A DNA stretch of 64,000 nt from Nereocystis luetkeana (taxonomy: Eukaryota > Sar > Phaeophyceae > Laminariales > Laminariaceae). The notes beneath the pieces were generated by a model. The model was not told the DNA's origin, did not search any database, and was given only the letters and a program-made list of their open reading frames with translations. Of the stretch, positions 1 to 64,000 are shown piece by piece. Within the stretch, counting starts at the first letter, position 1; every line of letters begins with the position of its first letter. The translations under genes were made by a program, and so were the position numbers. The stretch spans positions 12,581,938-12,645,937 of the forward strand of contig JARUPZ010000008.1 in NCBI GenBank assembly GCA_031213475.1. Direction: 5' to 3'.

Positions 1-1837
1 ATGCCGTCACAATGTATTCTGTGTACTAATCACTGGTCGACAGGACTTCCCCATTTCGACATCCTAATAGAAGAAAGTGGGCAAAAGACGGGCGTCTAAG
101 CACCTTTTGGAACGTCAAAAATCACGTAAAGTCTATACCAGGTAGAACGTAGGCCAATCCAAACGACAGACCCTCTAAGCAACCTCTTATGGGAAATAAA
201 AAAGGACGCAACGCCCACAGAACGCAGAAAAAATTGCACCTGGAGGCATGTTTTACGTCGCCAAAAGGTGCCTCCGTAGAAGGTCTGCCGCCTGCCCACT
301 TTCCACTCGGAACTCCAAATCGGGGGGGGGGGGGGGGGGTGTACATCGGTAGCAATTGCTCATCCAGGTGCTGTATTCTCCATGGAAGAACGTATGTTGA
401 GATGGGGAACTACGTTGCAGCAGTCGTTGCCTGTATATCCACCTCTATCGACTTGTCTGTGACAATAACATGTAGGCCCAAACGCGTTAGCCTTAGGTCC
501 AACACCCAAAGCTTCAGAACATTCACGGTAGCGTAACAAGGCCGCCACAAGGACCACACGAGCACGCGAATGCTGCAAAAACTAAAACCTGTAACTGCGC
601 CAACCAAGACATTCTCGCGGGGGGGGGCGGCTTCTCTACTCACGAGCCTCCTCATAATCGCATCAATCACGCAGGCCTTGACAACAAGACTTCTTGCAAA
701 CGCGCTAGTCTCGATGACCACGGCAGGCCCTCTCACAAGCGAGATGCTGACTTAACAGCAACAACAACAGCATGGCGCTTCTGTTTTGCGAGGCGCCGAA
801 CCCCATCACCAACGGCAACCAGCTACCGGTAACGGTGGTGTTGCCTTTTCACAAGCGAGATGCCAACCCACAGCAACAGCAACAGCGACAGCATGGCGCT
901 TCGGTTTCGCGAGACGCCGAACCTCATCACCGCCGCGCCTACTGACTGCGGTGTTAGCGGCGCAAGCACACTACGAGTACCGACCGCGGTGTTTCCGGCG
1001 CAGAACGCTGTGAAGGCGGCATCGGCCGGGCCTCTCCGAGGTGGCGCCATACTGGCGACTAATGATTCTACCCTCTACCCATGGAAAAGCACTGCCTACA
1101 TGCGAGCGCCCAATCGACATTACGCCGCAGAAAAGCCCTCACCGATCCCGCACCGATGATTGCTTTAGCCGCGGATGCGGGCAAAACCACACACCAACCC
1201 CGCACCGAGGAGAAGAATACCTGCGGATACAACTTTTATTGTCCTTAACAAACACACAACAAACGCTGGCTGTTTCCGCCAATGGCGCATACCGCCGCCC
1301 GTAGATTTCCACGGACCGCCAGCCTTTCTACCCCACGCGGAAAGGACCCGCGATAGCAAGGAAAAACGCCACGCACGAAGCGTGACATGATCCTACTAGC
1401 CGCCACTCGAGACATGGAACGCCCTCCGCCTTATGGTGTGGGAGAGGGGCGGCGGTAGCGCCAAAACGAACGAATGCTGGGGAAAAAATGGGGACAACAC
1501 TCCCCCATGCCTAAAACAAAAACCGCCTACAAGTACAAAACCGTTCTTGTGCTGTTTGTAATGCCTGACTTTTCTCATGGCGCGCCGGTCAGTTACATGC
1601 TGAAGGCGTTCCCTCGAAGAAAACGACCAGCACACAAAGAAAAGCAGGCAGTGGCTGCTGCTGCCGCTGCTGCTGCCGATGCTCCTGCAGCTGCGACGGT
1701 GGCCGCAACGATAGCCCAGGGAGACAGACGGCCAGGCTAAGAGGGATTGCAGCAATGCACTGCTGCAGCGAGCTATTCTCTTCCCACTTTTTACTTTTCT
1801 TGTTGCGCCGGTAGTGTTACGTACGCTCCCTCCGACC
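1..1837. other. 3' flank of the tocopherol methyltransferase gene, no gene recognised
   Basis: I recognise no gene here. A G tract lies at 321-339. A tandem duplication of about 115 bp is visible at 733-847 and 848-960: both units carry 'acaagcgagatgc', a CAG-rich stretch and 'catggcgctt', then diverge. A GCT/GCC-rich stretch at 1650-1700 would read as poly-alanine but sits in a frame with no other protein-like feature. A TACCAGGTA motif occurs near 137. Confidence 0.5.
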
Positions 1838-4800
1838 TCACGGTTTCCTGCCGGTTATCAGAGCGAACTTGACCAGATTTTTCTTGTACCCTCGGACCAT
1901 CAACTGCGGAGGAGGGCGGGACGCACCACGAGACGGAATCGGCACGGGTCATATCAGGATGGGACTTTAGGGCGGCATTGCAGAGGGATATTAATAGTAC
2001 CGGGAACGATTGACATAATCAAGAGTCGGTGGGGATCAAGTAAGACAAGTCACGCAGAGGTTTCGACGATGTGTGCGCATCGCAAACCTCGCGTACCGGT
2101 CGCTGCCTCCAGACCCTGCGGGGTTAAAAATAGCAGGGAGACGTGATTTGGAGAGCACGCCCTGTTTGGCTTGCACCAGAACGAATCTCTCCTCCCCCTC
2201 TACTTGGCCCTAACGCCAGCTGCACGTACGTAAGCGCAGGCGCGCATGCGTAGGAAAAAAATGCCTAAAAAACAAACAAAAGTTGATTAACACTGTGGCT
2301 TGGGATGGTCACGACGAGAAACTACTATACCACAATACAGTACTACAAAAACACGGAAACAACAATACAATCATCGGCGACAAACACACAAAAAAACAAA
2401 TACGTTACAAAATACCAAAATACGAAAAAAATGCAATAAATAACACACACCGAAATACAAAATAATGATACAAGTAGCAACATTCCAAAATACCAAAACA
2501 TCGAACTGTGAGTCTACATCGAGGAACTCACGAACATGGCCACCGCTCCTCGAATGGTAACAGGCCCGGACTTGATGAGGCCGAGAATGCCCTTGGGGGT
2601 CAGGGAAGAACGGATGACAGCGGGCCAGAAGCTCTGCGACACCACAGGCGTAATGGCACGTTCCGTAACGCGACAATATAGATGCGGAAAGGGTGCCGTC
2701 ATGCCCTTTGCTCACCGCAAAAATGTACACTCAAAATCCAAGTATTCTGTCCCCATAAACGTGGGTGCAATTCTAGGGGGGATATTAAAAACAGGGCTGT
2801 TCACGAGTCAGGTAAAACCTCGCGGGTCGGGTCGAACCTCGTCCGGTCGGGCCGAGTCGGGCCGAGTCGGGTTGGGTCAGGGTGACCTGGCCCGACCCGT
2901 GATATTTTTCAAAACCTCCTGACCCGACCCGACGCGCGAGATTTGCGAAGACTTTCTGGACCCGACCCGCGGGTCGGGCCATCACCCGTGAAGCGCCGTG
3001 AAAATAAAGCGACGAGCACAAATTACGATCGAGCATCGGCCACACCAATAGGGTGCTTGCTAGGCCAGGAGATGGCGAATCTACAACAGCAGTGGCCGAA
3101 TTACAAGCAAAAGGAGTAGTGTATATACGACAGGACACGCGCGCAAGATGGTGTTACTCGCGCTAGTACAAGCTCCCACTACTAATATTAATACATGGTT
3201 AATACTACCGCACGTCTCATTGTGTATTGCAATACACTTTAATTTGCCTCGACCGACACCAAACTACTACATTTTAGTGTGTAACACTCGGTCCTACACC
3301 CTGGACAGCGCGCGATTTCCCTTGCTTGACACGTCTCCTGAGGTATTAGGCCCCGACAGGGTTGGTTATCAGGGTCGACAGGATCATCCGCGGCGAAATT
3401 AACCTGCAAACATTGTCCGACTCGGAATTCAACATGTTTGCCCCGGCCATGCTCGTATTTGCCTTGACCATACTCGTATGTAGATCGTGTCCCTCCCTTG
3501 ACAAAATGTAGATTGATCATCTATCACAGCGAAACAAAAAACAACTCATTGCACCTCCCTTTACAGTAAATTTTATGGGTGCAGTCAGGATATGGAGGAG
3601 TTCCCTGCTGCGATAAACTGTGGTTCATTCGATCAATGATTCTTCATGATTGAATAGAAGCAAACATTCAGAGGCAGGCAAGAATTGACGATAAAAAGTC
3701 ACGATTACAGCGACGGCCACTACGTGATTGGGGGATGATAAAAAAAAACATGGTGTCCGAGATACTATGTGACACCTCAAGGACTCGTGCTGCACGGGCG
3801 CAACATGATCCCACCCGTAATTCTTACCCCTCTCCCTATATACTCGTAGACGGTCAATAGAAAGCTATCATTGTCTCGGTCGCTATCTCCGGGACTTAAA
3901 GGGGTCAGCAGGAGACCGCGGTTCGACCCCTTGGCTAACCGCCTCCAGACACTAAGACTACAATATTAGGACCAAAAGGGGCCTTGACGCGCCCAAAACA
4001 GACAGGTTTCCTATACTATCAACAGAGTCTTCGAATAGAAGAGAGCGTTGATGCACCGCTGCACCAAGTTCGCTCATTGTCGAACAAAAGCACCTGGATA
4101 TTGTCCGTCCAGTCATCTCTCTTGATGTCGACCAGCCCCTCCGCTTCGAAGTATTTGACGTAGTCTGCCGTCGAACACCACCGTGGAAGGTAGTAGGCCT
4201 TGTTAATCCTGCAGACAAAGCGAAGCCGAGCGCAGCAGGGCGGGGCACAGAGGAGCAAGGCGGAGGCGAATAAAAGCAACGCGATATCAGTAAGCACATG
4301 TGGGTAAGAAAATCGATCGGGATGAGCAATCAGCAGTGGAAACGTGTACATAATATAATACGTACATGCGTAGAACAAGCTCCGTGGAAGGTACTGTACT
4401 GTACTACGCCTTGTTAATCCTCCCGAGAAGAAAACCAAGCGAGCGAAACGAGCGAAACAAGCGAAACAAGCAAACGCGGGCACTATCAACAGACAAGAAA
4501 TTTTTAGAGATACATGGGACACACATTTAAGGTGTATCTGTATGTATATCCACATAAGGACGCCATCAATAGAGGGTACTATTACGGGGGACCATAGTTA
4601 ACAGGACCCATGGTTTACATAAAACCTACCAGGTATATATTCAACCATTTTTACCGACAATATTTATTCCTATTAACTATGGTCCCCCGTAACAGGGAGA
4701 AGGGGCCTCTCCGCTCCAATGGCGGAGCGAGTACAAATTTGATTCAGGAGCTCGTCTGAACGAAGCGGGAAACGTGTGATCTGAGGTGCAGTTACAAGAA

Positions 4801-7800
4801 ACATGTACGAACCGTCAACGTTATATCCTAGGTCACACCCTTCAAATAATCGGTCGGTATCCTAGCTAAAATAGAGTAGTGTGATCTCTCTCTAGATATA
4901 TACCCGATACACAGTAGATGTCAATAACAAAAATCCAGGGAACGGACAGAGAAGAAGAGAGGAGGCAGGAGCAAACGGTTCCCGGCCGGGGGCACTCTGC
5001 GACGCCCCCCCCCCCCCCGCCCCCAACAAGAAATGCCTACGCATAGCCCACAAAACACCCGAAACAACTGTTGTTCACACGTAGCACAAAGCACGAAACA
5101 TGAAACAGTCAACGCGAGGAACTACAAATCGGTCCTCCTCCCCAAGCAATGTCTGCCTGGTCGGTGAAAAGCCGACGTGCTCCGTCCCGGCATTGCAGGG
5201 GTGCGGGGGTCTATGGTCATACGACTACAGCCATGCATAACATGAGTATCCCCCCCTATGGCCACAAGACGACGGCCATGCACGGCAATGAGTACCCCCC
5301 CCCCGTCCCCTTACCTCCCCTATATTATACCTGGTATATAGGTTGGGTTGGCGTCGGTAAGCAACGACACTGTAGAATACCCCTCCCCTATACTCTACAC
5401 CTGCTATACATAGGTTGGGTTGGCGTCGGTTGGCGACCACGCTGTAAAATAATCCTCTCACTGCGTGAGCTAGATGGCAAGGTTTTTTTTTTGGCGGTCA
5501 CCACGTCATGGCGGTCGAGTTAGATCATTTTAGTGCGAGGAGAACCTTAACCCCGCACGAACATCAGGTAGTGTGCATATGGTAAGGCGCCCACGAGGCA
5601 GTTACATTGTAAACCCATGGCTGTCTCTGGATATGGCCACACCAGAAAATATGCTTCGTATCAATTCATTGATGCTGTCATCCATATGCAAAAAGTCCGC
5701 CTCAAAAGCAATTCTTAGTAGGATGCAAGCTCACCCTTCATGCGACTCGCCCAACAACTCACGGCGTGTCGCGCTCGGTGCAAGTAATGTCTGCCTGGTC
5801 GGTGAAAACCCGATGTGCTTCGCTCGGCATTGTAGGGATGCGAGGGTCTATGGTCATACGACTATGGCCATGCATGATATCGAGTACACCCCCTCCCCCT
5901 CCTCCCCTTTCCCCGCTACAAAATCGGAGGGGTGCATAGACCTTGGCCCTGCTTCAACAAAAAAGTTGAAAAGTGCTTGAATTTGAAATCCTTACCCTGG
6001 CCCTAGCCACAACAATCTGGGAAAAATCTGGGAAACATCTGGGAGTGGGGTTGAAACGAGGATTTACAACAATTAATAGCGTACCGGTAGACCATCAACC
6101 AACTTTGTTTACTTGACTCTAAACCCTTAACCCTAACCACGACCGCTTGTTTTTTTTTCTCGGAAATGAAGACGAAAGGAGGAGGCATATAGCATGCAAC
6201 ATCAACCTTTTCGCAGAAGCTGGGGGGCGTACTCGATCTCATGCATGGCCGTAGTCGTAAGACCATAGACCCTCGCATCCCTATAATACCGGGACGGAGC
6301 ACGTCGGGTTTTCACCGAGCAGGCAGACGTTGCTTGCACCAAGCGCGAAGCGCCGCGAGGTGTTGGGCGCGTCGCATGAAGCGTGTGAGCTGCATCCTAC
6401 TAAGATGAGCTGTACGCTAATAACCGCTTGTGAGGCGGCCTTGCAACGGATGACAGCGTCGAATGAATTTACCAGGTATTTATGTTTTGGTATGGCCGAG
6501 GGGGGGGGGGGGGGGAGAAGCCGTAAACACTACGTACTGAAAACTGAGGCAGCACGAGAACACGAACAAATATCACACCTCACCCGGACAGCTCATCGAT
6601 TCCCGCAGTTCATGGTCTAAACCTTACAAGGCAGAATATTCCCGATCTTGTGTTCATATGATCTGGCTCATGTTTCCGGGTGGGAGCCGTATAATCTGCA
6701 TGCTGATCTACTGTAGCACATGTTTCCTGGGTTGGATCTGTACTAGTATGCAGATAGATCCTGCGCAACCTCTCACAACGGCAGCTGAGGAACTACTGTA
6801 GATGATCTACTGTATATAGATATATCAGATATAGACATATATATAGATCGTGATCTGACCGAGGTGTGAACAATTTGCTGGCGGTGTCATACGTACTTGC
6901 TGAGAAGCTTCTCTTCGGCGGGCTGCAGCGACGTCTCCCCCTCCTCCAAGTCGCGATGACACCAGGTGATGACCAGGACCCGCCCCCCCGGGGCACACAC
7001 GCGTGCCAGCTCTCCAACAAACCTGAGCGTAGGAGGTATACAATAGTCGGGAGGAAGTGAGGAAAGAAGCAAGGAAGAAAGAAATAAAACCATAGGAGAA
7101 GAGTGAAATAAACAGACCAAAACACACACGGGAAGCTTACAGATTCAAAAGCAAAACACCGGAAGAACGCAACGAAACAGCGGACGAGAAATATAACGAA
7201 GCACACGGAAACAACTAAAGCACGAACAAACAAACACACACGAAGTAAGTGGAGGCAGGAAGAAAGGAAGGAAACCATCATCATCGTCACCATAATCAGA
7301 ATCATCGTCGTCGCCACCACCATCACAACCTCTATATGATTACCACCAATACTACTGTCGCTCTTCCTATCAGCGCTGTAGGAAGCCTATATATACGGTA
7401 CTTCGCCAAGTGGAGACTCACTTAGGCTTGTAGGGCATGTGCTCCCCGCTCTCCATGCTCCAAACGAGATCGAACGAGCCCGTCTCGAACGGGGTGTCCA
7501 GGGCGTCGGCGACCTAACCAGGGCACAGTCGTATTGCCTCGTGTTGCATCACATTGCACGGTATGGTTGCACGGCATAACATGGTGCTGTGTGTTGCTGC
7601 ATGGTGTGGCATGTTGCTGCGTGATCTTGCACGGCATTGCATGGTGTTGCTGGGTAGTGCACGGTGTTACATGGTATCGCGTCTCACATATTGATGGGTG
7701 GTATTGATTGCATGGTGTTGCATGGTATTGATTGCATGGGGTTGCATGCCATAGCACGGCGGTATTGCATAGTGGTCAAGTTGCATGTTGTTGCACGGTA

Positions 7801-10800
7801 TCGCATGTTAGAGACACCTAGTATGCCATACCCAATGAGCTACAAATAGCAACGGCTGCTTTGCATCTCTGGATACACTATAAGATTCAACTTGACATAA
7901 AAAATAGGCCTCTAGCAGAGTATATTCATAACACGACCCCTCGATGGAAATACCATAAAACTAATATAGCAACTAACGTCTACACTAGCCGTTCCATTCT
8001 TAACGCCGAAGCAAGGACGAATGCCGCACCTGAAACTTGCACTTTTCCCCCAGGCCAGCTGCCTCAGAGAGTGCTTGAGCCCTGTCCCTCTGCGCGCACA
8101 GGCGCCCGCGTCGTCACGAGAAAGAGACGGCCGGAAAGATGAAATATCAAAATGAAAACACAATTACGTGAAACATAATTTTGATGACATTTACTGTACT
8201 GCAAGCTGTGCGTCTACCGCTTTTCCGTCACACTCGTATATGATGCGAGCGCGAGCCACGAATGACAGTATTTATGCATATTGATGTCGCTGTTGTTTCA
8301 CAGCGTTAAAATCAGTAGGCTATAGCCGACCCTTGCCGCATACCGGTAGCTTTATATACGACCGAGGTAGTCACGTCTGTCACAGAAACTGCAACAGTAC
8401 TCCCTTTACTGCTGTAAACGTACGAGCCCTGCCAACGGTACCGCTGGTAAAACGACACCGGCTATTGTCCATACCTGGTATCACCCGGGCTTTGGTTCGA
8501 CAAAATGGTTACGTATGGCTGAATGGTACTCGTTTTTTTTATTTCAGGGCAGACCCGAACCATCCCAACCTAACCCTAATCCCAACCACGACCCGGTGCC
8601 ATACATTTTCACATAGCTTGTCCACTACAATCACATGTAGGGCACCGCGGGGCGTGGGGGGGGGGGGCGTGTACTCGATACCATGCATGGCCGTGGTCGT
8701 ATGACCATAGACTCCATATCCCTGCAATGCCGGGACGGAGCACGGTGGGTTTTCACCGACCAGGCAGACATTGCTTGCACCAAGCGCGGAGCGCCGTGAG
8801 GCGTTCGGCGAGTCGCATGATGGGTGAGCTGCATCCTACTAAGAACCTCTTGCCAGGCGGACTTTCTTGCATATGGATTACAGGGGCGAATTAATTTACT
8901 TGTTTTCTGGTGTGGCCACTTCCATAGACAGCAATGGGTATACTATGTAACTACCTTACCATACACACACTGCGTTGATACGACCATTCCCATTGTGCGG
9001 AGTCAAGGTCCTTCATTCCGCACAAACAATCTAACTCGACGCGCGGTGGGGGGAGGGCGGGTCGGCGTCGGCAGTACGGGACACGACTTTAACATAGCTT
9101 TACCTGCACGGGGGAGAGCGTTATGCCGGTCATGGACGTCCCGTACCTCCGGCTTATCTGACGAGAGGACCCTCCCACGCCGCACCCTGACGGACGAAAC
9201 GGTTGACACACCCGGATCAGAATGATTCCCAATTCACGATCATTTATATTTTTCAGGGCAGGCACATCTCTGATATGTTTGCTTTGCGCGATCTACTTAA
9301 CGTTTGCCGGGGTGGAATATGGAAAATATACGGCTTTTGCACAACATGTCGTCACGGCAAAGTGTATAAACTAGATGACCTACGGTACGTAGATCGTGAT
9401 AATTTGCAAATGTTTCCAACAGTTAGGCTGGCGGGGTGAGCGGGGGAGAAAGGAGGCATGCAATACATCTTGCCCCTGGATTCGACAAAACGGTTCAAAC
9501 GTATCACTTTAAACCCTTTAACTGTAACCCTGACTGCCTGGGGATGTTGTCGGGACTAGCATGTAACGGGGAAACACCAGCAACCCCAACCTCGCCCGGC
9601 CGGGAAAATTCTCAGAAAAAGAACTTAAAACCTTGACCGGCTGTGAAATTTCTGGGTATGGAAGAGGTAAATACCATGGTAAGCGTTAGTGTGGACTGTC
9701 AACCATTCGGACGAGGCTGGGCCAATGAGTAAAACACGAGTAAAATGCTTTTTTATGAGAAAATTCTCAGGACTAAAGCGTGTGCGCGTAGCGAAATTTG
9801 GTTCATAACGACCACTTAGTTGATTCCGTTACCGACAGTTCGTCATACCCTGTTTTCAAATTCGAGCCGAATGTGGCCAAAAACACCGAGCTAGCAATCT
9901 TTGGAGAGGAAAAATTGAAAGAGCCGAAAAGGACAACGACCACAGCATTCAGTTCCTTAACACCTCTCGGAGGCGAAAGGCACCGCTTTGGTTGGTCGAC
10001 TAGACCGGGAGATGCTGCGAATTTTATCGCTTGGAGAGAACGCGTAATGTCCTCCGCGCATCACATCGACTTGGACCTGTGCCTACAGCAGTAAACCCCC
10101 GTCTGAAAGGTTAGAGGAGACGGGCACGAGTCAACCGCAGTGCCCTTTTGAACGATACTCGCTCGTCGCCCTTGCTGCACGGGAGTGGTGTCCGCGCTGA
10201 GTTATGGTGGACGACAGGGCTAGCGATGTGGCGATCGCGGATTCCCTGGCGGCTTGCGCCTTTTCTGTTTCGTCGATCTACGAATAAAACATCTTCAGCT
10301 CACTCCGTCGTTTTACATAGGTAGGTAGGTTTGTTTGTTTTTGCTTGTACTACTACTGGACTAAGAGCGTTGCTTCTGGGGGAGCGTCAGGGCGTGGGGA
10401 AGCAAAGGAGTGGGGGAGGGGGGGCTGTGACGATAGCGCTGGTGCGCCGACTGAGTACCCAAGGCATCGCTGCTTGGACAAGAATGTCCCGCGCGAATTC
10501 GCTGTGTTTGTGTGCGCCGTGTGTGTTGCTGTGTTTTATTTTCCCACAAAGGCCACGCATTAACAAGAAAAGTAGTGGGCACTCTGCTGCTGCCTGCAGC
10601 AGCAGCTTGTCTGGCACAAAACGCAGGCCGCGAGAGGCGTTTCTGTACTCTGCTGCGTTCCAGCGCTGCGGTTGGGGTGCGGTGCCTCTGGACGACTGGC
10701 TGCAGCGCGTCTCAACACACGGACACGATGATGCCAGCAACATGTTGGGTACAGCGTACCTCCCGGTATCATATCAACCACACCGCAAAGCATTGCGCAT

Positions 10801-11496
10801 GGCCACCCAGCGGTCCAAGAATATCTAAATGTTTACCGAATTTCCAGACTGGTCTACGCACATCGGAGATATTTACGGAGGTTTTTTCAAACTATCGACG
10901 GCCGTCCACTTCACAAAATTTAGCTCCGGCAAGCACTTTATTGGAGATGTAATGATGAGGTGAATATCGTGGACTATCGTCAACTATTTTTTCTAATGGA
11001 AGCCGGGTCACGTCGTATACCTCACCGGGAGAAGGAGAGGCTCGCTGGTGAACGGCAGCGGCGTCACGGGCAGCGAACAGGACAGTATCGCGTGGAAAGA
11101 ATGTCGCGTGGAGGCACAGGCTGGCGGCTCATCGCGTTTGAAGAGCACAAAGTCGTGAAAACTCAAAGGTACTCATGCGAGCTATCGTAGCAGAGCACAT
11201 TTTTTGTACGTACGACGAGTTTATGGGACCAAGGACGGCAGCGGTCGCGGCGAAAGTAACTTCATCGTCTAGCCTATTAATAGATGCCATAACGCAGAGC
11301 TACTGCCGCACACCACAGCAGCTCGTCCTGGAGTAGCTCTACACCACGGTAGCTCATGGTACTGCTACTATTAATACAACGACTTCGGGCTACTACTACT
11401 ACAGTACTACTACTCTACTACTACTAGTGCTACTGCTACTACTGCTGCTACTACTACTGCTGCTGCTACTACTACTACTGCTGCTGCTACTATTCA

Positions 11497-11535
<39 letters not shown>

Positions 11536-11543
11536 TACTACTG

Positions 11544-11579
<36 letters not shown>

Positions 11580-11580
11580 T

Positions 11581-11614
<34 letters not shown>

Positions 11615-14600
11615 GCTACTACTACTGCTGCTACTACTGCTACTACTACCGCCCAACCACAATCGTGTTACACAAAAGCACAACGAGGGGGAGGTATGGC
11701 GGCGAGACCTCTCACCGATGTCCACTCCCGTCTTAGGGGCGCCTCCGCCTTCCTGAACTCCGGCCCACTCCAGCGACCTCCCCACCATGAACCGCTGGGC
11801 CGCCCTGACAGAGTTGCCAACGCCAAGCGCACCAATGACATGAAATCAAGATGCGGACAACAGCAATAACACCGGCGGCACAACAGCAACAACAGTACCA
11901 CCACCACCGCCACCACCATAAGGAAAATAACGACAATAATGACAACAACTTTAACAATCACAGCAACGACAGCAACACAACAACTTTACCAATCACAGCA
12001 ACGACAGCAACACTACCACCAACACCAATACCGCCATCAACACCACCACCAACAAAACGTTATCATCAGCCTATCCATCGTCATCGACGCTCTTGGGCTG
12101 TATCCCTTGGACTTAGCAGCCGTGGTGAATGTGCTCCCCCCGCACCGACAACAACAGCAACGAGAAAAACACACACAAGAACAAGAAGAAGAAAAACACT
12201 CCCATAAGCCTACCGCCTACCGGTGGTCATCCATGCTGCGCGGTTTATTTCCCTCCACATAGTACCCGTGGTGCATGTGCTCCCCCCACATGTCTTCCCA
12301 GATGTTTGTCGACTTGTCGTAGAAGTTGGCGATGCCCTCCTTAAGCTCGGCATCGCTGTGACAGAAAAAAGAGACAAAGAAGGAGAAAAAACGAGAAAAA
12401 GATACAAATGCAGTCAGCATTTCACACCTCGGACAGCTCATCCATTCCCACTTCATGATCTATGCCTCGTAGATATTTCACGGCAGACAGATCAGATTGT
12501 TCAGATACAATCCTGATCTGCATGACATACCTCATGTTGCCGGGGTGGGAGTCGTAAAATCTGCATAATCTACAGGAGCACATGTTTCCTGGGTTGGGTC
12601 AGCACTATGCCGGTCATGCTTAACCTCCCAAAACGGCAGGTGAGGACACAGATGATCAATCTGTAGATAGATAGATCAGATATATGATGACCCGTCCGCG
12701 GTGTACAGCATGCACAATACTACGCTCGTCGAACCTCTCATTTTCAAGCTGCGTGTGATACGATCGCGCGTGCTACGTACGTACGGGTTTTATATGACCT
12801 CATGAAATCATACCGGGTACATACGAACGGTTATAATCCGCATTGTGTGGGGGTTGATTAGTTTCCAGGTAAATACTACGTTTCGTATCATATTAGCTTC
12901 AACACAGGGGTGGAAAAAACAGGTGGCAGTGAGGGATACGACGGTTACGACGGATACAAAAAGATCGCGCTACCGACCAACAGTGAAGGATACGGCGATT
13001 TCGACGGATACAACAGATCGCGCTACCGACCAATTGTGCTAAAAGACCGCAGCTTGACCCTCGACTGACCGCCGCTACACTAAAACTGCCGTAGAACACT
13101 ATCACCCGTGTGATAAGATAATATGAGATAACACACTCCCTCGGACGACTTTCGAAGCTGATTTCTCTACAATGGGGAAGGTCCAAACGACGAGCGATAC
13201 ATCTATTTTATGGAAAGTTCTCGACGCCATATTTCCAATGCCAGCATTTTCGTTGCGTGTACTCCCCTCGTTTGGAGAAACTCAGCTCGGAAATTCGTCC
13301 CAGGGGGTGCATTACATTATCACCCTAGTGTGGTAGTGCCATAAGGTATCAAAGTCAAACAGGCCTGCAGTAGACGCGGCCAATACACCGGTCTCGTAGC
13401 ACCCTTGCTGCGGACTGCTCGCTGATAGGTCGACGGCAGTCGCACCTTCGCTCCGCCCCCCGTTTCTCGCCGCGAACACGCCTCCATGCTTTCTTCGTCG
13501 CATTGCGCAGTCCCATCACCACGGTGGGGCTTGTTCTGGCCCTCGTTAAGGGAGCAGTCCCATCGCAAGCTCCGCCTTCGTCCAGGCTCAATGCGCTGTG
13601 CCTCGCCTTCAAGGACGCCACGCACGAGAAGCGAGGCAAGAGTTGCACGGGGAAACGGCACGGCGAAACGGCACGACGAAACGGTTCGGGTGAAACGGCA
13701 CGACAAACACGGCACGATGAAACGGTACGGTAGGGTGAAACGGCACCACGAAACGGTACAATGAAACGGCATGCCTAAACCTTGACTTTGAGGTGCTGCA
13801 GTGATCGAAGTTTGGGGTACACGAAACGAGACAAAAAACAACCCCCAACAAAACGTTTTTGCATCCTTGGAAAAAAACTCAAAAGCTCTGGGTTCTTGCA
13901 TCCTTGCAAGCACATTTTCTGAAACTTCGAAATACGGATACTGTTCACAAATATCTTACTCCATTTTCAAGGCGTCTTGACATTTTGGCGACACGCGTAG
14001 GCGCCCCTACGTACTCGACAACACATTCCTGAGATTTCCTCCGTGGCCTCAGGAGAGGTCAACTGGATTGGATTAGCACGGCCATACTACAGTAAAATCT
14101 ACCAGATGTACCATGCGCGTTCCGGCCCAAGCGAAGTTCGGGCTCAACTCTTTTGGGGTCCTGGTGTAGCGACCGAAAGTATGTCAAGTGTGATGCCAAC
14201 AACCATCTGTTGACCCCTTTGGGTGTTGAAGACAGCGATCAACACAATGGTTGGTAAATTTGGTGTTATCAACCAGATAGGAGTACCGCGATCGCCCAGA
14301 AGTACGGGTAGGATCATGTAGCACCCCGCGAGAATAATGCCTCCTTGCAATATGACTCGGGCATCAATTTAAATCTCCCCGCAAACACGCCGTACCGTTG
14401 CTGAAACCGTCACTTCTTTTGTCGTCAATCTCTCCCTCTGGGGTCTGATAGTCTCAAACAGAGCTCCTTCTAGGTGTTACGCCTGTTGCGCCGGCGCAAC
14501 GTTTGTCGCGAAGCGAAGCATATGCGCAATAAGGGCCGAAGGCGTGTTGCGGGCTGTTTCGCCGCAATATATAGGGTGTAGTTTTACAACCACGTTCACA

Positions 14601-17386
14601 ACTGTACCAGCCATTTTTGGGCAAACAACTTGGAAATGGTACGTGGACCCAAAAACCGGTAGGGAAACGTTTTGGATTTCTAAAATGGTTGAAAACGATC
14701 CGGCAAAAGTGCATGTTTGAAGGGTACCTTCCTGCGTTTATTTTAACGCATACCAGGGCATATCGCAAAAAAACGGCGCGCAGTCGGCGGCCTATATGGA
14801 GCTCTGGCTCCAAGAGGGTTAATAGTGGGAGCGCGCAACTCTATACACCACAGCAGGTTGTACTATTAAATAGTGTCACGCTGCACGCGTATCGGAGACC
14901 ATTTGGTACTATTGCGCCTCGGGTGCATCCACCTCCTCAGCGTAGCCCGGGCTGCCTGCTTGGTATGATCGATGCTGTAATGGCCCATTTTTTTCAATTT
15001 CCTTTGCGCTTGCAATCCCGGAAGGGTCAAGGTGAAATAGGCCTTCTTGCAACCCTCCATCTTAAACTGTGAGGGCCACTACGGCTGTACGTCTGGAAAG
15101 TTGCCTGCTCTTCTTGTGGTTTGCCTGTGTAACCGTGCGTGTGTGCGCGGGAGTGCCACCAAACTCTTCTTCAGGAAACCTATGAGCCGAGTATCCAGTT
15201 AAAAACAGGGGCACGTCCCCAAATAAAAAACACGCATCTTGGGCACCGTCTTCCAACTCCCGACCCGCGGAAAATAACACTACTGCCGGCACTCCGTACT
15301 GCGTACTGGTACCAGGTATACTGATAGTGGAAACTGAATGTTGAACACATGCTCAATAAAGTCGACGAGTCGACGGGTTTACACAAAGGTATCTATCGTT
15401 GTGCCGTGGTTTACAGAAAGGTAGCGGTGTGTTGTAGTTTGCGTAAATGTATCGGTGTGTCGTGGTTTACCTAAATGTACCGGCGTGTGTCGTACCGGTG
15501 TGTCGTGGTTTACATAAAAAAGGTACCGGTGTGTCGTGGTTTACAGAAAGGTATCGGTGTGTCGCAGTTTACATAAACGTCTATGCCGGTACCGGTGTGT
15601 TGCGGTATACAGATATATGTGTCGTGGCTACATAAACAAGGTACCGGTGTGTCGAAGTCTACAAAAAGGTACCGGTGTGTCGTAATATACAGAGAGGTAT
15701 CGCACCGGTGTGTCGTGGTTTACATACATATCCAATTATCCGGTGTGTTGTGTGGAAAGCATTCAACCGTTCTATCCACCCATCGCACCCTGCGTCCGTG
15801 TTGATTCTCCATCTTACGATAGAGAGATGCCAACTCTGAACATGTCATGTGGTCACAAACCATGAGACAACAGAATATACGCAAATACACCCCACGCCAA
15901 ACGTACTGGATAAGAAAAGCAGGCCGTACAACAAACCAGACGGATTGAAAAGGTGTTCTACGCGTATATGGACGTCGCCACCTCTGCTGGTGTCGGCCTT
16001 GTCGTGACGTGATCTTAGACGGGTTTGGCCGCGGTCTTGACACGCACGTTTTCTTTCGCAGATGTGGCAAGGAGGTGCCTCCACAAAGCCCCCCTCCCAT
16101 GTCGCGAGGAGAGATCTCACAGGATAGAGAGAGTGGAAGTTGGGGTCCTTCTCGTAGAAGAGGACCCTTCACTCCCTGGTACTCGCAGCTTTCTGGGTTT
16201 ATATTCCCGGACATCATCTATTATGAAGACCATCCATGGTGGCGGGTATCGTAGACCGGACGGTGGCTAATGGATCCTCATCGTTGGCATGTGTGATCGG
16301 AGATTGACATTTTCTACGTACCCTGTCTTCCACAATATGTTGATGGTATAAATAATACCACTCTGGACGAAGTATAAGGACCGTTGGGTATTGATATTTT
16401 AGGTACAATTGGTCCTTATATTCCCGTCCTGACACTCTGGACGGGAATATAAGGATCGTTGTGTATTGATATTTATGTATAATCGCTCCTTATATTTCCG
16501 TCCAGACACTATACTTATGTAGGTACTCGTACGGGTATGTAAAATACCAGGGGCGCATCAGTTCGAGGTACCAGGTACATATACTTGTTAATATTAATAT
16601 TAGTATTATTAATATTAATAGTACAAGTACTCGCACTATTAAATATTATTAACAAAAATATTTGTAACATGATCTGCCCCATGGTTGTGTACAAGTGTAC
16701 AAACACAAAGGAGGTGAACATTGAACAAGTATCCAACCTTGTGACTTGTGACGTGTCTTGTTCTTCAAATACATGTAACAGACCAACAAGATCTTACACC
16801 CGGCCTCCAGCAACAGGAGCATAGTCTCATACTGCTGATGAGACGATCATACTGCTGATGAGACGATTATACTGCTGCTGCCGAATCATGCATGGGGGGT
16901 GGACGCGTACGTACACTTTGAAATTCTTTCGATTCATTTTTGTTATTTTTTTCATGATCATCAAAACGAGGGCAGCCCGGCGGTCAAACAAACCTCGACA
17001 CCACATCAGCGAAGCAGCAGTAGACTACCAGCTTAACCGTACACGCGACGCAAAACAGCACATAACCACCGGTACAACATCGCTTAGAGAAGCACAATCC
17101 GCCACGCTGATGGGATAGAGCCATGCTGGTGGGCCGCCCGCTCAACTAGGGGCAGAGAGAGCGAGAGGTTCCAGTACAGTAGGCCGAAATACGAAATACA
17201 ACGTGTATCTCCTTGCTTCTTCCTCCGCAATGGCAGGCTTTCACGTTTTAAAACCGAGCTAAACCCAGGCAATGCCACGCGCACCTTGCTGCTGAGAGAA
17301 GGCAGGCCGACCCTGGGCGCAAAGGCATTGCACGGCGTGAAGGCGTAGGCTCCTGCAAATAGCGCGTGCACCACGGTAGTCTTCAT
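1838..17386 (-). CDS. VTE4: gamma-tocopherol C-methyltransferase (VTE4-like), 10 exons
   Basis: Predicted to methylate gamma-tocopherol to alpha-tocopherol with S-adenosylmethionine in the plastid. Exons, 5' to 3': 17386-17265 (3' end uncertain), 12355-12221, 11804-11716, 9186-9104, 8089-8030, 7513-7422, 7022-6897, 4208-4094, 2633-2532, 1903-1838. All introns are GT-AG and every phase from exon 2 to exon 10 matches. The product is about 329 residues, close to plant VTE4. Visible landmarks: LKEGIANFYD and WGEHMHHGYY (exon 2), SAM motif VDIGCGVGGSSR (residues 112-123), GITLSPVQ, WSMESGEHMP, APGGRVLVITWCHRDL (204-219), YYLPRWCSTADYV, FWPAVIRSSLT and the end GYKKNLVKFALITGRKP then stop. Plant VTE4 has the same order. 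Exon 1 gives a hydrophobic signal peptide ending Cys-Asn-Ala before Phe-Ala-Pro, then a Ser/Arg-rich stretch: a heterokont plastid bipartite leader. Introns hold microsatellites and transposon copies. A related methyltransferase of the same family is possible but less likely. Confidence 0.9.
2812..2990. repeat. GGGTC foldback element, copy 1
   Basis: GGGTC-type pentamers on one side (cgggtcgggtcg, gagtcgggccgag) are followed by the reverse complement (gacccgacccg) on the other, so one strand can fold back on itself. It lies in intron 9 (1904-2531 is a separate intron) of the VTE4 gene, between exons 8 and 9. Close relatives lie at 27872-28240, 28876-29225, 29893-30062 and 41612-41796. Confidence 0.8.
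4582..4692. mobile_element. MITE-1 copy a (TA-flanked, TTACGGGG ends)
   Basis: About 110 bp bounded by TTACGGGGGACCATAGTTAA and its near-perfect reverse complement. There is no coding capacity. It carries a TACCAGGTA insert at 4627-4635 that the copy at 58590-58693 lacks. It lies in the intron between exons 7 and 8 of the VTE4 gene. Confidence 0.85.
5137..5911 (+). mobile_element. Poly-C-tailed element: one partial copy and one longer copy
   Basis: The partial copy (about 5145-5307) has the 3' part (aagcaatgtctgcctggtcgg, tatggtcatacgactac) and ends in C runs. The longer copy starts at the 'ggttgggttggcgtcgg' head, which is present twice (5341 and 5413), and runs to 'gagtacacccc' near 5900. 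Other copies lie at 8655-9062, 20170-20450, 42480-42735, 44310-46445 and elsewhere. No protein is encoded. Confidence 0.8.
6218..6510 (-). mobile_element. Poly-C-tailed element, minus-strand copy
   Basis: On the minus strand this reads the family 3' half (gcagctcac, gcttggtgcaagcaacgtctg, ccatgcatgagatcgagta) and ends with a short C run at 6218-6225. The 5' part is diverged from about 6420 on and includes a TACCAGGTA motif near 6472. Confidence 0.75.
6560..6860. repeat. W repeat, copy 1
   Basis: This shares 'ggacagctcat', 'cacatgtttcctgggttgg' and a terminal GATC/TAGA-rich palindromic stretch with 12420-12760, and with 40910-41260 on the opposite strand. There is no open frame of note. Its function is unknown; a non-autonomous transposon is likely. 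Confidence 0.65.
7540..7810. repeat. Degenerate TTGCATGG minisatellite
   Basis: The motif ttgcatgg(t), variously ttgcacgg and ttgctgcg, recurs about every 10-20 bp. It lies in the VTE4 intron just upstream (in gene direction) of the exon at 7513-7422. Short His/Cys-rich open frames across it are composition artefacts. Confidence 0.8.
8655..9062 (-). mobile_element. Poly-C-tailed element, near full-length minus-strand copy
   Basis: On the minus strand it runs from the region equivalent to 'cgcacaa..gaatgatcgtatcac' through 'gcagctcacccatcatgcgactcgcc' to the C run at 8655-8665. It lacks the 'ggttgggttggcgtcgg' head. It lies in the VTE4 intron between exons 4 and 5; its left limit is about 40 bp from exon 4 (9104). 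Confidence 0.8.
11386..11652. repeat. Long (CTA)n / (CTG)n trinucleotide array
   Basis: About 265 bp of nearly pure CTA units with interspersed CTG. It begins about 64 bp downstream, in gene direction, of the exon 3 donor (11716) of the VTE4 gene. Long poly-Ser and poly-Leu open frames across it are artefacts of the repeat. Confidence 0.95.
12420..12760. repeat. W repeat, copy 2
   Basis: This is homologous to 6560-6860 and 40910-41260 (opposite strand), sharing 'ggacagctcat', 'agcacatgtttcctgggttggg' (first 20 bases meant) and a GATAGATAGATCAGATATATGATG tail region. It begins about 65 bp upstream of VTE4 exon 2 in gene direction, inside intron 1. Confidence 0.65.
13089..13345. mobile_element. 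MITE-3 copy a (CCGTATGA ends)
   Basis: The terminal inverted repeats read CCGTAGAACACTATCACCC on the left and, reversed, ACCTTATGGCACTACCAC on the right, with TA after the right end. It is about 257 bp and lies in VTE4 intron 1. Related copies are at 54983-55232, 59861-60116 and 60969-61561. Confidence 0.75.
13640..13775. repeat. AAACGGCACGA minisatellite
   Basis: About ten imperfect units of roughly 12 bp (aaacggcacgac, aaacggtacggt). It lies in VTE4 intron 1 and has no other visible function. Confidence 0.85.
15395..15735. repeat. GGTACCGGTGTGTCG minisatellite
   Basis: About ten units of 28-40 bp with consensus 'ggtaccggtgtgtcgtgg' plus 'tttacataaa', varying in length and in the linker. 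It lies in VTE4 intron 1. Confidence 0.85.
16362..16506. mobile_element. MITE-5: two tandem 70 bp units with inverted ends
   Basis: Each unit is bounded by TCTGGACGGGAATATAAGGA-like sequence and its reverse complement TCCTTATATTTCCGTCCAGA. The first spans about 16362-16432 and the second 16436-16506, separated by a few bases (CAC). The second has the better-preserved ends. I saw no other copy in the window. Confidence 0.7.
17265..17386 (-). CDS. VTE4: Exon 1 of the VTE4-like gene: plastid targeting leader
   Basis: The ATG at 17386-17384 opens a frame with about 20 mostly hydrophobic residues, then Asn-Ala-Phe-Ala-Pro and a basic, Ser-rich stretch. This fits a signal peptide plus transit peptide cleaved before Phe. 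The 3' boundary is inferred. The GT at 17264 (GTTTAG) gives the phase-2 junction that the exon 2 acceptor at 12355 needs; a stronger-looking GTGCGC after 17285 would be phase 0 and would need a small extra exon. The link to exon 2, 4.9 kb away, rests on strand, phase and the expected plastid location. Confidence 0.6.
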
Positions 17387-18904
17387 GCCGCCAAACGTCC
17401 TGCTGCTGCTGGTACGTGTGAGGTTTGTTCGGCGCGGTGTTCCACACGTGTGGAGGCCGTAACTTGGAAGGGGAGGAACGCTAAAAAACAGCCACCAAAA
17501 TCCAAACGTTGTTGTGTGCTGTGTGCGCCGTGAGGTTGAGTGAGCCGCACTCGTACTACATTATATATACTGCTGTACTCTCGGCACAAACACACCGCTT
17601 CCGTGTGGTGTGTGGCGCTGTGGCTGGTGTGCGTACGACGAGTGTTTTTTCTGTGGGGGCGTTACAAGTACGGACTGCAAAGTGAATCCCCCTTCCTGCT
17701 CTTGTCCGAGGGAGACATCTTTACCCTCCTCTGTCGGTACCTTCCGACCTTCCGAGGACCGATCATATGTGTACACACATACATACAGCAGTAGTGAACA
17801 AAAAAACGACGAGTGATGTTATGATGCGTGTGCAGCAGTATGAGCATTACCGTGCCTCGCGCGTGTCGTACGTCTGCTTACGTGGCAGCATGGATGCATC
17901 GCCTACCCTAGCGTACATCGTACGGGCTTCTTCGTGAGACCGATGCCGTAAGCGCAAACCTGTTTTTGGCGTGTTTTTCCTCTGTGAAACCGAAGCTCCA
18001 AGGGGGGTAATATGGGGAAAACGCCCAGGGTCAACAACGTCCCGAGTCCAGAGCGCCCGAGACCTTGTGGGGCACTCTGTCACGTGTGGGTTGCTTCATC
18101 GTCCGCACAACGTCGGGTTTTTACTACATTAGACATTGACATCGTGCCATGGCGCCGACCGCTCTGACTCGTTGTGAACGCGCCCCCACAGCATTGCCAT
18201 TCCAAGATGTGAGTACGTACGAACAAAATGGCAATCGATCCGACAATATGTATGATGCAACCTTCTCAACATTTGCCTTACGTACTTCATGACGTTGATC
18301 GCCGCCGCTGTGGGTAGTCTAAGCTACGGTGTTTGTTGACCTTGAACTCGTAGGGGCCTTACTCAACGGGAGGGGTGAGTTCACCCACGAGGAAAACATT
18401 GGCGGCACGAAGTACTTGACGCCCCACATTTTTCCACCTACCCCCGCGACGAACCCCGACGCGAGATTGATTCGAAGCGAGTCCATTTCCCGCGCCCGAA
18501 GGCCGGCGGTAGCTCTCCCTCCCTTGGGAGTCTTCAGTGGCGGACCTTGCCTAAGGCTCTCTCTAGCTGTGTTTGATTTAGCTTGATATGATCCCGTCAG
18601 CAGTAATCTCCAGAGTGCATTCCTCGCCACGTAATACTATTATGCGTAGCATCGATATAAGAGCGCATCAACTTTCGTTGGTCATACGCGCTACCCACTA
18701 GCCTAGGATAGTCACCGTGCCCTCTGGCAACGGTCTTTTCTTTCGTCCCTGGATTCCTTGCGGGTCTTTGTAAGGGTCAAGATGTGCTCTTTAGTTGCCA
18801 GCTGTACGTGTCGAGGGGTTCGCCCCGGAGATCAACGCTGACGAGATCAGAATCTGACGAGATCAGCATCGGACCCAAAAAAAGCACATACCGGCATGTT
18901 AGAT

Positions 18905-19270
18905 AGTCGTACGCCTTACTGTGAAGGTACTACCTACTGAGCTATAGGGGCAAAATATCGATCAATTACCCAGCCCAGGGTAATCCTTACAACAATCTCC
19001 GCCCCCATGAGCAGAGGGATCTTTGAGGCGTCGGTACCTTATACGGGCGTACGCTGACCTAGGGAAATACCTGGTAAGTTCAATACCTGGGGAACCAGGG
19101 AAATATGTATTTGGGGATCGCACGCGCAAGCGTTTCTATGAAAGAAACGTGAAGTGAGATCCGAACCGGTGTCCTCGACGACGTCAAATGTGAAGGAAAT
19201 ACCTACTGAGCTATAGGGGTAAAATACTGATCGATTACCCAGCCCAGGGTAATCATTATATCATTACCCA
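18905..19270 (-). repeat. Two tRNA-like SINE fragments
   Basis: On the minus strand both copies contain 'ctatagctcagtaggta', a good A box. The second also has 'ccggttcggatctc', a B box with T-loop-like GTTCG, about 35 bp further on. The cloverleaf stems do not pair well, so this is probably a tRNA-derived retroposon head and not a working tRNA. The duplicated flank 'attacccagcccagggtaat' is present in both. Confidence 0.6.
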
Positions 19271-19589
19271 CTAGCCGAGATAGCCACGTGGTGAGTGACT
19301 GAAATAGCTCAGAAGGAAGTTCCCTCTGGCGAACACTTGTCTCCAGCTCCCCTAGGGCGTTGCTCGGTTCAGGGCAGCGGCGTGCGCAGCGTGACATCCG
19401 CGGTTAACCGGCTTGCCTCGCTGTTGTTAAGCTTGCAGGGATTCGTGGCCTTCACCCCCGGTTGTCTGTCATTTACCTGGTGTATAGTAGTGGCGGTGAA
19501 TATCCTCATAACTATAGTACTACTGCCCGATTTCACGACTTCGAGAGTCGCGTGTGAGTGTGTTTTTTTGTTTGGTGTGAAAATCTCTT

Positions 19590-19750
19590 TGTAGAAAAGC
19601 GCCCACGTAGCGTGTGTACGCGCAAGTTGACGCGAGTCGACGAGAGAAGACAGTTCTGACTTCTTCTCGCGATAAAAATGAAGGCACAACCCGTGACGGG
19701 GGGGGAGAGGAGTACCCGCTACGTGACCCCAGATTTGAATCACAAAAGGG
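19590..19750 (+). repeat. SINE body fragment (family A)
   Basis: It contains 'cgagtcgacgagagaag' and 'cgcgataaaaatgaaggca', followed by a G run and 'gaccccagatttgaatcac'. The same order occurs at 53040-53170, and reversed at 37690-37835, 53400-53580 and 55240-55340. No tRNA-like head is visible at this copy. Confidence 0.7.
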
Positions 19751-20169
19751 AAGGGGCTGGAGCAGAAGCAGGGTCAAGATAACAGATGGGATGGAACAAC
19801 CCCCCCCCCTACCCCCCCAACGTACGCAACTGCCTTGCGTCTTATACCGTGAGCACGCCAACTTCCGCAGAGGCCTTGGGGTGACGTCCTCCTCGGTACC
19901 GAGGGCACCCCAGCTAAGACTCAGGGACGATGCCGCCGATCGTCTTTTCCCTCTGAAGCCCCGATGTGTCTCGGTCCCCTTTCTTTACAAGGCATGGTTG
20001 ATGATTCCCGATTCAGGCATATCCTCATCTTCTTTTGATCTCCCAAAGAGGGTCGGCGAGATCCGCCAAAATCCCGGATATAATCTGAACCCTTCTACCA
20101 ATGGAAGAGGTATTTCGCCTCGTTCCCGCCGATGTCAGCCAAAGCACTTCTGCCCCATCGAAGGCCGCA

Positions 20170-20450
20170 CGATTAAAAGAAAACAGCTAGTTCGACGCTG
20201 TCGTCCAATGCAAGAACGCCCACTTCACAAGCGATTCGTGGTATTAATAGGACGCAGCTCGGCCTTGATACGAATCGTCCAACACCTGACGGTCACGGCG
20301 CTTCGCACTTGGTGCAAGCGATGTCTGCCTGACTGGTAAAAACCCAACGTGCTCCGCCCCAGGATTGCAGGGATGCGAGGGTTTTATGGCCATACGACTA
20401 CGCCGCCATGCATGGCATGAATACACCCCCCCCCCCCCCCCGCCCCGCTC
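20170..20450 (+). mobile_element. Poly-C-tailed element, copy with TATTAATA insert
   Basis: It starts near 'ttcgacgctgtcgtccaatgc' and ends in a C run of about 14 at 20427-20440. At 20242-20249 it has TATTAATA where six other copies have only TA. Confidence 0.8.
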
Positions 20451-23400
20451 GAAGGACGGGTCTATGCCTGTCTACTGGGGGGGCTCAAAGTTAGCCGATC
20501 GCCTGGACATCCTCCCTAGAATATCGCTGATTATGTGGCCTTCGCCGCTCCCGGCACTTCGAGGAATGTGGTCATACACGCCCACTTGACACCATTCATT
20601 GTTGGGTCTCCTGCGTGCTGCTTCGATCGACACGGGGGGAAAAAAGACGCTAACTGAACCATACCAACCGCGTAGACATTTGACACCCGCACTTTTCTAC
20701 CGTGTGTGTTTTTTTTCCTCTTTTCTCGTTTTTTTTTTTTTTCTAGCGCAATTTCTTGTTTGTTTGTAAAAAGTAAAAAAGATAAAGAAGACCGACGACG
20801 TCCTCATCCACGGCCACTTTTCCATTATTTTTAGGAAAGGGATGTCACTATCCCTGGTGGCAACTCGTGTCGACCATCAAGGATTTTCCACCAATAAAAA
20901 ATCCCGACCTCGAAAAATCGACCAGCCAGAAAACTGCGTGAGAGACCGATGCCGCCCGGATGTCCTTTCTTCGGTGATTAAAATGGTACATACAGTACAT
21001 AATGATGGTTGTACAGCAGGAGACAATTCGGGCATTTTTGACGCGTGCAACATTTCGACCGAAACGATATTTCTGACTGACGCTGTTCCTCGACCGAGGG
21101 GCTTGTCATCTAGTCAACGTCATCTATCAGCAACCTCACTGCAGTAGTTGTTTTTTTCGACTCGATATTTCTGATGGGTTGAGCTGCTCAAGCGAGCAAC
21201 TACTGTAGTAGTAGTACCCGTTATTACGGTAATTGTATTACTACTATATCTATAATTTTATTGTCTTATTACCCGTTTTCATAAAAAGGCTGGTCAGGTT
21301 ACGCGAACAAACTTCTTCCACGTCGTGTGTTTCGGGTGAACAAATTAGACCTCCAAATCTCAGGAGCTCAAGAAAACAAGGCGCCCTCCCAATCGTGGGA
21401 TGGATGTCGGTGTTGAATGCCACTAAACAGTCTGCAGCAATCAAGGTTTTACGTGAGATATTCATCGGGTGCGAGCACTTCTTAATGATTCTCGAAAGTC
21501 AGTCGGTGTTGTGTGCTACTACTACAGGTAGTGAGGCATGAAGCTACTACAATCAAGTGAGAAGTCTCGGAAATTTATAGGTGCACCCCACCCCTACTCT
21601 GTTGAAAAGGGTTTGAAGCTTGAAACGCCTTCCACTAATAGTCTTGAAGCTTGAAGCTTGAAGCTTGAATACGCCTTTCCTGAGGTTTTATTTCGCTCCA
21701 ATTTGTGGAGCCTGTCCTGTGACCACGGCCTCAATATTTTGGACACAAAGTCATTTCGAAAACAAGAACGAAACACCTTAGTGTTTGCAGTTTGCACTAT
21801 AGTGCTACTGCTGTAGCATCAGCAGCACCACCACCATCATCACGCTGTGCACTCGATTATCCTCGATTATCCTCGAACCCAATAAAACCGGAGGCATTCA
21901 CGCACCGGGGGGTAGAAGAGAAGACACCTGCCTGTGACCACGGCTTGCCCGGTACCTGCTACGTACGTACCGTAGCTCTTTTGAGTGTAAAAGCAAAAGC
22001 CCCTGCGAGTTGAGCTGCTAAGAAAAAAATACGATAAAAACAGAAAACAAGAAAAATAGTGCGCGCCCCGCGCGGCACTAGAACAGAGATCTAATCGCGA
22101 ATTGCTTACATCCATCCACAGACCAATACCAGGTAGGCTCTACTAGTACCTACTCGCCTTGGACACGTACTGTAGTACGTATACCATTCACTGCACGTGC
22201 TTCATCCACAGACAAAACAGAAACAAAAGACTTGCGGCCACGTACACCCCCCCCCCAATCTCATGTGTTTTTCCTTCTTCCCAATGCTATGTAAATACGT
22301 ATCATACCAGGTAGATAAAACACATGTACCGCAAAACACACACGCAGACGAAACACGCAAAATAAAAACACAAAATCTATACGTACCGCTGCTGCACAGG
22401 TGTACTTCCTCCTCTGATATCACGTGTACATGCGACCCGACCCCACCCGTCTACTATACTCACGCCCGCATCCAAAATATCGTGCGACACACACCTCCAC
22501 CTGTATACTACCTTTCACGCATCCAAAAATACTGCGCTTGTTTCCCGGAGTTTAGGCATTGACATACCCCCAAGCTGCCAACTTCGCCGATCAGTAGGCT
22601 CCGTCTATTGTCGGCGGAAAAGCAAGCATCTCCTTTTTTGGGGGACATACGGATGATGCGACGAGAACCATCGCACTGGCACCCACTAACTTACATATGT
22701 GCACACGCGGCCGACGAACGTAGCACGCAGCTTGCAAGTCCGAGCATCGACTATTGCAATAACCAATGGATACTACGCACACAGGGGGCGTCCGTCTATA
22801 GCCTATACCTGCACAGCTTTGCGGTTCGGGTATCGAGCAACACAGATCACTGGGGCCGCCCTGAACGCTGACGTCGGTCTACATCTACCTGCTGTCTCGA
22901 CAACCGTGGTGCTTTCTCCGCCTTGCAATACCGCCTACCTGTGACCGCGACAGCGGTGGTCGCAACCTCTCTCTCTCTCCGTTTTGCAATAGGATAAAGA
23001 GGAAAGGAGGGTTGAGATTGGTGCACGTGCGAGGCCGGACAGATACCACAAAGACATTGGACGGACAGCCAGTCATCATGCCTCCTTCTGCAGGGGGAAA
23101 AAAACGCCTTCCCACGATTTTGAGTCAGCTTGAATGACGCCACGTAACAAGAAACAAAACCGTCAACCCGACGACACGACGAAAAAAAAAGGTTAGCCTG
23201 AAAAACAAAAACAAAATCTACTAGCAATACTCGTACGAGAGCAAAATCAACCACACCATTACCCTCTACCAGGTATACCATATGCTCCCTCCTTTCTGTC
23301 TATCGCTCCCAGCCAAAGCCAAACGAAGCGTAGCCACGTCCCCCCCCCCCCACTCCCCATCATCTCTCCCCTCGATTGGTGCCATTCCCCCCTCTAGACT

Positions 23401-23564
23401 ATCGTTGCTCATTCTTGTGCCTATGTCGCCCTCCGCAACCATAGAGCAGCCGCAGTTGGCCTGCGTACCAACGCCCCCCTCGCCCCTCCAACCCCCCCCC
23501 CCCTCCTCGCCAACCTATACGATGCCCCCAGAAACATCTTGTCGACCCCTCCCCCGCCCAAGTA

Positions 23565-23912
23565 GAGATCGTATGACGTTGTGTGCATGATCGAAGGCAC
23601 CCACGAAGCAAAGCAGGTACCTGGTACATAGTATACCCATCGCTGCCTCTGGAAGAGGCGACACCAGGAAAAAAAAACAATTAATTCGACGCTGTCATCC
23701 ATATGCAAGAAAGCCCGCTTCACAAGCGGGTGATAGTGAAATGCAGCTCAATCCTTCACGCGAGTCGCCGAACACCGTGACTTGGTGCAAGCAAGCAATG
23801 CCTGCCTGATCAGTGAAAACCCGGCGAGCTCCGTCGCGGCATTTTAGGGGTGCGAGGGTCTTATGGTCATACGACTTCGGCCATGCACGACATGAGCACC
23901 CCCCCCCCCCCC
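23565..23912 (+). mobile_element. Poly-C-tailed element, copy with TACCTGGTA insert
   Basis: It runs from 'gatcgtatgacgttgtg' through 'cacccacgaagca' and 'gaaaacccggcgagctcc' to a C run at about 23899-23911. TACCTGGTA at 23618-23626 replaces the TA found at the matching place in the copies at 44549 and 45385. Confidence 0.8.
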
Positions 23913-23934
23913 CGTTTCCCGAGCCGGGCAGCTC

Positions 23935-26161
23935 TCAGTATATATTCCCGTAGCTCATGGCCTCCAAGAAATGCGCCTCAAGCATAGCATCGTGCCCGAA
24001 ATGCGCGTCTAACATGGCATCATCTTCGTCGTCCGTATCCCCCGCAGGAAAATCCATGTACGGATAGATCCCATCCATCAGCATAAAAATTACCGCGGCG
24101 GCCTCCTCCTCCAGGTTCGGGAGACAACCGATATGGCACCCCTCCGGCAGTCGCCCAAGGTCCATATCAAGGGCAGTAATGCTCCTCAGGCTCTTGGGCC
24201 ACACTACGCTCACCAGGCTGTGCTGGAAAGACCTGCCGAGCTCCACCACCCGCAGTCCCCGGGGCCAAACAATGCCTTCCAGGGGCTGGTCAAAACCGTC
24301 TCCGAACTTGAGCACCTCCAAGTCTCGGGGTAAGGGGGTGCACGCGATCGGCTGGTTGAACAAAGGCCCTTGGAACTGCAACTCCCGGAGAGTGGCCGGC
24401 CAAGCGACGTCGTGGAGGGGCCTGTATCAAGTAACCACAAACACACATGTAGCAGCAGCGTCAGCAACGAAAGCACCGTTGGGAGAAGCACCGTTGGGCA
24501 CCGCTTTCTTGTCGTTGTCACCATTTGGCAAATTGCATACTAGCCGGGGGCGTATCTACCAATCTATGATATATTATCTATCTGTTTATATCTTGTACAA
24601 AGGAGTGCGTGGAAGTCAACGAAATTTCAATTTTTCAATTCCCGACAAGACATTGTTCGCGCTCTAAATGCAAGCGCAAATACAAACAACTGCCGCAAGA
24701 TTCGCAGGCACGACAGCTAGCGGCAGGAACACAAGAATCGTATAGTTGGCTTCATGACGTCATCAACGGGAGCGCCAACACATAGGCGATCCCGTCAACG
24801 CACTGACGGGACTGTCAACATACTGAGGGGCTGCCAACACAATGACGGGACTGTCGGCATATTGACGGGACTGCCAACACACCGGTGAGACTGCCAACAC
24901 ACTGGCGGGACTGTCGACACATTGACGGGACTGCCAACACACCGGCGGGACTGCCAACTGCCAACAAAAATATAAGTGGAGGGCGTCCCTCACGGTCATG
25001 GGATAATATCCGAAATCCAGGTTTGCGAGCTGACCCTGGATAGTTGATGACCGTCGATGGCCGAGGTTTCGCTTGAATGAGCAGCGGTGGTTGCGCCTTT
25101 TGCTTCGCTTCCCTTTCAGCTTTGGATTTCGACCTTTGCAGTTCAGCCATACGGTAATACCCTGTTACCTGGTACCACTCTGTCGGTACATGTAAGGTTC
25201 GTGTGGTTATTAATACGAATGCCCAAACAGTCCTTCAATTTCCGAACAGGGCGGTGTAATTTACTACCACGGACAACTTTTCTCGCACAATTCACTGTAG
25301 TGTCAACGTCGAGAGAGAGGGGGAGGGAGCAGTCGCGCAGGACCAACCCCCCCCTCGAAACAACGCCGAATCAAACTATATAGTAGTGCGGAACTATCAC
25401 GTATTCGCAGGCGTGGCGTCGCCGCACGACTTTGTCTGTTATCTCTCTCACTTGTTGAAGCACGAGCCAAAGCTCAACGCCCTCAGTCGCAGAGGCCACC
25501 GCACCCGCGCGATCGGCTGGTTGAACTTGTGCCCAAACACGATGCGCTCCATCCCAGCGGGCAGCGCTATCTCCTCGACTGGATGGTCGAAATCAGTCGA
25601 CAGCTCCAGCACGCGAAGGCTGGCGGGCCACCTCGCCCGCTCGATGGGCTTGTTGAAGCCCCCGTACAGGCTCACCTCCACAAGGGTCTCTGGCCACGCC
25701 ACGTGCTCAACGGCGTGGTCGAGATCGAAAAAAACAACTTTCTCCACCCCTCGCGGCCACAGCAGGTCGCCCACGCTCCGAACCCGCTTCACAAGTAACT
25801 GCTTCACCAGCCTCCGCTCGATCAGCCTGCTCTCCGCCCGCCCCCCCGCCCCCTCCCCCGCCTGCGCTCCTGTCGGTTTCGCGAGCGCCCCCAGCTCCCC
25901 CTTGCCCTTGCCCTTGCCCGCGTTGACTCCATTCGCGTTAACGCCACCCGCGAGAGCCCCACCCACGGTGCCGCCCGCCGCGTTACCCTTGCCGTGCTTC
26001 CGCAAGAACTGGCGCGCGAGCTGCGGAGGCATGCCGACACCATAGACGGAGACGGCCCAGGGGGCCCCCTCGCGACAGGCGTTGCTCAGCTCCAAGCACG
26101 TGCGCTCCAGGGCCGTGACTCCGGCGAGCCCGGACACCGCGGTCAGGCCTAGTGCCGACAT
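23935..26161 (-). CDS. FNIP-like repeat protein, 2 exons
   Basis: Exon 1 is 26161-25452 and exon 2 is 24421-23935. The donor is GTGAGA and the acceptor TACAG, and the phase-2 junction rebuilds FNKPLHDVAWP across the intron. From the ATG at 26161 the product is 398 residues. The open frame continues 180 bases further upstream without another ATG, so an upstream exon is possible. After a Gly/Ala/Lys-rich linker there are about nine tandem repeats of 22-24 residues of the form F(N/D)xPIxxVxWPxxLxxLxFG, for example FNKPIERARWPASL and FNQPIARVRWPLRL. The C-terminus is acidic with two AMLEAHF-like motifs (DAMLDAHFGHDAMLEAHF). Such leucine-rich solenoid repeats usually bind other proteins. The substrate is unknown. 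No signal peptide or membrane segment is visible. Confidence 0.8.
24768..24962. repeat. GACGGGACTGCCAACACA minisatellite
   Basis: About ten imperfect units of 19-20 bp (gacgggactgtcgacacatt, ggcgggactgccaacacacc). It lies entirely inside the intron of the FNIP-like gene. Confidence 0.9.
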
Positions 26162-26712
26162 GCAGGCGGCCGTAGCCGGCGGGAGTTCCGTCAAGGGGCG
26201 GCGGCGGATACACGCTTTGATTGGCCTCGGGGGCAGGGAAGGACGGCTGTCATGCCGGGCGCTTTGGCTCCGTCTTGACCCCCGGTTGCCTCTACCGGGA
26301 GGCGTTTCGCTGTTATCATAGCGCGGCGCGGGAGGCGGCAAGAAACAGGGGACACCGAGGGTGGCAGAAGGGGGTTGAGTCGGTGCAGAAAAACGTCGCC
26401 ATACCTATCGAAGTGCTGTACATATAATATAGACGTGTATGCTGTACGTTAGGCTGCCAATAATGTGCGCATACACGTTTGACATTTGGAGTTCAAAACG
26501 CCGAGAAAATCTACCGGAACACCCGGTGGGTTGGATGACGCCAAAAATTCGTACACCCGTGACGCAAATATAATCATGCACACCCCGAATGCCTCCCAAG
26601 GTGTAATCAGTACTAGAATATTATATACTATATTCAGGACTAGGGGAGCTTCAGGGATAGGGCTATGGACAGGGTTGGCTATAGGGTTATAAATGTATAC
26701 CCTGGAATATAT

Positions 26713-27785
26713 TATGTACAAGGCGCTTCGCGTTGCGCGCGGTTCCGCCAGCTACGCTCGCTAATGAGGGAGAATGGAACGGAACAGACGGTAAAAAAAG
26801 TTAGGCGCAAACATGCGACTTGCAAATGCCAAGAGCTCTAAGCCCCATGGAGGAAACCAGCCCGGACATCGCATGCATGCACGCATGATACATGCATACT
26901 TATTTTGATGTGTACGAACGAGATACGCGCACGGTACAGCACCGCGAAAAAAAAAAGATCAAAAGAAACGAAAACGAAATTTTGAAATAAAAAACAATTC
27001 CCGCCCTCTCTTATTAGAGTACTTCCGGCCCGATTAGAACACCTTGCGCCGGTAAAAAAAAAACGAACAGCACAGCTCTCAGCCTCGTACGCTGCCCACC
27101 CCTCTCGCGACCACCCCGCCACCGATTCGGTCCGGGTACAGCTTCCCTCCCTCTCTGCCACAGTGAGCCCCGTCGCCCGCCTCGCGTGAAGCCCGGTGCT
27201 CACCGTGGCACTCGGTCGCCAGCTGCTCAACAATGCCGGTCTTTAGACTGCGGAGCTCTCTCTTTGTAATTCAGCTTGCTCGCAAAAATAAGCCCCGCTT
27301 GAATATTCTTCTGGATACCGAAACGACCCTCGTAGAAACATAAAATATTCAACCAAACATCAGGAGGCCAGACAGTGCCCATTCATGCTTCCCTCATGTT
27401 CCGATGGACACGCGACACCTAGCCACCAAAAAACGTTGACCGCGCTCCTTGCACCCCCCCCTCTACCCGCCAGCACCCGCTGACACACGCGACGGCGCCG
27501 GGCTCTCCCGCGGTGCCGTGCTCGGAGTACACACACGCACACGAAACGAAAGAAGAAAAAAGGAAGAAAGCACCGAGAGTGCCAAGAGAAATGGAGAAAA
27601 AAAGAACCGCTGGAGAGGTCCGGCAAGTAATGAAGGGAAGCGGTTTCGAAGTGGGAGCTCTGAGAGGCCAGGGATGTACCAACCGAGCACGGGAGTGAGA
27701 TCTGAGTAAGTAGCTCTATGCAAGTATATTACCTCCCCCGCCCTTCCCCCGAAAAAAAACGCCGACACCAAAACAGCATATGCCA
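26713..27785 (-). repeat. 1.1 kb dispersed repeat, copy A
   Basis: Much of this stretch is homologous to 57190-58340 on the opposite strand. Shared blocks include 'gtgctcggttggtacatccctggcctctc' (partial), 'gccggacctttccagcgg'-like sequence and a conserved frame with GLHARRA..GLT and WSREG.AAYEAE. One end is 'gcgcttcgcg' next to 'aaggcgcttcg', a short palindrome. The boundaries are approximate. It may be a non-autonomous transposon or a solo LTR; I saw no transposase or reverse transcriptase. Confidence 0.65.
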
Positions 27786-27871
27786 TGAGCAGCGTGCAGG
27801 GGTATGTTTGTAAACCCAATGTGGTACCCGTTGCGATAGCTAGATGTAACAGAAGACCCAAAAAAATCAAG

Positions 27872-28240
27872 GCTTTTCGCGGGTCAGGGGGGTTTCAAAA
27901 TTTCGCGGGTCGGGTCGGGTCGGGTCAATTTTTTTCAAAATCTCGCGGGTCGGGTCGGGTCAAAGGGTTTCGAAATCTCACGGGTCGGGTCGGGTCAAGA
28001 GGTTTTGAAATCTCGCGGGTCGGGTCGGGGTCGGGTCCGGGAGGTGTTCAAAATGTCACGGGTCGGGTCGGGCCATGACCCGTGAGATACGGGTCATTCG
28101 CGGGTCAGGTCATCATGACCCGCGATTTTTTCCCAGCTGACCCGCACGTCCGACCCGCGGGTCTGGCCCACGGATCAGTATTTTTGCTAACGTGTGCAGC
28201 TACCTGCCGGAACGCCGCCTTTGTTACCCGCGGGTCTGGC
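27872..28240. repeat. GGGTC element, copy 2
   Basis: Four or more blocks of cgggtcgggtcgggtca alternate with 'aaatctcgcggg' spacers, then gacccg runs on the other side (28105-28230). The strand with GGGTC runs is G-rich enough to form G-quadruplexes. Confidence 0.8.
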
Positions 28241-28875
28241 CCGCGGTTCCGGCAATGTACAACAAAAAATACTCGCCGTTTCCTGCCCAAAGGCTTCTCT
28301 CGTGCCGATACGTAGACCTCCAAGAGCATATCATAGCGTGTAGAATAATCACACGTGAATCTCGGGTCGGATCAAGCCGTACAGTAGTATACTATTGTGT
28401 TCATGTTCACGTCCATCCATTTCCACAAAAAAAAACGGCCACACTCTCATCCAAGGTGCAACAATGAAGACTAGACATGACAGCAGTGTAGGAAGCACGC
28501 GCTCGTCGTGGCAGCAGCAGCAGCAGCAGGCCCCGGATCCTCGCGGATCGCGGCCCCCGCTGTCAGATCCGCCGCTTCAGTGCTTGCTGCTGGAGCCTGC
28601 ACAGCTAGGTCGCTCGCCGGAGCGCCAGCAGGAGCCATCGGGTAAGAGCTATAGGGTCGACCCAGGGGCCGGGAGGTATCCGCCCGGCAGAGTGCGGGTG
28701 TGTGGCTTTCTCCATGTTATCATCTTTCTGATCATCACGGTCTTTTTTGAAGCGCACACCACACAATGCTCCAAAAAAATACAAAAATGAAAAAACCAAA
28801 CACAAACGTACGACATTTTCGGAAAAGTACAAGGGACCGAGGACCATCCAACCGACCAACGTTCATATATTTAGA

Positions 28876-29225
28876 CCCGTGAGCTTTCGTCGTTGACCCG
28901 TGATATATGTCATAGGTTCAGTTGACCCGACCCGCATGAAACCCGTGTCTCACGGGTCAATCGGAACGTGGCGGGTCGGGTCGGGTCGGGTCAGGAAGTG
29001 TTAAAAACCTCGCGGGTCAGGTCAGGTCGGGTCAAAGGGTTTTGAAATCTCACGGGTCGGGTCGGGTCAAGAGGTTTTTAAATCTCGCGGGTCGGGTCGG
29101 GTCGGGTCAAGAGGATTTCAAAATCTCGCGGGTCGGGTCGGGTCAGGCCAACACACCCCAAAATTTTAGCGGGTCGGGTCGGGTCAGACCCGACCCGTGA
29201 GGTTTGACCTGACCCGCGAAAAGCC
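28876..29225. repeat. GGGTC element, copy 3
   Basis: Same architecture as 27872-28240, with spacers 'gaggttttgaaatct' and 'gtgttaaaaacctcg'. GACCCG-type flanks lie on both sides. Confidence 0.8.
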
Positions 29226-29279
29226 CTGAAAAAAATGACACCAATCAACGCATAAAGCAGGGGGGCAGAAGGGGCAACT

Positions 29280-29410
29280 GCTGTGACGGTAACGACAACG
29301 GTAACGACAACGGTAACGACAACGGTCACCACGAAGGTAACCACAAAGGTAACCACTAGGGTAACCACAAAGGTAACCACTAAGGTAACCACGGAGGTAG
29401 CCCTACCGGC
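29280..29410. repeat. GGTAACGACAAC minisatellite
   Basis: About ten 12 bp units, first ggtaacgacaac and then ggtaaccacaaa. It directly follows GGGTC element copy 3. Confidence 0.9.
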
Positions 29411-29892
29411 AACGGTACTGTACATAACAGTAACGGGAACTCTACGGCAGCGGTAATGCATTAAAACGATGTGTACACTAATAATTGCCTGGTATAACGG
29501 TAAGGGCAACGGTAACCGTAAACGTAACGGTGCTAATAGGTAGCAGTAGCGATAACGGCAGCGAAAACGGCAACAGGAACGGAGCCGCGAGGATTCAGCG
29601 CTGTCTGCGCGGCTGGAGACGAAAAACCCACGTCGATGTTAGTTCTTTCGGCAATTTTCAATCCTTACTAGATGCCGGTAGGCCTTACAATACAGACATG
29701 TACTGCTGTGCTCGTTTCGCAGGTGGTCCATGCATTGGACAACTCTCCACGCCCCCCCGCGTGTAATACGACAACGAGGATGTCATGCCAGATAAATAAT
29801 ACCACCGTGATACCTATGATCTTTGGTTAACAATGCAGGTGCGCGTGATACGCGCGTTGAGTAATACCCGGTGCCTGGTACGTACGTAATAA

Positions 29893-30062
29893 AAAGGATC
29901 GTCACGGGTCATGACCCGACCCGCGGGTTGGGTCAGGAACCTTTCGAAACCTCACGGGTCGGGTCGGGTCGGGAGGTTTTCAAAGTCTCACAGATCGGGT
30001 CGGGCCACCCATACTCGACCCGACCCGACTTGACCCGCGAGGTGTTAACGGATCCGCGAGCC
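29893..30062. repeat. GGGTC element, copy 4
   Basis: It opens with 'cgggtcatgacccgacccgcgggt', itself a short palindrome, and closes with 'cgacccgacccgacttgacccg'. Confidence 0.75.
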
Positions 30063-30531
30063 GGGCAAAAAACAAACAGACGCATCCACGCGTTTCAAGC
30101 TTCAAGTCAACTAACCCACACGAGCACACCTGTAAACACGCAAAAGCGATGCACTCGGCACTGCTGGGGCGCTGTGCACTGGCATTGCCGGTAAATGTGT
30201 CGTATGATACGTACCAGGTACGATACGGACATACCCTGGTACGCTCGTAATATACACCAGGATATATATCTGCGTCTATGTATGTACGACATTATGACGT
30301 TAATACTCGCACAGGAGAGGTTTACAGCAGTTGCATTTATAGCAGTATTAATAAACGAATACAACGACAAGAACACAATCCAGTAAAACCTCCAACGACA
30401 CTAACGATGGCAACGGCAGTTATGAACAACGACAGCAGCAACAAAGAAAGCAACAGCAACAACACAGGCACAGCGACAACACAGCCTTATTACAAAGCCA
30501 AAGCATGCCACACGCAGAACTTTCCAACCCT

Positions 30532-30856
30532 CTACCACCAGGTATACCTCAGTATACATATAGAAACCCACCTGCTGCTGAACCCGAGCTCCCTCCAAGC
30601 GGCCGCCGCCATCGGCAGCTCTCTCCTCCTGCCACTCGCAACAAAATTAGGGTTGAGATCATCGGTATCACTACCACCAACCGGGTACGAGTACCCAGAG
30701 AGCCAGCAGCGAGCAGGTCGATCCTCCCTTCCCCTATCCGGGCCGCCGCCACCGGCGGCACCATTGTCGCCCCCCCAACGCTCGCCGAATGCCCTAACCC
30801 CCCCCCACGCATCCTCTTCATGCACAGCCGCGCCACGCCCACACTGCTGCCGCCGC

Positions 30857-30895
<39 letters not shown>

Positions 30896-31199
30896 GGTAT
30901 CCCGTGGTATTGGAGTTGTTGGTGGTGGCGGCAGTGATGGTGGTAGTGCTGCTGCGGTACGAGCTGGTGGCGGTGGTGATGGTAGTGGTGGTGCTGTTGT
31001 TGTTGTTGCGCGTGGGGGGGAGGGGGGGGTGCCCAGCAGGATCCGCCCGACGCCCTTTCGTCTCTCCTTGGACTAGTCGTGGAAGTGGGAGGAGTAGGGG
31101 TAGTGAGGGAAGGGGCAGGGGTTGGGGTAGTAGTTGTGGCAACAACTGCCAGCTGCTGCCGGTGCTGCTGCCAACCTTGCCCTGCGGGCGATGCCACTG

Positions 31200-31241
<42 letters not shown>

Positions 31242-31269
31242 GTCCTGCTCCTGCTGCTGCCGCCGCCGC

Positions 31270-31307
<38 letters not shown>

Positions 31308-31435
31308 ATGCTGATGCTGCTGCTGCTGCTGATGATGTTGCTGAAGCGCGGGGTGGGGCTACCGCCGCCGCCGCTGCCGCCGCCACCGCTGCCGCCGGTC
31401 CGGCCACCCCAAGGGAGGCGAAGACCTGCTGCTGT

Positions 31436-31467
<32 letters not shown>

Positions 31468-32124
31468 GCGCGACGAGAGGGTCGGCGTGGGTGGAGACGG
31501 CGAGGGGTAAAGGTGGGATGAGTCGGGCATGTGCCGGTATGGGGGGGGGGGGTGCTCGCCGGGGTGGCTGCTTCCGGCGGCTTCGTAGAAGCCAACAAGG
31601 GTCGCCTGAGGGAAGGGGTGCGGTACCCAGTTCCAGGCAGCGGGCATTTGTTGCCCATGGAGGCCAAGCGGGATCTGGGAGGGGTGCTGATGATGCTGGT
31701 GTTGATACGGGTGCTGGCGTTGATGTGGTTGCAGCCGCGAAGCTCCGTTCATAGGCTGGGACATCGAACCGCCGTGCCTAGCCCTGCGGCTGCTGCTGCT
31801 GCTGCTGCTGCGCCCAGACTGCTGGTCAACCCCGTGCGGGGCATGGGCATACTGCTGTTGCTGCTGTTGTAGGAGAGTCTGCTGAGACGGGCCATAGGGG
31901 AGAGAGGGTAGTGAAAACAGTTGATGCTGTTGAAGCTGCTGCTGCTGCCGCAGAAGCTGCTGCGGCGGCAGCGGCATCGGGGTTAGTGGCGGCGGAAGGA
32001 TCCAAGACGGACGAGGCTCCAAGTGCTGACTCCCCCATTGCTGATACGGCCACTGCTGGCTTTGTCCTTGATGTTGTCGCCTTTCCTGCTGCCCGTGTAC
32101 AGGGTGTTGGTGCCTTGAGTGCAT
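30532..32124 (-). CDS. Gln/His/Ala-rich protein of unknown function
   Basis: The ATG at 32124-32122 opens a 530-codon frame. The protein is low-complexity throughout: poly-Gln runs, a poly-Ala block, His-rich stretches with Tyr, Ser runs and Pro clusters. The non-repetitive islands, such as AAWNWVPHPFPQATLVGFYEAA (first part meant), argue that the frame is used. The opposite strand also has long open frames, but these read poly-Leu, poly-Cys or poly-Ala and I treat them as shadows. The true 3' end may differ: a donor-like AG|GTGGGT near 30576 could splice on before the stop at 30532. Gln/His-rich proteins like this are often transcription or chromatin cofactors, but no domain is visible, so no function is assigned. 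Confidence 0.6.
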
Positions 32125-33207
32125 GTCTCGAGAAAAGTCGCAGCCGCCGCGAGCGAACGCGGAGGCCTCGCGGCCCGCTTTCTCCGCGTAAATTCCCCGC
32201 TAAGGCGGAAGACTGGGTTCTTCCGGTTCCGTCGGTCGCGATTCCAGGCTGCGACCGCTGAAATCGCTCCTCTCCGCCGTGCTGCTGACTGCTTACTGCT
32301 TACCTTACCTTGATAGTTTTTCAGGTTTTGTTTGGCATGGTGGTTTTTTGTGTTTATCGATGACCCCTTGCCCCTTTAGGGTAACGCCATTCAAAATGTA
32401 TGAACTCCCCAACGCAAAACATTTCCACACAAAGCGCTGACTGCTAACCGACACGCTAGGGGACGCACAGCTCTGACGAGATCACTGCGACGGGAAAACA
32501 TGCACTCAGGTGACGATGTATTTCTGTGCCGCACTAATTCGCATTGTAATTGCACAAAATGCAGGCTGGGTGCCGTGGCAGCGCAAACAGCGAGCCCCAC
32601 AAAATGACGACAAAAATGACGAAGACGACAGCAGGTTATTCGTAGACCACTCCAACAGCTCAGAGCTCAGAGGCCTCTAACTTCTGCTTTGTACTGGTGC
32701 TGCAGTTTGCGTTCCTCCAGCGGTGCATACTGATAGTGCATCAACATCTATAGTATAATAGTAGTGTGTACGTGTGTGTTCTTTCCATCAATCGACACCC
32801 AGCACTCCTCCAGTGTCCGTGCTGGTTCCTCATCTTATGGTATGTGCTGAGAGATAGATCCATACCAGGGATTGTACCAGCTCTGTGGTCACAACTACCT
32901 GTACGAGAGGGGAAAAAGACATCGCATGACAAACGTACCGTTCGGTATCCCGTATACCAGCAGAGCACCACCAAACGACTTTGCCCGGTATCTGGTCACT
33001 GGTATCGAAGCTCACGCGGCCATCGATCCTCACGCAATCGAACAGGAATTCCCCCAATCCAAGGCCTTGCACCAGGCAAGGAACAACGCGCAGGCGGGGC
33101 CTCATTTCAACCCTAGTGTTCCGCGTTTCCATTTTCTACGTGTAACTCATCACTCTCTGCCTTCCCTCTCCGCTGTCCGTTCCTGGTCCCTCGCCCGGTC
33201 ATGTCCC
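32125..33207. other. Region between the Gln-rich gene and the polyprenyl synthase gene
   Basis: The two genes are divergent, so this 1.1 kb holds both 5' ends. I see no clear core promoter. A copy of the V repeat (cgacacccagcactcctcc..ggtcacaac) lies at about 32785-32900. 33000-33200 stays open in the frame of the downstream exon 1, without good evidence that it is coding. Confidence 0.45.
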
Positions 33208-36200
33208 ATGGCAGGCCCAGTTGCAGCCGTCACCACCACTCTCGCGCGGCACGCCCGAGCGTGCCACCACTCCGCTCGCCTTGTGACGAACGTGCGAGCG
33301 AGAACCGCCAGTGCTAGGCCTGCCACGGCTGCTGCTGCAGCAAGCCAACATCAAGACGAACGCAACTCGAGGTTAGGGTATATTAGCGCTAGCGGCATCA
33401 GCGGCGGCGGCAGCAGCAGGCATAGATGGGGTGGGGTGGAAGCGGTGCCGAGTAGGGCGGCTGCTGTGGCGCGTGGTGGGGGCGCTTTGAGGGTGGGGGC
33501 GGCGGGGGTGGGGTGGGAAGGGGGGGGAGGGGTGGGAAAGGCGAGGCCGCAGGTGCGAGGATTGAGCAGCTATTTGGCGGATGCCGTGAGGGAAAACGCG
33601 GCTAATCACTGCATAGAAAGGGTCATCAACGGAAGCTTGGACGCCTCCGTGGTGGTGGTAAGTTGTTATTATCCCTTTTAGGACCGCAGTCCCGGTATGG
33701 GGAAACATTACTTCAAATTTGAGTGGTTTGTACCCAAAATGAGCCTGCAGCTTTAAAAGGGTAAATAGTATTCTATTCATATCAACAGCTGCAGCTGCTA
33801 CACACCCGTCGAACACACCATGATCTGCATGGCCTAAATATAGATCGTATAGACCAGTGTGTTGGCGTTGGGGAGTTGGGACATGTACGTATATATAGAT
33901 AATGCATACCTGGCACCAGGTGTACTACAGATCGTCACGTGGAAACGTGGACATATCGCACAGATCGCATGTTGTACCAAGATCAGATCACAGATCACAA
34001 TGTGCTTAACCCCTTTCAAGGGATAGCGACCGAAGCACTCATAGCTTTAGATTAGTGTTGTTAACCGTTAACCGTATACGCGCCACAGAGCAGCGTGAGG
34101 GCCCAGAAGTAAGGGGTAGGATCGTCTTGCGCCCGTGCCGTACGACTCTTTGCATTCAACCATTGTATCTCGGACACCATTTTCTATCATCCCCCAATCA
34201 CGCAGTGGCCGTCGCTGTAACCGTCAATTTTATCGTTAATTTTCACTTGTGATATCAATTTCGTGGGTTCTGTCTCACCGAGTGCATGCTCGCACGGTCT
34301 TTTTCTTGCATTAAAAAAATCGTTTAGCTCAAAGCGCGAGAGTGTGAGTTAGATGCATTCGATGAAAATCGACGAGCAGTGGGAATGCTACACCCTACGC
34401 ACGACAAAAAATAAAGGCACGTACCGGGGGGGAGAAGGGTAGACACCTGTGACCACGGCTTGTCCAGGAGCTCGTCGAGGGTAAAACCTCCTACGAAATA
34501 GGCTGGAAAATGAAAGTGATTAAGAAGAAGAAGAAAAAGTTCCAAGGGGGTTGATACCTTATTAATAGTACCCTTGCACATACGTGGTACCGGTGCTGTA
34601 CTGATAACACGACCACACGCGGTAGATCCCTACGTACGTACTACTACCGTGTGGAAATATGTACCGCAGATAAATCAAATCCTGTAGAGTAACCTCGTGG
34701 AAACTTGTACAGATGATGAAGACCCGTGAAAATGATATATCTGCACAGTAATGAGCTCACTGACCTGTACAATGATCTGCACACATTGATCTGAAACGAG
34801 TGCTCTTGGATTAACGCTGGACAAAATCTGTGCCACTATTTTCGTCAGCCATGTACCATCACTTCGTCATGCAGAATGCTCGTGATCCCTCTGTAGTGCC
34901 GGCCGCTCGCTTGTTGTGCCTGTCGAATCGCTTGGCACTTGGCACTGATGGGTTCCACCGGTGTAACGGTGTGCGGAGTAGTGCCGGTCGCTGCTATTGT
35001 GGGGGGGCATAGTAAATAGGACCAAGTATTGTTAGTAAATATAGCAGAATGTGTAGTTTTTTGTGTGTACCGTAGGTCCTATTTAATATGCCCCCCCCCG
35101 AAATAGAGTGCCGGTGTTGTTGGCTGGCGCATGTATACCAGCACTATAAAAGGAACCACTACTGTACTGATACGTTATGCTTTGTTGCACTATAACCACG
35201 CCTAATCATGTACCGTACCTGCTGGCACCGTAGTAAGATGGCTATTCTGTACTACACACAGACAGACCGCCACCAACCTGCTGACGAGGTACCAGTGTAC
35301 CGTGCGCCTTATCCCTATCCCCTCTACCGTATTCCCTGTGTACCAAAATCCCTCGACGTTTTCCCTGTTCCATGGCGTAGCACCTGTACGTGAGGCATTT
35401 CTGTGTTGTTTTCTTTGCCGGAAAAAACTTCAACCGACAGAGCTCTTTGTGTGTAGGCCGGAAAATTCATCCAGGTAGCACCAATCAAACACTGGTTTGT
35501 GGGGATTTTTTCTGGGACAAAGGTCGGTGATTGCCGGGGGCGGCCGCTACGATCGCGCCGCTTGCCGAGACGTGCCGCGAGGTTGCGCGTGCGAAACAGC
35601 GAGAGACCGTTGCTGCAGCTCGGACACTCAGGTAATCGCCGCCGCAGGAGACGACCCAACACCCTCCTGGTGTGGCGGTGTATCCCCCCTGTAGTATGTG
35701 CCTGGCTGTGTTTCTGAGAGCCTGCGCGCTGTCCCTGGGAGAGGGTCGAAAGTCAGGGCCGACGCAAGCTGCCGTGCCCCTACACGTACCATCATCTATC
35801 TGCCCACAGCCCAGACGCACAGGTTTTGAGTTCGTAGGTGAAGCCAGATCACAGCAACACAACACCAGCACCAGACTACAATACCTGCGGTAGAAGCTTC
35901 GTCTCGTAGATTCGAGCCCTGGCGCTTACCTGCAGCAGGGAGCAAACCCCGCACTTGCACTAGGCAGCACGTGATTTCCTTCAGATAGCACACACACGAA
36001 AAATCCGCCCTGTCCGGAAATGTAAGGTGTTTTTGATGGTCATAACAATGCCCGAACAGTCCTTTCTTCGTGCATGTGCTGCTGCTGCTACTGTTGTGCG
36101 CTCGCTGTGTGTCTGCTGCTTGCTCGTCTCGACGTTGCCCGTGTGGGTGTCGGTGCGGGCGGCGCTGTCGGCAATGTCGGGTCTTTCTTGGCGGGTGTTA

Positions 36201-39200
36201 ATATTGCTGCGTGTGTTTGAAGGACACGCCTACTGTGGAGGTTGAGGACTTCGTGTACGACATCGACTTCACCCAAACGTGAGTCGGTCACGACCATACC
36301 GTATGACACGCATGAGATCACACCCCGGTGATAACTTTTGGACCTCCAAAAATGTTATCACCGGGTGTGTTTAGTAGGGGTGTGCTATCTGACGCCCCCC
36401 CCGGTGATCAGCACAAAATACGGGAACCCCGCAGTTGGGGAGTGTGCTATTAATAGCGAGGGCGTGTGATGGCGAGGGGTTGGTATAACAGAACGTTTGC
36501 TCGCTAGCGAGTGCGGACAAACTCGGCCAGAGCGCAGGGGGTGTGATAGCGAGGGGGTGTGATGGTGGTATCTTAAGGCTGCAAGGGGTGCAACGACAAG
36601 GGGGTGTGTTGCAGGGGCTCTGCCGACAAGGGGGGTGTACTCATTATCATGCATGGCCGTAGTCGTGTGACCTTAGACCCTCGCATCCCTACAATGCCGG
36701 GACGGAGTACATCGGGTTTGTAGCCAACAAGGCCGGAGGAAGGGGGGGGGGGGGTGTTAGCGAGGGGGGTGCTTGCCTTGGTCATTTGACCACGAACCCC
36801 TTTCCAGAAGGAGCACCGTTCCTACTTCTAATAGAGATGCCTTTAACGGTTGGGCGCTCATTACATTGTTTCCATATATCGCACTGAAACGTTCTTGTAA
36901 TTTAATCCCGTTCCTGTTTCGCCGCCTGTGGTCACCATCTATCTACTAGGATAGCGATCGTTTTCTCTCTACTATCTATTACGGGGGACCATATTAAATA
37001 GGATCTACGGGACACACAAAAACCTGTATATATCGCTATTTTTACTAACAAATTTGGTCCTATTTACTATGGACCCCCGTAATAATGCACCAAAGTTCTC
37101 CATGGCACATTCTTCTATTTTCCTTATCTCCTAATAGGTCGAGTCATCAAGTTCGACCCCCCCCCCAGGGACTTTTGTGTAATAATTGTAAGAATTGACC
37201 TAGAGAGCACCTACGATAACGTGTGTATGCCCAATTTGACTCGAGTCTACATACATGGCAGGAAGAATCTGCTGGACAAACCTTTTCGCCGTAAATGCTG
37301 AAGCATGCATCGTGGTGGGGAAGGGGGGGGGATGCCTGCTATGTGGCCCCGGATCCGGGCTTCAATATGGAGGGAGGGAGTATGGAGGGAGGGAGGGAGC
37401 TTGAGAAGGGGATGCAACTATGCTTCGGAGATGGGATGAAACAAAAAAAAAGCTTGCCTTAAGGGGGAACGTAGCGTAGTTATTAATATTAATAGTGGTC
37501 ATAACCAAATATGGCGTGTAGACTCATATAGAGCGATACCTGGTGTCTGCGTCTTTCGTGGGTGATGCTTCCTATTTATTACTATTTTTGCTGTTTTTGC
37601 AACAACAACAACAACAACAACAAAACATCCCATGCTACTTTTTTTGTCATTATTACAAAAAAAATCCCATCCCATGTACCAGGTCGTGTCTTATCCTCCT
37701 GTAGTCATGAATCAAATCCGGGGTCACAAATCAGGCTCTTCTCCCTACCCCCCACTACGGTTCTTGCCTTCAGTGACATTTTCATCGCGAGAAAAGTTTC
37801 ACGTCCTGTCTTCCCTCGTCGACTCGCATCGAACTGTAGTATTATTATTAGTATGTGCTTACTGTAGTATTACTGTAGCCCCCCGTGATAGTATGACACT
37901 AAACAATCAAAGTCTAACATTCGATCAGCGTCAAGCAGCAATCGATCGCGCCATCAATCACCAAGCAGCAATACACCCAACCAACCAACCTAGCGATCAA
38001 ATCAACAAGCCAATCGATCGATCAGTCAATCAATCAATCAATCAATCAATCGATCGATCAACCAATCGACTAGTTGATGCACCAACCCGTCACTAATCAA
38101 CGAATCGAATCGCTCAACCAACAGCAATCAGTCAACCGACCCATCAGTCAAGCGACAAACTGATCACTCAACAAACCAGCCAACCATCAATCAATATATC
38201 AATCGATCGATCGATCGACATAATCAATCAATCAAACGCTCAAGTAACTGATCTCCTTCCCACCAGTCACCAATCACCAATCACCAAGTCACCTCCCCTC
38301 AGATGCGCCCTTGTGGCAAAGCAATCGAGAGTAGGAGTCACATATTGAATGTTACATATATAAGGAGGAACGGGGTCTGTAGGAGGAGAGGAGGATCCCA
38401 GACGAATGCGACTTGAAGATTTTGGTATACTACGGCAGTACTAACAGATAGCAGCGAGAAAACGATCGCTATCCTAGGAGATGGATGGTGTTCACAAAAG
38501 GCGAAGCAGGAGGGGAGTAAGATAAGTAGAACGTTTCTGTGTACTATATGTAAAAATACGTAGTAAGCGCCCAAACGTTGGGGGTGTCTCTATAGGAGTA
38601 GGAACGGTGCTCCGTCTCGAAAGGGATGCGTGGCCAATGGTCAAATGACTAAGGCAAGCAACAAATGAGTACCCTCCCCCCCCCCCGCCCCCTCCCGTCT
38701 ATGGTCATACGACTACGGCCATGCATGATATCGAGTACACCCCCCTCCCGGCAATGTAGGGACGCAGGGGCTATGGTTATACTACCCCGACCAATCAAAA
38801 CCCCTGCCATGGATACGACGGCTTCGTTTCTTTATTTTCCTTGAATGAGACCCGCCTTCGACTGCAAGCCGGTGGCAGATACCCGAATCAACCAACCAAT
38901 CAATCAGATTAACAGCTTGAAAACACCAACCAACCACCCACCAATGGTCAATCACCAATCAATCGCCCAATCAAAACGTCTGTCACATGATGACGGTTTC
39001 GTTTTTTCTTCTTCAGACCCTCCCGGGATGGCAAGCCGTTTATGGTAGACTTGCCGGACCCGTTCGGGTTGGTATCGGGAGAGCTCCGAGGGCTCAACCA
39101 ATGGAAACATTATACGCCAACCAATCGCCAATCACGAACCCCCAACCGATCGCCCAATCAAAACGGCTGCCATGTGACGACGGTTTCATTTTTTCTTGCT

Positions 39201-42200
39201 CGGGCCTGCCCGGGATGGTAAGCCCTTGGCAGACACGCCATTGCCATTCGGACTGGTCTTGGGAAAGCTCCGAGGCTGCATCCAATCAGTATGTCAGCCA
39301 ATCACCGATAAAAAAAAATTGCCCAAGGAACCGCCCAATCAAATCGTCTGACACATGACGTTTCCACTTTTTCTTGTTCAGGCCTTCCCGGGATGGCAAG
39401 CCTGTCGCAGACGCGCCGGACCCCTTCGAGCTCGTCTCCGGAGAGCTGCGAGGGCTGAGCGACGGCATCAAGTCCTTGGTTGGCACGGACCATCCTGTTC
39501 TTAATGCTGCAGCCAAGTACTTCTTCGAGCTCGATGGGGGGAAAAAAATTAGACCCGCTATGGTGAGGGAGAGAGGAGGCGGGAAATGGACGGGGGGGGG
39601 GGGGGTACTCATGTCATGCATGGCCGTAGTCGTATGCCCATAGACCCTCGCATCCCTACCATGCCGGGACGGAACACGTCGGGTTTTCACCGCCCAGGCA
39701 GAGGCATCGATTGCTTGCACCAAGCGCGAAGTGCCGTGAGTTGTTTGGCGAGTCGCATGAAGGGTGAGCTGCATCTTACGAAGAGGGCTTGTGGGAACCT
39801 GGGGGAGGGGGGGGGGGGGTACAGGACGGGGAGAGTGAGCGTAGATGAGGGGGCGGAGAGAGAGGATTGCAACGACCACGGTTTGCTGTGGCGGCGGTAG
39901 CCGGAAGGTCAGTCGGGGTTTTCCTTACAGTAGTTACCCGCCGCCGCTCTGCCTAAGGACTATATCCTTACGAGGTGTTGATAACAATGGCTGTTTTTGC
40001 ACCTTTGCACGGCGATTTCGGGACGAAGCTGAAGGAATCCCTCGTTTTTCGTTTTTCGTTTTTCGTCTTTGATTGCGGATCAGGTGATCCTCATGAGCCA
40101 GGCGTGCAACAGCCACGCCCATCAGCGCCGACCAGACCTTTACTCGGGCACGCAGGTTGGTACAAAGGTTGCCCAGTGGGTGCTATGCTGGTGGGTTGGT
40201 CAGAATTGTGATCGGTAGGTGGGGTGGTTGTTGTGCTGATTGGTTGGTTAGCTTGATGGTTTGATTGTTTGATACCCCTGGGATGTTGGTTGTCTGGTAA
40301 GGTGTTTGGTACCTGGTATGTGTTTTTTATCATTACTTTCACTTTTCCAGCCTAACTCGTAGGAGGTTTTACCCTAATCGATCTTCTGGGCAAGCCGTGG
40401 TCACAGCTGTCATCCCTTCCCCCCCCCCGGTTCGTGCCTTCATGTTTTGTCGCGCATAGGGTTCAGCATTCCCACTGCTAGTGGATTTTCATCGAATGTT
40501 GCTAACTCACGCTCTCGCGCTTTCCGCAAATCATTTTTTTGTGCAAGAACAAGTCGTTACGAGTATGCACTCGGTGAAACTTGAACCCACGAAATTGATC
40601 TTAGTAGGCACGCGGACCACCTACCAAGCCACCGGGGACGCTTGCTGATTAGTATTTGGTAGATCGGTTGGTTGATTGGTCAGTATACTGGTTGGTTGGG
40701 TGGTTGGTTCCATGGTGTTTCTCTTGTTTGTTGTTTGGGGAGTTGTTTCGTTATTTCAGTGGTTGGTATGTTGATTGGTTGATTGGTGGATTGGTTGGTT
40801 GGATGGTTGGTTGGTTGACGTCTTGGTTTGCAGCAGACCGCGCCGGTGGACTATGATAGCGCGACGGTAAAATACCAACCCCAAACAGCGCGGGTCAGTT
40901 CATGCGACAGTGACGAAACGGTTACAATCCACCACACATCGGACAGATCATCTACAGGTAGATGATCTACAGATAGATCATCTACAGGTAGATGATCTAC
41001 AGATAGATCATCTACAGGTAGATGATCTACAGATAGATCATCTACAGGTAGATGATCTACAGATAGATCATCTACAGATAATATTATCTGGAGCCTAGCC
41101 TGCCGTTATGATGTGTTATGCAATATCTGTATCTTACAGATCCAACCCAGGAAACACGTGCTAGATCATGCAGTCTTTACGGCTCCCTGCCGGCAACATG
41201 AGCTAGATCATATAGATCATGCAGATCATACATATCATCTTCCCTGAAAGGTCTAGATGATTATGTATTTGTAGATGGTTTGTCCGAGATGTATGCGCAA
41301 GTGCAATCAAAGTGCAATCATAGTGCAATCCACCCCCCTAGAGTGAGAGCGTCAACCTGTCTGGGAGTAAAGACCACGAGCACACTTAGATCCTGAGGTT
41401 GGTTTGTCGGGGAGATAGACATGCAATTGCAGGTTCCTCGGAGGTGGTTTGCAGACATTGAGAGTTGAATTGGCTAGAGTAGGCGCGCTATTCTATACCC
41501 GGTGTGTGGTGGGTGCAGTGGTGTAAGGCGTACCGCTCTCTGGCCGGAAATACAAGGACTATTTAGGCATCAGTACGAAGACCAGTCGGCCCTTGTGTTT
41601 ATGTGTCAGTTTGTTCACGGGTCAGGTCAAACCTTGCGGGTCGGGTTGGGTTGGATCGGGCCGGGTTAGGTCGGGCAAGGGTGGCCTACCCGACCCCTGA
41701 GGTTTTGATAGCCTCCTGGTCCGACCCGACCCGACCCGTGAGATTTCGGAGACCTTCTGACCCGACCCGCGGGTCAGGCCGTGACGCGCGCAGGGCCCTG
41801 GATATTTTGTTGCATGGTGTTTGTTTGAATCGTCTCGTTGGATGGCCGGGTGCGTTTAAAAGGGTTGCTGGATTGGTTCGATTTGATGGATTTTTTTTCG
41901 TGTAGGATTTTCGATGAGTGTGGTGACTGTTTTTTTTCGGCAGGTGGGTCCATTGGACCAGACGATGATGTATCTATCGGCTTTGTTATGTTCGATAGAT
42001 ATTGGTTGAGCAGTTTTTTTTTTTCGTGGGTTGGGCAAGTTTGTTGAGTTTGCATGGTGAGCAAGTTTTTGGTTTCTGATTGGTGTGTGTTTGTTGGTTT
42101 GACTTGTTGGATAGGGTTGTCGGACGGATTTTCCTCTGCAGGTTTCATTGCCACTCGTAATACGATAGTGCCGGTTGCCTCTATAGTGCCGGCATACGCC

Positions 42201-45200
42201 AGCCAGCAACACCGGCAGTATAGAGGCAACCGGCACTATTAACAGCACACTAACCGCCACACTGGTTAGTCCTATTACGGGGGACCATAGTAAATAGGAC
42301 CAAATATTGTTAGTGAAAATAGCGAAATATTTAGGTTTTTGTGTGTACCGTGGGTCCTATTTAATATGGTTCCCCGTAATAGGTGTGCCGAGCGATGTCA
42401 CGGGCACTAAAGCGAGCGACCCGTACCGCTGTACCGGCACTATAGAGAGACCACTACTGTGCTGTGTTTTCTGCCTCCCATCAATTCATTGATGCTGTCA
42501 TCCAAATGCAAGAAAATCCGCCTCTGAAGCGGTGCTTAGTATTAATAGGATGCAGCTCACCCTTCATGCGACTCGCCCAACACCTCACGGCGTTTCGCGC
42601 TTGGTGCAAGCAATGTCTGCCTGGTCGGTGAAAACCCGGCGTGCTCCGTCCCGGCATTGTAGGGGTGCGAGAGTCTATGGTCATACGACTACGGCCATGC
42701 ATGATATCGAGTACATCTCTCCTCGCACCCCCCCGCGCACGCCTGCACCTTCGCATGCGTTGTTCCACCCTACAGTGAGTTTTACCGGGTATAATACCAG
42801 TACTTTCTCTTCATTATTTTATTATCCGTATGATTTGTGGTGAAAGCAATATTTGAATGATTTTGAATTATGTGTGTTGCTTTTGGGTGATTCTTGTTCG
42901 ATTTGTTATAATAACGTATACTCTGATGTGTGTGTGGGTTGTGTATCCACTGCATGTTTTTGCTTTGCTTGTATGATTTGCTTTGTCATATCACGGGGGT
43001 GCATAGTAAATGGGACCAAATATTGTCAGTAAAAATAACAGTAGGCAAATATAAGGGTTTTTGTGTGTACCATAGGTCATATTAATAGTTACTCTGCCCC
43101 CCCGTAATGTCTGTCGTTGCTGTCGTCGTCGTTGTTGACCGCACTTCACACTCTACACCCTTCTCCATACCCAACGAGATGAAGTACGCCCAGTGTCCGT
43201 CCTGGTCCCGATTCTCCATCCGTACGGTCACAGTAGTAAACTATCTGTGAATACATAATACTTTTACTTCATGATTTTTTGGGTGGTTTGTGTCGGACGG
43301 TGACGTGCAGATGCAGAACGCGTTGCAGCTGCGGTTGGCGGAGATTACGGAGATGATCCACGCGGCGTCCCTGTTCCACGATGACGTGATCGATGAGGCG
43401 GACACGAGGAGAGGAGTGCCGTCGGTGAACAAGGTCTTCGGAAACAAGCTCGCGATTCTCGCCGGTACGCTGGGAGGAGGGGGGGCGAGGCGGTGGGGGG
43501 GGGGGGGTCGTTTTTTTTTTTGAGGGGGGTTGTTCCCGCGCTTAGAGGAAAGGGCCGATAATACTATTAACACTACTGATGGTGTAGATGCAGTAGTGGC
43601 TGTTGTGCCAAACCCTATCGAACAACAACACCACCCCCATACTGCTGTACCCAGCACCATAACCAACACTTGCATCGCCGCTTGCACGGCCATTTTGCGG
43701 GGATGTTTTGTTGCCCGCCCCCCCCCCCCCCGCCCAATGTTCGCCACTTGACTGAACGATTCGAAACTCCGCCCCGTGGATGCATTGGCGGACGGGCGAA
43801 TGGATGGACGAATGGATGGATGGATGGATGGATGGATGGATGGATGGATGGATGGATGGTTGGATGGATGGATGGATGGATGGATGGATGGATGGATGGA
43901 TGCAGGCGATTTTCTGTTAGCGAGATCGTCGATGAGCCTGGCGCGCTTGAGAAGCCTCGAATCCGTGGAGCTGATGTCAGCCGCCATCGAACACTTGGTC
44001 AAGGTCAGCTGTATATAGGCAGATAACACACCTGGTATGTACCTTGTATGCCTTCATTTTTTTCCGTTCCAAGCTTGAGATTGACCACTTTTTCCTTACA
44101 TTATTTCACCCAGCCGTGCAAGCTGTATGAGGTGAGTATATTCATGGCCGATATTGAACACTTGGTCAAGGTCAGCTGTATATACACAGGTAACACATGT
44201 GGTGTGTCGTTTTCACTTTTATCGCTTCAAGCTTGATATTGACCTTTTTTCATACAGTATTGCACCCAGCTGGTCTAGCTGTGTGATGTGATACAAAGCA
44301 ATGGTGTATCCCCCCCCGCTTCTCACCCTATTTTATATAGGTTGGGTTGGCGTCGGTTGGCAACGACACTGTACAACATGCCGCTCACTACGTGAGCTAG
44401 ACAACCAGTTTTTTTTTTTTTTTGGCGGTCGCCCACAGCTGGTTGTCGAGTCAGATCATTTGTGCGAGGTAAAGAACCTTTACTCCGCAACAAGCGAATT
44501 GATCGTATCACGTAATGTTTGTTCATCGTAAGGCACCCAAGAGGCAGTTACATAGTACTCCCATTGCTGTCTCTAGAAATGCCTACGCCGGAAACTAAAT
44601 TCACTCATTGAAGCTGTCATCCATATGCAAGTCCGACTCACAAGCGGTTCTTAGTAGGATGCAGCTCACCCTTCATACGGCTCGCCGGACACCTCACGGC
44701 GCTTCGCGCTTGGCGCAAGCAATGTCTGCCTGGTCGGTGAAAACCCGGCATGCTCCGTCCCGGCATTGTAGGGATGCGAGGGTCTATGATCATACGACTT
44801 CGGCCATGCATGATATCGAGTACATCTCTCCTATCGAGTACCCCCCCCCGCATCTCACACGTCTACGGCCATTCATGAGATCGAGTACATCTCTCCTATC
44901 GAGTACCCCCCCCCCCCCCACCCCCACCGCCCTGGACGCCCCCCCCCTGAACCCTGACCGTCACCGCCTTCTGCTGCCGCTGCCGCCGGCGTCACCTAGT
45001 CGTGAAGGTGTTGGGGCACAAAGCAATTCACCCTGCTACTATTAATAGATTAGATTGCCGGTTAAGCTAAGGGGGCCCAGACCAAACTCACCGCTCCCAA
45101 TCCCCCCTCCCCCCTTTTTCCTCAGCCCCCCCCCCCCCCCCCCCCCTCCCCCTATTTTTTATATCTGGTAGGCTGGGTCGGCGCCGGTTGGCAACGACAC

Positions 45201-47871
45201 TGTAAAACAGGCCGCTCTCACTACGTGAGCTAGACAACCAGGGTACCGTTTTATTTTTATTTTTGGCGGTCGCCCACAGCTGGTTGTCGAGATAGATCAT
45301 TTGTGCGAGGTAAAAACACTTTACTCCGCACAAGTGGGAATGATCGTATCACGTAGTGTTCAAGGTAAGGCACCCAAGAGGCAGTTACGTAGTACTCCCA
45401 TTGCTGTCTCTGGAAATGCCTACGCCAGAAATTAAATTCACTCATTGAAGCTGTCATCCATATGCAAGTCCGCCTCACAAGCGGTTCTTAGTAGGATGCA
45501 GCTCACCCTTCATGCGACTCGCCGGACACCTCACGGCGCTTCGCGCTTGGCACAAGCAATGTCTGCCTGGTCGGTGAAAACCCGGCATGCTCCGTCCCGG
45601 CATTGTAGGGATGCGAGGGTCTATGGTCATACGACTACGGCCATGCATGAGATCGAGTACATCTCTCCTATCGAGTACACCCCCCCGCCCCCCCCCCCTG
45701 TCCTGGCGTTGTAGGGATGCGAGGGTCTATGATCATACGACTACAGCCATGCATGATATCGAGTACCCCCCCCCCCCACCTTCCCCTGCCCTCCCACCCC
45801 CACCCTCACCACTCCCGTAATATATGCACCAATTCGTCCGAAAACATAGTGACCGTCTGATGTTTACATGGGAGTCCAGGCGGGGGCAATATTACGGGCG
45901 AGAGTGTTTATACACAAGTATATAGGTTAGGTGGGCGTAGGTTAGCAATGGCGCTGTAAAACATGCCAATCACTACGTGAGCTAGACAACCAGGGTACTG
46001 TTTTTTTGTGTTTGTTTTTCGGCAGTCACCATGACTGGTGGTCGAGTTAACTCATGTTTTGCAGGGTGGACGGCCTTAACTATGCACATTGGGGATGACC
46101 ATACCATGTATGACCAGGCACGCACGAGGAAGCTACATGGTATGCGCATTGCTGTCTGTCTCTCGAGGCGACCACACGGGAAGCCATTCGACGCTGCCAT
46201 CCATAGCGCAAGAAATTACTCAGAAGGTGCTGAAGTCCGCGCCATGAAGCGGTTTTCAAGTAGAATGCGGCTCACCCTTCACGCGACTCGCCGAACGCCT
46301 CATGTTTCGCTTCGCGCTTTGTACAGGCACTCAAAGTCTGCCCGGTAGATGAAATCCCGACGTGCTCCGTCCCGGCATTGTAGGGAGGCGAGGGTCTATG
46401 GTCATACGACTGCGGCCATGCTTGACATTGAGTACACTTGCCCCTCCCTCCCTCCCTCCCTCCCTCCCTCCCTCCCCCCCTCCCTCCCTCCCTCCCTCCC
46501 TCCCTCCCCCCCTCCCTCCCTCCCTCCCTCCCTCCCTCCCTCCCCCCCTCCCTCCCTCCCTCCCTCGCTCCCTCCCTCCCTCCCTCCCTCCCTTCCTCCC
46601 TCCCTCCCTCCCTCCCTCCCTCCCTCCCCACCCTCCACCCCTTCCCCCCTGCCCATACCCCCCCACCCCCCCCACCCCCGCTCCCTTCCGCCCCACCACC
46701 AAAACCGCCACGACGACAACATCAGGGAGAGGTGCTGCAGATGAGGCCGACTGAGGACTTTAGTGTGGCCTTCGAGCACTACGTGAGGAAGAACTACTAC
46801 AAGACCGGGAGCCTGATGTCGAACAGCTGCAAGGCCTCCGCCGTGCTCGGGGGCCACGACCTTGAGGTGCGCTCGCTTGTTGTCGTTGTCGTTGTTGTCG
46901 TTGCTGCTGCTGCTGCTGTTGCAGTTATTTCTATCGTTGTTGGGGTTGTTGTTCTGGGTTGTTGTTCGCAATGGTGTCGCTGTGGTCCGTGTCGATGTGG
47001 TCGTTGTGCTCTGTGGTCCGTGTCGATGTGGTCGTTGTGGTGTTGCTATTGCTATTGCTTTGGTCGATAATGGTGGTAGTGGTCGCAATGTTGGAGGGGG
47101 TGGGGGGGGAGAAGAGGTGGTAATGGTGATTGTTTCGGCGTCGTGACCGGTGTGTGCTGTCTTTTGCGGTTGTTGCTGTTCTCGCGTTCGAAGACAGTAG
47201 TCGCCGTAGTCCACCAATAGTCGGTGGTTTTTCTACAGAGGGGCTCCATGGTTTTATTGTTACCGCTGCTGCTACTGCGCTTCGCTGTTTTTTGTAACAT
47301 CACCACCGCCGGATGATCTGTTATTACTTCGTGATCACGAGACAGACTGCAAGCATATCCGGGAGGGCAATGGTAGAAATTGGCCAGAAAAGTAGAACCA
47401 CTGAAATATTACAAAAATGAAGAAAATTCGTTCACTAGTATTATCAGCGGAACATGCTGTCGCTACCCCCTCACCCCCCCCTCCCCTCCTCCGATGCCTA
47501 TCCCCTCTCCCTCCCCTTTCCCCTCTCTCTCTCTGCCTCTTTACCCTCCCCCCTCTCTCCTTCTCACCCTCTCCCCCCCCCCCCCGCTCCCTCTCCCCCT
47601 CCCTATCTCCCCCCCCTCCTCTTTCTCCCCTTCCCCTCTCCCACTCGCTTCCCCCCCCCCCCCCCCTCCGCTCTTCGCCCCCCTCTCCCTCCCTATGCCC
47701 GCCTCCCTCTCCCTTTCTACCTGTATCTGTCTCTGTCGTGATATGGCAGGTCCAGAATGTAGCGTTTGAGTACGGGAAGAGGGTGGGACTTGCCTTCCAG
47801 CTTGTGGATGACATCTTGGACTTCGAAGGAAACGCTTTTACCCTGGGAAAACCGGCTTTGAACGACTTAAG
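33208..47871 (+). CDS. Long-chain polyprenyl diphosphate synthase, 3' end missing
   Basis: Predicted to elongate allylic diphosphates with isopentenyl diphosphate to make a quinone side chain. Exons: 33208-33657, 36223-36278, 39382-39562, 40084-40155, 43311-43464, 43906-44003, 46726-46866, 47750-47871. All junctions are GT-AG and all phases match, giving 424 residues so far. Landmarks: an Arg/Ala/Ser-rich start that looks like a mitochondrial presequence, GGKKIRP (221-227), first aspartate-rich motif DDVID (277-281) with DTRRG after it, [32 protein letters not shown], and second motif DDILD (404-408) followed by LGKPALNDL. Alanine five residues before the first motif fits long-chain enzymes such as solanesyl or decaprenyl synthases. 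The donor at 47872 (GTGGGA) shows that coding continues, but the usual LATAPVLFA exon was not found before 64000. Exons 1 and 2 lack family motifs and rest on splice phase. A plastid isoform cannot be excluded. Confidence 0.88.
33672..33764. mobile_element. MITE-2 copy a (piggyBac-like ends, degraded TTAA)
   Basis: The ends read CCCTTTTAGGACCGCAGTCC and, reversed, CCCTTTTAAAGCTGCAGGCT. The TTAA target has mutated on both sides (TTAT, TAAA). It starts 14 bases after the exon 1 donor of the polyprenyl synthase gene. Confidence 0.75.
34245..34520 (+). repeat. SINE-like family B, 5'-truncated copy
   Basis: It starts inside the tRNA-like head (tttcgtgggttctgtctcacc) and continues through 'cgcgagagtgtgagtt', 'agtgggaatgct' and 'gaccacggcttgtcc' to 'ggctggaaaatgaaagtg'. 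Fuller copies lie reversed at 40340-40650 and 50105-50430. Confidence 0.75.
35003..35100. mobile_element. MITE-1 copy d (degraded ends)
   Basis: The core 'catagtaaataggaccaa' and 'ggtcctatttaatatg' match the family, while the TTAC and GTAA ends have been replaced by pure G and C runs. It lies in intron 1 of the polyprenyl synthase gene. Confidence 0.75.
36319..36369. repeat. Strong hairpin just after exon 2 donor
   Basis: CACACCCCGGTGATAAC and GTTATCACCGGGTGTG can pair with one bulge around an 18-base loop. It lies 40 bases downstream of the exon 2 donor of the polyprenyl synthase gene, and right after 'ataccgtatgacac', which resembles a MITE-3 end. Confidence 0.8.
36630..36765 (-). mobile_element. 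Poly-C-tailed element fragments
   Basis: Reversed 'ccatgcatgataatgagtacacccc' lies next to a G run. It sits in intron 2 of the polyprenyl synthase gene, in a stretch (36400-36780) of repeated 'gggggtgtgatagcgag' units. Confidence 0.6.
36979..37082. mobile_element. MITE-1 copy b (intact ends, TA flanks)
   Basis: TA|TTACGGGGGACCATATTAAA on the left and TTTACTATGGACCCCCGTAA|TA on the right. This is one of the clearest TA target duplications of the family. Confidence 0.9.
37690..37835 (-). repeat. SINE body fragment (family A), minus strand
   Basis: Contains 'tccggggtcacaaatcaggctc', 'ttgccttcagtgacattttcatcgcgag' (partial) and 'ccctcgtcgactcgcatcgaa', the reverse of the order at 53040-53170. 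It lies in intron 2 of the polyprenyl synthase gene. Confidence 0.7.
37980..38280. repeat. CAATCAATCA-type simple sequence
   Basis: A run of AATC/ATCA tetramers mixed with cgatcgat. It continues in diluted form up to 39350 and makes up much of the spacer between the exon 3 fossils. Confidence 0.85.
38850..39285 (+). pseudogene. Three fossil tandem copies of the start of exon 3
   Basis: The copies start at 38850, 39017 and 39204, the real exon at 39382; spacing is 167, 187 and 178 bp. Copy 2 keeps the AG acceptor and reads [17 protein letters not shown] then LVSGELRGL, in frame. Copy 3 reads [20 protein letters not shown], but its acceptor AG is GG. Copy 1 keeps AG and reads DCKPVADT before breaking off. 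Each unit also repeats the upstream intron text (caatcaaaacg, gacggtttc, tttttctt). None contains the second half of the exon or a donor. Confidence 0.9.
39589..39795 (-). mobile_element. Poly-C-tailed element, minus-strand copy
   Basis: On the minus strand it ends in a C run at 39589-39605, only 27 bases after the exon 3 donor of the polyprenyl synthase gene. It includes 'gcagctcacccttcatgcga' and 'gtcgtatg'-type text in reverse. Confidence 0.8.
40340..40650 (-). repeat. SINE-like family B with tRNA-like head
   Basis: On the minus strand: 'gcgtccccggtggcttggta' (A-box region), then 'gtgggttcaagtttcacc' (B-box region) about 50 bases later, then 'cgcgagagcgtgagtta' and 'gaccacggcttgccc'. It lies in intron 4 of the polyprenyl synthase gene. 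Confidence 0.75.
40910..41260 (-). repeat. W repeat, copy 3, with expanded palindromic minisatellite
   Basis: 41090-41260 reversed matches 6560-6860 and 12420-12760. At 40955-41080 there are four near-perfect 30 bp units, each containing GATCATCTACAGGTAGATGATC, a perfect palindrome except for its centre. It lies in intron 4 of the polyprenyl synthase gene. Confidence 0.85.
41612..41796. repeat. GGGTC foldback element, copy 5
   Basis: Closest to the copy at 2812-2990: GGGTC-type pentamers, a central 'gggtggcctacccgaccc', then GACCCG pentamers and 'cgacccgcgggtca'. It lies in intron 4 of the polyprenyl synthase gene. Confidence 0.8.
42275..42379. mobile_element. MITE-1 copy c (intact ends, TA flanks)
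   Basis: TA|TTACGGGGGACCATAGTAAA ... TTTAATATGGTTCCCCGTAA|TA. It serves as the comparison copy for the insert in copy h (60236). A separate perfect hairpin (agtgccggttgcctctatag and its reverse) lies just upstream at 42166-42240. Confidence 0.92.
42480..42735 (+). mobile_element. Poly-C-tailed element, copy with TATTAATA insert
   Basis: It runs from 'caattcattgatgctgtcatcc' to a C run near 42728. At 42540-42547 it reads TATTAATA followed by GGATGC, where copies at 44655 and 45492 read TA followed by GGATGC. Confidence 0.85.
42990..43107. mobile_element. MITE-1 copy e
   Basis: TCACGGGGGTGCATAGTAAA on the left, CCCCCCCGTAA on the right. The right arm contains TATTAATA at about 43082 where copy c has a different A/T-rich text. 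Confidence 0.8.
43798..43902. repeat. (TGGA)n array abutting an exon acceptor
   Basis: About 25 TGGA/ATGG units, nearly pure, ending in 'tgcag', which is the acceptor of the exon at 43906-44003. The normal polypyrimidine tract of this 3' splice site is therefore replaced by purine-rich repeat. Confidence 0.95.
43979..44290 (+). repeat. Tandem duplication of the end of exon 6 and its donor
   Basis: The unit of about 167 bp starting near 43986 (atcgaacacttggtcaaggt) is repeated from 44153 (attgaacacttggtcaaggt). Both continue through 'cagctgtata', 'ttcaagcttga.attgac' and 'cacccagc'. The second copy still reads IEHLVK before the GTCAGC donor. A 'cagccgtgcaagctg' and 'gaggtgagt' lie just upstream of it. 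Confidence 0.85.
44310..46445 (+). mobile_element. Three consecutive poly-C-tailed elements
   Basis: Copies at about 44330-44926, 45160-45772 and 45910-46445, all in the same direction. Each starts with a 'taggttgggttggcgtcggttgg'-like head, has 'gtgagctagacaacca', a T run, 'gctgtcatcc', 'gatgcagctcacccttcat' and 'ggtcatacgactac', and ends in C runs. The first two carry an extra partial tail (gagtac plus C run). All lie in intron 6 of the polyprenyl synthase gene. Confidence 0.9.
46436..46650. repeat. (CCCT)n array upstream of an exon
   Basis: About 190 bp of CCCT with a few CCCCCC interruptions, starting directly at the poly-C end of the preceding element. It continues as C-rich text to the acceptor at 46725. 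Long Pro/Ser or Glu/Gly open frames here are artefacts. Confidence 0.95.
47462..47735. repeat. C/T-only tract upstream of the last visible exon
   Basis: About 270 bases almost without purines on the plus strand (cctccc, ctctct, C runs), ending 15 bases before the acceptor at 47749 of the polyprenyl synthase exon. It is an exceptionally long polypyrimidine tract. Confidence 0.9.
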
Positions 47872-47884
47872 GTGGGACTCGACG

Positions 47885-48440
47885 ATAGGATATTGCTTGT
47901 CGTAGGCTGCTACACTAGGTTGTTGCTTGAGGTATGCTAATACAGCAGGATACTGCCTGCAGTATGCCGCTTCAGCATTTTTTTATGGCAGGCTATTGCA
48001 TGGGGAACTTTGATGCGGTAGGCTATTGCCTCTGAGATTGTTTGTTCGACAGGCTATTGCTTGGGGTATGCTTATGCGTTCTACGATAGAGGTTCACCCT
48101 AGTTTTTCCGAGGCTCCTCATTCAGGGGGCTCCATACCTCACCCGAAACCTGACTTCAGCAAAAATCAAATTGCATCGCGGCGAATAATTCCATGGCCCG
48201 AGTCTGGAAAACGTTTTTTTTGCGAAATCAAGATTGAAATTCCGACGATTTGGGGATCAAGAAACCCCGTCTTTCAGAAACAAAAAAGCGGAAATGTACT
48301 ACCTCTATCGTAGAACGGTATTTGCAGCAGGATACTGCCTGCGGTATGCCGCTGCAACAGTGGGCTGTTGATTTGGGTATGCCGATACACAGTAGGCTAC
48401 TGCTTGGGGTATGCTGATACAGTAGGGACTTTGGCTCGAG
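47885..48440. repeat. GGCTATTGC minisatellite split by a MITE
   Basis: Units of 30-40 bp with 'taggctattgcttggggtatgc' or 'aggatactgcctgc' text lie at 47885-48076 and again at 48318-48440. The 241 bp MITE-4 is inserted between them. Confidence 0.8.
48077..48317. mobile_element. MITE-4 copy a, intact
   Basis: 241 bp with perfect 17 bp inverted ends CGTTCTACGATAGAGGT. No coding capacity; no clear target duplication. The second copy is at 61085-61424. Confidence 0.9.
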
Positions 48441-49164
48441 GTGTGTCATTTTGTTTTTGTTGTGTACGTACGGTGTACATTCTCGGTGTTGCTGTGTCCA
48501 GTGTCATGTTGTGTCTATTAATAGAACCCAGTAGCGTACTGAAGCCACTATCGTATCCGGCTCTGCATTGTATACAGCGGTTCCTGGTACCTGCTACATT
48601 TGCATGATTTGCTCTGTCATGTACTGGCTGTAGTATGATTTTTGTATCAACTGCTATCTGTAGTGCCATCTTGCGTACGCTGCTCTGCAGCTCTACTCGT
48701 ATAGCACCGTTCTGTTCTTCCCTGTTGCCAGCATCGTATCCGTACATGATACTGCTGTTGTATGCCGCTTTGCCAACAGGCCCAATCAATCATCGTCTTA
48801 CAGCTTGAAAACTGATAACACTACTGTACCTGCCGTTCAGAGCCGTATTGTCAATCAAGGCAGCATCGTGTGGTCACGTGTCCAGTACAGCGGCAGCAGT
48901 ACAGCAGCAGTAGTGTACGTACCCTCTGTCGCGAAAGGCGCTTAAACTTGGAACTTTCATCGTCACCTATCGTATGCCAGTATCAATTGTAGAGTACGTT
49001 GCTTCGCGGACTCGCAGTTCGAATATTTTTCTGTTGCGATATTTGGCGTTCATCGGCTGCTGTTTTTGTCGATGTCGACGTATTATGCACGAGCGGAAAA
49101 CATCGAAATTACGAAGCTACGAATTTTAAGTTCTGTACGTAAAGGTATCTGGTGTCTGGCACCA

Positions 49165-49203
49165 GGTATGCAACAGCAGCAGCATCAGTAGCAGCAGCAG
49201 CAG

Positions 49204-49238
<35 letters not shown>

Positions 49239-49262
49239 GTAGCAGTAGCAGCAGCAGCGTAC
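49165..49262. repeat. (CAG/TAG)n array
   Basis: About 95 bp of CAG and TAG triplets. It follows 'tctggtgtctggcaccaggta', a short hairpin. Confidence 0.9.
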
Positions 49263-49949
49263 GTAGTGTTGGGTAACACGTCGAAAGTTAACTCACGAAC
49301 GCTTTCTGCTTCGCTCTATGCTCTTTTTTGTTCCTGAACACGACACACGTCATCAGTACCACGTACTGGTACCAAACAGTACAATCTATAGGGACCATTT
49401 GGTCTCCATGTTGATACCCCGTTCCTTCCATCTCCGTCCAGAGTACTTTGTAGTATGCGCAAGGTACGAGTATCATGTCTCTTGTGCTCCCCGCACGACA
49501 CCAGTTTCAATCCTGTCAGGGGCGCACTCCCGGTGTCAGGCCTAAACCAAACGCCTAAACACCTTGAAATTTGAGTCAGATTTTCGGTTTTCTACAACGA
49601 GTGCGGTGCTAAATGCAGCAGGCAGTACCTAGTACCTGGTACCAACCAAGTGTTATCCGTTCTCCGTTCGTGCCTCGTACTTGTTCGTACATGCACCAGT
49701 AGCAGTCATTTTTTATTCATACAACGGCTCTTTTTTACAACCGCTCTTTCATATATACCTGGTATGATACATGGCAACAACAGCAGTATGTATATGTGCT
49801 TCGTGCGAAAGCCAGCCGTGACTGACTGATATACTTGGGTGTACCTGAGAGAATATAGGGGACGGTCTGGTTTTGTTATACTATTAATAGATTATACTAG
49901 TAGTGGTGGGGGGATGAGCGTCGAGAAAAGTGATGATACTGCCCTGTGT

Positions 49950-50780
49950 GTGCGTTCCTGTCTACCCGTCGACATCCAGCCCAACCAGTGTCCGTGCCCA
50001 TCCTTCAATCCTAGAGAGTTACAAGTTCTATGGTCACAAAGCAGGACACATTAGAGATACTTTAGAGATACTAGATACTGCTGCACATTTTTTTCCTTCT
50101 TCATCACGTTTACTTTCCAGCCTATCTCGTAGGAGGCTTTATTTACCCTCAGCGATCTTCTGGACAAGCCGTGGTCACGGGTGTCGTCCCTTTCCCCCCC
50201 CCGGCACGTGCCTTTATCTTTTTTCGCGCACAGGGTTCAGCATTCCCATTGCTCGTCAATTTCCATCGAGAAGTAGCCAACTCACGCTCTCGCGTTTCCC
50301 GCTAATCATTTTTTACGCAAGAAAAAGTCCCTACGCGGACAGGAGCATGCACTCGGTGAGACTCGAACCCACGAAATTGATCTTGATAAGCACGTGGAGC
50401 ACCTACCAAGCCACCGGGGACGCCGTTGGTCAATAAGCAAGTAGACAATGCAATGGCGTGTCATTGTGCTGGATACGACAGGTACGACATACACATTCTC
50501 GCATACGTTGCAAGAGAGAAGAATCGAGTGAAAATCTTTGTGTATGTTGTGTGTTCTTCACATACAACGGTTCTTTCTACCGGTCGACATCCAGTACAAC
50601 CTCTTCTAGGATTCAAGAATCGGCACGGACACTGGTTGTGCTGGATGTCGACGGGTACAAAGAACGGTTTAATGTGAGGAACACACACACCAGTGTCCGT
50701 GCTCCGTGCCGATTCCTCAATCCCTCATAGAGAGATACAAGCTACTGCTGTGTTTCCACTAAACTACGCCACAGAGATGA
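49950..50780. repeat. V repeats flanking SINE family B
   Basis: V repeat text (gtcgacatccagc..accagtgtccgtgcc) occurs at 49965-50055 and 50565-50780. The latter is palindromic: 'ggttctttctaccggtcgac' (50570) is followed by its reverse complement 'gtcgacgggtacaaagaacgg' (partial) near 50648. Between them, 50105-50430 is a minus-strand SINE B with the best tRNA-like head (gcgtccccggtggcttggta, then gtgggttcgagtctcacc). Confidence 0.75.
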
Positions 50781-52890
50781 TACATTGGTATCCAGTAAGC
50801 AGAATAGACAATACAATGCCCATGTTCATCGTAGTGGATACGACAGGCACGAAAGAAACAATATGGTATGTTTTGCTAACCGTTTTCGCTCTGATCTCTG
50901 ATTACCATGTTTGTTCCCCCGCAATCGTATGCCCATACAGTAGTCGTACTGGTGATCGCTTCCACTGTTTACAACAGACGTTTGGCTGGTGAGCCGCACT
51001 TCGCATATTATTTTTGGTGAGACCGTACCTGACGGTCTGGTTTTGCTCTTTCAGGGCCTCTTTAGACTCCTTATTAATATAAATAGTTCAAGATCCCTTC
51101 GGGGCTTCACTTGGTCATACTATACTGTACATCATTCTACAGATACATACGTAGAATAAAGGTCGCCATTGCCGGAAGAAAGGGACGATTATGGCATCGG
51201 ATATCAGCTACCATGGTACGACGTACCAACACCAGGCAGCTCGGAGTGCTGAGTTATACAGGGGGGTATACTTACTTCCGTTCCCCTCACTGCCTCGGCA
51301 AGGAATGCTGCGAGGCATGCCCTATCAGGCTAATAGCGAGTGGGGTAGGTCTTTCTGGCGGGTGTAAGGCCGGACTCACCCTCAAGGAGTGATACCTTCT
51401 TGCTGCTGCCTGTGGCCGCGAGGCTCAGGCGGCAGTAGAGTTGGGTCGTACGTGGTGCGTCAGGCACGGAGACCTACGATTCGCGCGTCTTTTTAGGCAG
51501 CTGCGGCAGAGCAGCAATGCTCAATCGGGGTGTCCATGCGCGGAGGCAGGCGCCACCACAGGCCACACTACGGCACAGTCTATTGCGCCGGTAGGAGGCT
51601 GGATTCGACGACGAGGGAGGAGGGAGACTGAGCGTCGACGTGCGGAGAAGAGACGGATTGACCTCCCCCTGCGCGAGAATTTTTATTTCCCAGATCAGAA
51701 CCGCAAGTGCGAGGAGCATTTTGTTTTTCAGGATGACGGAGAAAGGGAAACGACTGGAAGGGAATGGCAACGAGTGCACGCGCAAAGGAGCGGGTGGATT
51801 GGGCCAAGGCGATGATGCGGCCATGAAGAGCGGCAGGAAGACGGTGCATGGAGACCCATGATTTGCGCGCACACTATCATCACGAGAGAAGCAGTCATAG
51901 TTTGTTTTTCCTGGTTTTGTTTTTCACGAGGCAGAATAGTATCTACCGGTACTCGTCACTGGTTTTTGTAGTTTAACGAGTTGTATACCCTTCATGGGGA
52001 ATAACCTACGCAATTATCAGGGACGTGGTATCATAACTACAGTTGTGCTGCACCTTTTTGTGTCAGACAGTCCAGGAAGAGATGGCGATCGTTGATATTC
52101 GTGTGGCAGTAAGGTTCGATTGCTCCTTTTTTCACTGCATATATATCCGCGAGTCTTCACTCTGACAGCACTCCAGATAGCAGGCAGGTGTGTTCCTCTT
52201 TCGTTTTCACGACTACCGTGCGTTTCGTACGGTGCAGGCAGCACTTCAGACAGCATCCGCTGTAGTCAGCAGCCACGAGTTGGTTAGTGGTGGGAACGGG
52301 GGTACTCTTCTATATTATAGTTGAGAGGATATACCCGCGGCCATGTTAGTTCAGTTTTGCACATTGGTTTTATCTGTGTGCGCTTTTTCCGTCTCGTGTA
52401 TTTTGAGGCAGCCGAATTTTCGTTTTTTTTTGTTTTTCGGATCTTCCTAGGGCTCCAGCACCTTTGTGTGACCACGGACTCCTTCGTCAGAGAGTTAATG
52501 TGAGAACAACAACAACAACAACTTGCTGTAGCATGTATTTTTAATATTCTTAATAACATATGTACCCGAAGTACAAAGCACGGAGATCTCCGGCAGGCGG
52601 AGACCAATGGCGTCAGGGAACACCGGTATGTGAGGCAAGGCTGAATGGAGGTCACGAGGGAAAACGTGCGCAGTGAAAGTGTATGTGCGTGTTCTTCACA
52701 TTCTTTCTACCCGCCGACATCCAGCACAACCAGTGTCCGTGCCGATTCTCCCTTCCTAGAGAGGTCGTATCTATCATAAAAGTTCTGTGGCCACAAAAGC
52801 ACGGCATATCAGATACCCTGGTATATTATTAATATATTGTTATGCAGCAAGCGGAGTAGACAACGCAATGCCATGTCATCATACTGGATC

Positions 52891-53735
52891 AATGCCGGTC
52901 GCCCCGGTGGTTCAAGTGGTTAACCTCGAATTCTACTTGTTTGAGTCCTGGGTTCGAGCCCCAGGTGGGTCGGACTTTGACTTTATTTGCAAACATACAA
53001 ATAAAAAAGGATTCAATTGTTGAGAGCGCCTTGCAGCGTGGGGAGGCACAATTCGATGCGAGTCGACGAGGGAAGAAAAGGCTGAACTCTTCGCGCGATA
53101 AAAATGAAGGCACGTACCGTAGCGGGAAGGGGGGAGAAGAGCCTGTTATGTGACCTCGGATCTGAGTTACGAGTAGGAAGGAGAGAGAGAAGAAGATGTG
53201 CGAAGATAATGAATGGGATGAGAAAAAAAACAAAAAACGACAGACACGACATACACATTCTGTGGAAAGGAAAAAAGCAAGAAAGAAAAACAAAGGAAGC
53301 AAGAAAAACAAGTTGGAACGGAAAAAAAAGGAAAATTACAAAAACAAACTGTCGTGGTATTTTTTTATTTATTTTTTTTCTCATCCCATTCGTTATCTTC
53401 GCACATCTTCTTCTCTCTCTCCTTCCAACTCGTAACTCAGATCCGGTGTCACATAGCAGGCTCTTCTCCCCCCTTCCCGCTACGGTACGTGCCTTCATTT
53501 TTATCGCGAGAAGATTTCGGCCTTTTCTTCCCTCGTCGACTCGCATCGAATTGTGCCTACCCACGCTGCAAGGCGCTCTCAACAATTGAATCCTTTTTTA
53601 TTTTGCAAATAAAGTCAAAGTCCGACCCACCTGGGGCTCGAACCCAGGACTCAAACAAGTAGAATTCGAGGTTGACTCAAACAAGTAGAATTCGAGGTTA
53701 ACCACTTGAACCAACGGGGCGACCGGTATAGGGCC
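52891..53735. repeat. Long inverted repeat of two SINE-A copies
   Basis: The left arm, 52891-53236, starts with a tRNA-like head: 'cggtggttcaagtggttaac' (A box) and 'tgggttcgagccccaggtg' (B box). The body then runs to 'gaatgggatgagaaaaaa'. The right arm, 53376-53735, is its reverse complement, with one extra 30 bp duplication inside the head (gactcaaacaagtagaattc twice). The loop is about 140 bp. A transcript would form a hairpin of roughly 340 bp. Confidence 0.92.
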
Positions 53736-54454
53736 GAGTGTTCCACACTAAAACCTTGTAGTTTGGTGTCAGTTGAGGTATACTTGCTGTCTGTCAAGAG
53801 GGTCGGAAGGTTAAAGATGCTGTTCACTTACATCTTTGGTTTACATTAACTTTGATAGTTTTTTTTTTTTACCCAATTATTGGCTCCGCTCTTCTTTTAT
53901 CCCTCCCTCCTATTAAGTAGAACATGACCATACTACTAGTGCTACCAACTGGTGCAGCTGGTTCGAACGTGGTCTTCCCTTGTCTTCTCTTTTTTTTCTT
54001 GTTTTTTTCTTTCTTGCGCTGACTCTCCGTGATTTTCATTTTATTTTATTTTTTCTCTTCCTTTTCTGATTGATAAGCCGTACTGAAGGAGCCGTGTGGC
54101 GTGGTTGGATGACGAACCTGCTCTGCTCGTCTCGTATTGTCTGACGCCAAGGGGCTGGGCATAGTTGACGAACGCAGGGCGGAGACGGCAGTCTGGGTAG
54201 CAAGGTACCAGGCGGATTAGCAGGGAGAACCTGGCTATACTACTCGTACCACAAACTGCTGCCGCCACCTGGAAGGTGCTTTGGGCTTTGGTCTGCCTGT
54301 TATTTCCCCTTTGTTATTTTTCCTTTGTTATTTTTTTCCTTGGTTCTTCGTCTTACTCTGTTTACAAGCAGTGGTGTTTTTTGTTATTTTTTTTTCTTTT
54401 TTCCAGCTCGTTCTTTTTCAAGTGTTGGCCACCTCGCCTGCCGGGGGGGGGCAC

Positions 54455-54950
54455 GTAGTATCTCTGTGGCGTAGCTTTGTGACCACAGAACTTGTATCTC
54501 TTCTAGGATTGGAGAATCGGCACGGACACTGGTTGTGCTGGATGTCGACGGGTAGAAAGAACGGTTTAATGTGAAGAACAGACACACACACACACACACA
54601 CACGCACACACACACGGCAGATTGTGTCTCCTAGTTTTTGCTTCCATTTTTTTTCTTTTTCTCTTTCGATTGGTCTACTTTGTTTTTGTTTTCTTTTTGA
54701 TTGTTTCTTTTCGTTCCACTATTTCATAGATTGCGTATGTCGTGCCTGTCGTATCTAGTATGATGACATGGCTTTGCATCGCCCACTGCAGTGCATACGG
54801 CACACGTGGCAACGTAGTATCTCTGTGGCGTAGCTTTGTGACCACAGAACTTGTATCTCTTCTAGGATTGGAGAATCGGCACGGACATTGGTTGTGCTGG
54901 ATGTCGACGGGTAGAAAGAACGGTTTAATGTGAAGAACACACACACACAT
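54455..54950 (-). repeat. Two almost identical V repeats in direct orientation
   Basis: 54455-54600 and 54818-54950 share about 130 bases (tctctgtggcgtagctttgt, acttgtatctcttctaggat, gtagaaagaacggtttaatg) with, by eye, one difference. Both end in (CA)n. This is a recent duplication or two very young insertions. Confidence 0.88.
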
Positions 54951-54982
54951 TAATAGTCGTAACTCAGATCCGGGGTGACATA

Positions 54983-55232
54983 CCGTATGACACTATCACA
55001 CTGGGTGATGAGACAACACACACCCTGGGACGAATTTCAGACCCGGTTTCCACAAAAACATGCCTTAAGGGAGGCACAAAAAACGAAGATGGGGGCTTTG
55101 GAAATATTTTGTCGAGAAGGTTGGGTAGACTCTTCGCTCGTCGTATTCAGTACGGCCTCCCCGTTGTCGAGAAACCCACCTGTGAAAATCGTCCGAGGGG
55201 TTGTGTTATCTTATCACCCTAGTGTGATACGG
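54983..55232. mobile_element. MITE-3 copy b
   Basis: TA|CCGTATGACACTATCACACT on the left, and ATCACCCTAGTGTGATACGG on the right. About 250 bp, non-coding. Confidence 0.85.
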
Positions 55233-55239
55233 CAGCAAG

Positions 55240-55565
55240 CCCTCCTCCCCCCTCCCCACTACTCTGTTCGCGCCTTCATTTTTATCTCGAGAAGACGTGA
55301 TCATCATCAGCCCTTTTTCCCTCGTCGACTTGCGTCTAATTGAAGTGCTTTCTACCTACCTACGTACCCATCCATGCTACGCGCTCGCAGCTCTCAGCTC
55401 TCGGCTCTCAGGAGTGTGTTCCTTTTTTTTGTTTTTTCATTTTTGCAAATAAAATAAATTATCACCCCGGTGGGATCTGAGTTCACGGGATCAAATCCTA
55501 GGTGGCGTTCGAGGCTACGTCATACCACTACACGACCGGGGCCACACTGCCTCCATTTAAAAATA
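55240..55565 (-). repeat. SINE body (family A) with a different tRNA-like head
   Basis: On the minus strand: 'tggccccggtcgtgtagtgg' (A box), 'tttgatcccgtgaactcaga' (B-box region), then 'caccggggtg', which can pair with the first bases as an acceptor stem. The body (cctcgtcgac, ataaaaatgaaggcgcgaac reversed) is that of family A. Confidence 0.7.
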
Positions 55566-55615
55566 CATACCTGGTATAAACCTACCCACAATGGTACGCA
55601 TCACCTTGTATAAAT

Positions 55616-55711
55616 TTAACCCTTTTAGGACTGCAGTCCTGTTTCGAGGTCAAACTACTCGGAAGCAGTGTGGTTTGTCCCCTAACGGGACTGCAGCCCT
55701 GGAAGGGTTAA
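55616..55711. mobile_element. MITE-2 copy b (TTAA on both sides)
   Basis: TTAA|CCCTTTTAGGACTGCAGTCC ... GGACTGCAGCCCTGGAAGGG (approx.)|TTAA. CCC termini plus TTAA targets are hallmarks of piggyBac-type transposons. Confidence 0.85.
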
Positions 55712-55822
55712 GCAGCAGTGGTGTTAGGGGGGGGCTAATGTTGTAGTCAGAACCCACGATGGACCCAAGAAGCGTATTATTCCCCAATGTCTACCAGCCA
55801 TATTTGGTTGTGATTACTATTA

Positions 55823-55925
55823 TTACAGGGGACAGTAATCAGGACCCATGTCTTACAAACAAAAAACTACATATTCCACCATTTTTACTCTGCAGATTTG
55901 GTCCTGATTACCATGTTCCCCTGTA
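55823..55925. mobile_element. MITE-1 copy f (diverged)
   Basis: TTACAGGGGACAGTAATCAG on the left and CTGATTACCATGTTCCCCTG-like sequence on the right, 103 bp. Most diverged member. Confidence 0.75.
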
Positions 55926-57189
55926 CATAAGTAGTCGTGCTAAATAGCTGCTAAATACTGCTTGCTGCGCGCTTCCACAACAATACTGCTGTCAGTAAGA
56001 CGGTTGGTTGGTGAAGCCGCACCTCCCATTTTGTTTGGCAAGACCGCACCTGACGGTCTGGTTTTGACCTTTCAGGGGCTTCGATTAACCCTCTTGGATA
56101 CATATCGCACGTACTGTAGTGTATAAACTATTAATATATACACTGGTTGTGCTACTGTAGATGTGGACGGGTAGACAAAACGGTTTAATGTGGAGAGCAC
56201 ACACGAACACGTATTAATAGGTATAGGAGGGGGCATTGCCGAAAAAAGTGATGATTATTACGGCGGCATCAGGCGTTAGCCAGACCAAGCAGCGCAGCCC
56301 GGGCTGCTGAGGTATACCTGGTGTAGGGGATGCCCATTACCTGGTAATATCAAAGCGCGGGCCTGATCTCCGACAATCGCACACTGCTGCTGCTGCTGCT
56401 GCTGCTGCTGCTACAGCATAATAATACGGGTATTCGTTGTTTTTCATTTTAATCCTTCCGGGGCCCCTTTGATAGCGACAAAAACAACGGTTGACATTTT
56501 TTTTTTTGTGTGTTTGTCAACCATTAAACCGTCCACGAGCAGCGTAGAGCACCCAACAGCAGTAGTACGGGTAAGATGGTGAGATCGTGATGCGCCCGTC
56601 CCGCCCTGCCGCACCCCATGTACGTACGACCCTCCATTAAGGATTAAAAACAGTACGTGTCAAGTGTCGTACTGCTGTGCCGTGCGCTTTGAAGACGCTT
56701 GGTGATACCAGAGAGGGGGTTTACCTTCCACACGATGACGATGACTACAGCAATGGGGTCACTGCTGTGTACAAAACGAATGAATACAGCTACAGCAGCG
56801 GTAGACCCCGTCTGAGGCGTCAAGGCCCTTCGGTTTGATGCTTTCGCGTGGATAATATCAGGTAAATCGGCTTGCCACCAGGGGAAAAAACTGCTCAGGG
56901 TTACAGCAGTAGTACGTACGTACGTACATACATACGCCTAGTATTTTTTACATGCATTGCTATTTTTTGTTTGCAATGCTTCCCTAGTAAGATATATGAC
57001 GGAACTAGTTTGCCTGTCCTGAGTTGATGATAATTTGGGTGTATACCACAGCACTACTGTGACACTAATCTTGAGTCAATCAGACCCAATCAACCATTGA
57101 AACGGTGGACCCTTCGGCTCGTACACGGCAGTATTCTTCGACCATAGTGTCGAGTAAGTGCCGAACTCCACCTGGGGGGGGGAGTTGGT

Positions 57190-58340
57190 AAGCCGCACCT
57201 GGCATATTGTTCTGGTTGCTATAGAACTGCTTGCAGATATCTCACTCTCTGAGCGTGCTCGGTTGGTACATCCCTGGCCTCTCCGAGCTCCCACTTGGAA
57301 ATCGCCTCCCTTTACTACTTGCCGGACCTTTCCAGCGGTTCTTTGTTTTCTCCATTTCTCTTGGCACTTTCGGTTCTTTTCCCCTTTTTCCTTCTTTCGC
57401 TTCGTGTGCGTGCGTGTAGTCGGGGTACGGCACCGCGGGCGAGCCCGGCGCCGTCACGGGTGTCAGCGGGTGCTGGCGGGTAGAGGGGGGGGTTGCAAGG
57501 AGCGCGGTCGCCGTTTTCGTGGCTAGGCGTTGCGTGTGCCTCCAGACACGAGGGATGCATGAACGGGCTCTGTCTGGCCTCCATTTGTGATTTTGTATAG
57601 AGTATGCACGAGTGTACAAGGGTCGTTCGGGATTGCAAGATGAGATTCAAGCGGTGCTTATTTTTGCGACCAAGCTGAAGTTCGAAGAGAGAGCTACGCA
57701 GTCTGAGCACCAACATTGTTGAGCTGACGAACGACGGCCATGGTGGGCACCGGGCTTCACGCGAGGCGGGCGGCGGGGCTCACTCTGGCAGAGAGTGAGG
57801 AAAGCCTTACCCGGACCGAATCGGAAGCAAGGTGGTCGCGAGAGGGGCGGGCGGCGTACGAGGCTGAGAGAGCTCTGCTGTTCGATGTTTTTTATTTTCT
57901 GACCGGTGCTAGGTGTTCCAATCAGGCAGAAAATTATGATATAAGCGGACGGGGATTTTTTTTTTCTTTCCAATTTTTTCGGTTTTCTTTTCGTTATTTT
58001 GCGGTGCTGCTGTGCCGTGCTGTGTTTTCTCTTTCGTACATACAGCAACCATATCGAAAGAAGGGTAGGGCCTACCTGGGGTATGTTCGTACGCACGGCA
58101 TGTGAGCGAGCGTGGTGGGCGGAACCGCCCCCGACGCGAAGCGTATGTGGCGTCCGAGCTGTTTTTTCCTGAAGCATGGTGGCGGGACTCTTGCCATTAT
58201 CAAGTCGCCAGTTTGCAACTCCAATATTAAAAACACTATATCCTATCATGGACCTCCGTCCTCTTCGCATAATTTGATATACCTTTTCTTCCTGGCGTAG
58301 GCCGCCCGCGGAGCAAAGCGCCTTGTACGTATTATACAAC
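57190..58340 (+). repeat. 1.1 kb dispersed repeat, copy B
   Basis: Opposite orientation to 26713-27785. Shared: 'gtgctcggttggtacatccc', 'ttgccggacctttccagcgg', 'caccgggcttcacgcgaggc' and, near the end, 'cggaaccgc..gacgcgaagcg'. The outer end 'aaagcgccttgtacgta' matches the outer end of copy A. No transposase motif is visible. Confidence 0.7.
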
Positions 58341-58589
58341 AGTCAGTAGCACCTGGATTACAGGGGGGATGGTAGATAGACTACAGCAGGACCTATTTTG
58401 GGGGCTTAAGTCATGGCCTAAATAAGTGTTACCAGGTATATGGATTTTTACCACAAACCGCTGAAACCCCTAAACGATAACGCCTGCCCAAGTTTTGCAG
58501 AGCTGCATGCCATAGCTTGTTATTAATATATAGATACATACGTTCACAGAGATATGTGACCACTACGAAGGTAGTTGCCTGATTATGTA

Positions 58590-58693
58590 TTATGGGGGGC
58601 CATAGTTAACAGGACCTATGGTATACATAAAAACCTATATGTTTAACCATTTTTACTAACAATATTTGGTCCTGTCAACTATGGCCCCCCGTA
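58590..58693. mobile_element. MITE-1 copy g
   Basis: TTATGGGGGGCCATAGTTAA ... TCAACTATGGCCCCCCGTA. At 58636 it has plain TA, where copy a has TACCAGGTA. Confidence 0.88.
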
Positions 58694-59029
58694 GTAGTAA
58701 GCCGCCGACTATTAATAGTTGGTTGCCATTGGTTGGCCAGATACTCCAATCAGTTTGCTGCTATGGCTCACTGTAATCCGCCCACTGCTAACTGTAGTCG
58801 TTCGTCTGGGTATCATAGGCAAGGATGCGTATTTCTCGGCGGCGGTCAGTACTCGAAAATAATAGAGCTCGTGGATTTTTTTTTATTGAGAGAAACTTCG
58901 CGAGAATCCTATCCCTCCCACCAAAACCGCCCCCGGAACAGTATGGAAACCCCTGTTTTTTCATGCTCAAATTGTTGAAAGTTTTGTACGTCTAGCTTTT
59001 ACCGTGTTTTCCAACCCCCAAACAATCTA

Positions 59030-59080
59030 ATATATATATATATATATATATATATTATACCAGGTATATACCAGGTATAT
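59030..59080. repeat. (TA)n followed by two TACCAGGTA motifs
   Basis: About 14 TA units, then 'taccaggtatataccaggta': the motif occurs twice, 11 bases apart. Confidence 0.95.
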
Positions 59081-59860
59081 ATTTATTGAAGTCAACGAGG
59101 GCATGGGAAAATTATGGAACTACGTGAAAAAAAAGCAACCAGTCAAAATGCTTGGGATACTCACACTCTGAGCAACTACTTTAAAAGTACGCAGGGCAAA
59201 ACCGCAGAAAAATAAAAAAACATGAAGGCCTGAACGGATCGTACACTTGGGCTTTCATGGAGCACATGGGCTACCGGGTATGATAGTTTCGGTCCCCGCC
59301 TTTCATGGAGTACATGGGCCGTACTGTCCTTGAACGACAGGAAATAAGCAACATTTTTCGGAAAGGCTGAAGAACGCTTTTCAACGGAATTTTCCCGGTT
59401 CCAGCTTGGGGAAATGCGCCTCCCTAGTACTAAATAGGTGCCACACAGAGCAGTTGCGTGCGGTGCTTTGCGGTGGTTGTGCGTGATTGTATCTGACTGG
59501 CATGTTTGATACTAAAGGCTGACTTAGTTGGCTTACTTCGCCACACCCAACTACCAATATAGAATTAGCAGCCGTGAGATCCAGCCAAGGCATGTCTTAC
59601 CTACCAGCCAACGTAGCAATCAACCCGAAAATACTGCCATGGTATCCCCTCATGGATGGAGAATCGGGACGGACACTGGGTGTCCTGGGGTCATTGGACA
59701 CAAAAGCAAATACACACGCACATAAGATCGGCTTGATCCCTTCGACAGTTTAACTGTTTTAGAACCGCACGCCCGTTTTGGAGACGAATTGCTCGGAATT
59801 AGAGCCAAAATTGGTGTCAACTATGCGCTTATATGGTTTTGCACAGCAGTGCATGCAGTA

Positions 59861-60116
59861 CCGCATCACACTATCACACTAGGGTGGAAAGATAGCACAC
59901 CCCTTTCAACCAAATTTTATCGACAACGGGGAGAGTGCAAACGCCAAGCGATCCGTCTATGGACACAGATCTCGACAAGATCTGCCCAGCGTCACCAACC
60001 TGGTTGTTGTGTGTGCTGTGCGCCCCCCCCCCCCCCCTAGTTCGGGAGGAAATCGCCTCTGAAAGTTCGTCCCGAGGGGTGTGTTGCCTTATCACCCGTG
60101 TGATAGTGCCATACGG
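59861..60116. mobile_element. MITE-3 copy c
   Basis: TA|CCGCATCACACTATCACACT ... GTGTGATAGTGCCATACGG. About 256 bp, with a C run of 13 inside. Confidence 0.85.
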
Positions 60117-60144
60117 CAGTCAAAAAGGTCAACTAAGCCTTCTA

Positions 60145-60349
60145 TTCACGGGGGACCATAGTAAATACGACCCAATAGTGTCGGTAAAAATAGCGAAATA
60201 TATAGGTTTTTGTCTGTACCGTAGGTCCTATTTAATACCTGGTATGGTTCTCCCCGTAATAGGGCAAACTGCAGTCTTGTTTAGGGAACAGACCACTCAG
60301 ATTTCAAGTAGATTGCCCCCAAGATGGGACTGCAGATCTAAAAGGATCA
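60145..60349. mobile_element. MITE-1 copy h adjoining a MITE-2 fragment
   Basis: MITE-1: TTCACGGGGGACCATAGTAA (60145) to CCCCGTAA|TA (60259), with TACCTGGTA at 60236-60244. Directly after it, 60261-60349 matches MITE-2 (actgcagtc..gggactgcagatctaaaagg) with the left end missing. Confidence 0.8.
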
Positions 60350-60597
60350 AGCTAACCACAATACACGCATACACAAAACAGCCGAAGAAAAAAGCCAACC
60401 AGTCCATATTCAGCTTTGCAATCTACAGAGTGTAGCAGCGGCACAGCCCAAAGAAACCAACTATTAATAGTCGATATCCATCTTCGCCATCCATCTGCAG
60501 TTTTTATGCGGCAGCATACCCGGTACCAGGTGAATACAGCTGCATCATTTGTTTGGTTGTTCGTTTGTTTGTTTGTTTGCTTGATCATCACTTTTAT

Positions 60598-60745
60598 TTT
60601 CCAGCTTCTGGACAAAAGCCGTGGTCACAGGTGTCGTCTCTTCTCCCCCCCCGTACATACGTCCGTTTTTTTTTTATCGCGCATAGGGTTCAGCATTCCC
60701 ACTGCTCGTTGATATTCATCGAAATGTCCACCATGAAGCTCTGCA
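60598..60745 (-). repeat. SINE-like family B, truncated
   Basis: 'gccgtggtcacaggtgtcgtc', a C run and 'ggttcagcattcccactgctcg' match 40390-40500 and 50165-50270. The tRNA-like head is missing. Confidence 0.75.
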
Positions 60746-60968
60746 GTTTTAGTGTTATAGTACACATACCGTACTGTGACTATTGATCGGTCAGTCTGTC
60801 GGTAGGTCGTACACACGAAGTCTGCCTCCATCTCTTGTGGACTCCCCTTGACACACGAAATATACCATGTAGTTGGGAAGCGCCAGGGTCAACACGACCA
60901 CGCTGCAAACTATATCAGGGCAGTCTCGGTCCATAATGAATGATATCTTGACAGCAAGTCTGATGATA

Positions 60969-61561
60969 CCGTAAAACACGCATGATGACAGGTTCCCTCG
61001 GACAATTTTCAGAGCTGGGCGTCAAGACACCGGGGAGGGCGTACTGAATACGCCGAGAGATGAGTCTATGCAGCCTTCTCGAGGCGTTCTACGGTAGAGG
61101 TTCACCCTAATTTTTCTTAGGCTCCTCACTTAACCCTTTTAGAACTGCAGTCTCATTTGGGGGACAATCCACTCAAATTTCAAGTAGTTTGTCCCCAAAT
61201 CGGGACTGCGGTTCTAAAAGGGTTAAGGAGCTCCATACCTCACCCGAAAACTGACTTTTGGCAAAATCAAACTGCATCCCGATGAATAATCCCATGGCCC
61301 AACAACACAAGAACGACACTCTTCGAAACAAGATTGGCATTGCGACGAGTTTGGGGTTAAAGAACCCCGTCATTCAGAAAACGGTTTTGTGGAAGTATGC
61401 TATTAATACCTCTATGGTAGAATGCGTCTCTCGACGAAATCTTCGCAATCCCACCATTTTTTTGTGTGTGTGCCGCCCTCCCATGGTTTCTTGGAAACCG
61501 GGTCTGAAGTTTGTCCTAGGGGGTGTGTTATTTTATCACCCACTGTGATAGTATCATCCGG
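60969..61561. mobile_element. MITE-3 copy d, host of two nested insertions
   Basis: Outer ends TA|CCGTAAAACACGCATGATGA and ACTGTGATAGTATCATCCGG|TA. MITE-4 copy b occupies 61085-61424, and inside that MITE-2 copy d occupies 61134-61222 between TTAA at 61130 and TTAA at 61223. Confidence 0.88.
61085..61424. mobile_element. MITE-4 copy b, interrupted by MITE-2
   Basis: Ends CGTTCTACGGTAGAGGT and, reversed, CATTCTACCATAGAGGT. Without the 93 bp insertion and one TTAA it would be about 247 bp, like the copy at 48077. TATTAATA at 61401-61408 replaces TA at 48300. Confidence 0.9.
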
Positions 61562-61949
61562 TATAATCTCACGATACTGCGCGAAAAAAAAACACGTGTT
61601 TTTTGCGGACCATCATATATAAAAAAAAAACTACCTGTTTTTCTGTAGACCATCATCTATAAAGCGACCAAACAGAAACGGCGGGAGAGTGCGATGTTGC
61701 AAGCGTCGAGGAAGGTTGTGCAGCTGCACCAGTGAGTGTGACCACCTGTGTTTGATAAGGCACCGGAAAACAAAAAATGAAACAAATCGATGAGGTCTCG
61801 ATATTTAATACCTCGTACCTGGTAGTATTGAAGCCGTCGTTCAATATCTGCATAAAATACACACACACACGGGGACGCCAGAGGATTGAGGGCAGAACAC
61901 CTTCGACATCACACATATGATGTATCGAAATTTCGATACGATAGCCAAC

Positions 61950-62915
61950 AATATTCAAAGCGACCATGCTTCGCGCGTGTGTCGTACAGCTACCGCAATA
62001 CACCTGTGTCGCACTCCCCACAAAAAAAAAACTGATACTGCCAAAACTCCCGACAACAAAGACACTGGAACCACGTCTGCCACCGTTCTTTTTCCTGAGG
62101 ACATTTCGTCTTTCTGCTCTATAGCTCCGAACGTTCCCATCGAGGCAAAATTTAGAAGGGCAGATATTAGCTCCTGGGTGCACTCCCGTGGGTGTGTCAA
62201 AGCGACAGCACTTTCCGTGTCCTCCTTCGGGGCGGACCTAGTCACTGAAATTTGAAAATGTGGTTCCAGGCGCTTGAATTTTCGGCTTCTTGTACTGCTG
62301 TAGCCACGTCTATTTTGTCTGCTGTAGTACGAGAAGAAGGAACCCAAAACCTGTACGAGTACGTCCTCACAATATGCTGCACACAATTGGGCTCGAGTGC
62401 TCTCGCTTGCGCCAGTACTTTCTCTCCCGATGCCCACACCGACAACACGTAGTGCGCTCGCCTCGATATTGTAGACTGGCTGTGCTCTTGGAATGAGCAG
62501 CTAGAGAACAACAGAGCATGTTTTCTACAGTTGTATCTTACCCCAAGTATGTACATCAGCAGCTCCTCTGCGTTCCTCCTGCTCGTTCTACAGCAGAAAA
62601 AAATATACTCGGCTACGGTACGAGAAACCGAAAATTCAAGCGCCTGGAACCAGATTTCAAACTCCAGCGATAAGGTCCGCCTCGAAGGAGGATAGGGAAA
62701 GCGCTGTCGCTTTGACACAATATCGGGAGTTCACCAAGGAGCTGATATCTGCCCTGCCGAATTTTGGCTCGATGGGAACGTTCGGAGCTAGAGTAGGAAA
62801 ACGAAATGTCTTCAGGAAAAAGAACGGTGGCAGACGTGCTTCCAGTGTCTTTGTTGGCGGGAGTTTTTTCGTGTTTGGTGGGCAGTGCAACACAGGTGAG
62901 TATTACATCTCACGT
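61950..62915. repeat. Long inverted repeat carrying an exon-like sequence in both arms
   Basis: The left arm (about 61985-62350, read on the minus strand) and the right arm (about 62560-62900, plus strand) share 'caggcgcttgaattttcgg', 'aggagctgatatctgccct'-like text, 'tcgatgggaacgttcggagc' and 'caggaaaaagaacggtggca'. In both arms an ATG opens MSSGKRTVADV(L/V)PVSLL and a hydrophobic stretch like a signal peptide. The plus arm (ATG at 62806) reaches an intact GTGAGT donor at 62895; the minus arm has GTGTAT there. This may be a duplicated first exon of an unknown gene. Confidence 0.75.
62806..62894 (+). CDS. Possible first exon of an unknown secreted or membrane protein
   Basis: The frame reads Met-Ser-Ser-Gly-Lys-Arg, then a hydrophobic core (VLPVSLLAGVFSCLVG) and SATQ before GTGAGT at 62895. 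The same peptide start is conserved in the inverted copy on the other arm. No downstream exon was identified, so function and even expression are open. Confidence 0.35.
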
Positions 62916-63897
62916 TGCGGTTCGGACGCATCCCCTATCCCCGAAGCTAGCAGCATGCCTCCTTATGCTGCTTCGTGCGGCCGATGCTGTCTTATAATCA
63001 AGTTGCCATTCTTTCCATACCATACCCAACGACACCCGGCAGACACACACCTGGGATCTGGGAATCAGAGAATGCGAAAAGGCGAGGCTGAAAAGATGAA
63101 TGCTTTGATATTAATAGCAAGATTCTACAAAGGGCCCGAACAAATGGCACGCACGCGCAACTTCGCCACCACATCACTTGCAGGGTAAAGTTTTTTTTAA
63201 TCAGCAAAACTGAAAATTGAAAATTGAAAAATGCAACATGAAAAATTGAAAATGAAAAAAATAGAATGAGTGAAAACTTGAGAAATTAGTGTAAACTGCT
63301 TATCTCAATAGCCCGTGGCTTTGACGTTTTTGAGACGAATTTCAGAGGGGAAGCTTGCCGTAAGCAAAAAACGAAAATATGAAACCACACGAAGCATCTG
63401 CTGTAGGTCCCAACTGGAAAGGCTGTAGTGTTTACGCGATTTTAATGCCAATTGAAAAAGGCGAGACACGTGATTTGTATTATATGCATCTCAAAACATA
63501 CAAAAATGGTGTCACTAAGACGGCATTGCAGGAGAAAAAAATGGAAGACAGAGAAACGAAGATAACAAAGAGATGAATAAAAAGAGAAACAAAAGAAAAA
63601 AAAAAGAAAAAAAAGCAAAAAGAAAAGAATAAAGGAAGACAACACAACATTGAAGAAAGACATCAAGCAAAAGCAAAGAAGCAAATTCTCTGATAAAAGG
63701 TTCTGATCGCAAAGAAACAACGAAGAGTGGAAGAAAGCATAAGCACGCCGCCCGAGGCGAGATGGACACACAACGAGGGCCGGAAGGCACCCCGAGAAAA
63801 CATTTTTTTGGGCAAGACAAAATATGCACAAACTCAAACAAACCCAAACACACCCAAATGAGCAGAAAACAAGGCCGACTGCAGCAGGACTCGATGC

Positions 63898-64000
63898 AGA
63901 AGCCCACATGGGTGCAGAATTCAGCTGTAAACATTGACATTGACGTTGCCACGCGGCCCGCCGCCTCCTTCTTTTGTTCTTGGGTGATAGCGGCGTCCAT
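63898..64000 (-). CDS. Possible partial exon at the right edge
   Basis: Minus strand from 64000: ATG then DAAITQEQKKEAAGRVATSM, a non-repetitive, GC-rich, protein-like stretch, unlike the A-rich DNA at 63200-63750. It may be the start or an internal part of a gene that lies beyond the window. I do not recognise the family, and the donor is not clear. Confidence 0.3.

Follow-up and report, generated by a model that had tools for sequence, protein, structure and literature searches.

The window analysed here is a 64,000-nt stretch of the Nereocystis luetkeana genome (assembly GCA_031213475.1, contig JARUPZ010000008.1, positions 12,581,938-12,645,937, forward strand), and the question it raises is why the palindromic word TACCWGGTA recurs in it so often. 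The window contains 24 exact copies, 12 in each orientation, compared with 0.66 expected under an order-2 Markov model, and the word is the most over-represented 9-mer among the listed words that have all four letters and at least 6 copies. A first-pass annotation had counted about 23 copies by eye, in both orientations, and proposed a comparison with shuffled controls. With the Markov expectation in place of shuffles, here and for all other words, the enrichment holds in a 354-kb sample (the window and 29 extra 10-kb pieces of the same assembly, nine contigs): 102 copies were found and 3.9 expected. The extra pieces hold 78 copies, with at least one in 25 of the 29, and the density in the sampled parts is ~0.29 per kb (~29 per 100 kb, or about one per 3,500 bases).

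Among the 16 words of the form TA-xyWy'x'-TA, TACCWGGTA has 102 copies and the next, TAGGWCCTA, has 16. The one-base spacing is specific: TACC and GGTA separated by 0 to 5 bases occur 9, 112, 18, 13, 6, and 4 times, respectively, against ~7.2 expected, and the central base is W in 102 of the 112 sites with a one-base spacer. The centre-S form TACCSGGTA shows a modest excess (10 vs 3.8), with no clean empty partner in the single testable case out of 10. Presumably unrelated viral control DNA (70 loci, 632 kb, from two scans with repeat words of the window that gave 2 and 68 loci) contains 9 copies of TACCWGGTA against 6.2 expected. Distinct flanks were found in 87 of the 91 sites kept for flank analysis after close neighbours were merged and edge cases removed. 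None of the 102 copies lies inside an ORF of at least 300 aa (8.6 expected), a scarcity that may stem from young retrotransposons or from the removal of frameshifts.

Alignments of paralogous repeat copies show that TACCWGGTA is a derived 7-bp insertion into TA, made at many independent places. When the word is replaced by TA, the sequence of the empty copies is obtained, and the remnant is bounded by TA at each end. In a strict gapless test, entered by 83 of the 102 scars (those in low-complexity contexts or close to the end of a piece were omitted), a clean empty-site partner was found for 7 of 20 testable scars, compared with 10 of 349 control TA-N5-TA sites (Fisher p 6e-6); the remaining 13 of 20 had none. 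With the limits relaxed, 30 scars have a paralogue that spans them, and a gapless alignment to a TA partner was obtained for 13 of these, in several kinds of repeat. The four copy pairs on which the insertion was originally proposed all hold: the scars at 60236 and 4627 differ cleanly from TA at 42365 and 58636, and those at 5328 and 23618 face 44334-44339 and 44549/45385. Two of them, 4627 and 23618, fail the strict gapless test, the 23618 pair differing further in the base adjoining TA and in a nearby 5-bp indel. A fifth pair is a decayed one, in which TATCTGGTA at 45162 faces TA copies. The opposite history, in which TA copies arise by deletion, was not seen in the testable cases; empty partners number 11 for the scar at L098:7991 and 5 for that at L075:7563. 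The same TA as in scar 4627 was struck in L098:7991 and, as a variant, in L092:2939, and the scar at L075:7563 sits in the poly-C element that bears scar 23618, at a neighbouring TA. Four entries have the scar on both copies (two sites, each seen from L076 and L077).

Table 1. Proposed scars, empty sites, and a second scar-like word in the window.
Feature	Position	Strand	Remark
Scar TACCAGGTA	136..144	.	exact match
Scar TACCAGGTA within MITE-1 copy	4627..4635	.	copy at 58636 is TA here
Scar TACCTGGTA in poly-C element	5328..5336	.	copy at 44331 reads TTTTATATAGG
Scar TACCAGGTA	6470..6478	.	exact match
Scar TACCTGGTA	8472..8480	.	exact match
Scar TACCAGGTA	15310..15318	.	exact match
Scar TACCAGGTA	16569..16577	.	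exact match
Scar TACCTGGTA	19068..19076	.	exact match
Scar TACCAGGTA	22127..22135	.	exact match
Scar TACCAGGTA	22305..22313	.	exact match
Scar TACCAGGTA	23267..23275	.	exact match
Scar TACCTGGTA in poly-C element	23618..23626	.	copies at 44544 and 45381 read GCAGTTAC
Scar TACCTGGTA	25166..25174	.	exact match
Scar TACCAGGTA	30212..30220	.	then 10-mer variant TACCCTGGTA at 30232
Scar TACCTGGTA	40310..40318	.	exact match
Scar TACCTGGTA	49633..49641	.	exact match
Scar TACCTGGTA	49756..49764	.	exact match
Scar TACCTGGTA	55568..55576	.	exact match
Scar TACCTGGTA	56338..56346	.	exact match
Scar TACCAGGTA	58430..58438	.	exact match
Scar TACCAGGTA, close pair no. 1 in TA microsatellite	59058..59066	.	
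Scar TACCAGGTA, close pair no. 2 in TA microsatellite	59069..59077	.	
Scar TACCTGGTA in MITE-1	60236..60244	.	copy at 42360 reads TTTAATATGG
Scar TACCTGGTA	61816..61824	.	exact match
Decayed scar TATCTGGTA, one transition, poly-C element	45162..45170	.	three empty partners
Empty-site TA, partner of scar 60236	42365..42366	.	
Empty-site TA, partner of scar 4627	58636..58637	.	
Second scar-like word TATTAATA	42540..42547	.	copies at 5714, 44650, and 45487 read CTTAGTAGGATGC

The scar flanks appear to carry a palindromic target preference of their own, with W at -8/-7, A at -6, W at -3, and R at -1. With flanks folded, and symmetry thereby assumed, their information (KL) is 0.942, compared with a maximum of 0.300 in 1000 random TA sets; the 74 isolated unique sites appear to have a matching profile. 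Among one-mismatch neighbours of the word, centre base omitted, transitions are in excess (49 vs 25.3 expected) and transversions are not (52 vs 52.6), which indicates that the sites are inherited and decaying. Scars are common to both copies of the L076/L077 duplication, which is 87-90% identical; one copy has one more stacked unit, inside a 79-bp stretch of 98.7% identity. Stacking is frequent, with 8 neighbour pairs less than 12 bp apart (0.52 expected). Judged by eye, stacked units mostly share one orientation, and some of them may be slippage products.

Since the word is a derived insertion at TA, made at many independent places with a target-site preference, it is best read as an excision scar. 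We consider it probable that the scars were left by a TA-targeting cut-and-paste transposon of Tc1/mariner-like type, whichever stagger it used. Such an element would once have sat at each site and then been excised. Its inverted ends would start CCA, probably CCAGG, and excision by its transposase would leave the donor site with self-complementary single-stranded ends. CC would then pair with GG across the gap, and the central A.A (or T.T) mismatch could be repaired either way, giving the join TA-CCWGG-TA. In the simplest form the stagger would be 5 bases; alternatively, the product would be identical if a 3-base stagger left CCA on each side and one terminal A were then lost. The full-retention word TACCATGGTA occurs 5 times (0.38 expected) and TACCTAGGTA is absent (0.33 expected), which hints at ends starting CCA, and the one-sided product TACCATA is scarcely enriched (54 vs 46). 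TACCAGGCCTGGTA, the product of a fully filled-in 5-nt overhang, does not occur in the sample, which counts against the 5-nt version relative to the 3-nt one. The 5-nt remnant between the TAs lies outside the standard Tc1/mariner range in the cited passages (staggers of 2-3 nt, footprint pieces of 0-4 bp); this lowers the case for a standard Tc1/mariner footprint, not for an element that works like one. With a scar left by every jump and most insertions later lost again, scars would come to exceed the visible copies. By extrapolation from the 354 kb, thousands are likely genome-wide.

The first-pass annotation had proposed the same kind of excision, which stands as the best-supported reading, but its proposed parent, MITE-3, is not supported. 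The three-base scar predicted from the reported CCG end, TACSGTA, occurs 75 times against 50 expected, with clean partners in 0 of 29 testable cases; MITE-3 was judged through this predicted scar. The annotation also left the central base unexplained. Mismatch repair of an annealed overhang fits better, as in Sleeping Beauty TACWGTA, and calls for a parent with ends starting CCA(GG). Since the 354 kb yielded no intact CCWGG-ended element, scars are more numerous than recognisable copies. The search that the annotation suggested, for TA-flanked elements with CCA or CCT ends, yielded no convincing terminal-repeat pair among 104 non-scar TACCWGG words (47 TACCAGG, 57 TACCTGG). Exact inverted pairs with TACCGGG ends (starting CCGGG) in L097 belong to a local inverted/tandem repeat running across TA. 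Repeats interrupted at TA by insertions of 40-9000 bases revealed no filled site; their end bases match at no more than 6 of 14 positions, and these cases were taken as repeat-edge noise. No Tc1/mariner transposase was detected among the 17 translated ORFs scanned with Pfam. Separate from the scars, the window has short piggyBac-like elements with TTAA-CCCTTTTAG ends; the TTAACCC elements near 61131, piggyBac-like in appearance, are not parents.

Several other explanations have to be weighed. Within the excision reading, an ordinary mariner stagger of 3 nt, in which end-joining trims one terminal A from two CCA overhangs to give CCA+GG or CC+TGG, would need no new stagger and is a serious possibility, although it falls short of an even share. 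The excess of TACCATGGTA with the absence of TACCTAGGTA fits it, as do Stowaway/Osmar5 footprints, described in the cited part of PMC1925063 as 1-4 bp TIR pieces adjoining TAs. However, mixed products would be expected from trimming, whereas W dominates the one-base-spacer sites, other spacer lengths stay near background apart from small peaks at 2 and 3 bases, and TACCATA hardly exceeds expectation. We regard as rather doubtful the more specific proposal of a TA-transposon lineage with a 5-nt stagger, nearly all of whose insertions have been removed and whose history would be recorded only in uniform, inherited scars numbering tens of thousands. It is improbable that the 7-bp unit itself inserts at TA, as released transposon-end pieces or by targeted repair, with no full element ever present there; the annotation's own alternative of a very short mobile unit likewise finds no direct support. 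The lack of a parent or filled site in the 354 kb would fit this, and so would the stacking, including the one-unit difference between L076 and L077. Against it, the target preference, the duplicated TA, and the form all match ordinary excision, scar edges that resemble the preferred target could also yield stacking, and the shared orientation of stacked units leaves room for slippage.

A conserved functional motif, such as a binding site or a signal whose numbers were raised by selection or by carriage in repeats, would account for a strongly enriched palindrome and for its absence from long ORFs, but is very unlikely. The paralogues show insertion into TA, flanks are distinct, neighbours decay through transitions, the flanks show weak, symmetric preferences of the kind seen in target choice, and the ORF scarcity may have the other origins named above. 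Chance, sequence composition, or an assembly artefact has no point in its support and can practically be dismissed: the Poisson tail for 102 vs 3.9 is below 1e-100, neither the 16-word comparison within the genome nor the viral DNA has a comparable excess, and the sites lie on nine contigs, also in decayed form.

Other words in the sample resemble scars to different degrees. TATTAATA occurs 59 times against 1.9 expected and behaves much as TACCWGGTA, with a different target preference, although some of its "empty" partners lie inside microsatellites (e.g. L099:8510). In the viral control it occurs 41 times against 17.7, so the order-2 model underestimates it, but this is far below the 32-fold excess in the alga. 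TACWGTA (141 vs 54) and TACGTA (177 vs 102) were not called scars because their clean partners are at control level (1/53 vs 6/270 TAN3TA; 1/51 vs 16/381 TAN2TA). TACTGGTA (46 vs 12.4 expected) was rejected, as it is mostly one 347-bp satellite, with 25 of 35 copies in that orientation in L087; another copy, at L077:7753, is a clean insertion.

A scar at ~0.29 per kb that decays by transitions and stacks would allow transposon departures and target choice to be read from the sequence, and might serve as a clock and as a marker in comparing strains. With no parent found in the sample, either the element was cleared with unusual efficiency or its copies have gone unrecognised. If true, a stagger of 4 or 5 nt would widen the known chemistry of TA transposons; if a sister lineage leaves TTAA (TATTAATA), the stagger would vary by lineage (3, 4, or 5 nt), or the host would actively clear elements.

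Among known systems, mariner/Mos1-type elements share the TA target. Mos1 ends start CCAGGTG and its footprints have three bases, TACCATA, the word that is scarcely enriched in the alga. PiggyBac, with a TTAA target and seamless excision, does not fit: at clean empty sites the join is TA with no TTAA, and 7 bp are left behind. The target of PIF/Harbinger is given in the cited part of PMC12477816 as 3 bp, TNA or ANT; here the bases adjoining TA vary among sites, and empty sites have only TA in common. The same source, whose main text contains no word starting with "footprint" or "excision", lists 17 Mariner-Tc1 families with 11,912 copies in Ectocarpus; these brown-alga transposons are plausible parents. 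Among the matches listed from open-licence literature (subscription papers and supplements lie outside), none reports TACCWGGTA as a scar. Footprints in the cited passages come from single loci or experiments and are often untidy, such as rice transposon excisions (8 of 94 perfect, PMC4423477), whereas the present scar is exact, palindromic, and easily counted. Passer, of the pogo group, has a TA target within a palindromic consensus (AAGTACTT) and small footprints of 0-4 bp, as described in part of PMC9976928. Stowaway MITEs and Osmar5 likewise leave short terminal pieces between two TAs and use one TA repeatedly, but with several distinct footprints according to the passages cited from PMC1925063, whereas one product dominates in the alga. 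In form the scar resembles that of Sleeping Beauty, whose footprint TACWGTA (PMC4378557, as excerpted) also has TA on both sides, an odd-length palindrome, and a W centre, as can be derived from annealing of its 3-nt 3' overhangs (PMC7827188, as excerpted) with a central mismatch. In these sources Sleeping Beauty has three bases (CWG) between the TAs, known from experiments, whereas the alga has five (CCWGG), spread at ~29 per 100 kb through the sampled genome and known from the scars alone.

The word TACCWGGTA (W, A or T), read as TA plus a 7-bp insertion and called the scar here, occurs 24 times in the 64-kb window, whereas an order-2 Markov model predicts 0.66. Outside the window, it occurs 78 times and is present in 25 of 29 additional 10-kb pieces of the same assembly (L-numbers below; 21 from contig C1 and one each from C2, C3, C4, C5, C6, C8, C10, and C12). 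The pieces without it are L081, L082, L084 (mostly satellite), and L087 (entirely satellite). The total in this 354-kb sample is 102 versus 3.9 expected, or ~0.29 per kb, and the runner-up among the 16 TA-xyWy′x′-TA words compared has 16 copies. In unrelated viral DNA, used as a control, the count is 9 versus 6.2 expected. When neighbors less than 60 bases apart were merged and edge cases removed, 87 of the 91 sites had distinct flanks, so the scars are not copies of one repeat. Extrapolation from the density, which is not a count, would give ~50,000 scars in contigs C1-C12, taking their length as ~178 Mb (an estimate, with nine lengths seen and three interpolated).

The window comes from the nuclear genome of a brown alga, and its assembly is chromosome-scale, with contig C1 containing 21,869,845 bases. 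Features and repeats are listed in the table.

Features and repeats of the window and of the sampled contig C1 pieces
Feature	Position	Strand	Remarks
FNIP-repeat protein	window 25448-26341	minus	relatives in Hapterophycus canaliculatus and Scytosiphon promiscuus; 99% match from ENA source
Polyprenyl synthetase exon	window, near 47.8 kb		
30-bp tandem/palindromic repeat	window 40945-41075		made of TAGATGATCTA / TAGATCATCTA; its 11-mer has 19 copies in the 354-kb sample
Short palindromic elements	window 61129-61227, 55616-55711		ends TTAA-CCCTTTTAG, piggyBac-like
Short palindromic element	window 33669-33765		
Telomere array, AACCCT (TTAGGG type)	L071 1-3820, start of C1		3.8 kb
87/175-bp tandem repeat array	L084 720-9820 (C1:13 Mb)		contains TAGGATCATACC
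347-bp tandem satellite	L087 (C1:16000001-16010000)		fills all 10 kb; matches 97%

The first-pass annotation had reported a recurrent 7-bp insertion from pairs of repeat copies with and without the scar, and both the pairs and the recurrence proved real. In the empty-site test, each scar in the 354-kb sample was replaced by TA, its own flanks were joined, and copies matching straight across were searched for. A spanning paralogue was found for 20 of 83 scars and for 349 of 1098 control TA-N5-TA sites, and the partner was clean and empty in 7/20 and 10/349, respectively (Fisher p = 6e-6). A looser run traced the 13 failures to gapped or weaker alignments, as for window scars 4627 and 23618, or to both copies being scarred; in that run, 13 of 30 scars had a gapless TA partner. 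Of the ten control sites with a clean partner, three trace to the scar itself: those at 23625 and 60229 overlap scars in the window, and the third is a decayed scar, TATCTGGTA, at 45162. TATCAGGTA at L097:8657 is a candidate for another. When a repeat has several copies, few of them are scarred: the MITE-1 scar at L098:7991 has 11 empty partners, and the poly-C element scar at L075:7563 has five. A single MITE-1 TA (AAAACC-TA-TATATT) was used at window 4627, at L098:7991 and, as the variant TACCAAGGTA, at L092:2939. The scar is a heritable, derived insertion at TA that arose in many separate events with a target preference.

With left and right flanks folded together, this preference is W at -8/-7, A at -6, W at -3, and R at -1. 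The total information is 0.942, whereas 1000 random TA-site sets reach at most 0.300, and 74 isolated, unique sites give a matching profile. Neighboring scars less than 12 bases apart form 8 pairs versus 0.52 expected, those 12-30 bases apart form 2 versus 0.74, and spacings above 30 bases show no large excess; L099:8819 has stacked units within a MITE-1 copy. Because stacked units, read by eye, occur in both relative orientations but mostly in the same one, stacking may reflect both repeated use of a favorable TA and some slippage.

Among one-mismatch neighbors of the scar (center base excluded), transitions are in excess (49 versus 25.3 expected) and transversions are not (52 versus 52.6), which indicates that inherited copies are mutating. 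By our arithmetic (24 excess transitions over ~98 scars times eight positions), decay is roughly 3% per position. TACCSGGTA (10 sites versus 3.8 expected in the 354-kb sample, e.g., window 12811, 42783, 59272, and 60517) could be mutated scars, another product, or scars left by an element with CCG/CCC ends. Two scars are common to segments of L076 and L077 that are 87-90% identical, and a 79-bp stretch there is 98.7% identical with an extra stacked unit in one copy. None of the 102 scars lies in an ORF of at least 300 aa (8.6 expected); as these ORFs include a copia-type retrotransposon (L085), the reason may equally be their young age or selection.

We infer that the scar is a product of transposon excision. 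The spacer is strict: TACC-Nk-GGTA with k = 0 to 5 occurs 9, 112, 18, 13, 6, and 4 times against ~7.2. A 5-nt stagger would be the simplest account of the main product. The conservative alternative, a 3-nt stagger in which one A is lost, is favored by the fully filled 5-nt product being at 0 copies, and we consider it nearly as probable as the 5-nt stagger, to which we give a slight preference. The minor products TACCATGGTA (5 versus 0.38 expected) and TACCAGGGTA (8 versus 1.19) suggest end-processing variants and weakly suggest that the element end begins with CCA; TACCTAGGTA is absent (0 versus 0.33). The proposal that MITE-3 is the parent found no support. Non-scar TACCAGG (n = 47) and TACCTGG (n = 57) gave no convincing terminal-repeat pair in the 354-kb sample, and the search for repeats split at TA by an element with ends of this kind found none, so scars outnumber recognizable parent copies in this sample. 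The only exact end pairs among those listed were in L097; they were rejected, as they begin with CCGGG and lie within a local repeat running on past TA. The parent may be low-copy and move without copy gain, may be efficiently cleared, or may have ends unlike those expected.

A second scar-like word, the palindrome TATTAATA, occurs 59 times versus 1.87 expected in the 354-kb sample, with 28 sites in the window (e.g., 42540-42547, 20242, 43080, and 61401). Its excess is partly a weakness of the model, because unrelated viral DNA also shows one (41 versus 17.7). Clean empty partners were found for 7/17 sites versus 10/437 controls, a few of them in microsatellites. Unlike the scar, it favors C at -1 and T at -3 (roughly TAC-TA-GTA). 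It appears to reflect an event of the same type caused by a different element, the TAs here enclosing four bases.

The scar idea of the first-pass annotation is the best explanation of these separate, target-selective TA insertions. TACWGTA, the Sleeping Beauty footprint, is itself 2.6-fold over-represented in the 354-kb sample (141 versus 54), with C favored at -1 and an empty partner in just 1 of 53 testable sites; these copies may represent either older scars or a habit of the sequence. TACCWGGTA shares the logic of that footprint, with the central mismatch flanked by two pairing bases to the left and two to the right. It is a mark of an already known type, the TA-transposon footprint, in a new form that is unusual for being long, uniform, and densely distributed, with no visible parent.
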